Source: a virus
Strand: one strand, 5' to 3'
Length of the DNA: 33,048 bases
Virus record (IMG/VR): IMGVR_UViG_3300013120_000725
Coordinates: 1-33,048 of that record
The position numbers and the translations under genes were made by a program. Every line of letters begins with the position of its first letter. The first letter of the stretch is position 1. Under the pieces are notes generated by a model, which made no database searches, was not told where the DNA came from, and was given only the letters and a program-made list of their open reading frames with translations. Of this stretch, positions 1-33,048 are shown piece after piece.

Positions 1-2
1 CC

Positions 3-1301
3 GAACCTTCCTTTCCTATAAATCCAAATATATTGCTTATACAAAATATAGATAAAGGGTATAGAGTAAAGCTAGCAGATACTTCAGCTTTCGCACCAAC
101 AGAATCTATTCTCAGCTCTCAACAAGCTGAAGCAATTTTTGGCAAGGATGCTCTGGATGATATAGATCAGCAAGGTACAATGATTTATGGTCCCAATACT
201 TTTGTGGAGGAGGTTCCGGAATCTTTGGAAAAAGTTGCCGCCTCTTTAGGAACAGCGAAGGCTGGAGGGTTTACTGTTCTTACTTCAGAAGGAAAATATC
301 ATGGAGCGGTTTTTACGGACGTGAAGAGTTTTAGCGGTCAGCAGCGAAATGGAGAGTTTTTTCTTGGGAAACATGCTCACGTTATTAGAGAAGATATTAC
401 AGGTTTTCCAAATCCAAATATTAAACAGCCCGATGACGCTCCAGCTCAGAATACAGAAGGGTTATTTTATAACCCACAGACTATGGAAGCCTTTGGTCCT
501 GTTTCAATACAAAGCCGAGTAAGGATTAAAGAAGCGAGCGATAAAGCTCATTTGGTAGCTATTACTGAGATGGGAGCCCCTATCGAGATACATATCTCAG
601 AGGGCATTAAAAAAGTAGCAGAGTATAAGAAAGATAAATTCTATCTACCCTCTACTTTCCGATTTGCCAAACTTGCAGGAAAAACAATCAGCCCTCTTGA
701 GGGAGAGATAATCTTAGAGGAGGCATATCCGCAGATAATCAAAATAGCTGCGCATACTGATGGGACCTATTCTCTTACAGGAAACGCTGCCGAGTTTATT
801 CCAGAAAGTGACCGGCTTAATGTTTCTGTTGCAGATGCAATTTTTGCAGCGAGATCCTTGGGTATGTCTCAAGAGCAGGCAACGGAAAAGATGGCGATGG
901 CTAATGTAGGTGCCAAAGGGGTTGTTGTTCGTGGAGAATTTCTCCCAATTACTCCTTATAATAAAAGAGTAGAGGCAATGTCTTCCTTTATTAAAAAGCA
1001 CGCTAGTCTTGTTCCTTCTCCTCCGGCACTAAGTGAGTTATTTAAAGTGGCCGCAGTGTTGGAGGATGGTACTACAGTAGATTCAATATTGTCTCTTGGT
1101 TTCCTAAAACCAGATACTGTAGATACCTTTGTAGAGTATCTGCCTTCTTTAGAGACTGCGCTGCACAAACTGGCTGAGCTTTTATTCTTTGTCCGCATGG
1201 GCGGTTCTCATATTCCTGAAACTGCGGTTGCCAGGGGTATGAAATACCTTGATGCTGTTATTACTGGCCTACGAAAATTAAAACAGACATTGGCTGTATA
1301 A
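3..1301 (+). CDS. Virion-associated protein of unknown function, 5'-partial
   Basis: The reading frame is open to the left edge of the window, so the gene probably begins upstream. The first possible start inside is a TTG at 33, which has no ribosome binding site. At least 430 codons are present. No enzymatic domain is recognised. Short Lys-hydrophobic-Ala motifs are spread along it (EKVAA, KKVAE, AKLAG, IKIAA, FKVAA, HKLAE), the same motifs seen in many structural proteins further along, which is why I treat it as a virion protein. The C-terminus is helical and basic. The next gene starts 2 bases after the stop, so the two are probably co-transcribed. A portal cannot be excluded, but I see no portal signature. 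Confidence 0.7.
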   Translation, partial: EPSFPINPNILLIQNIDKGYRVKLADTSAFAPTESILSSQQAEAIFGKDALDDIDQQGTMIYGPNTFVEEVPESLEKVAASLGTAKAGGFTVLTSEGKYHGAVFTDVKSFSGQQRNGEFFLGKHAHVIREDITGFPNPNIKQPDDAPAQNTEGLFYNPQTMEAFGPVSIQSRVRIKEASDKAHLVAITEMGAPIEIHISEGIKKVAEYKKDKFYLPSTFRFAKLAGKTISPLEGEIILEEAYPQIIKIAAHTDGTYSLTGNAAEFIPESDRLNVSVADAIFAARSLGMSQEQATEKMAMANVGAKGVVVRGEFLPITPYNKRVEAMSSFIKKHASLVPSPPALSELFKVAAVLEDGTTVDSILSLGFLKPDTVDTFVEYLPSLETALHKLAELLFFVRMGGSHIPETAVARGMKYLDAVITGLRKLKQTLAV

Positions 1302-1303
1302 AA

Positions 1304-2320
1304 ATGGAGCATCCATCAAAATATTATATTGATTATTTATTAACTTTGCCCCTTGCACAAAAAATAAAGACTGCGGAACTTATCAATTTTGTTGAGTCAC
1401 AATTACTTCCATTTGCTATAGCTCCCCCCGGAAAAGTACTTCAGGAGGAATTACGTAACTCTGAGACTGACCAATTGCTTCAAAAAGAAATTATTTACCT
1501 TCCTGGATATCTTGAAGAGCGCCGGGAAGCTTTATGTATACCTGAAGACTATCAGACAAATGGGACGTATCATTTACCTTCTATTAAATTTCAAAGGGAT
1601 TGTAAAATTTATGGGTTGGTGCGTCCGAATGAATTTACTCACACCGCTTTTGAAATTTTAGAACAGAACTACATTAGGGAGATGATTGAGTGTCTCCTTT
1701 TAGGGGATGTTCTTCCAGAGGATGTTGCTTATTATGTAAATGACAAACACTCATTATCTTTATGTCGTCTGGATATTATGCATTACCAACACTATTTCTT
1801 TAATACCAAGATAATGTCGGTTGAGAGTTGGATGCATTATTTCAAAAATTATGAGTCCGGGAGCTTTGATGGGATAGCCGGGTTTGTTGGTAAAAGAAAG
1901 TCAATCCTCGCCGGAGGCCCTCCGGTTGCTGCGATGTATACTAAAATAGATGTAGGCATTGAGAGAAAAACAATGTTGGATACTGTTTTACAGCGTATTT
2001 ATGCTATGTTCTGTGAAGCCGCAGCCGCACCACAATCAGCAACAAAAGTAAATAATATGGTCCGTCTCGGAAAAGCAGTGAAGGATATTTATACCACTGC
2101 TTCTCAGGATAGTTTACAGGACCTTAATCAGGTTTTACTTGCTATGAAGACCTTTGTTATTGCGGCCAAAGAACATAACGTACAAAGCCTTCACGAACTT
2201 TCTGCTGCTATAGAGGAAATAGACCAACTTAAAGGCCAAAGAGATTATGATAAACCCAGAGCAGCATTGATGCCCCCAGTTAATCTCGAAGGTGATTTTA
2301 TCGATGTGGAGGTAGAGTAA
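1304..2320 (+). CDS. Unknown protein, faint resemblance to small-terminase-type DNA-binding proteins
   Basis: This 338-residue protein starts with an ATG 2 bases after the previous stop. No clear Shine-Dalgarno is visible, so translation is probably coupled. Around residues 120-185 there is a pattern of an arginine-led helix, a leucine-rich segment, then Y-x-x-x-FF followed by W-x-x-Y. This recalls the helical region of many phage small-terminase-like proteins (Y..lFFdvr), but the match is weak and by eye. IKTAE near residues 21-25 is one of the window-wide KxA motifs. The C-terminal third is helical and Ala-rich. It sits about 3 kb before the large terminase, separated by the minus-strand RNase HII operon. 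The existence of the gene is firm; the function is open. Confidence 0.72.
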   Translation: MEHPSKYYIDYLLTLPLAQKIKTAELINFVESQLLPFAIAPPGKVLQEELRNSETDQLLQKEIIYLPGYLEERREALCIPEDYQTNGTYHLPSIKFQRDCKIYGLVRPNEFTHTAFEILEQNYIREMIECLLLGDVLPEDVAYYVNDKHSLSLCRLDIMHYQHYFFNTKIMSVESWMHYFKNYESGSFDGIAGFVGKRKSILAGGPPVAAMYTKIDVGIERKTMLDTVLQRIYAMFCEAAAAPQSATKVNNMVRLGKAVKDIYTTASQDSLQDLNQVLLAMKTFVIAAKEHNVQSLHELSAAIEEIDQLKGQRDYDKPRAALMPPVNLEGDFIDVEVE

Positions 2321-2322
2321 AA

Positions 2323-2346
2323 ATGTTTCCAGATTCTTTTTTTTAG
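2323..2346 (+). other. Seven-codon ORF with good RBS, ending at an eight-T run
   Basis: A GGAGG at 2308-2312 lies 10 bases before an ATG at 2323 that opens the reading MFPDSFF and stops at TAG 2344-2346. The stop is reached through a run of eight T residues (2337-2344). Removing one T, or a +1 shift on the run, would continue straight into the frame of the next gene (FFSEMTKL...). The downstream ATG at 2351 has only a weak ribosome site. This is therefore either a leader peptide coupling translation, a programmed slip, or a homopolymer sequencing or assembly error hiding the true start. Confidence 0.4.
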
Positions 2347-2350
2347 CGAG

Positions 2351-3088
2351 ATGACAAAACTCTCTGTTGATAGTAGAAAGCTTGTTAGGTTATTAGATAA
2401 TAAAGGAGTCATTTTTATCTCTAAAACAGATCAACATTCTCCGGCATTGTTTGACGCAACAACAAAGCAGGTGATTATAGAGGCCCCTAGTTGGACGACT
2501 TACCCTTCACATTTACTTGATAGACTTCGTAAGCGGATAAGTATGCCTGTAAAAAACAAAGGGGTATATGTTAACCCAACTAAGCTCGCAAAAAATACGA
2601 TGGATAGGTTGTCCCCAAATCGCCTAGCACCCTCTGCGAGCAGTGATAGAGCTGGTCTTGGGCTAACTTTGGGACATGAATTTGCTGAGAGAGCGGCGAT
2701 GAAGGGATCAAAAAGCGCAGTAAAAAAAGTAGTAAATAGTCTGGATAGCAGGCTTGGTATGAAGAGTGGCTTTTATGGGCATTTATCTCCTTCTGTCCTT
2801 TTACGTGAACACAATATGCTGAGAAATTATACAGGTCCTGGGGCTAAAGCTGCAGTGAGTAATTTCAAGCAGCTTCGCGCAGCATCAGGTGAAGCCAAAT
2901 CATTAAACTCCGCTATAAACAATATCCGATATAACGTGCCCTCTACATCTGGGCGTAATGTGTTTTCTTTTGGGGAGTCTCAGAGATTGTCGCGTCACGC
3001 TATTAGGCGACTTACTCCATATCTAAATAGGCAACTTGAAGCGACTGGTAGAGGTAATATAATCCCAAGAATCAAAGGGATACAATGA
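2351..3088 (+). CDS. Hypothetical protein with zincin-like HExxE motif
   Basis: The gene encodes 245 residues from the ATG at 2351. The true N-terminus may instead begin at 2323 if the eight-T run is slipped. Residues 107-113 read LGHEFAE, followed about 30 residues later by a second histidine in GHLSPSVL (H144) and an LREHN segment (E153, H154). HE-x-x-E plus downstream His/Glu is suggestive of a metal site, as in gluzincin-like folds, but the canonical second His of HExxH is absent, so peptidase activity is a guess. The protein is basic, with many Arg and Lys. It overlaps the DUF192 gene by 4 bases (ATGA), a sign of coupled translation. Confidence 0.7.
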   Translation: MTKLSVDSRKLVRLLDNKGVIFISKTDQHSPALFDATTKQVIIEAPSWTTYPSHLLDRLRKRISMPVKNKGVYVNPTKLAKNTMDRLSPNRLAPSASSDRAGLGLTLGHEFAERAAMKGSKSAVKKVVNSLDSRLGMKSGFYGHLSPSVLLREHNMLRNYTGPGAKAAVSNFKQLRAASGEAKSLNSAINNIRYNVPSTSGRNVFSFGESQRLSRHAIRRLTPYLNRQLEATGRGNIIPRIKGIQ

Positions 3089-3537
3089 TTATTGGCCTTC
3101 CAGCGGAAATACTCAAGACCAATGTAGGTGTGGAGGGTGTGAGTCACAGTGTACAACTACGAATCGATGTGGCCCACACCCCCGAAGATTTGATGGAGGG
3201 ATTTAGTGGCAGGGACGAACCAGAAGATGAGGAAGGTATTTTATTCGTCCCTGTCCCTTCCGTCAAGCATATTCATTTATGGATGAAAGATGTGCCTTTT
3301 GGCCTAGATGCAATTTTCCTTGATGAAGCTTGGGTAGTTGATTCTTGTATTACCATGCCGGCTTATACCACAGAAACCTTTTCAGGAGCATCAAGGTTTG
3401 CTCTCGAAGTTCCTGAAGGTTTCTGTGCCAGATACGGTGTAGGCCCTGGGGCGGTGTTTAATATCACCGACTCATCAAGTCAAGAAAGGGTACGAGATTT
3501 ACATCAAAATGATTCAGAAGCTCCTGAAGTATTTTAG
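3085..3537 (+). CDS. DUF192 family protein
   Basis: This 150-residue protein matches the DUF192 pattern almost throughout. It has a VAHTPEDLMEGFSGR segment at residues 29-43 (usual form: VA.t..er..GLM.R), GILFV at 51-55, LWMKDVPFGLDAIFLDE at 65-81 (usual form WMkNt.ipLDiiFid), and ALEVPEG...GVGPGAV at 106-124. DUF192 proteins are small beta-rich proteins of unknown biochemical role found in bacteria, archaea and some phages. There is no signal peptide, unlike many cellular members. The start overlaps the previous stop by 4 bases. The last 74 bases overlap the convergent minus-strand gene ending at 3464. Confidence 0.85.
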   Translation: MIIGLPAEILKTNVGVEGVSHSVQLRIDVAHTPEDLMEGFSGRDEPEDEEGILFVPVPSVKHIHLWMKDVPFGLDAIFLDEAWVVDSCITMPAYTTETFSGASRFALEVPEGFCARYGVGPGAVFNITDSSSQERVRDLHQNDSEAPEVF

Positions 3538-4012
3538 TGTTTTCGTCAGACAACGGCCTACCAAAAGCCCGTAGACACCAACTATCAAATCCTTGCCCTT
3601 CTGGGCCTTGCATTTGCATGCCCACTACTTCTTCCTGAAGCAGTTCAAATGTATATTCTCGGTCCCCAATTACTTCTTTCCAACTATCTGCAAATATCTG
3701 CCCAAAGCGATTATGGAGAATATAGCTTTTGCGGCGAGCTTCTCTGACTTGTCCTTCCATCATTGCTCTGGGAGCAAAAAAGTGAAAGATAGCATGCGGG
3801 CCGCGATCCTCTGAAGGGGATGCCCCAACAACCTGAGCTACGGTGCCATACATAGCACTAAAGCATTTTTTGTGTAGTATCTTTAATCTGATTGGTTTTG
3901 TACTATAGCCCTGCTTACTCAACCACTCTTTACCTATTTGCTTGAATCCTTCATTAATATCACCCAGGCTCTGTTTCGGTTTTGGTCCTGCCGCTGCTGG
4001 TTTATCCCTCAT
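3464..4012 (-). CDS. Unknown protein, last gene of the RNase HII operon
   Basis: The product is 182 residues starting MRDKPAAAG. I place the start at 4012 because its ATG overlaps the RNase HII stop as TAATG, and an AAAGGAG lies 7 bases before it on the minus strand. A longer form starting at 4030 would put that ribosome site inside the gene. No known domain is recognised. The first 25 residues are Pro/Ala-rich, and the rest is mixed alpha/beta with a HAIFHFFAPRA segment. The 3' end runs 74 bases into the convergent DUF192 gene. No terminator is visible on this strand, so antisense transcription into the DUF192 gene is possible. Confidence 0.75.
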   Translation of the reverse strand: MRDKPAAAGPKPKQSLGDINEGFKQIGKEWLSKQGYSTKPIRLKILHKKCFSAMYGTVAQVVGASPSEDRGPHAIFHFFAPRAMMEGQVREARRKSYILHNRFGQIFADSWKEVIGDREYTFELLQEEVVGMQMQGPEGQGFDSWCLRAFGRPLSDENTKILQELLNHFDVNLVPFLDLMSR

Positions 4013-4587
4013 TACCATACTCCTTTCCATTTCCAGGATGTGCGATGTAGTTCTGAATGTGGCCCATATTTTTGTACTCCTTGTTTATGGTTTTTGGCTC
4101 CACCATATCCTTTATTTTGTCCCCAGGCATACCAGGGAAATTCTCTGTGGAGATCCTTCATTAAATTATCTCGTAAGACTTTTGCTATAATAGCCGCCGC
4201 TGAGATTTGCCAATATTTATCGTCCCCTTTTACAATAACTTTTTGTTTACAGGTAAAGGGGGTATCTCTTATGGCGGTTATTCCGTCTACCAATAAGAGT
4301 TCGGGTCTTACTTTTAGTGCAGTAAGTGCTCTTTGGCAGCATAACTGCCAGCCCTTACTCATACCTATTTTATTTATTTCTTGTGGATATAAATAACCGA
4401 GAGAAACAGCTACCGTAATAGGAAGGATGCCATAAAATGCTATTTCTCTAGTACTAGAAGTCATTTTCTTACTGTCCTTTATTGTCACACCTTCTGGAGG
4501 AAATTCACGATCAAAAACGGCGGCGACTGTATACATAGGACCCGCCATCGCACCCATTCCCACTTCATCAAGCCCACAAATCAGCAT
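4012..4587 (-). CDS. rnhB: Ribonuclease HII
   Basis: This 191-residue protein is of typical RNase HII length. The enzyme cuts RNA in RNA:DNA hybrids and 5' of single ribonucleotides in DNA. Motifs seen are GLDEVGMG-x-x-AGP at residues 5-17 (D7, E8), KDSKK at 37-41, LLLVDGI at 97-103 (D101), KGDDKYWQISAAAIIAKVLRD at 120-140 (D122), and NKGYGG...H with GPHSELHRTSW near the C-terminus. The metal-binding set D7/E8/D101/D122 is therefore intact, as is the tyrosine of KGYG (Y161). One oddity is that the GRG junction-reading motif is GMG here. It is joined to both neighbours by 1-base TAATG overlaps. A phage copy placed inside the structural region probably serves replication-primer or ribonucleotide removal. 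Confidence 0.95.
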   Translation of the reverse strand: MLICGLDEVGMGAMAGPMYTVAAVFDREFPPEGVTIKDSKKMTSSTREIAFYGILPITVAVSLGYLYPQEINKIGMSKGWQLCCQRALTALKVRPELLLVDGITAIRDTPFTCKQKVIVKGDDKYWQISAAAIIAKVLRDNLMKDLHREFPWYAWGQNKGYGGAKNHKQGVQKYGPHSELHRTSWKWKGVW

Positions 4588-4895
4588 TAATTTATATCCT
4601 TTTGGTTATAGAGGGTTGTTTCAGAAAGAGGCACCTTTAAACACTCAATAGCCTGCTCATCGAAGAAATCAAGAGCTTTAGTTATATTAGTAAGCCCGCC
4701 TGAGCATTCTCGTAAGTCAACTGTAAATAAAATTATTCTACTGTCTTCATGACTATTCAAAGATACAACATAAATATAGTTTTTCTTTCCCATTGCTTTT
4801 TGGAACTTTATAAATTCATTATTAGCTATTGGGCTCTTGAACCATATACCAAAAGTAGCAGCGATCTGACAGGTTTTTAAAATTGCATTATCCAT
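4587..4895 (-). CDS. Small unknown protein, RNase HII operon
   Basis: This is a 102-residue protein with an AAAGGAG five bases before its ATG on the minus strand. No family is recognised. It appears compact and alpha/beta, with a strand pair around residues 40-60 (NYIYVVSL, SRIILFTVDL). The stop shares one base with the start of the RNase HII gene (TAATG), and its own start overlaps the upstream gene by 8 bases. Such tight coupling suggests the products are made in a fixed ratio. The strong ribosome site and operon context support it as a real gene. Confidence 0.75.
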   Translation of the reverse strand: MDNAILKTCQIAATFGIWFKSPIANNEFIKFQKAMGKKNYIYVVSLNSHEDSRIILFTVDLRECSGGLTNITKALDFFDEQAIECLKVPLSETTLYNQKDIN

Positions 4896-5250
4896 CTTTA
4901 CTCCTTTTTCTTATTTCGTTTAATTCTTCTTCTGTTATCGTATCCAGAATCACCTTTTCCTTTTCAGGGGCTACAATTAAAGTAAGCTGTATCCAGTTAG
5001 CTTCAACTTTTAAATGCTCTAATGTAATTGTTTTATGCTCCCGTAGTAGAATATTTAATAGCCTCTGTACCGTCGAATAAGTAAGAGCGGGAGATTTAAC
5101 TCCTTCACCAAACAGAAGAGAAAGAATACCCTTATAAGGCCCGCCCGTTTGTCGATACTTCTTCTTTTGGATGGATGATCCACACCAATATGTTATAGCA
5201 CTAATTATTGCATTTCCAAATGACCATAATCTCCGTTCCTCGTTAGTCAT
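4888..5250 (-). CDS. Unknown protein, first gene of the minus-strand operon
   Basis: The gene encodes 120 residues, with GGGAG placed 4 bases before the ATG on the minus strand. The N-terminal half has a mildly hydrophobic stretch (residues 10-26, with NAIISAITYWCG). The C-terminal part is rich in Glu and Lys and ends in a probable helix. Residues 58-100 look like a short helix-strand arrangement (YSTVQRLLNILLREHKTITLEHLKVEANWIQLT). There is no recognisable domain. As leader gene of the RNase HII operon it follows the divergent control region before the terminase. Confidence 0.72.
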   Translation of the reverse strand: MTNEERRLWSFGNAIISAITYWCGSSIQKKKYRQTGGPYKGILSLLFGEGVKSPALTYSTVQRLLNILLREHKTITLEHLKVEANWIQLTLIVAPEKEKVILDTITEEELNEIRKRSKDG

Positions 5251-5281
5251 AATCTCCCTCTTGCTTTATTTCTTTTTTACC

Positions 5282-5287
5282 TATAAT
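5282..5287 (+). promoter_or_regulatory. Candidate -10 element before the terminase gene
   Basis: A perfect TATAAT lies 32 bases before the terminase ATG. The region upstream lacks a good -35 box: the best is TTGCTT at 5261-5266 with a short 15-base spacer. This may mean an activator or a phage factor is needed, or that the gene is read from an upstream promoter. Confidence 0.35.
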
Positions 5288-5297
5288 CTTTAAAGAT
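5286..5297. promoter_or_regulatory. Perfect 12-base palindrome, possible operator
   Basis: ATCTTTAAAGAT is self-complementary over 12 bases. It overlaps the last two bases of the plus-strand TATAAT and sits inside the spacer of the minus-strand promoter candidate, so one bound dimer could control both directions. It is too AT-rich and has no loop, so it is unlikely to be a terminator. Confidence 0.35.
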
Positions 5298-5318
5298 AAC
5301 AACTTCTTTAGGATAATT

Positions 5319-7064
5319 ATGCCGGTTGATGCAATAAGGTACAGAGCTTCTCGACGGAAAATACTTAAAAAAAGCGGCGAAAATCTCCCAAAGGAAGTGT
5401 CTTATCTTGAAACTCGTAGGACAGCAGAACAGAGAAACAGGCGCCAGCCTGTTCTGCCATCACAATTTACTGAGTTTGCTGTAAGGATGCCTAATAAGCT
5501 TACCAACACATTAGATCCCTTTTCTTTTGAAGGACGAAGGTACCTTAAAGATATTTATGATACTCCGTCCAGGCATGTACTTCTTCGTTGTGGCCGGCAG
5601 GTTGAGAAGTCCACAACCCTCGGTAACAAGATACTATCTTTTGGGGCTTTAGTTCCAAACTCAGCGCCTTTGTACGTCTCTCCTTCCATGCTCCAAACAA
5701 AAGAGTTTTCCAGGGAACGATTAACCCAGGTTATTCGACAGTCAGAGATTCTGCAGGCGTGGTTTCCCTTTATGTATAGGCAGGACAGTGTCCTTGAAAA
5801 AGAAATGATAAACGGTACGAAGGTACGTCTCAGGTATGCCTTCCTTAATGCTGATCGCGTCCGGGGTATTCCCGCGGATTATTTGATGATTGACGAGATA
5901 CAGAATATTCTGGTCGATAATATTCCAGTCATCGAACAGGCCCTATCTCATTCTCCTTATAAATTGTATCTCTATGCAGGGACTCCTCTTACCGTTGATA
6001 ATACCATCGAGCAATACTGGGAAAAATTCTCAACCCAGAATGAGTGGGTGGTTCCTTGTACCTGTAAGGCCAGTACAATACATAAATTTCATTGGAATAT
6101 TCTCGGCCCAAAAAGTATCGGATTGCGTGGCCCTATTTGTACCAACTGTGGAAATATAATTAACCCTAATCATTCAGCAGCACATTGGGTCCGTATGAAT
6201 ACTCCTTTGGTTACCCATCCATTTGAAGGCTTTCGTATCCCTCAGATTATGGTTCCTTGGGTTATTGCGGATGGTTGGTCAGAAGTCCTCGATTTTCAGA
6301 AGAGATATGGACAAGCTCGATTCTATAATGAAGTATTAGGCCTGAGTTGTGAATCGGGATCCAAGCCCCTTACCAAAACTGATATTTTAAATAATTGTCG
6401 AGACTATGAATTTTCGGCAGAGGAACTGGTTAAATTGAAAAGTTCCATCTCTCACGGGTCCACGCCAATATTTTGCGGTATTGACTGGGGACAAGCAGGG
6501 CAGACCCATACCTCGTATACTGTGCTGACTTTGGCAGCTTATATCAATGATAGGTTCCGGGTATTCTTTATACATAGGTTCGAGGGGAATGAAATTGATC
6601 CCGTTATCCAGCTCGAAAAGATTATACGTATTATAGACCAATGGAAGCCTAAAATAATAGCCTGTGATTACGGCTCCGGTTTTTATCAAAATAGAGAACT
6701 CCTAAACCGTTTTGGCCCAACCAGGGTAATCCAATTTCAGCATGCCGGCCAGCTACGTCAGAAAATGAAGTGGGAAGGTTCCCTCAAACGATTCCTCCTT
6801 AATAGAACAGAGATTATGCAAGATATTTTCTCGGCGATTAAAAGAGGCATCTATTTTGATTTTCCACGATATGAAATATTTGAGCCTTTTGCTAAAGATT
6901 TCCTGGCTATCTTTGCTGAATATAATCATATCAGAAGACTTACAGAATTCAAACACTCTCTTGGGACACAAGACGATGCTTTCCATTCGTTACTTTTCTG
7001 TTTCATGGGATCTACAATAATTTTTAAACGAGATGATATATTCAACCAGGCTATTGCGGCTTAG
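5319..7064 (+). CDS. terL: Terminase large subunit (packaging ATPase and nuclease)
   Basis: This 581-residue protein drives DNA into the prohead and cuts the concatemer. The ATPase half holds a Walker A-like CGRQVEKST (residues 91-99, with Glu where Gly is usual), Walker B YLMIDE (188-193) and a coupling motif YAGTP (219-223). A probable zinc site, C247/C249 and C274/C277, lies between the ATPase and nuclease domains, as in some GpA-like and large-phage terminases. The RNase H-fold nuclease carries D389 (GIDWG), D450 (ACDYG) and D552/D553 (QDDAFHS). The start is ATG 5319 with AGGA before it. The 3' end overlaps the convergent regulator gene by 14 bases. No portal gene follows directly, which is unusual. 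Confidence 0.95.
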   Translation: MPVDAIRYRASRRKILKKSGENLPKEVSYLETRRTAEQRNRRQPVLPSQFTEFAVRMPNKLTNTLDPFSFEGRRYLKDIYDTPSRHVLLRCGRQVEKSTTLGNKILSFGALVPNSAPLYVSPSMLQTKEFSRERLTQVIRQSEILQAWFPFMYRQDSVLEKEMINGTKVRLRYAFLNADRVRGIPADYLMIDEIQNILVDNIPVIEQALSHSPYKLYLYAGTPLTVDNTIEQYWEKFSTQNEWVVPCTCKASTIHKFHWNILGPKSIGLRGPICTNCGNIINPNHSAAHWVRMNTPLVTHPFEGFRIPQIMVPWVIADGWSEVLDFQKRYGQARFYNEVLGLSCESGSKPLTKTDILNNCRDYEFSAEELVKLKSSISHGSTPIFCGIDWGQAGQTHTSYTVLTLAAYINDRFRVFFIHRFEGNEIDPVIQLEKIIRIIDQWKPKIIACDYGSGFYQNRELLNRFGPTRVIQFQHAGQLRQKMKWEGSLKRFLLNRTEIMQDIFSAIKRGIYFDFPRYEIFEPFAKDFLAIFAEYNHIRRLTEFKHSLGTQDDAFHSLLFCFMGSTIIFKRDDIFNQAIAA

Positions 7065-7590
7065 TCGAAGTTATTTGTATCTTTATGAGCTCGATACGTT
7101 GTCGTAGTTGTAAAATACCTTCGAGTGCCTCTAAGTCGTACTGTTCTATTAAGTATTTTATAAGAGCACTGTAGCAAAAATCTACTTCCTTTGTGGATAT
7201 AAAAACGCTGGCGACTTGCTCTATAGGTAGTCTTCTAATGTAATCCCTAAAGCTATGTACCTTATGGCCCAAAGTATTGGAATTTACTATATCTTGTATT
7301 ACTCTTTTAAATAGAGGTACCTCTTGCGGTACCCAAGAACTTTTTGAGGGGATACTTAATACTTTTTGAATATTACCAATCTCTTCTTCTAACTTTTTTA
7401 TTCTTTGATACAATTCAAAAGAAGGTATTCCTTGGGTTTGGTTAATGAGAGCTGTAATGCTTCTTTTGCTTATGAGGGCTTTTTTCCCCTCTCGTTTCTT
7501 TTTTAACCGGCCCCTTTTGATAAGTCGATATATTGTTGCCCTACTTTTATTTAATTGTTTCATTGTTTCTTGTATGGTTAACCATTTCAT
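7051..7590 (-). CDS. Winged-helix DNA-binding protein (MerR/excisionase-like) with coiled coil
   Basis: The product is 179 residues starting MKWLTIQETMKQLNKSR. Residues 1-50 fit the helix-turn-helix of MerR/excisionase type (HTH_17): Wlti-x-E...L..SraTIYrlIk.GrLkkkregkkaliskrSI. Residues 58-80 are a likely coiled coil, followed by an unknown helical C-terminus. The frame is open further upstream (to 7653), but I prefer the ATG at 7588-7590 because a near-consensus promoter would start RNA on that codon. There is no ribosome site, consistent with a leaderless mRNA. Likely a transcription regulator of itself and the divergent gene at 7706. The alternative is a small-terminase subunit like lambda gpNu1, which also joins a winged helix to a coiled coil and sits beside the large subunit. 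Confidence 0.82.
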   Translation of the reverse strand: MKWLTIQETMKQLNKSRATIYRLIKRGRLKKKREGKKALISKRSITALINQTQGIPSFELYQRIKKLEEEIGNIQKVLSIPSKSSWVPQEVPLFKRVIQDIVNSNTLGHKVHSFRDYIRRLPIEQVASVFISTKEVDFCYSALIKYLIEQYDLEALEGILQLRQRIELIKIQITSTKPQ

Positions 7591-7597
7591 GGACCGG

Positions 7598-7626
7598 ATG
7601 GTACCACCCTGGGGCATTTTTGTCAA
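7598..7626 (-). promoter_or_regulatory. Strong promoter for the winged-helix gene, predicted leaderless
   Basis: On the minus strand, a perfect TTGACA (7626-7621) is followed by a 17-base spacer and TACCAT (7603-7598, four of six consensus bases). Seven bases downstream is the A of the ATG at 7590, the expected +1. An 8-base palindrome TGGTACCA (7599-7606, imperfect to 14 bases at 7596-7609) overlaps the -10 box and could be an autoregulatory operator. A second palindrome, ACGATCGT, lies at 7626-7633 beside the -35. Confidence 0.6.
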
Positions 7627-7646
7627 CGATCGTCCTGTTTTAGGGC

Positions 7647-7676
7647 TTGACATAGATATTTTAAGGAAGGTACTCT
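7647..7676 (+). promoter_or_regulatory. Candidate promoter for the head-gene operon
   Basis: A perfect TTGACA (7647-7652) is followed by an 18-base spacer and a weak TACTCT (7671-7676). It is back to back with the regulator promoter, and both share the string GGTAC at the spacer/-10 junction. The leader to the ATG at 7706 would be about 22 bases and includes GGAG. The weak -10 hints at activation by a bound protein, possibly the neighbouring winged-helix product. Confidence 0.4.
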
Positions 7677-7705
7677 ATGAACATATTCAGCATTTGGAGT
7701 AAAGT

Positions 7706-8605
7706 ATGCAGGATATCTTAAATTCCTTTGAAACGCTTGGCACAGAAACTTATACCCCTGAAACTCTTCGTGGAATTGCCCGAGAAGGGGCAATGACTTT
7801 TCTACAAGATAATGAAAAGAGTCTCAGTGATATTCTGGCTGCCCTTTTATCAAAAAATCCGGGACTTAATCAGGATCAGGTTCATCGTATTGTAGAGCAG
7901 GCTAATGTAGATGTCTTTACACAAAAGTTTAAAACAGAAGAAGACAAGAATGTGCAATTTGATCCGGCAAGTTCTAAGGTTCTTTGGGACGGTATCATTG
8001 CAGACCGCTTAGATCCTATTGTACGGGAAGACAAACTTAAAGAGGATTCCTTTGCCTATTCTACTCCGCCAGAAGATTATAAAGCCAGCTTCAGTCCCTC
8101 TCTTGAAGAGATATTCAAGCATGAGGGAAATGGTGACCTCCTTCCTGCCGAGCCTGGGCGTAAGGAAATCCTTGAAGCTTCTTCTGTAAAGGAAAGTTTG
8201 GGCAATGAACAGGCTAAAACTGCAAGTCTTCAGTATAAAGTAGCTCATATTGCCGAAGATTTTGGAGAAGAAGCAACAAGAGCCTTTCTTGATGGCTCTA
8301 CTTCTCTGGGAGAGTTGAGCGTTATTTGTAAGTATGCCAGTCCAAATAATATAGTGGCTCGGGAGCTAAGCGGACTGATGCTCGATCAAATTATTGAGAA
8401 GACAGGGTCAAGTGTAAAAAAGCTGAAGGAGAGTCTTCACGTTCTGCGATTTAGGACACCAAATCCCGAACACGCTTTAGTGAAATCGGCGGCGGCGGCT
8501 GCTTCCTATATGGAAGCTTTGGCTGTACAGACGGATATTCTTGCTGCTACAGAGAACAAGCACAACGAGATTATGCAGCAGATAGGGCTCGATTATGGAA
8601 AATGA
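7706..8605 (+). CDS. Virion-associated protein of unknown function
   Basis: This 299-residue, acidic and largely helical protein has GGAG six bases before the ATG. No family is recognised. The first 65 residues are helical, with a PGLNQDQVHRIVEQANVDVF segment. From residue 170 a KxA-rich stretch follows (AKTAS, YKVAHIAEDFG), then helices and an Ala-run (KSAAAAAS). The same motif types appear across the head proteins, suggesting a shared virion partner or maturation step. The next gene starts within its last 11 bases. It occupies the slot where a portal is often found after terL, but its size is small for a portal. Confidence 0.75.
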   Translation: MQDILNSFETLGTETYTPETLRGIAREGAMTFLQDNEKSLSDILAALLSKNPGLNQDQVHRIVEQANVDVFTQKFKTEEDKNVQFDPASSKVLWDGIIADRLDPIVREDKLKEDSFAYSTPPEDYKASFSPSLEEIFKHEGNGDLLPAEPGRKEILEASSVKESLGNEQAKTASLQYKVAHIAEDFGEEATRAFLDGSTSLGELSVICKYASPNNIVARELSGLMLDQIIEKTGSSVKKLKESLHVLRFRTPNPEHALVKSAAAAASYMEALAVQTDILAATENKHNEIMQQIGLDYGK

Positions 8606-9341
8606 GATAGTCAGAACTATAAGATTAGCCAAAGCAATAAACAGGGCTAGGACGAAACTTGGATGTGATCATCGTTGGTACACAAAGACAGCGCAATGGC
8701 GCCCGGAAGAGATAGAGTGGAATAGAGAATTTGATTTAAAAGAGAAAGGCCATAGATTAAATAAGAGGTTAAGTCGGTTTAAGGCTGTGGACTCTATAGT
8801 TAATGCAATTAGTCGAGTTCCAGGGCTTCAGGATTTTGTAAAGCCTATTGCTACTGGCGCCGGTGAAAAGGTTAAAGGTAGACTATTCAGACCCACAGGG
8901 GTTCGAGGAACAATAAAAGCAAACCCTCTGATGGCTTATCCTTTGATTGTTGGAGGAAGCTTGGCAGCGGGAGCGGGAGTTGAACGGGTAGGCGGTAAAG
9001 TACTAAGCCTACTTCATGAGAAGGCCACAAGGGAAGGGGATTTTCAGCAGTTATTGGACTCCAACCCTGATCTGAAGAAGCAATATCCCGCCAAAGCAGT
9101 AAGGTCTGCCTTTGAGACTATACGAAGATATAATAAGAAGATATCTGCGGACCCTCTGGTTACCGGGCTATTAGTACGGAACGCGGTAGCCAGTTCTACT
9201 ATGCAGAGCGGTGCTCCGGTATTTGACCTTAAAACAGTAAATGAGTTAATCCGTGCGGAGCGAGACGCTGTTAAGCCTTCTGTTATAGGCGAGAGCGTTA
9301 GGCGCGGGACGGAAAAAGCACTCCCTTCAGGAGAACTATAA
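8595..9341 (+). CDS. Basic virion-associated protein with hydrophobic segment
   Basis: This is a 248-residue basic protein that overlaps the previous gene by 11 bases. A KTAQW motif occurs at residues 31-35, and a hydrophobic, Gly/Ala-rich segment at about 111-129 (PLMAYPLIVGGSLAAGAGV) could insert in a membrane or pack in a helical core. The middle and C-terminus are helical and charged. No known domain was found. Its composition is shared with the other Gly/Ala-rich proteins of the window, which may be internal head proteins. Confidence 0.72.
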   Translation: MENEIVRTIRLAKAINRARTKLGCDHRWYTKTAQWRPEEIEWNREFDLKEKGHRLNKRLSRFKAVDSIVNAISRVPGLQDFVKPIATGAGEKVKGRLFRPTGVRGTIKANPLMAYPLIVGGSLAAGAGVERVGGKVLSLLHEKATREGDFQQLLDSNPDLKKQYPAKAVRSAFETIRRYNKKISADPLVTGLLVRNAVASSTMQSGAPVFDLKTVNELIRAERDAVKPSVIGESVRRGTEKALPSGEL

Positions 9342-9368
9342 TACATAACGAAATTAAAGGAGGCAGTA

Positions 9369-9938
9369 ATGCTTGAGAAAGTGGCGGCTCTTACAGAAAT
9401 TAATCAGAATCCTTTTCCTTATCTTGCTGAAATGGAGGAAATGGAAAAAGAAGCGGGCAGATTTACCAGAGGTGTTGCTGCAGGTAAAAAAGGCCTAAAC
9501 AAGTTACATTTTGTTGGTGGGGCTTCTGCTGGCAGAAGTGGTGGACAACTTCCCAATGCAGCTTCAAGAGGAATAGATGCAGCACCTGGCGTAGCTTTAA
9601 GGGGCGTAGCAGGACTAAGAGGTGCGGGAAGCAAAGTCCTGAATACCTCCTTAGCAGATGTTGGCAGCGGTCTTGCCGGGGGTGCCAAATCATTGGGTAG
9701 TGGAATTGCCGGCGGTGCATCTGCTATTGCAGGTAGTCGCGGCGGTCAAGCTATTCAAAATATAGGTCAGCTTGGGGCTTATGGTGCAAGCACCAAGCCT
9801 GGCATAGCAGCTCTTGGTGTAGGTGCTGGTGTGGGCGGAACCCTCTTAGCAAAGAAGCTTGTTCAAGCCCTTAAAGCTCGTAGAGCAGCACCTCCATCGA
9901 AACTACAGCAACTTAAGGCAGCGATTGGTCTTGGTTAG
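9369..9938 (+). CDS. Gly/Ala-rich protein with NPFPYL and GQLGAYGA modules
   Basis: The gene encodes 189 residues from an ATG preceded by AAAGGAGG, one of the best ribosome sites here. The N-terminus reads MLEKVAALTEI with NPFPYL at 14-19. Residues 32-125 are low-complexity Gly/Ala/Ser. GQLGAYGA at 133-140 leads into a hydrophobic segment and a basic tail. The N-terminal box recurs in the protein at 29352 and the C-terminal box in the protein at 29854, so this looks like a two-module relative of both. The function is unknown; an internal or ejected virion protein is a reasonable inference. Confidence 0.75.
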   Translation: MLEKVAALTEINQNPFPYLAEMEEMEKEAGRFTRGVAAGKKGLNKLHFVGGASAGRSGGQLPNAASRGIDAAPGVALRGVAGLRGAGSKVLNTSLADVGSGLAGGAKSLGSGIAGGASAIAGSRGGQAIQNIGQLGAYGASTKPGIAALGVGAGVGGTLLAKKLVQALKARRAAPPSKLQQLKAAIGLG

Positions 9939-9961
9939 AAGACTATAGTTACTAATTTCGT

Positions 9962-11827
9962 GTGATATTTCGGGAAGTTATGGATAAACTACTTACATTT
10001 TCTACTGTTTCAGATAAAGGAGAGCCTTTGCTCCGACCTTTGAATGATGGTAGGCGTGTGCTTACAAAGTTAGCGAATCCAATGCTTCCTGGGGTATTGC
10101 AATTTATGAACAAACTCCAACCCGATCAAGATAAATTGTATTTGCTCTTATCTGCTTTAGGTACCAGCGAAGTATGGGGAGCGAATATCAATGGAGATTT
10201 TTTTAATAGAGTAGGCCTCAAACATCCTCGGACAGAGCAGGAAGATTGGGGATATAAGACCTTTGAGGTCTACGGGCACCCTTTCCGGCACCACAAAAAC
10301 CAGATAGAAAAGGGAGACAAACCATATGGAGAGGTTCATAAAGCTCTTTGGAACCCCAGAATGGAGCGAGTTGAACTAATTGTCTCCTTAAACAGAAATG
10401 AGACAGTACAACTTGCTGGTGGAGACCTTCTTGATCGTCTTGATAGGGGAGACCCCCTAGATATTTCGATGGGTTGTAAGGTTCCATTCGATATCTGTTC
10501 CATTACAAACCCAAACTGGAAACAATGGGAATATAGATGCCCTAAAGAAATGCTCCTGGAGCATTTTTCTTTATTAGGTTTACCTTATGGTGCTTCTCTT
10601 AAGGCAAGGCTTGAGGCTATGCGACAAGGAAGGGTGGGACTTCCTGGGCTGGCAATTACTACAGACGAATATAGTGATTGGGCAAAGAACCAGCTTGGAC
10701 GCACATTGCCGGATGGGCGTCTTGTTTATGTAGTCAATCTATTTCCAAGATTTTTTGATATCTCTTTTGTGTTTTTAGGGGCAGACAAAACAGCTAAAGT
10801 TTTGGCAAAGCTGGCAAAGGTATACCAAGTACCGTCTGCTTATGCTGCTCTGGAAGCTGGTATGGTTTCCGATAACATGGACTTTTTTAAAAGAGAAAAG
10901 ACAGCTACTCCTTTTACGGACTTCGTGAAACAAAGTGCAGAAATAAAAACCAGCGATATAGACAAGGAAATTAAATCTAACTTATCGGAAGACAATATAC
11001 AATTTCTTGGTGCCGAAGAGCCCGCCATTCCAGATGCCAAACTAGAGTCTTTGTCAGAGTTGCCTCTTGGCAATATCCTTAGTACTCTTGCTGGGTTAGG
11101 TGTGGCTCTAAAGCCGTCAGAATTTCAGAAAATTGTGGTCATAAAAATGGGTAAGCCCGCACGGGAATGGGGTATGTCTCAAACAAACCAGATATTCTCC
11201 CCTTGTAAGGATATGTCTCCAGTCGGAATGAGTCCTGAGATGTTCATGCCTGAATTAGGTATGAGTATGTCAGGGCTTATCCCCCATAGATCAGCTTTTT
11301 TACCCGTTCTAAAAAGACGGGTTGCACAAATTATAGTAGTAAAGCCGCAGCACACGGACAATAATCCTCCAGCAGAGGAGGCGTCTACGCCGCTTTTAGA
11401 TAAGATATCTGCAGCCTACAATGGCTACCGAGATGCTCTTATCAAAACAGCTGCGTCGTGCGTGCCTATTATCGAGGCAATTCCTGAAATATATGACGTA
11501 ATTGTTAAGGAAGATCTCGATGACGCATTCTTCCGCGGTGTAAAGCTGGCAAGGGTTGATCCTAAACTCTTGACAGGTCTGGCATTATTTGGGATCGCAC
11601 CCGCTATCTATCTTGCTTCGGCACATCAAAGGAAGAAGCAGCAAGAAGGTAAATCATTAAGCGGGCCTGGAAAGCTTGTGGCTGAATACCCTCTTTCTAC
11701 ATCAGCGGCGCTCACTGTAGGTGGGGTGTATGGAGCAAAGAGGACTCAGTCAATATTGAGCAATCCTGCAGTAAAGAAAGCGCTGTACGATCTCAAACTT
11801 GCAGTAAATCAACCCAGAACCTTTTGA
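9962..11827 (+). CDS. Putative head maturation protease with long C-terminal extension
   Basis: The product is up to 621 residues. The start is GTG 9962, or more likely ATG 9980, which has GGGAAG close before it. Residues 100-180 contain GHPFRHH (H106, H110, H111), a G-x-V-x-x-A-x-W-N-x-x-M-x-R-V-E-L-I-V strand pair, and DPLDISMGCKVPFDIC with S169. This His...Ser arrangement resembles prohead proteases of the herpesvirus-like S78/S80 type (compare the Ser of the T4 gp21 VSSRG), and it lies just before the scaffold-like and capsid genes. The remaining 350 residues exceed a normal protease: a Met-rich stretch at 404-437, KxA motifs (DKTAKVLAKLAK, REKTA, IKTAA) and a hydrophobic segment at 536-552. 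The extension may be an internal head protein fused to, or released by, the protease. Confidence 0.6.
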   Translation: MIFREVMDKLLTFSTVSDKGEPLLRPLNDGRRVLTKLANPMLPGVLQFMNKLQPDQDKLYLLLSALGTSEVWGANINGDFFNRVGLKHPRTEQEDWGYKTFEVYGHPFRHHKNQIEKGDKPYGEVHKALWNPRMERVELIVSLNRNETVQLAGGDLLDRLDRGDPLDISMGCKVPFDICSITNPNWKQWEYRCPKEMLLEHFSLLGLPYGASLKARLEAMRQGRVGLPGLAITTDEYSDWAKNQLGRTLPDGRLVYVVNLFPRFFDISFVFLGADKTAKVLAKLAKVYQVPSAYAALEAGMVSDNMDFFKREKTATPFTDFVKQSAEIKTSDIDKEIKSNLSEDNIQFLGAEEPAIPDAKLESLSELPLGNILSTLAGLGVALKPSEFQKIVVIKMGKPAREWGMSQTNQIFSPCKDMSPVGMSPEMFMPELGMSMSGLIPHRSAFLPVLKRRVAQIIVVKPQHTDNNPPAEEASTPLLDKISAAYNGYRDALIKTAASCVPIIEAIPEIYDVIVKEDLDDAFFRGVKLARVDPKLLTGLALFGIAPAIYLASAHQRKKQQEGKSLSGPGKLVAEYPLSTSAALTVGGVYGAKRTQSILSNPAVKKALYDLKLAVNQPRTF

Positions 11828-11839
11828 GGAGTGTAACAC

Positions 11840-12517
11840 ATGAGTACATTTAATGACTTACTTGGGCAACACTACCAGACAACACAACCGCAAGGTGCTG
11901 TTGATATGGAAGAGCTGTCCAAGTTGGCTGCAGAAGCTGCGGCTGAGGCGATTGAAGAGGGTGGCGGTGATATTGAGAACCTCTCCGAAGAGGAACTCGA
12001 AGCTGTCGCGTCTGAACTCTCTGGTGAGCCTGGTGAAATAACTGGTGAAGAGGAACAAATTGCTGCGGCGGTTATGGAAGATCCGGAACTTCTGGGTGAA
12101 ATCCTTGAAGCGGACCCCGAACTGGCTGCAGAAGTTGAGCAGGCTCTTGTGGCTGAAGAAGGCGCCCCTGCGGCAACGGAAGAGGCCGTAATGAACGAAG
12201 AAGTAAAAGAAGCTGCTCGACAAATTGCGGTAGCTGACTTTACTGGTCGGCACATGGCTCATAGTATGACAGATGAGCTGAATAAAATTGCTGTGGCACA
12301 GGCACAAGGCCAGCAAGTACAGTTCCCTATGAATACTCAACCGACTGCTCGGGAAAAATTGGCGTATGCCCTTCAAAGCGGGCAGGTATCCAAGACAGAC
12401 ATTTTGCGAGAAAAGATTGCACAGAAGTTAGCTGGCAATCCGCCCATGACTAAGCAAGCTTCTGCCGACCCCGGCACTGAGCTGCTTAGAAATGCTGTGA
12501 GGCGTCTTATCTATTAA
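11840..12517 (+). CDS. Acidic scaffold-like protein
   Basis: This 225-residue protein has GAGGAG before the ATG; the ribosome site overlaps the previous stop. Residues 20-125 are strongly acidic and Ala/Glu-rich, with almost no aromatic residues. The C-terminal 80 residues turn basic and hold repeated motifs (NKIAV, REKLAY, REKIAQKLAG). An acidic helical body and a basic C-terminal helix are typical of phage scaffolding or head-core proteins, and the place between protease and capsid fits. The REKLAY box is repeated in the protein at 12786. A scaffold role is inference from composition and position. Confidence 0.75.
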   Translation: MSTFNDLLGQHYQTTQPQGAVDMEELSKLAAEAAAEAIEEGGGDIENLSEEELEAVASELSGEPGEITGEEEQIAAAVMEDPELLGEILEADPELAAEVEQALVAEEGAPAATEEAVMNEEVKEAARQIAVADFTGRHMAHSMTDELNKIAVAQAQGQQVQFPMNTQPTAREKLAYALQSGQVSKTDILREKIAQKLAGNPPMTKQASADPGTELLRNAVRRLIY

Positions 12518-12520
12518 TTC

Positions 12521-12551
12521 AGAGCGAGGCGGTAGCGGGGCAACTCGCTCT
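12521..12551 (+). repeat. Intergenic inverted repeat (8-bp stem)
   Basis: AGAGCGAG (12521-12528) pairs perfectly with CTCGCTCT (12544-12551) around a 15-base loop. No T-run follows, so it is not a standard intrinsic terminator. It lies between the scaffold-like gene and a small ORF. A GTAGCGG heptamer occurs in the loop and again just after the stem (12554-12560). It may tune mRNA stability or the ratio of scaffold to downstream products. Confidence 0.4.
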
Positions 12552-12562
12552 CGTAGCGGCAA

Positions 12563-12793
12563 ATGATTGAACTGCAGTGGCTTACAAAACTAGCATTAGG
12601 AAGACAAAGCCTGAGGAGTGACACTAACTCTAAAAAAGCTGGTGTGAGGACTCCGCCATCATTGGCCGGTGACCCTATAAGGTTAGCTAAAGGCAGTAAG
12701 TTACAAACAACGCTATCTAAAAGGGTTGCGGCCTTTGAGGAAAAAAGGCCACTGCCGCTTCGTCAAACAAATGAAAGGAGATGGCATGGCTGA
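12563..12793 (+). CDS. Small basic KxA-motif protein
   Basis: This 76-residue ORF starts with ATG without a clear Shine-Dalgarno and overlaps the next gene's start by 8 bases. It has no known domain. It carries LTKLAL (7-12), IRLAKG (39-44) and KRVAAFEEK (53-61), the same motif types as its neighbours, which supports it as a real gene despite its size. It is rich in Arg, Lys and Ser. The poor ribosome site and the hairpin upstream leave some doubt about its expression. Confidence 0.55.
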   Translation: MIELQWLTKLALGRQSLRSDTNSKKAGVRTPPSLAGDPIRLAKGSKLQTTLSKRVAAFEEKRPLPLRQTNERRWHG

Positions 12794-13967
12794 CGCAATC
12801 CATGACATGCTCGCTCGTCGGATTGATGCTCTAAGGGAAGAGACTGTAAAAACAGCCGCTGTACCACAGGAGCAGCCCGCCGAGCAGGTATTGGAACAAG
12901 CGTTCAACCCGGTTAATCTCGGTGAGCTGGAAAAGGTCGCCGCGCAGCTCGACTACGTTGTTCCACGCCTGGGAGGTATCCAGGAAGATCGGGGCAATAG
13001 AGAGAAGTTGGCCCAGCTTCTTCGCATGAAAATGGGCCAGGAGTCTCCAGTAGTTACAGCTGCCCCGAGCGGACCCCCGATCATCGGGCAATCGGCATCC
13101 AACCCTATGGGAGGAAGTACTCAACACGGTACTCCAATGACAACTCCTATGCAGGAAGGGAATGCAATTAAAACAGATGAGGTAGTTAATCCTGTTGCTA
13201 AAGCTAATCGCAGCGGTAGCACGAAAAAACGTCTCATCGACAATTTAACATCAACTCAACCAGAACGTGACGGCGGAGAAGGAAAACAGCCTAATGTCGT
13301 TACGACAGGACAGCACTCTGCAAGTAAGCCGAGTGGGGGAGGTAATGAAGCACGGAAATTAATCCAGTCTAATATGGCTGCGATTGATTATACCAAGAAA
13401 AGTGCTGACTCTCCTGTGAAGAAGCAGCTAGCTCAGGTGTTGAACGAGCCGGCCCACAGTAAGAGGACTGATCCAGTTATTGGAAAAATGTGGTCAAAAG
13501 CAGATGAAGTCTCCAAGATTGCTTCTGCCGTACAGCGTATGACTGGTCAAGGACTTTCTAACCGTGAAAAGCTGGCGTATAAGATCTACCAGCGTAAGCT
13601 GGCGCAAGCAATCCCTCCAGGTGGAGCACCGCCTGCAGGACCTCCTCCGGTACCTCCGGCAGCCGCACCTCCTATGGGTGGAATGCCTCCAGGTGGAGTA
13701 CCTCCGATGGGCAGCCCCGAACAGGGTGGAATGCCTCCGGAGATGCAGACTCCTGGTGACCCGGTAGCCGTAGCTAAATTGGTCGCTGCCAAGAAGCAAA
13801 AGGATGCAGAGTCTGCCACTATTGGTGCTGCTCTCGCCGCTGTGAAGACTGGCCAGCCTCCTGAAGCAGGGGTTGTATCAGATGAGGAAATTGAAGCATT
13901 GATGCAGGGTGGTATGCCAGCTCCTGGTGGACCTGCTCCTGTACCTGGAACAGAAGGAGGCATGTAA
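12786..13967 (+). CDS. Pro/Gly/Met-rich virion protein with REKLA motifs
   Basis: The product is 393 residues from the ATG at 12786, chosen because GAAAGGAG lies 5 bases before it; the frame extends upstream to 12726 without a ribosome site. The N-terminal part has VKTAA, ELEKVAAQL and NREKLAQLL. The middle (residues 90-200) is Ser/Thr/Gly-rich and probably disordered. NREKLAYKIYQRKLAQ then leads into a Pro-Gly-Met-rich stretch of about 60 residues (PPGGAPPAGPP, GGMPPGGVPP). The C-terminus again ends in Gly-Met-Pro repeats. No enzyme domain is seen. Position suggests a head-core or capsid-associated protein, possibly processed by the maturation protease. Confidence 0.72.
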   Translation: MADAIHDMLARRIDALREETVKTAAVPQEQPAEQVLEQAFNPVNLGELEKVAAQLDYVVPRLGGIQEDRGNREKLAQLLRMKMGQESPVVTAAPSGPPIIGQSASNPMGGSTQHGTPMTTPMQEGNAIKTDEVVNPVAKANRSGSTKKRLIDNLTSTQPERDGGEGKQPNVVTTGQHSASKPSGGGNEARKLIQSNMAAIDYTKKSADSPVKKQLAQVLNEPAHSKRTDPVIGKMWSKADEVSKIASAVQRMTGQGLSNREKLAYKIYQRKLAQAIPPGGAPPAGPPPVPPAAAPPMGGMPPGGVPPMGSPEQGGMPPEMQTPGDPVAVAKLVAAKKQKDAESATIGAALAAVKTGQPPEAGVVSDEEIEALMQGGMPAPGGPAPVPGTEGGM

Positions 13968-14344
13968 TGCAAAAGCTTAGTGCAACAAAGGTAGCAGAAG
14001 CGGTAGCAGCGGCAAGTGTTCTTTTGAAACAGGCCAGTGCGGAAATCAAATACTTGCGTGAGGAAAACGTACGACTGCAAGGTGTCGTGAATAACAGCAA
14101 TTTCGAAAAAAGGGCACAGTCCTTAGCCCGCCGGATGGAAGGTGCAGGAATCGATTCGAACTTGTCTTTTGAAGACAAAGTCAATTTTGTTGCTCAAAGA
14201 GCACAACAGATCGATACTCTTGAAGCCGCCATGGACTTCCATGAGAAGCGAGCATCCAGTGGTAAAGTCGGAACATTGCTTAGCGAGGAACCTTCAGAAG
14301 CGATCAACACCAAAACTCGTCTGCTTGACTATTTAGCCAGTTAG
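13967..14344 (+). CDS. Small coiled-coil protein
   Basis: This 125-residue protein starts on the last base of the previous stop (TAATG), so translation is coupled. The N-terminus contains ATKVAEAVAAASVLLKQAS, followed by a heptad-like segment (AEIKYLREENVRLQGVV) at about 24-41. It is Ala/Glu/Arg-rich and almost fully helical. No family is recognised. Given its place just before the decoration-like and capsid genes, a small scaffold or core protein is plausible. Confidence 0.72.
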   Translation: MQKLSATKVAEAVAAASVLLKQASAEIKYLREENVRLQGVVNNSNFEKRAQSLARRMEGAGIDSNLSFEDKVNFVAQRAQQIDTLEAAMDFHEKRASSGKVGTLLSEEPSEAINTKTRLLDYLAS

Positions 14345-14366
14345 GCAAGACAGGAGGAATGAGCAA

Positions 14367-14903
14367 ATGGCAACTGATTTTTTCAAACTCATTTCCCCGT
14401 TTGGCAAAGTACAAACACGTTCTCTCCAAACAGACCCAAAGGCACTGTTGGATCCTTATTCCAGCGGAGGTGCCGATGAGGCTCTTATTATGGGAGAGTG
14501 GTGTGAGTTTATTGACGGGAAAATGCAGCGTAGTGCCTTATACGGCGACCCGGGAGTTGTCGGAGTAGGTGAGGGAGTACACCGTCCCTATCCACTTTTT
14601 GTACCAAAAGGTTATTATGCGTCTCAGGCAATGGCTGAGCCCAAGGCATCGTTCTTGTGGCTCAATGCATTCGAAGCTGAAACAGATATCATTGAAATGG
14701 GCGAAGGTGAGGATGCTCTGGCTGAAGATGATCTGCTTACTGTGCAGAACATTGAGGACAGTGGCGCCACGCCTCGTAGAGGTCTTGCCAAATGGACCGG
14801 AGATACTGGTATCTGGGTTATTGGACGTGTGACGAAAGTCTACACCGATAAAATCCGCTTTGAATTCCATCCCCAATATATGGAAACCCCCGCGGGTCCA
14901 TAA
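14367..14903 (+). CDS. Putative capsid decoration protein
   Basis: The gene encodes 178 residues with AGGAGG upstream of the ATG at 14367; an overlapping ATG at 14359 in another frame is ignored. The protein is beta-rich and acidic, with many Gly and aromatic residues (GEWCEFIDGK, KGYYASQ, WTGDTGIWVIGRV). There is no KxA motif of the type common in its neighbours. Directly upstream of the capsid gene is where decoration or stabilising proteins such as lambda gpD lie, and the base composition resembles the capsid gene, suggesting high expression. The role is inferred from position and composition only. Confidence 0.68.
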   Translation: MATDFFKLISPFGKVQTRSLQTDPKALLDPYSSGGADEALIMGEWCEFIDGKMQRSALYGDPGVVGVGEGVHRPYPLFVPKGYYASQAMAEPKASFLWLNAFEAETDIIEMGEGEDALAEDDLLTVQNIEDSGATPRRGLAKWTGDTGIWVIGRVTKVYTDKIRFEFHPQYMETPAGP

Positions 14904-14915
14904 AGGAGAGTTGAC

Positions 14916-16034
14916 ATGAGTGCGAGCGCACATTACATCAATCAAATGCTCTCCCAGAAACTGGATAATCCCGAGGAACGGGCTAAAGTTGCCCAGTTAA
15001 CAGGAGATTATATCCGGGACCATCTGCGGGAGAGTGCGTATGTTAGAAGCATCATTGTTCCGAAGCAGGTCACTCGTGATGAGTGCCAGGTTTCCTTGGA
15101 ACATGATACTATTTTGAAGGTTGTAGAAATTGAACCAAACAGCAAGGCAATGACCGTGGATTTCCGCGGACAACCTACTGCGCGGATTATTTCTGCTCCT
15201 CGCGTTGGAATATCCTTCTTTACTATCACCTCAGAGCGGTTTGAGAAGACTGAGCAGGAACTGTTGGCATACACAATGCCGATTACCAAAATCATTGAGG
15301 ACAATACAGACAAAGATATTGAAGAGATAGAGGACAGGGAATTTACTCTGCATATCGAAGCATGTATCCAGGCTGTACAGCTCGAAGAGACTGGTGGTAT
15401 TGCATTCAACAGGACCAATGTACTGAATGGTACAGCAGCTTCTTTCTCTGTCATTAAAGGCCGACTGGCTCTGGAAGCTGGTGGTGTGGATGACTTTACT
15501 GTCCGTCCGATTCAACGCCCCGACTTTGTAGAGCTGAAGAAGCTTCTTTCCGGTAACCGCCTCGCTCCGAAAGTCATTCTCATGACCGAGCCGGATTGGG
15601 ATGATATCGGTCAGTGGACTGCTGAGGAAATGGGTGACCCTGGTCAGTGGGAAACCACAAAAGAAGGCTACAAGGCAAACACAGTGTTGGGTATGAAGGT
15701 CATCCGTACCATCAAAACTAACATTCTTAGAACAGGAAATGTTTACATATTTACCGACCCGGATTTCTTTGGTCGGTTCTATGTCTTGAATAACACTAAA
15801 TTCTACATTGACAAAGAAGTCAATTTGATTTGGTGGCAAGCATGGGAAGACATTGGTATGGGCTTCCCGAACATTTCTGCTGTACGCAAGCTGGAGCTTT
15901 ATCGGGGTTCAGTGACTCCTGATTTCACCGATGCCGGTTTTGCTGATAGGCTTCCGGTTGCTGAAGAAGATATTGAAGTGGAGAATAACTACTTGGACGA
16001 AGGACTTATGTTCCCGAATATCAGGCAGTATTAG
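14916..16034 (+). CDS. Major capsid protein, HK97-fold candidate
   Basis: This is a 372-residue protein with AAAGGAG before the ATG. The size suits an HK97-type capsid subunit, and the gene is followed by a strong hairpin, as is common for capsid genes. An N-terminal helical segment (residues 1-45) could be the arm. The body alternates beta-strands and helices, with a long helix around 95-120 (TSERFEKTEQELLAYTMPITK) that may be the spine helix, and a tail with GNVYIFTDPDFFGRFYVL and NLIWWQAWEDIGMGF. RAKVAQLTG near residues 22-30 is a KxA motif in the arm and a possible processing region. The assignment rests on position, size and pattern; no exact family was matched. Confidence 0.8.
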   Translation: MSASAHYINQMLSQKLDNPEERAKVAQLTGDYIRDHLRESAYVRSIIVPKQVTRDECQVSLEHDTILKVVEIEPNSKAMTVDFRGQPTARIISAPRVGISFFTITSERFEKTEQELLAYTMPITKIIEDNTDKDIEEIEDREFTLHIEACIQAVQLEETGGIAFNRTNVLNGTAASFSVIKGRLALEAGGVDDFTVRPIQRPDFVELKKLLSGNRLAPKVILMTEPDWDDIGQWTAEEMGDPGQWETTKEGYKANTVLGMKVIRTIKTNILRTGNVYIFTDPDFFGRFYVLNNTKFYIDKEVNLIWWQAWEDIGMGFPNISAVRKLELYRGSVTPDFTDAGFADRLPVAEEDIEVENNYLDEGLMFPNIRQY

Positions 16035-16056
16035 TCCACGCTGTAAGCATTATTTT

Positions 16057-16084
16057 TCTGGTGAGGGTTTCGACCCTCACCAGA
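16057..16084 (+). terminator. Hairpin terminator after the capsid gene
   Basis: A perfect 12-bp stem (TCTGGTGAGGGT at 16057-16068, complement at 16073-16084) closes a TTCG tetraloop, a very stable RNA hairpin. The downstream TTATTAATCC is AT-rich but has no long T-run. It is probably a partial terminator or an RNA 3'-end stabiliser that raises capsid mRNA over the genes that follow. The minus-strand reading would be followed by AAAAATA, so the + direction is preferred. Confidence 0.7.
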
Positions 16085-16112
16085 TTATTAATCCGGCAAA
16101 GGTAGGAAATAT

Positions 16113-16667
16113 ATGGAAACAATACTTTTTACATTAACTTATGATAGGGGTCGAAGAGAGAGGAAATTTGGTGTGCCTTTGAGAATGGCACTTAGTCCCA
16201 CTCTTTCCCAAAAAACTTTTCGTGTGGGAAATAAAATTTTCTTTCCTCACAAAAAAGAACAATGCGACCTACAGTTCCTGCTCGACCATGAGGCGAAGCT
16301 CCTTCCGGTATTTAAAGCAGGCGCACTTACGGTCCACAATCTGGAAACGGGCGAAGAAATTAATCTAGTGGAATTTTATACTCCCGCCAAGGACAAGAAA
16401 CCCAAGGAAGTCAAGCAGCCCGAACCTGAGCCAGAAAAACCAGCCGACGAGCCCAAAGTGGAGCCCGTTACTTCTCCTACACCTGATAAGGTAGGGGAGG
16501 AACCGAAAGCGCCTGCAGAGGAAGAGAAATCAATGATTCCGTCTGAAACTGAGCTTCTCACCTGGAAGTTCAATGACTTGCGGGCAAAGGCAAAGGAGCT
16601 TGGCCTGAGCGGTGGAGGTTCCAAAAAAATCCTGATTGAGCGTATGCTAAATTACAGTCAGGAATGA
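16113..16667 (+). CDS. Head protein with C-terminal SAP-like domain
   Basis: This 184-residue protein has AGGA before the ATG. The first 90 residues are beta-rich. Residues 95-145 form a Pro/Glu/Lys linker (EPEPEKP and similar). Residues 148-182 (TWKFNDLRAKAKELGLSGGGSKK.LIERML) fit the SAP helix-extended-loop-helix pattern, a DNA-binding fold. A protein with a flexible acidic linker and a SAP-like tail just after the capsid gene suggests a head-completion or DNA-contacting role. The next gene ends in a related domain. Confidence 0.7.
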   Translation: METILFTLTYDRGRRERKFGVPLRMALSPTLSQKTFRVGNKIFFPHKKEQCDLQFLLDHEAKLLPVFKAGALTVHNLETGEEINLVEFYTPAKDKKPKEVKQPEPEPEKPADEPKVEPVTSPTPDKVGEEPKAPAEEEKSMIPSETELLTWKFNDLRAKAKELGLSGGGSKKILIERMLNYSQE

Positions 16668-16683
16668 AAGGTAGGTAACGTGC

Positions 16684-17214
16684 ATGTCTGTTAAAGTTTG
16701 GAATATAACTGATGTAAAAACCCCGCTAAGGGATAAGAGCATTGCTCAGCCCAAGGCTGTTACAGTTTTCAATACGGAAATTGCTCCAGGCAAAACTGCA
16801 TCATTTGCGGAGTCTGTACTTTATACTCTTAAAGGGAAAGGCAGGCTTAAGCCTCAAATTGCTAAGCTGAAAGAAGCGGGCCTAATACATATTGGAGTAA
16901 CTCCTCCTGAAGGATATCCAAATGCTTCGAGAGATCAAGGTATAAAGATGAAGCATAATACCTCGCACGCCAAACTTCTGGATGAGGTAGTTGTAACCAA
17001 GATCAAGCGCCATAAGGCAAGGTCGGCAAAAGTAAAGACTTCATTACCCACCCCCGCAAAGCAGAACTACCCAGAGCTGTCAAAAATGTCTTATGCGAAG
17101 CTGAAAGAGAAAGCCACAGCAATGGGTCTTGAATTTAGAGGGAACATTTCTAAAGCAAATATTTCTTCTCTTATTTCGGATGCGGTAAAAAGCGGAGCAG
17201 ATTTACCACAATGA
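16684..17214 (+). CDS. Phage protein with C-terminal HeH/SAP-like domain
   Basis: The gene encodes 176 residues from the ATG at 16684, with AGGTAGG upstream. The N-terminal 80 residues hold a conserved-looking block (KVWNITD, VTVFNTEIAPGK, AKLKEAGLIHIGVTPPEGYP). The middle is basic. Residues 130-170 (ELSKMSYAKLKEKATAMGLEF..NISKANISSLI) resemble a HeH/LEM or SAP helix-extended-helix domain. The arrangement mirrors the preceding protein, so the two may be distant paralogues or a working pair. Likely a head-tail connector or accessory head protein; this is not certain. Confidence 0.7.
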   Translation: MSVKVWNITDVKTPLRDKSIAQPKAVTVFNTEIAPGKTASFAESVLYTLKGKGRLKPQIAKLKEAGLIHIGVTPPEGYPNASRDQGIKMKHNTSHAKLLDEVVVTKIKRHKARSAKVKTSLPTPAKQNYPELSKMSYAKLKEKATAMGLEFRGNISKANISSLISDAVKSGADLPQ

Positions 17215-17224
17215 AGGAGGGTAA

Positions 17225-17755
17225 ATGCAGCCTATCTCTATTACAAGTGATCCCCTCTGGAGATTGGCTGTTACCCTTGTACGTGCGGGTCTGAGAGATG
17301 ATCCTGCGCTGAATAGGCTTATTAGCGGAGAAGAGACCAATGATCGAATGATTGGTTGGGCTATAGCTGATATCCTTGATGATTTTACTATATCTCCCCC
17401 ACTTATAGGAACATACAATCTCTCTGATTTCCTGTCGGAGACAGCCACTCAAGGATTTAGTATCATTCGTACGGGAGCTACAGCGGTTATTCTTGAGTCT
17501 ATTGTTCATTTAAAGATGCGAAACTACATGAGCTACGCAGATGGGAATGTAACTGTATCTACAGAAGAAGGTATCCCTCAAATGATGAATTTGATGCAGT
17601 TTCTCCGTAACGCGTATGAGAATAAAAAGCAAAAGCTTAAAGTCGCCCACAACATAGAGAGGGCGTTAGGGGTTGCCAGCACTCATTCTCCTTATTGGAT
17701 TATTAATGGGGGGATTATGGCAAACCTTACAACCCCGGCTGAAGGAGTATTATAA
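17225..17755 (+). CDS. Putative neck/connector protein
   Basis: This 176-residue protein has a strong AAGGAGGG before the ATG. It is mostly helical, with a well-packed segment RMIGWAIADILDDF and later ATAVILESIVHLKMRNYMSY. There is no known domain. It follows the capsid block and precedes beta-rich and fibre proteins, the usual zone for head-completion and connector proteins. The next gene starts immediately after its stop. The functional call is positional. Confidence 0.68.
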   Translation: MQPISITSDPLWRLAVTLVRAGLRDDPALNRLISGEETNDRMIGWAIADILDDFTISPPLIGTYNLSDFLSETATQGFSIIRTGATAVILESIVHLKMRNYMSYADGNVTVSTEEGIPQMMNLMQFLRNAYENKKQKLKVAHNIERALGVASTHSPYWIINGGIMANLTTPAEGVL

Positions 17756-18340
17756 ATGTATCTTCCATGTCCACCGTATCTTGAAGCTCAACGAGAAGGA
17801 TACCTTTGGTTTACTTATAGAGTAGCCAGGGCCGAGCTTTTAGATACATTTCTCAATGTAAATATGATCGAAGCGGATTGGATTGCCGGCATCGAGCTTT
17901 CTAATGAAGGCGCCGGGTATGTTGTTTTCAAGTATCCCGTAAAGGATATTGAAGATGAGGACCCTGATCGAGATGATTATATGTTGGTTGATGCTGATGC
18001 AGTAACTCAGGTGCCTTCTGCCAACTGGCCGGCTGGATGGGAGCTTGTAGATATGCCAAGTGATCTGGACTTTGCAGAAGCAGAGGCAGGCAATGGAGTT
18101 CCAGCGCCCTTAATGGGTACTTCTCTTGTGGTTAACTCCTTAATTATTGTGGCGCATACTGGGAACGTAAACCCAATATTTATTGGGGATGATACTATTG
18201 CAATTGGGGCTGAAGGTCTCCTGCCGGGAGCTTCTTTGAGTTGGCCAATTGCAGAAGGAGAGACTACAGACATCAATAAGGTTTATGCAATCGCTGCCGC
18301 GGCGGGTAATACAATGACTCTTTGGTACTCGGAGGATTAA
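17756..18340 (+). CDS. Beta-rich structural protein of unknown function
   Basis: This 194-residue acidic protein has an ATG directly abutting the previous stop; GGAG lies 10 bases upstream inside the preceding gene. The N-terminal half has aromatic residues and a charged loop (DIEDEDPDRDDY). The C-terminal 75 residues (LVVNSLIIV...GNVNPIFIGDDTIAIGAEGLLPGASLSWPI...TLWYSED) form a compact beta unit of a type I associate with small phage spike and capsid-fibre folds. Because the fibre gene follows directly, it may form part of the fibre attachment. This is an inference. Confidence 0.68.
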   Translation: MYLPCPPYLEAQREGYLWFTYRVARAELLDTFLNVNMIEADWIAGIELSNEGAGYVVFKYPVKDIEDEDPDRDDYMLVDADAVTQVPSANWPAGWELVDMPSDLDFAEAEAGNGVPAPLMGTSLVVNSLIIVAHTGNVNPIFIGDDTIAIGAEGLLPGASLSWPIAEGETTDINKVYAIAAAAGNTMTLWYSED

Positions 18341-18343
18341 ATT

Positions 18344-20059
18344 ATGGCACCAGGAGGCGGATATCAAGGACCCTCAGGCGGTGGGGTTCCGGGGCCACAT
18401 ACGCATGTTGAAGCAGATATTACTGATCTGGACCATTATGGCGACGGAGACGCTGTTGCGGCAATGGGAATAAAAGGGGACGCAAACCCTTTAAATCACG
18501 ATAAATATGAAGACGCAACAGCAATTCTTGCAGCTTTGACGATTAAGTTAAATGAGTTTGTGATTCCTGATGGAGATATTAATCTTAATGCTCAAAAAAT
18601 AGTAAATCTCCTTGACCCAACATCTGACCAAGAAGCTGCAACTAAGAAATATGTGGACGATGCCATTGCCGCAGGTGGTGGCGGTGGATTAGATACTTTT
18701 ACAACTGCTGCTTTAGCAGAAGTGGAATCGTTCTCAGATGATGATCTATATTATGTTGTAGAGACAGAAACATTATATAGGTGTGAAGCAGATGGCGGAG
18801 ATTACACACGAAATGGCACTTCTGTCTTAAATACATCAGATGGTGGAAATTATAGAGGTCTTGGTATTGCTGGTAAACATGTTGCTGGTTCCACAATACC
18901 AAAAGTACAACTTATAGAAGGGGGAGATGGGTACGAGTATAAGATACCAGATGCCAGGTATGTAACCCCACAAAAATTTACGGATGCAGCAGTATCCTTA
19001 CACCCAGACTATGCTCAAGTTGGAGCTGGTTCTACTCAATTTGAGAATAATAGAGTTCAATACATGGCAGCATCGGGATTACATAATGGTAACTTTGTTA
19101 TTTCTTATGCAGAAGACGATAGTGATGACGGAATGTTTACAATTGTTGGGCCTCGTAAAAATATTGTTCTCAGCCCAACTACATTTCATACTAATAAACC
19201 GGAATATATAGCCAGTGCAGTACTAAACAATGGCAATTTTGTTCTTATATGGAAAGACCCAGGATTTCTTGGTGACACTTGTTATGGAATTTGGGATCAA
19301 AATGGTAATAATGTAGTCCCAGTTACAGCATTTATTACTGACTCTGCTTCTGGAACGCCTAGCCTGTCAGTAACAGCTTTGAATGATGGGGGGTTTGTCC
19401 TACTTTTTGAGTATTTACCTAATGGTGCTGCGTATCTCCAGAAATACGACGAATTTGGGAATACTGTTGGAGGATGGGTCTATTTGGGGAGTTTAGCAGG
19501 GGACTCCTCTTGTTGCACACTACAGAATGGTAATGTAGCAGCAGCGATGGTCTATAATAATGGTTATACATACTATAAAGTATTTGACCAGAACTTGAAT
19601 GAGGTTAAGGGGTTTACGAGTCTGGGACACAATTATAGTAGAAATCCTAAATTATGTCCGTTAAAAAACGGCCATTTCATGATGGTTGCTTATAATTGGA
19701 GCAGTGGGGAATTTTACTATCGTACATTTGACGGGGAAGGCGAGAATGAGGTTCCATATACAGTGTTAACCGATACTGACCCAACTGTATTAGGGGTAGT
19801 TCCCCTTCCAAATGGTGACGTTTTAAATACTTATAGAGCTGGAATAAATGGTCGTCAAGGAATGTATAATATCATCTCCCAATTAGGTGTGGCACTAAAA
19901 CAAGAAGCGTTTTTCTTCTCAGGCTCCGGGATAGATGATAGTTTTTATAACACAGCAGCGGTATCAACAACAGGAGTAATTCTCTTTGCCTTCAAAGTTG
20001 AAGGCGGAGATAATGGTTATTTCAGAATCTTTGAGCCTGTTAGTCCTTTGTTATTGTAA
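18344..20059 (+). CDS. Fibre protein with predicted seven-bladed propeller
   Basis: The product is 571 residues, with GGAGGA before the ATG. Three parts are visible. Residues 1-30 are Gly/Pro-rich and hold THVEADITDL, a motif common in phage fibres. Residues 80-110 (INLNAQKIVNLLDP...AATKKYVDDAI) are the NA.kI.nL..P....dAatk.YVD pattern of trimeric tail fibres. From about 240 there are seven similar units with the core L-x-N-G-[NHDG]-F/V at residues 243, 292, 345, 392, 439, 487 and a degenerate one at 540, spaced about 47-53 residues, as expected for beta-propeller blades. It probably binds a host surface glycan or protein. Its place among head genes suggests a capsid or collar fibre, or an inserted adhesin cassette. 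Confidence 0.85.
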   Translation: MAPGGGYQGPSGGGVPGPHTHVEADITDLDHYGDGDAVAAMGIKGDANPLNHDKYEDATAILAALTIKLNEFVIPDGDINLNAQKIVNLLDPTSDQEAATKKYVDDAIAAGGGGGLDTFTTAALAEVESFSDDDLYYVVETETLYRCEADGGDYTRNGTSVLNTSDGGNYRGLGIAGKHVAGSTIPKVQLIEGGDGYEYKIPDARYVTPQKFTDAAVSLHPDYAQVGAGSTQFENNRVQYMAASGLHNGNFVISYAEDDSDDGMFTIVGPRKNIVLSPTTFHTNKPEYIASAVLNNGNFVLIWKDPGFLGDTCYGIWDQNGNNVVPVTAFITDSASGTPSLSVTALNDGGFVLLFEYLPNGAAYLQKYDEFGNTVGGWVYLGSLAGDSSCCTLQNGNVAAAMVYNNGYTYYKVFDQNLNEVKGFTSLGHNYSRNPKLCPLKNGHFMMVAYNWSSGEFYYRTFDGEGENEVPYTVLTDTDPTVLGVVPLPNGDVLNTYRAGINGRQGMYNIISQLGVALKQEAFFFSGSGIDDSFYNTAAVSTTGVILFAFKVEGGDNGYFRIFEPVSPLLL

Positions 20060-20069
20060 AGGAGAAAAC

Positions 20070-20348
20070 ATGAAAGTACTGGTACAAGATGGCGTGGTGA
20101 TTGAAGTAGCAAAGAGTGTTACTAAGGTAAAGTTGGATCCCGAACCTATTTGCTCAGAAGTAAAAATTGTTGATGAGCCTGATGGCACGAAAACCATCAT
20201 TTCCTACAGAGAGGATGGGACACAGAAACCTATCACAGTAATTGAGAAAGATATGAAGTTCGAAGTCATAGATGTCACGCTAGACCAGGGATTAATTCCT
20301 GGACAACAATATGAAATTAAAGATGGCAAACTTGTTGAGAAGAAATGA
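20070..20348 (+). CDS. Small beta-rich protein after the fibre gene
   Basis: The product is 92 residues starting MKVLVQDGVV. The start at 20070 is chosen for AAAGGAG just upstream; an earlier start at 19986 would overlap the fibre gene by 74 bases. It is charged and beta-rich, ending in LIPGQQYEIKDGKLVEKK. No family is recognised. Small genes right after a fibre gene often encode fibre-assembly chaperones or accessory tips, but nothing in this sequence proves it. It overlaps the next gene by 4 bases (ATGA). Confidence 0.68.
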   Translation: MKVLVQDGVVIEVAKSVTKVKLDPEPICSEVKIVDEPDGTKTIISYREDGTQKPITVIEKDMKFEVIDVTLDQGLIPGQQYEIKDGKLVEKK

Positions 20349-20602
20349 ACTACAAAGAAAAAATTATGGAGAAGGTTCTTTCAAATAAGCTTCTTCTGAT
20401 ACTACTTTTTGGCCTTGTTTTAGTTTCATTATGTCTCGGCAAGGATATTTCGATTTTTGGTTTTGATATCCTTACAACATCTGACTCAAAGGATATAGAA
20501 AAACAATATGAGGCTCAATTACAAGATTGTGAAACTGCGCTAGAAATACAAAGAGCTAGGTCAGACGCATATTTAGCTGCTTGGAAGTACGGAACAAAAT
20601 GA
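20345..20602 (+). CDS. Small single-pass membrane protein
   Basis: This 85-residue protein has one transmembrane helix at residues 15-33 (KLLLILLFGLVLVSLCLG), a short basic N-terminus, and a C-terminal helix from about 49 with an acidic coiled-coil look. The topology would be N-in with the helix outside the membrane, as in inner-membrane spanins. No lysis partner (endolysin, holin or outer spanin) is visible in the window, so lysis is only one option. It is coupled by 4-base overlaps on both sides. Confidence 0.7.
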   Translation: MNYKEKIMEKVLSNKLLLILLFGLVLVSLCLGKDISIFGFDILTTSDSKDIEKQYEAQLQDCETALEIQRARSDAYLAAWKYGTK

Positions 20603-20757
20603 AATGTGAGCAGTGTGAAAAACCTGCAAGGAGAGAGCCTGTAGAACATTCTCTTTGGCGCCAAGTACAAAGATATACAGGATGTAATATTCTTTGTACA
20701 CCTTGCATAAAGAAAGCTATCAGCGAATTGATAAAAGAGGAGAATAAAGATGACTGA
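20599..20757 (+). CDS. 52-residue zinc-binding protein (two CxxC pairs)
   Basis: A short gene runs from ATG 20599 (overlapping the previous stop as ATGA) to TGA 20757. The product has C3-x-x-C6 and C33-x-x-C36, plus C29, consistent with one zinc-ribbon-like site. The middle is basic (RREP, WRQVQRY) and the C-terminus is an acidic helix. The gene contains the GAGGAG ribosome site of the next gene and overlaps it by 8 bases. Cys spacing plus perfect junctions support it as real. The function is unknown; a small nucleic-acid-binding or assembly factor is possible. Confidence 0.72.
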   Translation: MKCEQCEKPARREPVEHSLWRQVQRYTGCNILCTPCIKKAISELIKEENKDD

Positions 20758-21994
20758 CAGACTATATCCCCAAAACAATGCAATTTCTCCAAAAATTCAG
20801 GAGCAATATGATAAATTGGACTTCTTCATGCGTCTGAAAGGGGCAAGTCTGAATTCCTCCGCAGGGGAATTGGCTCTGTTGCAAAAAGCAGCTACAGAAG
20901 CAGCTCAGGACTCAAATAAACAAGGAGCTTTTCGCGCATTGGACGCACTACAAAGTGCGAAAGCTATTAATTCTATGCAGAAGACTGCCCAAATCGTCTC
21001 AACCAGTCCCGTTTCCGATGTTGGGCCGCATGATCTTTGGGCAGATAAGTTCAAAGGAACTTCTTTCTATAATCAAGCGCTGCAAATTAATTTAATTGAG
21101 AAAGAAAGCCAAATATTCCACGCACAACGAGGAGAAGAAGAAGAAGCAAAGAGGAAGGCTCGTTGGCAAGAGGAGGAAGTCTCTAGGCACGAGGAGGACA
21201 GGATAAAATACCGAATTGAGCAGGAAAAGCTTAAATTGGAAGCCGAACTTGTTAAAGCAAAAGTGCAGGAGGCGGTAGCAGGTACAGAAGTCACACCTCT
21301 ACAATATGATCCTACTATTGAGAAACAAGCCCGTCAGCTTAAATATAAACAGGCAATAAAATCTCGAAGCAAGATTGCACAGAAACTTGGACTAAAGAAA
21401 ACTGCCGCCGGGGTCTTACCGAAAACTACTAAAGTTCCGATTATGATTACCACTGGCCTGGCCGGAGCGGCTTCAGCAATTCGACAAACTTATGCCCCAA
21501 ATGATGCTAAAAGCAAAATGGAGAAGATGTTTTCCGACATGAAGAAGGGTAAGCCGTCCGAGAAGATCGAGCAGATCGCTGACAGTGGGCTGGCGATTTC
21601 CAAGAAGATGAAAGAGATGCCTGTGGTGTCCGGTCTGATTGGTGGAGTGGCAGGAACTGCCTTGGGCGCCCCGATTGCTAAGTTGCTGACTAAGGATGCC
21701 CCAGTTCGGCCAGGGTTTTTAGACAATTTGAAACAGTTTGGGTCTACCAAAAACGCCGCTCCAAGGTATATGAAGGAGATCCTTCACTTAACCAAACCTG
21801 TTTCCGGTAGGGGAATGCCTGCGGTTGTTGCTGCGGAGGAGCTTGGCCCGATGAACGCCAGGAGAAGCAAGATGCGGGCCGCAGTACTGGAGAAATTGAA
21901 ACAGGTACATGCTTCGCCAGGACCAAGAAAGCATTTTGGTCCTGATGCAGAAGTGAAAGACGCTTATTCTTTAGCGTACAAAGAGCTTCGGTAA
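20750..21994 (+). CDS. Coiled-coil virion protein with hydrophobic segments
   Basis: The gene encodes 414 residues with GAGGAG before the ATG. Residues 115-175 are a long charged coiled coil rich in Glu, Lys and Arg. KxA motifs occur at 78-80 (QKTAQ), 208-210 (SKIAQ) and 217-220 (KKTAA). Two hydrophobic Gly/Ala stretches lie at about 230-245 and 291-311. No enzyme domain is seen. Mixed coiled coil and membrane-like helices recall inner virion or ejection proteins, or a minor tail component. Base use shifts near 21530-21900 to more G and C than upstream, which may mark a module boundary. Confidence 0.72.
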   Translation: MTDRLYPQNNAISPKIQEQYDKLDFFMRLKGASLNSSAGELALLQKAATEAAQDSNKQGAFRALDALQSAKAINSMQKTAQIVSTSPVSDVGPHDLWADKFKGTSFYNQALQINLIEKESQIFHAQRGEEEEAKRKARWQEEEVSRHEEDRIKYRIEQEKLKLEAELVKAKVQEAVAGTEVTPLQYDPTIEKQARQLKYKQAIKSRSKIAQKLGLKKTAAGVLPKTTKVPIMITTGLAGAASAIRQTYAPNDAKSKMEKMFSDMKKGKPSEKIEQIADSGLAISKKMKEMPVVSGLIGGVAGTALGAPIAKLLTKDAPVRPGFLDNLKQFGSTKNAAPRYMKEILHLTKPVSGRGMPAVVAAEELGPMNARRSKMRAAVLEKLKQVHASPGPRKHFGPDAEVKDAYSLAYKELR

Positions 21995-22004
21995 GGAGCC
22001 CAAT

Positions 22005-22955
22005 ATGAAACTGACCGAATACCTTGAGAAACTTGGACAAGATGGGATGCTCCGTAAGAAGCTGGCAGGGATGAATAACCTCCAGCTTATCAAGTATGCT
22101 CAGGACAATAATATACCTCTGCCTCTTGAACTGAAGAAGGAGGCCCTCGGTATAAAAACGGCCGAGGAAGCTCCAGTCCTCGCCAACACCCTACTTGGTG
22201 CCGGAATTGGTGCTTTAGCTGGTGGGTCCGGACGAGCAGCAGAACATCTTTATGATGTAAAACGAAACAAGGCGCTCCGCGCTCTCAGAGGGAAGATTAT
22301 CCGAGGAGCCATCAGTGGTGGAGCTGTCGGTAGTGTATGGGGAATGGCCAGAGCTACAGCAGGCAATCCAGGCATTGGCGACTCCATACTCAAATCCGGA
22401 GCGACAAAGGAGGCCCAGATTGCTGGATCCCTTTTGCGTGGTGCAGGCAGTGTATTAGGTAAAGCCCAAAAGCACGTACCTACCTACACAAAATGGTTGA
22501 CTGGAGTTCAGGGCGCGGCCACTCCTGCCGCAATGCAACAGGCTGGACAAGCAAGTCAGATCTTCGGCAACATTCGTGCCGGAGCTAAAGGAATGGGCAT
22601 GATCCGACATGCCGGCGGCGGGAGTTTCATGCATGGACTCGGGCAGGCCCTTGCAGATCCAAGAGGTAGAGCTGCACTCGGCGCAGGCGCCGGCAAATTT
22701 CTACAGAACGCTCGTACGTCAGGTAGACAGATCGCTACAGGAAATCTCGGTCAGGCTGCTAAGGGAGCAGGTAACTTTTCTAGCAGCGTGAATGCTTTAA
22801 TGAGAGGCACCTTTGGTAAGGGAGCCTATCGTAATTACATGAGACAGCAGGGTATGGCTCCCGGCACGCAATTATGGCACCTTGCCAGATCAGGCTTTGG
22901 TGCAAGCCAGGCCAGAGGTCTCGCCAACAAAGCAATGAAGAAATACGTGTACTAA
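22005..22955 (+). CDS. Gly/Ala-rich virion protein
   Basis: This 316-residue basic protein has AAGGAG before the ATG. The N-terminal 55 residues form charged helices with KKLAG and IKTAEE. Residues 57-75 are a hydrophobic Gly/Ala stretch (LANTLLGAGIGALAGG). The rest is Gly/Ala/Gln-rich with many Arg and Lys and few acidic residues. No domain is recognised. It resembles the proteins at 9369, 29352, 29854 and 30288 in composition. The stop overlaps the next start by one base (TAATG). Confidence 0.72.
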   Translation: MKLTEYLEKLGQDGMLRKKLAGMNNLQLIKYAQDNNIPLPLELKKEALGIKTAEEAPVLANTLLGAGIGALAGGSGRAAEHLYDVKRNKALRALRGKIIRGAISGGAVGSVWGMARATAGNPGIGDSILKSGATKEAQIAGSLLRGAGSVLGKAQKHVPTYTKWLTGVQGAATPAAMQQAGQASQIFGNIRAGAKGMGMIRHAGGGSFMHGLGQALADPRGRAALGAGAGKFLQNARTSGRQIATGNLGQAAKGAGNFSSSVNALMRGTFGKGAYRNYMRQQGMAPGTQLWHLARSGFGASQARGLANKAMKKYVY

Positions 22956-23800
22956 TGCTGAAGATCGTGAATGCCAGAGTCCAATCATTTGATATCGACC
23001 ACTTCGATGTGTGGTGGGAGATCGAAGATGTCAACGAGGACGTTCTCAATTATGATTTTGAGATTCTTCGCAGTGAATCTCCTGAAGGTCCGTGGGATGT
23101 TCTTACTGAGAAATTTCAGGACAGATATATGTTCCGGGACGGGACAATTCCTCGTCCAATATTCAACCGTAACATTTATTATAGAATTCGTATTACAGAT
23201 AGACGTACAAATGAAGTAGAGGAATCTGAATCAAGAGAAGCAATTCCTCCTCCTTCATTAAGAGCCTTGGAAATAATTCGCCAAAATTTTATAAAGCTGA
23301 GAGAGTTTAATGGGCGGAAGGTTTTAATTTTTCCTATAAGAACTTTTGGTCAGAGCTGTCCTCATTGTAGGTTTGATGATATCGATGATGTAAAAATAGT
23401 ATCTCATTGCCCTACGTGCTTTAGTACTGGTTGGGTTGGTGGCTTTTTTCATCCAATTGAATCTCTGATGATGATAAATCCGGAAAGGAAAGTTATTCAA
23501 GTATCTGATTCCGGTAAGACAGAAATAGCTTTAACTACCGCTTGGACTATTCCCTATCCCACATTAAAAGAAGGAGATCTGATAGTAGAGGCGGAGAACC
23601 GGAGATGGACTGTTGTACCTGATAAGACTATAGAGATACTTCGTCATCCCGTAAAGCAAGAGATTCGTTTAAACGAGGTTATTTATGGTGACATGGCTTA
23701 TAAGGTTCCGGTAGACTGGGAGATGGACCCAATACAGGCCGGTCCTGCAAGAGAACTTACCATGGGCAGGAGTCACGAGGAGATGCATCCTGATGCTTGA
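22955..23800 (+). CDS. Neck-type structural protein: FnIII-like domain plus zinc ribbon
   Basis: The product is 281 residues from the ATG at 22955, which overlaps the previous stop (TAATG); longer forms from 22874 have no such support. Residues 1-92 look like a fibronectin type III beta-sandwich (VWWEI...NYDFEILRSESPEGPW...YYRIRITD). Residues 135-160 hold C135-x-x-C138 and C152-x-x-C155 followed by TGWVGGFFHP, a zinc-ribbon arrangement. The C-terminal 110 residues are beta-rich. This domain pairing before a tail-terminator candidate and the sheath suggests a neck or head-tail connector protein. It overlaps the next gene by 8 bases. Confidence 0.72.
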   Translation: MLKIVNARVQSFDIDHFDVWWEIEDVNEDVLNYDFEILRSESPEGPWDVLTEKFQDRYMFRDGTIPRPIFNRNIYYRIRITDRRTNEVEESESREAIPPPSLRALEIIRQNFIKLREFNGRKVLIFPIRTFGQSCPHCRFDDIDDVKIVSHCPTCFSTGWVGGFFHPIESLMMINPERKVIQVSDSGKTEIALTTAWTIPYPTLKEGDLIVEAENRRWTVVPDKTIEILRHPVKQEIRLNEVIYGDMAYKVPVDWEMDPIQAGPARELTMGRSHEEMHPDA

Positions 23801-24137
23801 TGATATAAGGCTAAGAGCAAAAATTGCTCAAATAACAGAAGAGCAATTAAAAAAACAAAGACAAGCTCGATATAAACGTATGCTGCTTTATAGTCTTGCC
23901 GGGGCAGCAGGTTACGGTGCGGGTACTGGGGCTTCTCATCTTGCAGCGCGTTTTGCTGCTAGTACAAATTACGGCAAAAAGATAATGGGAATGCCTATTT
24001 CTGAACGGGCCAGAAAACTGGCCCCTTACGTAGGTTTAGGAACCGGAGCAATGGGTCTTGCAACGGCTATGATTTGGGGCGAGGCTAAGAGAAGGGCGGA
24101 AGAGGAAGCTACCATAAAGGACCATATAAGAGAATGA
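23793..24137 (+). CDS. Small protein with two hydrophobic helices
   Basis: This 114-residue protein starts with GAGGAG 10 bases upstream. The N-terminus is a charged helix with RAKIAQITEE, a KxA motif. Two Gly/Ala-rich hydrophobic segments lie at about 30-47 and 78-95, separated by a basic loop, and the C-terminus is charged. It could be an integral membrane protein (a holin-like topology is possible) or another internal virion protein; its KxA motif favours the latter. It overlaps its neighbours by 8 and 4 bases. Confidence 0.68.
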   Translation: MLDDIRLRAKIAQITEEQLKKQRQARYKRMLLYSLAGAAGYGAGTGASHLAARFAASTNYGKKIMGMPISERARKLAPYVGLGTGAMGLATAMIWGEAKRRAEEEATIKDHIRE

Positions 24138-24883
24138 CAGAAGCAACTACAATACCAGAAGCAACAAGGGGACTTTCTAGTATTGGCCTGGACCCTCTTA
24201 CTTTTATACAGCTAAATGTTGTATGGTTGCTGCGGGTTGTTTTTGAGGGCCAAAAGGTAGGGGACTTAAAATATACGAAAGATAAAGCTCAAACGGAAAT
24301 GTGGGTTGTATCAGAAAGAATAGATTTTGACAAAATGCAGAAACTGCCTTCGATAGTTGTGAAAATGGGAGGTACATCAAGTGCGAACCTTGCCCTTGGA
24401 CAACAACTTACACAGTATATACATACAGGAGATCAGGCCAAAGTTGATCTGGAATTATCAAATATGATTTTTCACTGTATTTCTGAAGAGCCTCTGGAAG
24501 CCAGGAGATTAGCTTGGATTGCAAGATCTGCGGTACGAGGTCTCCGAACAGTCCTTAACCGAAGGGTGGGACTGCATAACATAGGTGATAGAGTTGCAAT
24601 AGAGCCTATTGCACCCGTAGAAAATGGCATAGTTTATAATGGCGGAAAGGCTGACTTCTTTTCCGCCAAGGTAGTTGTACCATTCCATTTCCCTGATAAT
24701 TGGACGGTACAGTTTTTAAATACTGTCCCTCTCTATCAAATAGAGCTGGGGCTGCGGCAAACGAGAAGTAGCCGCATTACACACATTTGGGATGGTCAGT
24801 CGAGCAAGCCTCGCCGGGTCGAAGATGGCGACCACCGGAAGCCAGTGCGAATCACGGCCTCTCAGCAACTAGAAGAGGAGTAA
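24134..24883 (+). CDS. Putative tail terminator/completion protein
   Basis: The gene encodes 249 residues, overlapping the previous gene as ATGA and ending 4 bases before the sheath gene. The sequence is mixed alpha/beta: a strand with LPSIVVKMGGTSS, a long helical section (DLELSNMIFHCISEEPLEARRLAWIARSAVRGLRTVL), then beta-rich segments and a charged tail. This order (strand, helices, strands), with the location directly before the sheath, fits tail terminator proteins, which cap tube and sheath. The similarity is structural guesswork, not a family match. Confidence 0.6.
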   Translation: MTEATTIPEATRGLSSIGLDPLTFIQLNVVWLLRVVFEGQKVGDLKYTKDKAQTEMWVVSERIDFDKMQKLPSIVVKMGGTSSANLALGQQLTQYIHTGDQAKVDLELSNMIFHCISEEPLEARRLAWIARSAVRGLRTVLNRRVGLHNIGDRVAIEPIAPVENGIVYNGGKADFFSAKVVVPFHFPDNWTVQFLNTVPLYQIELGLRQTRSSRITHIWDGQSSKPRRVEDGDHRKPVRITASQQLEEE

Positions 24884-24887
24884 CCAA

Positions 24888-27800
24888 ATGACTCTACCAG
24901 CACCTTTACCCAAACCGAAAGTCGAAGTATTACAAGTCTTCGAATCGGTATCTCCGCAGATTGCAGCCGCAACTCTGCGCCCTTGTATTATTGGGCCGGG
25001 ATACGAAGTCCTTGAAGCATTGCTTTCAGACAGTTCGATTAACACTGACGCATTGGCATTGACCTATTCCCAGATGCCTCTGGTCTTAAACCAGTCTTCA
25101 TTTCCTGCACCGAGAGGAAATGGTGACGAGTTGGACTATCTGGAAGAAACCATTCGCTTATTCTATTTGGATGGCTCTGTGCTTGTTGAGCATGAGAGGG
25201 ATCCAGGTGATAGTGTTATGGGGCCGATGTGGATGTGGCTGACCGCCAAGGCCGGCCTTATATCTATGGGCCACCCTATTGATGTTTACGGAGACCCTCA
25301 ACCCATTGCAGGCTTAGGAGGTACAACCTTCAAGTTCCAGCTTGATAACACAGTCAGAATTGACGAGTCTGCTGATGTTATTGTTAATTTCTCAGAGGGA
25401 GATATTCTCCCGGAGGATGCGGTTGAGCAAATTAATACAGCAGCAGGCAAAACCGCAGCCAAGCTGTGGATTAATCCAGAAAACTCTGCACAACATATTC
25501 TATTGATGTCCAGTAAATTTGGTGCGACAGGATCTGTTACTGTCCGCGATAGTGGAACAGCCAATGGTATTATTGGTCTTGGATGGGATACTGATGGAGC
25601 AGTTGCGATAGAGCAAAGAGTCGAAGGCGCAGGGCTAAGAGGCGCGGATGATTTTGATGGCGACACGACTACTCCGTGGATCGAGCTTTTTTATGGCTCC
25701 TACGGAGATAATCGTACAGGCAATTATATCGAGGACACTACCTTTACTGTTGGTGAATATCCTGGAATGAATGATGTCGCCAATCCTACACTAATGACTC
25801 CTACACCCGCATGGATGCTTTTGTTATTTGATACGCCAACTTTTTATACGCAGCTCTTCGAGGCGCCTGATACTGATGACACAGACGAGATGAGCAGATG
25901 GAATTGGGTATCTTCTCTACCTAAAAGCTTACCTCTTGCCATGGACTTCACTGGGTATATCAACGACCCAGGCCCGGAGTGGATGACTAAATCCGGTGAT
26001 ATCCTTTATACGGATGGAAGCGTCCCCGGGGGAGCTGGCACCGAAGTATGGAAAGTAGAAAAGGAACGGATTAAGCTTGGAAAGATTAACCTTTTGGCAT
26101 CCACATTTGATGATGACGGAAATGCTCTTACCAAGGTATATGATCCTATTGAAGTAGGTACTCCGCTCAATGATCTGCCTTTTGCCCCGAAATATTTCTA
26201 CGTTCGAGCGCAAGGATTGGAATATGCCAGTACTTACTCTATTAACGAGCCTGCTGTCATTGATTCGCCTGATCCTACTGATGTAGAGCACCAGCCAGCT
26301 AGAATATTGGCAGATCATCCTCTTCCCGCAGCTCCAATTAATCTGCAAGGGCTGAAGTTGACTATTTCCCTGCAAGATTTCGAGACTGAAGAGTGGCTTG
26401 ATTCTTTTACCAAAACAGTTACAGATGGACCGTATGCCACTCATATTGACCTTGTAACCGGCCTCAATACTCTTTTTAGTGGAGAGGGTATTGAATTCTC
26501 TACAGTTGTCAGGGGCGTTGAGTTCGTGACTCCTGCAATTGCCTCTCCGGTTACTTTTACCGCGGGCCAATCCTTTAGCATTACTCTCAATGATATTATT
26601 TGGGAATATACTATTCAGGCGGGTGACGAAGGAACCTACACTGCCGATCAGCTCGTAGTTTTCTTCCAGGGACAATTTGAGGATCTGGGCATTGACGCTT
26701 TTGTTGATGTTTGGGTGGATGTGGATGACCAGGTACATATCTGGGCTAATAATTTACAGGCTGGTTATGCTCTTTACGCCGATAACATTGATGGGGGTAT
26801 TGGTTTTGGTGCTGGTTCCGGTTCTACAGTATTAGTTGCTGAAATGCCGATTGTAAACGACCCGGCTATTATGGGAGATGGATATGAAGGCGCAAAGACC
26901 GCTTTCCGTATTCAGCCTCCAGTAGACAAACCGGCTTACCCGATTCTAGGATTTGACCTTGATACTGTGCCTTTCCTTGAAGGCCGTGGAAGAGATCCTG
27001 AGTATAATGGAACAGAAGTCGAGACAGCAGTAATTGAGAGTATGTATGCTGGAGCAGGGCCTCCCGCAGCAAACATTGATCTTCTTTCCGACAAACTGTT
27101 CTGGATAACTCTTACAGATAATACAGGAATCCATGATTTCTTTGGAGTGGTTCCTCAATTAGATCCTTCCGGTCCTGCTCCTTGGGGCAGTGTTGGTGAT
27201 ATTGTGGATTATCTTAACAACACAATTTCTCTTGGATTTGATGCTCTTGGTGTTGATTTTATCAGCGCTCCTTGGGGAGGTACTGATGGAAGCGATCCTC
27301 TTATTATTTTTGAAGAGGAAAATGACGCAATCCTAATGCGATTCAACTCCAATGGCCAGCTTGACATTCACAACTTTGATGATGGCAACGATCTTTTTGG
27401 TGTTGCGCAAACAGGGCCTACCTTGCCCACTGTTTTTGTTACCAGTGCCGCTTATACCATTAACGGAACCAATGGACTGGACTTCTCCTTCTATTTGGAT
27501 CTTCGCGCTGACCTGTACAATACAAAAATTACAGGAAACTCAATCTACACGATTGTAGAAGACATTAATGGTCTGTTTGAACTTGACTCTACAGCGACAC
27601 CTATAGCTGAAGTTATTGACTCAGGTACTGCTAAAAAGTTGCGCCTTACCAGTCCCTTGGAGGGGTACGGTTCCTTTATCTCGATTGTCGATTGGGAAAC
27701 AGGTACCGCTGCAGAGGCTATGAGTTGGGATAATGAACTTACAGAAGGAATAGCCTACGGGATGGGAAGACCGGATCCTGATTTCTATCTATCCTTTGGG

Positions 27801-29285
27801 AATGTTGTTCTGGGCGCTGAGTGGTTACGGGATGCATTAATGGGCCAACCTACCGCAAGTGCTTCCGCACAGGCATATATGCAATACAAAGCTCTCCGTC
27901 TTGATATTACCGCAATGGCGGAGAATCCCGCACTTCAGGTCTTTGAGCAAGCTACGACACTAATGACTGAAATGGACCCGGTCACTACCGATAACCCATT
28001 AGCATTGGGTATGTACTTTGCCAAGTTAAATGCTCCAGGTATCTCAGTTACCGGAATTGGTATCCATGATATTAGTTCTGCGAATGAGATGGGAACGCCT
28101 CTAGGATACATGGCGGCGTTTGAGTTCCTTCAGTCCGAGGATGTCTATACCCTGGCGCCTCTTACTTATGACGCTACAGTCCATCAAATGCTGAAAGCTC
28201 ACATTAACTATATGAGCGAGCCGGAGCAAATGGGCGAGAGGATAGGAGCTTTCTCCGCTGAAATGCCTACCAGAGAAACTTCAGAAGTAATTCATTCAGG
28301 TCTCTCCGCTAATAGAGCGGCAGGAGATGTGGAGAATTCTATTACTCTGGATGCCAATCCTAGCGCAGCTCTTCAAGCCGCGGGTATTGAGGATATTGGT
28401 AATATTACTTGTGCACAGGAAGTTTTCCTGGAGATAGCAGTGTCTACGCCAGCCGGTTCTGAATTGAGGCACTATAGTATTTCTGCTGTCAATGGTGTGA
28501 TAGCTATATTCCGTACCACTTTTTCTGAGGACGAGAACGAAGATGGGTTTTATACACTGACACCTCTTACTGAAGAAATTATCAATGCGGACTGGTCACT
28601 TAAGATTCGTGGCAGCTCCTTGGTACTGGCTTCTGGTGCGAGGGATCTGCAGAAAACAGCAGAGACTGTGGCTCAGATGTATAACAGTTACCAGGACAGG
28701 AGAATGTACTTCATTTTCCCTGACCAACTTGTTGCCAATTTAGGCGGGCCGGATCAGGTAATTGAAGGATATTATGGTGCCTGTGCCATGGCTGGCATGG
28801 TTGGGCAGCAAGCTCCCGCTCAGCCCTTTACTCAATTTCCGATAGTTGGATTTACCGGGGTCAAGGGATCTAATGACCAGTTTACCCAATCACAACTCGA
28901 CCAAATGGCTGGCGGTGGAGCTTATCTCCTGATTCAGGAATCAGAAGGAGCTCCTTTAGTTTGTCGCCATCAGACCTCCACAGACCTGACTTCAATTGAG
29001 AAAAGAGAACTCTCAATCACCAAAACTATAGATTATACTGCCAAGGTACTGCGTACGGCAGTAAGGCCCTACATCGGGCGGTATAACATCACTCAGAGCT
29101 TATTGGACACCTTGGGGACTATCTTGCAAGGTTCCATAGGCTTTATTATTGAATCAGGGAACCTAAACGCTGCAGCCATCAAGAACATCGTTCAAGATGC
29201 TACTCAGCGAGACAGGATATTAATTGACGTGGAGCTTGATGTTCCATATCCTTGTAATTACATCCGCATTTCCCTTATTGTATAA
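24888..29285 (+). CDS. Giant tail sheath protein with inserted beta modules
   Basis: The product is 1465 residues, about two to three times the usual sheath length. The C-terminal half is a recognisable sheath core. Residues 1038-1126 (NPLALGMYFAKLNAPG, TPLGYMAAFEFL, DVYTLAPLTYD, MSEPEQMGERI) form the central domain, and 1270-1465 form the conserved C-terminal domain (DRRMYFIFPDQL, GYYGACAMAGMVGQ, ...RHQTSTDL). The sheath contracts around the tail tube at infection. Residues about 145-250, 480-550, 550-650, 728-845 and 851-950 look like repeated modules resembling the flagellin-IN beta motif, inserted ahead of the core and probably displayed on the sheath surface. The ribosome site is GAGGAG, 9 bases before the ATG. 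A hairpin follows. Confidence 0.9.
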   Translation: MTLPAPLPKPKVEVLQVFESVSPQIAAATLRPCIIGPGYEVLEALLSDSSINTDALALTYSQMPLVLNQSSFPAPRGNGDELDYLEETIRLFYLDGSVLVEHERDPGDSVMGPMWMWLTAKAGLISMGHPIDVYGDPQPIAGLGGTTFKFQLDNTVRIDESADVIVNFSEGDILPEDAVEQINTAAGKTAAKLWINPENSAQHILLMSSKFGATGSVTVRDSGTANGIIGLGWDTDGAVAIEQRVEGAGLRGADDFDGDTTTPWIELFYGSYGDNRTGNYIEDTTFTVGEYPGMNDVANPTLMTPTPAWMLLLFDTPTFYTQLFEAPDTDDTDEMSRWNWVSSLPKSLPLAMDFTGYINDPGPEWMTKSGDILYTDGSVPGGAGTEVWKVEKERIKLGKINLLASTFDDDGNALTKVYDPIEVGTPLNDLPFAPKYFYVRAQGLEYASTYSINEPAVIDSPDPTDVEHQPARILADHPLPAAPINLQGLKLTISLQDFETEEWLDSFTKTVTDGPYATHIDLVTGLNTLFSGEGIEFSTVVRGVEFVTPAIASPVTFTAGQSFSITLNDIIWEYTIQAGDEGTYTADQLVVFFQGQFEDLGIDAFVDVWVDVDDQVHIWANNLQAGYALYADNIDGGIGFGAGSGSTVLVAEMPIVNDPAIMGDGYEGAKTAFRIQPPVDKPAYPILGFDLDTVPFLEGRGRDPEYNGTEVETAVIESMYAGAGPPAANIDLLSDKLFWITLTDNTGIHDFFGVVPQLDPSGPAPWGSVGDIVDYLNNTISLGFDALGVDFISAPWGGTDGSDPLIIFEEENDAILMRFNSNGQLDIHNFDDGNDLFGVAQTGPTLPTVFVTSAAYTINGTNGLDFSFYLDLRADLYNTKITGNSIYTIVEDINGLFELDSTATPIAEVIDSGTAKKLRLTSPLEGYGSFISIVDWETGTAAEAMSWDNELTEGIAYGMGRPDPDFYLSFGNVVLGAEWLRDALMGQPTASASAQAYMQYKALRLDITAMAENPALQVFEQATTLMTEMDPVTTDNPLALGMYFAKLNAPGISVTGIGIHDISSANEMGTPLGYMAAFEFLQSEDVYTLAPLTYDATVHQMLKAHINYMSEPEQMGERIGAFSAEMPTRETSEVIHSGLSANRAAGDVENSITLDANPSAALQAAGIEDIGNITCAQEVFLEIAVSTPAGSELRHYSISAVNGVIAIFRTTFSEDENEDGFYTLTPLTEEIINADWSLKIRGSSLVLASGARDLQKTAETVAQMYNSYQDRRMYFIFPDQLVANLGGPDQVIEGYYGACAMAGMVGQQAPAQPFTQFPIVGFTGVKGSNDQFTQSQLDQMAGGGAYLLIQESEGAPLVCRHQTSTDLTSIEKRELSITKTIDYTAKVLRTAVRPYIGRYNITQSLLDTLGTILQGSIGFIIESGNLNAAAIKNIVQDATQRDRILIDVELDVPYPCNYIRISLIV

Positions 29286-29297
29286 AGGGAGCTACAA

Positions 29298-29338
29298 AGC
29301 CGTTATTGGTAGTTTTGAGCAAGCTACTAATGACGGCT
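29298..29338 (+). repeat. Hairpin after the sheath gene
   Basis: AGCCGTTATTGGTAG (29298-29312) can pair over 15 positions with CTACTAATGACGGCT (29324-29338), two pairs being G-U in RNA, around an 11-base loop. No T-run follows; the next ribosome site (GAAGGA) and ATG at 29352 come within 14 bases. It may reduce read-through or protect the sheath mRNA, giving different levels for sheath and downstream genes. Confidence 0.55.
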
Positions 29339-29351
29339 GAGAAGGACTGAA

Positions 29352-29861
29352 ATGAAGAAAACAGCTCAACAAGCTCTTTGGGAGATAAGTAATAATCCCT
29401 TTCCGTATTTGATAAAGGTGGCTATCTCTGGTTCTCCAGCAGGTAATGCGGGAGGGAGGTTTATTCAATCTCCTATTTTAGATGTAAGAGGAAACCCTTA
29501 TATAGTTGATAGGTTTAGCGGCAAACCTGCACCTACTCCCAAACCTCCAGGGAGAATAGGCTCGCTTATACAGAATGCAGGTAGATCCCAACTAGCTCAA
29601 AAAGCTAGTTGGTACGGGACGAGGGCTCAAGGAGGACTTATGCGTGGATTACCCTATATGGCAGCCTCTCTGCCTATTATGGGTACTTTGGCTGGTATAG
29701 CCACCCGGAGACCAACAGCCCCACCTCCCGCAAGCTCAGGATTGTTGCGATTACTTTCAAGGCACAAAGGGTTGGCTTTAGCCGGCGGGGCTGCGGGAGC
29801 TGCGGGAATGTTTCTTAGAGGGCGCAATAGTGCAAGAAAGGAACAGCAGTATTATGAATAA
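29352..29861 (+). CDS. Gly/Ala-rich protein with NPFPYL module
   Basis: This 169-residue protein has GAAGGA before the ATG. It begins MKKTAQQALWEIS, with NPFPYL at 15-20 and IKVAIS after it, closely matching the N-terminus of the protein at 9369. The middle is Pro/Gly-rich. A hydrophobic segment lies near 100-118 (YMAASLPIMGTLAGIA) and a Gly/Ala stretch near 140-157. The C-terminus is basic. The function is unknown; the shared module suggests a common targeting or maturation signal. It overlaps the next gene by 8 bases. Confidence 0.72.
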   Translation: MKKTAQQALWEISNNPFPYLIKVAISGSPAGNAGGRFIQSPILDVRGNPYIVDRFSGKPAPTPKPPGRIGSLIQNAGRSQLAQKASWYGTRAQGGLMRGLPYMAASLPIMGTLAGIATRRPTAPPPASSGLLRLLSRHKGLALAGGAAGAAGMFLRGRNSARKEQQYYE

Positions 29862-30285
29862 GCTCGGGCAAGCTTTGGCAGTTTCTCATCTATGTCGTCA
29901 ATCGCAAGTTGCTGATATGGAAAAGGTGGCTGCTTTTGGGCAGGCAATAAAAAATATTGTTCAACTCGGGAGGTACGGCGCTAGTAGAGGTACACCTCAA
30001 ATGCTGAAAAATTGGGGCCAGCTTGGTGCTTATGGAGCAAAACAACACCCATATATGGCCGCTGGAGCAATTGCTGCGGCTGCTTCTCCGCTTTTGTATA
30101 TGGGAGGCAAAGCCTTAGTGCGTCGTGCAGCTATGCGTGGAGCCCAAAAAGGAGTAGGCGGTATGTTTGGTAAAGGAGCTTTTGGACAATGGTGGAAAAA
30201 ACAACCTTTAGGAATTAAAGGCATCATGGGCGCCAGCGGGGCTGGGGCTTCTTTTGGTCTTGGTAATAGAGCTGTGGGAAGGTAA
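29854..30285 (+). CDS. Gly/Ala-rich protein with GQLGAYGA repeats
   Basis: The product is 143 residues from the ATG at 29854; a GTG at 29830 is possible but less likely. After MEKVAAFGQ at 22-30, two related units occur, VQLGRYGAS (36-44) and GQLGAYGA (55-62), followed by a hydrophobic stretch (YMAAGAIAAAASPLLYMGG) and a basic Gly-rich tail. The second unit is near identical, in protein and DNA, to one in the protein at 9369, evidence of duplication within the genome. The ribosome site is weak (AAAGGAA, distant), so coupling to the previous gene is likely. Confidence 0.7.
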   Translation: MNKLGQALAVSHLCRQSQVADMEKVAAFGQAIKNIVQLGRYGASRGTPQMLKNWGQLGAYGAKQHPYMAAGAIAAAASPLLYMGGKALVRRAAMRGAQKGVGGMFGKGAFGQWWKKQPLGIKGIMGASGAGASFGLGNRAVGR

Positions 30286-30287
30286 TA

Positions 30288-31475
30288 ATGGGTTCTTCAT
30301 CTTTTATGCCCGGCGCGCAAATGGTACAAACAGCAGCTATGGCTGGTGGAGCTGCATCGTTGAATCCCTCTCTTCGGCATGTCCCATTATTACCTGGAGC
30401 CCCAAATACAGGAATTTCCGGACCCAGAATAAATTCCGGTAGCACGGCAAGGATACCAAAGTCCCCAAAAGTAATTAAAGCCCCTAAAGCTTCAACAACA
30501 ATGGGGAAACTTGCTTCGGTGGATAGTGTTTGGAATTATCCGGAAGAATATTTGCTGAAACAAGCACAACTCGCGGTTCCTATAACCCTGGGTACTTTGG
30601 GAGTAGAAAATACTTTACGACTGGGAAAAGGAATTGGAGAAGGAACACAGCTTATTGCAAAGAAATTGGCTAAGTTAATTGTTACGGGAAGTAAAGCAAC
30701 CCACAAAGGTATCGGAGCAACAGCCGGATATTTAAAAGGCAGAAGTCTAGGAGGCAGGGCCTTAAAACCGGAAACAACTTCTGCTCTTTTTCCTGGGGCA
30801 TCCGGTAAGTCTTTTTCTAAAGGAATGAATAAAGGGTTTGCTGCTACGGCTGATAAAGCCCCAGCGACTATGCGGGGAATGAGATTCGCTGATAAATATA
30901 AAATCCCTCTCATTGCCGGAGGTGGTGGGACAGCGCTATCCGTTGCGGCCCGTAGACCCAGACAAGAACCAGACTTCTTTGAAAATCCAAAAACCGGATC
31001 TGATACAGGAGACAAAGTAAGGTCCTACTTAAAGCACGTTGCTATGTTTACTGGGGGCTCTGCGGCGGTTGGTGGGATTACAGGCCTTGCAGGAAAAAAG
31101 CTTAGGATACCGGAAAAGGCAATCATACTTCCTGTTCCAGGAATGACTGAAGTATTGTTCGGTACTAATGTTGCGAATACCGCAGCTAGAGCAGGAAGAG
31201 CTATCGTAAAAGGGCAAGGCAAACCTGCAGCTAAAAAAATTATACAGAGTGAAGTTGATCACCTAAAAGGCCAGCTTACCGGAGCACAGCAAGCCCTTGC
31301 TCATCCCGCTGACTATTTAGCAGGAGAAGGAAAACGGGTGGCAGATACGTCCAAAGCTCTATACACTAGAGCCAAAAACGTGCTACCTTCGAGATACAAG
31401 GCCGCTGATCGGTCTACTGAAGACCTTGTAGCTTTGACCAAACTGTTTGGGAAGGCTACAAGAAAAACACTTTAA
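30288..31475 (+). CDS. Large Gly/Ala-rich basic protein
   Basis: This 395-residue protein has GGAAGG upstream of the ATG. The first 70 residues are Pro/Ser/Gly-rich and probably disordered. MGKLASVDSV then WNYPEEYLLKQAQLA at 82-96 is a looser version of the NPFPYL box. The rest alternates Gly/Ala-rich hydrophobic stretches (at about 97-107, 208-222 and 252-267) with basic segments. No known domain is seen. It lies between sheath and tube and could be a minor tail, tape-measure-like or ejected protein; it is short for a tape measure. Confidence 0.7.
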   Translation: MGSSSFMPGAQMVQTAAMAGGAASLNPSLRHVPLLPGAPNTGISGPRINSGSTARIPKSPKVIKAPKASTTMGKLASVDSVWNYPEEYLLKQAQLAVPITLGTLGVENTLRLGKGIGEGTQLIAKKLAKLIVTGSKATHKGIGATAGYLKGRSLGGRALKPETTSALFPGASGKSFSKGMNKGFAATADKAPATMRGMRFADKYKIPLIAGGGGTALSVAARRPRQEPDFFENPKTGSDTGDKVRSYLKHVAMFTGGSAAVGGITGLAGKKLRIPEKAIILPVPGMTEVLFGTNVANTAARAGRAIVKGQGKPAAKKIIQSEVDHLKGQLTGAQQALAHPADYLAGEGKRVADTSKALYTRAKNVLPSRYKAADRSTEDLVALTKLFGKATRKTL

Positions 31476-31494
31476 CTAAAGAGGAGAATGAATC

Positions 31495-32298
31495 ATGGCA
31501 AAAGGAACACAAGGAGGGTCGCAGAATACTCACCATGCCACCACTCCAAAAACAGCCCTTAAGCACGCTAAGCAGGTATCCCAACTTGGTAGTGTTGAGG
31601 GCCTTGTCAACTTTGGAGCAGGTGGAGGCTATGCGCCTTCCGCAAAGCTGATAAAAGTAGGCAATTATGTTGCTGGCGACGAGGTTGGTTTGCAAGGAAC
31701 CACTTTTGAGTTTGTCGAGTACGGCGCCGCGGGCGCCGGGAATATTCCGGTTATTATAGGGGCAGACTTGGAAGCAAGCCTCATTGTCCTTGAAGAGGCC
31801 ATTAATGCTCTTTACGACGCTGCAAGCTACCCATATTTTGCCGCAGCCGATACGGATAATTTACTGGTGTATTACAGCGCAGACGGTACTAGCCCTTCAG
31901 CCGGCGTCGTGGTCTGGTCGTTAGTTGGCGATTGGGCATATTCACTGCCCGGGAGTGAGGACGTAGCCAATTCTTTGGAGAGCAATCAAAGCATTGCTCA
32001 CTCTATAATTTCTGTTGTAATTTCCGCAGATATGGAAGCTGCAGGAGATTTTGAGATTGTGCTTCCTTTCATTGCAGGATTTATTACTATTCAAGGCTTT
32101 GTGCCTGGGGGCGGGACAGCGTACGTCCTGAAAGCATTTGACAATCCAGTTGAGAGTAGCGATGTTTCTCCTGTGATACTGATTGAAGAGGGAGGCGCAG
32201 AGAAGTTGGTAGAAGACGATCTTTTAATGATTTCCGCCTATGGAGTAGTAGAGGACAAGATTCCTTCTGCTGATAACCCAGTAAAGCACACTTACTAA
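31495..32298 (+). CDS. Tail-associated beta-rich protein, possibly with an IN-like module
   Basis: The gene encodes 267 residues with AGAGGAG before the ATG. An N-terminal disordered stretch is followed by residues 60-145 with GLQGTTFEFVEY, a helix (LEASLIVLEEAINALYD) and strands (LLVYYSADG, VVVWSLVG). This layout resembles the modules inserted in the sheath. The C-terminus is beta-rich and acidic (VSPVILIEEGG, DDLLMISAYG). A tube-like or sheath-contacting protein is plausible, since it sits right before the tube candidate. No KxA motif is obvious apart from PKTAL near residue 18. Confidence 0.65.
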   Translation: MAKGTQGGSQNTHHATTPKTALKHAKQVSQLGSVEGLVNFGAGGGYAPSAKLIKVGNYVAGDEVGLQGTTFEFVEYGAAGAGNIPVIIGADLEASLIVLEEAINALYDAASYPYFAAADTDNLLVYYSADGTSPSAGVVVWSLVGDWAYSLPGSEDVANSLESNQSIAHSIISVVISADMEAAGDFEIVLPFIAGFITIQGFVPGGGTAYVLKAFDNPVESSDVSPVILIEEGGAEKLVEDDLLMISAYGVVEDKIPSADNPVKHTY

Positions 32299-32332
32299 AC
32301 CAAGTGCCCGTCACAGGGTAAAGGAGAACAAT

Positions 32333-33046
32333 ATGTCAACACTTGCCACTTGGAGCCCGTACCAAAATTATGTACAGGCCAATTTGGTTGGCGGGCAGTT
32401 CTTAAGTGGTGCTTACACTATGGTAGCCGCAGGGCCTCCAAGACTAGCTGCAATAGGTGGGTCGGGTGGTGTAGGTGCTCTAATGTCTGCCGGAGGAGCT
32501 GAGATTGCTCTACCTGTGGGATTAATTCAAAACATGGCTCTCCAGCAGAGCCACAATGTCGCTAAAATATTCGAAGTGGGATCAGAGCGTGCTTACCAAA
32601 TCGGTGGGCGTGTTTTACAGCAGTTGCAGATTGGTCGGATCATGTATCATGGCCCATCATTACTTCGTATGGCATATGCTTATTACACTGACTACTCATC
32701 CCCAACTGTCGTAGATCCATTGTTCGAGAATATCGGCGCTTATTCCATGCCCAACCCTCACAACGTGAAGGTACCGGCAGGATATGAAAATTTATTCTTG
32801 AATCTGGCGTCTGATCTATTTAAACAGCCCATTGGGTTCTTATTTTACTTTAAGGACTCAAATGAAGACACTGTAGGCTCTTTCTATCTGGAAGATACCT
32901 ATTGTGTAAATCATGGCCTGGCTACAGACGCAAATGGAGTTATTCTTAATGAGGATGGATCATTCCAGCCTGAAAGAATTCGACCCGTTGCAGTCAATCA
33001 GCTTGCTCTGATTTATACTGATGTGCCAAGCGTAATTGCTTCCTAA
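32333..33046 (+). CDS. Putative tail tube protein
   Basis: This 237-residue protein has AAAGGAG before the ATG and is complete, its stop lying 2 bases from the window edge. After a Gly/Ala-rich N-terminal third, the core reads IQNMALQQSHNVAKIFEVGSER, then GGRVLQQLQIGRIMYHGPSLLRMAYAYYTD, an arrangement seen in tail tube proteins of large myophages (strand, eiGS, helix, strand iaRv...sLLr). The C-terminus is beta-rich with a long loop. Tube subunits form the rigid channel for DNA inside the sheath. Distance from the sheath gene (about 3 kb) is greater than usual. Confidence 0.7.
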   Translation: MSTLATWSPYQNYVQANLVGGQFLSGAYTMVAAGPPRLAAIGGSGGVGALMSAGGAEIALPVGLIQNMALQQSHNVAKIFEVGSERAYQIGGRVLQQLQIGRIMYHGPSLLRMAYAYYTDYSSPTVVDPLFENIGAYSMPNPHNVKVPAGYENLFLNLASDLFKQPIGFLFYFKDSNEDTVGSFYLEDTYCVNHGLATDANGVILNEDGSFQPERIRPVAVNQLALIYTDVPSVIAS

Positions 33047-33048
33047 AA

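Follow-up and report, generated by a model that had tools for sequence, protein, structure and literature searches.

The Lys-x-Ala (K-x-A) motif that recurs in the head proteins of this uncultured phage is probably the recognition and cleavage site of its lineage's prohead protease, with Lys at P3, Ala at P1 and the cut probably falling after Ala. The window, meaning the whole stretch analysed, is IMG/VR record IMGVR_UViG_3300013120_000725, positions 1 to 33,048 (33,048 nt); genes are named by their start positions. Within it there are 52 copies of K[VTLI]A, whereas within-protein shuffles give 16.5±4.0 and none of 2000 reached 52; EK[VTLI]A is present 9 times against 1.0. An earlier note had pointed to the recurrence of this motif in 17 listed proteins and had proposed a count against shuffled sequences; every one of the 17 carries at least one copy, and the count bears the recurrence out. 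Controls with other spacings (K..A 64/63, KA 57/64, A.K 65/63) or other letters (R.A 57/47, E[VTLI]A 13/17, D[VTLI]A 4/14) are flat. The excess is restricted to the K-x-A spacing, and the signal is both real and strong. A PWM built from training data that exclude the window picks out 24 sites in it, with 1.9 expected.

In the window shuffles only genes 3, 9962, 11840 and 12786 pass p<0.001 on their own, while 23793 and 29352 reach p<0.05. Outside the four richest genes the excess is almost all N-terminal: 12 copies against 2.0 expected in the first 35 residues, and 15 against 11.4 past residue 35. The attribution of the motif to most non-enzymatic virion proteins was too broad, since seven genes of the window (14367, 16113, 17756, 18344, 22952, 24134 and 32333) have no K[VTLI]A and the protease, 9962, is itself among the richest carriers with seven copies. 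Its reported scarcity in the terminase, RNase HII and fibre holds in that none of them has a copy, although only about 0.4-0.5 would be expected in each.

The same motif stands out in 68 related uncultured phage loci, where an unbiased scan of residue pairs at spacings 1 to 5 ranks K-x-A as the most enriched (4314 vs 2509). The consensus in these relatives is [LMF]-E-K-[TLVI]-A-[SA]-[AV], and the logo carries 1.3 bits at P2, 1.4 at P1', 0.85 at P5, 0.73 at P4 and 0.67 at P2'. Ser, Ala, Glu and Gly are favoured at P1' after Ala, where Pro and most bulky residues are depleted, and Glu precedes Lys in 35% of the estimated true sites. The motif thus shows protease-subsite-like preferences on both sides. 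K[TVIL]A is enriched 3.1x in the window and 6.0x in the relatives' motif families, and K.A[SA] 2.5x and 5.9x, respectively. It is concentrated in the head-core families and at protein N-termini (N-terminal excess 126 vs 45.8) and is missing from the relatives' terminase, decoration, 22952 and most tail families. In one 186.7-kb relative EK.A clusters at the head block.

The candidate enzyme lies in the head operon, ahead of the scaffold and the major capsid protein; the gene order 9962, 11840, 12786, 13967, 14367, 14916 is the same in the relatives, as judged by family offsets. Its features are as follows.

9962–11827, + strand: predicted prohead (capsid maturation) serine protease, 621 aa, with N- and C-terminal extensions (AF2 model of residues 1-350, VIA-align, 69-sequence alignment)
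10088–10804, + strand: ordered catalytic domain, residues 43-281, with invariant H110-H111 and S169 (most 10-residue blocks have a pLDDT of roughly 90 or higher)
10067–10075, + strand: K36-L-A38, K-x-A directly N-terminal of the catalytic domain, predicted autoprocessing site (alignment, AF2 model)
10808–10816, + strand: K283-L-A285, K-x-A directly after the last strand (K in 58/69, A in 57/69)
10892–10906, + strand: R-E-K313-T-A315, K-x-A in the post-domain hypervariable linker (alignment, AF2 model)

Neither Pfam nor PHROGs recognised this protein or the scaffold-like proteins, a single-sequence search with 9962 found no relatives and Foldseek gave no significant match to its model in the PDB. 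An alignment-profile search with the family, however, returned 419 relatives, and Foldseek against BFVD gave many matches named prohead protease. In VIA-align, rows 1-29 for the model consist entirely of herpesvirus proteases and T4 gp21 (Z 9.6 for VZV 1vzv, 9.3 for PRV and 8.7 for T4 gp21, 5jbl), the next unrelated fold scoring 5.0. S169, H110 and H111 are invariant in 69/69 sequences, and H111 and S169 stay so when Arash, D69 and phage G are aligned as well; E138, D177 and D266 are invariant or nearly invariant acidic residues. The third catalytic residue is Asp in T4-type proteases and His in herpesvirus proteases. By the fold of its predicted model, 9962 is most likely a prohead/herpesvirus-type capsid maturation serine protease, its putative catalytic His and Ser being matched by conservation.

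In this model K-x-A brackets the ordered catalytic domain and sits in disordered linkers. K36 is present in 69/69 sequences and A38 in 66/69 (the remaining three have Ser), within the disordered segment 23-38; at this first site the residue two before Lys is hydrophobic in 68/69 and Glu precedes Lys in 38/69. K313 (46/46) and A315 (44/46) are similarly conserved where their column is present, the column being gapped in 23/69 relatives, and they fall in the disordered stretch 309-325.

The other major carriers are head proteins.

3–1301, + strand: head-core protein, 5' truncated, seven K[VTLI]A, the best of them EKVAA (residues 76-80) (p<0.0005; family K.A 410/132 in relatives)
7706–8605, + strand: head-core protein with the highest family K.A enrichment (587/170 in 65 members); site KTAS at residue 171, PWM 4.4
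11840–12517, + strand: predicted scaffold, acidic and Ala/Glu-rich, five K[VTLI]A (p<0.0005); EK.A 219/32.5 in the relatives' family at this gene position
12786–13967, + strand: predicted core/scaffold protein, low-complexity, six K[VTLI]A (p=0.0005); 468/243 in the relatives' family at this gene position
13967–14344, + strand: predicted core protein, small and coiled, with KVA (8), KQAS (21), EKRAQ and EKRASS (94) (family K.A 234/70, EK.A 78/7.8)
14916–16034, + strand: major capsid protein, HK97 fold (PHROG 2522; HK97 and D3 capsids top in Foldseek)
14985–14993, + strand: K24-V-A26 of the major capsid protein, near its N-terminus, conserved in relatives

Nearly all relatives listed have K[LIVM]A at capsid positions 24-26, with K24 and A26 at 90% or more in A3. 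The structure model, however, places this site within a predicted helix (residues 19-40, pLDDT about 80) in which conservation extends past the motif, so that the fold could account for it here. The remaining carriers have their sites mostly near the N-terminus.

9378–9455, + strand: N-terminal cassette of gene 9369, two K-x-A (residues 4, 27) flanking INQNPFPYL
29358–29423, + strand: N-terminal cassette of gene 29352, two K-x-A (residues 3, 22) flanking ISNNPFPYL
29923–29931, + strand: gene 29857, MEKVAAF at residue 23 (PWM 5.6)
22059–22067, + strand: gene 22005, KKLAG at residue 19
8685–8693, + strand: gene 8595, KTAQ at residue 31 (family EK.A 31/6.7)
1367–1375, + strand: gene 1304, KTA at residue 22, a weak case, as its family is not enriched
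23820–23828, + strand: gene 23793, KIAQ at residue 10
20981–20989, + strand: gene 20750, QKTAQ at residue 78 (PWM 3.9)
30507–30515, + strand: gene 30288, MGKLASV at residue 74 (PWM 4.7)

The gene called 29854 in the earlier note is the one starting at 29857, or at a GTG at 29830. No phage matched 20750 or 29352 in tblastn, leaving these tail-block carriers still orphans.

Both the window and its relatives contain short N-terminal peptides ending at a predicted protease site, in the manner of the T4-type targeting sequence. We infer a maturation pathway in which the protease would be built into the prohead core with the scaffold/core proteins 3, 7706, 11840, 12786 and 13967 and would free itself by cutting the linkers on both sides of its catalytic domain. 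Several cuts in the scaffold might then yield pieces that are small enough to exit, and N-terminal peptides, mostly of up to about 30 residues, would be trimmed off the capsid and internal proteins. The scissile bond would probably lie between Ala and the next Ser/Ala; this register, as against a cut after Lys or Glu, is read from conservation. In the small internal proteins the peptide ahead of the site may double as a prohead-targeting signal. Targeting and cleavage can coexist, since the short T4 capsid-targeting peptides end at a cleavage site.

Known enzymes offer both precedents and differences. SPN3US gp245 cuts after A-X-E (P3-P2-P1) with Ser preferred at P1', cleaves itself and strips propeptides from N-termini, 20 and 24 residues long in some cases (PMC10052503). 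As is predicted for 9962, gp245 and phiKZ gp175 are Herpes/T4-type serine proteases with a two-anchor P3-x-P1 site, and their targets are the capsid, portal and internal proteins, at N-terminal propeptides, and the protease itself (PMC5694885, PMC10052503). Theirs is a P1 Glu with a small P3, whereas here the anchors would be Lys and Ala, with further preferences for a hydrophobic P5 and a Glu at P4; moreover, only C-terminal autocleavage is reported for gp245, while cleavage on both sides is predicted here. The [AS]-x-E class is not enriched (A.E 0.92x and S.E 1.04x in the window, 1.10x for both in relatives). T4 gp21 resembles 9962 in fold, in its many scaffold sites and in an enrichment confined to head substrates: as a positive control, [LI].E gave 46 vs 22.4 (2.06x) in gp21 and its substrates but 65 vs 58 elsewhere. 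However, gp21 has 212 residues, without the ~300-residue C-terminal region of 9962, and its specificity also differs, [LI]-x-E reaching just 1.20x (z 2.5) in the window and 1.16x in the relatives' motif families. Herpesvirus assemblin, the best structural match, is likewise N-terminal in a longer precursor, but that precursor, unlike 9962, has the scaffold in cis. Assemblin sites end in Ala before Ser, and we know of no P3 Lys requirement for them; the corresponding hydrophobic-x-Ala/Ser class, [VLI].A[SA], stands at 0.97x in the window and 1.04x in relatives.

Among packaging, docking and cleavage, the three roles offered in the earlier note, cleavage by 9962 is best supported because of the prohead/herpesvirus fold, the bracketing of its own domain by K-x-A, the subsite-like preferences and the T4 footprint. 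The main rival, which we consider unlikely, is that K-x-A binds the scaffold or the non-catalytic part of the protease and recruits proteins to the prohead uncut. The multiple spaced copies in scaffold-like proteins, the N-terminal copies in small internal proteins and the helical capsid copy would suit such a docking motif, as would sites only 3 residues from the N-terminus; cleavage at the residue 3-4 sites of 9369 and 29352 would free only 5-6 residues. Docking does not, however, account well for conserved K-x-A flanking the catalytic domain itself, before and after it, for the strong preference for small residues, and against Pro, after Ala, or for a P3-x-P1 format that matches known prohead codes, with the T4 code leaving the same footprint.

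It seems very improbable that cleavage follows the Glu of [LMF]-E-K, as in T4, and that K-x-A is prime-side context: Glu is enriched just before Lys, and the T4, phiKZ-type and SPN3US proteases all cleave after Glu (PMC5694885), but at the first protease site Glu is far less constant than Lys or Ala, and [LI].E, A.E and S.E occur about as often as expected. We give equally little credence to a cut after Lys ([LMF]-E-K/x-A), which would make the hydrophobic residue P3 and Lys P1 and could draw on the wide variation in specificity among prohead proteases (PMC7411985), but the small-residue preference follows Ala, and T/L/V/I are favoured after Lys. A functionless by-product of helix-forming or Lys/Ala-rich composition is the least credible, for although several carriers are partly helical and rich in Ala, Glu and Lys, the excess is over composition-preserving shuffles with flat controls (other spacings, R.A), the motif is conserved in disordered hypervariable linkers and concentrated in the head, and T4 head proteins show no clear K.A enrichment (20 vs 13.9, z 1.8). 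The shuffle, T4 and motif-class controls led us to reject both composition artefact and Glu-directed cleavage.

The kind of enzyme is already known, and the Lys/Ala specificity is predicted to be a new variant. In the open-access literature searched we found no description of a K-x-A prohead cleavage motif. Rather more tentatively, a large and almost uncultured myovirus lineage, reaching Salmonella phage Arash, Vibrio phage D69 and perhaps Bacillus phage G, might mature its heads by this code, which might double as an N-terminal address that loads internal, possibly ejected, proteins into the prohead. If the cleavage reading is right, sequence by itself would reveal the cleavage code of a little-known lineage and, with it, the protease, its substrates and their mature ends; a Lys/Ala specificity would stand beside the Glu-directed one of the T4 and giant-phage prohead proteases, and unannotated proteins would be flagged as probable head or ejected cargo. 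Contrasting the composition-corrected motif excess of head and non-head proteins, the approach of the T4 control, may serve for other uncultured phages.

In Arash, whose record labels many proteins as structural, EK.A counts stand at 14 (1.4 expected) for structural proteins of the head block, 8 (4.8) for the remaining structural proteins and 9 (8.1) for non-structural ones. Phage G gp19 is a homolog of 9962 (tblastn E 8e-6; Foldseek E 2e-15), though much shorter at 300 aa, and its LVKTAAK and LEKVASK align with K36-A38 and K283-A285 of the window. RVA stands at the corresponding N-terminal position of the phage G capsid protein, and gp1-gp30 show a K.A excess of 60 vs 35.5.

The window covers in full a 33,048-base IMG/VR virus record, which is probably a piece of a larger myovirus genome. 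The following genes, named by their start coordinates, are central here:

3, 7706, 11840, 12786 and 13967: predicted head-core or scaffold proteins
5319: terminase
9962-11827, plus strand: predicted prohead serine protease, 621 residues
14916: major capsid protein, HK97 fold
24888-29285: sheath-like protein, 1465 residues

The assignment to a myovirus draws on the terminase, capsid and sheath-like genes. Sheath families and relatives match only about the last 480 residues of 24888, leaving some 980 residues ahead of the conserved part. Within the plus-strand structural block lie two minus-strand islands (3464-5250 and 7051-7653), which hold an RNase HII (4012-4587) and a helix-turn-helix-like protein (7051); a DUF192 protein (3085-3537; Pfam E 7e-16) is flanked by head genes.

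An earlier note had listed virion proteins sharing the motif K[VTLI]A. The motif is indeed present in all of them and far exceeds shuffled controls (52 in the window against 16.5 expected from within-protein shuffles, with 0 of 2000 shuffles as high), but individual significance (p<0.001) is reached only by genes 3, 9962, 11840 and 12786. Other spacings, the reversed order and the replacement of Lys by Arg, Glu or Asp gave no comparable excess in the window; the signal is specific to Lys with Ala two residues on. Outside these four genes the excess is N-terminal, with 12 occurrences within residues 1-35 (2.0 expected) and 15 further on (11.4 expected). A weight matrix trained on the relatives' motif-carrying families, with the window left out, scored 24 window sites against 1.9 expected.

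A search with the capsid protein returned nine viral contigs and, as for isolates, matched only Salmonella phage Arash and three Vibrio phages. With an alignment of the 9962 protein, 419 IMG/VR relatives were found; 80 of these loci were kept and, pooled with earlier loci, yielded 69 non-redundant ones, window included. Among the other 68, K.A tops the enrichment of all residue pairs at spacings 1-5 (4314 vs 2509 expected). The families strongly enriched for K.A or EK.A are the protease, 7706, 13967, gene 3 and scaffold-like families, and EK.A is also in excess in those of the capsid protein (59 vs 7.5) and 8595 (31 vs 6.7). The terminase family is depleted (0.65x), and those of the decoration protein 14367 and of 22952 are at expectation. 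The 17225 family (17225-17755 in the window) has K.A 42 vs 16, yet no EK.A; this exception to the head-core rule perhaps reflects a single conserved structural position. Across the 186.7 kb of one whole relative, EK.A is concentrated at 30-60 kb, the head region (21 vs 4.7), and is mostly close to expected outside it, with a smaller K.A excess at 10-20 kb. EK.A in Arash numbers 22 vs 6.5 in "structural" proteins (14 vs 1.4 in the head block, 8 vs 4.8 elsewhere) and 9 vs 8.1 in the remainder, three of these nine lying in gp225, a head-block gene.

Pfam and PHROGs gave 9962 no name, and Foldseek by itself retrieved no PDB structure significantly similar to its AlphaFold2 model (residues 1-350; ordered domain ~43-281). 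However, the top 29 structures aligned by VIA-align are all herpesvirus and T4 prohead proteases (VZV, Z 9.6; T4 gp21, Z 8.7; first unrelated fold, 5.0), and BFVD matches include many prohead proteases as well as gp19 of phage G. Ser169, His110 and His111 are invariant among relatives. A ~45-residue insertion in the catalytic domain of 9962 (~182-230), adjoining conserved Cys residues, is absent from the homologs of Arash, Vibrio phage D69 and phage G.

K-x-A is probably the code by which the prohead protease of this lineage recognises and cleaves its targets. Autoprocessing predicts short motifs conserved in disordered linkers on both protease flanks, as is seen in 9962: K36-x-A38 (Lys 69/69, Ala 66/69) lies in a segment predicted to be disordered, E-K-x-A at 312-315 (Lys 46/46, Ala 44/46) in a linker of freely varying length and sequence, and K283-x-A285 is kept at 58/69 and 57/69. 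The main rival, a docking motif without cleavage, seems unlikely. The capsid protein would be the weakest case for a cleavage site, since its K-[LIVM]-A, positionally conserved in almost all relatives, falls within a predicted helix, and the conservation of this stretch extends past the motif.

The logo estimated from motif-carrying families reads [LMF]-[EV]-K-[TLVIE]-A-[SAEG]-[AV], with 1.3-1.4 bits at the residues between Lys and Ala and after Ala, and with Pro depleted from two residues before Lys through one after Ala. Judging from sequence preferences, the predicted cut is most likely directly after Ala, because small residues are favoured and Pro and bulky residues depleted at the next position; cleavage following Lys or Glu is less probable.

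A head-maturation protease with its own code is a known kind of system. SPN3US gp245 cleaves after A-X-E (P3-P2-P1), favouring Ser at P1', strips N-terminal propeptides (20 and 24 residues in two cases), cleaves the long ones at several points and also processes itself (PMC10052503; PMC5694885); T4 and phiKZ-type enzymes also cleave after Glu (PMC5694885). As a positive control, [LI].E occurs 46 times (22.4 expected) in T4 gp67, gp68, gp21, gp22, gp23 and gp24 and 65 times (58 expected) in the remaining T4 proteins, indicating that a genuine prohead protease code leaves such a footprint. Whereas those enzymes cut after Glu, K[TVIL]A is enriched in this lineage (3.1x in the window, 6.0x in the relatives' motif families) and the Glu-directed codes searched in both are near expectation. 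The Lys-x-Ala specificity appears new, no description having been found in the open-access literature searched.

In the relatives, an N-terminal excess is also present in families outside the motif set, whose first 40 residues hold 126 sites against 45.8 expected. The small and otherwise dissimilar proteins 9369 and 29352 share, at 9369-9455 and 29352-29430, an N-terminal I[NS][QN]NPFPYL peptide between two K-x-A, followed by Gly/Ala/Arg-rich hydrophobic sequence; this N-terminus looks like a removable targeting cassette of internal or ejected proteins. Finally, a K-x-A excess in gp7, gp14 (portal), gp19 and gp21 of Bacillus phage G (1-50000) suggests that the code may extend to this long-studied giant phage.
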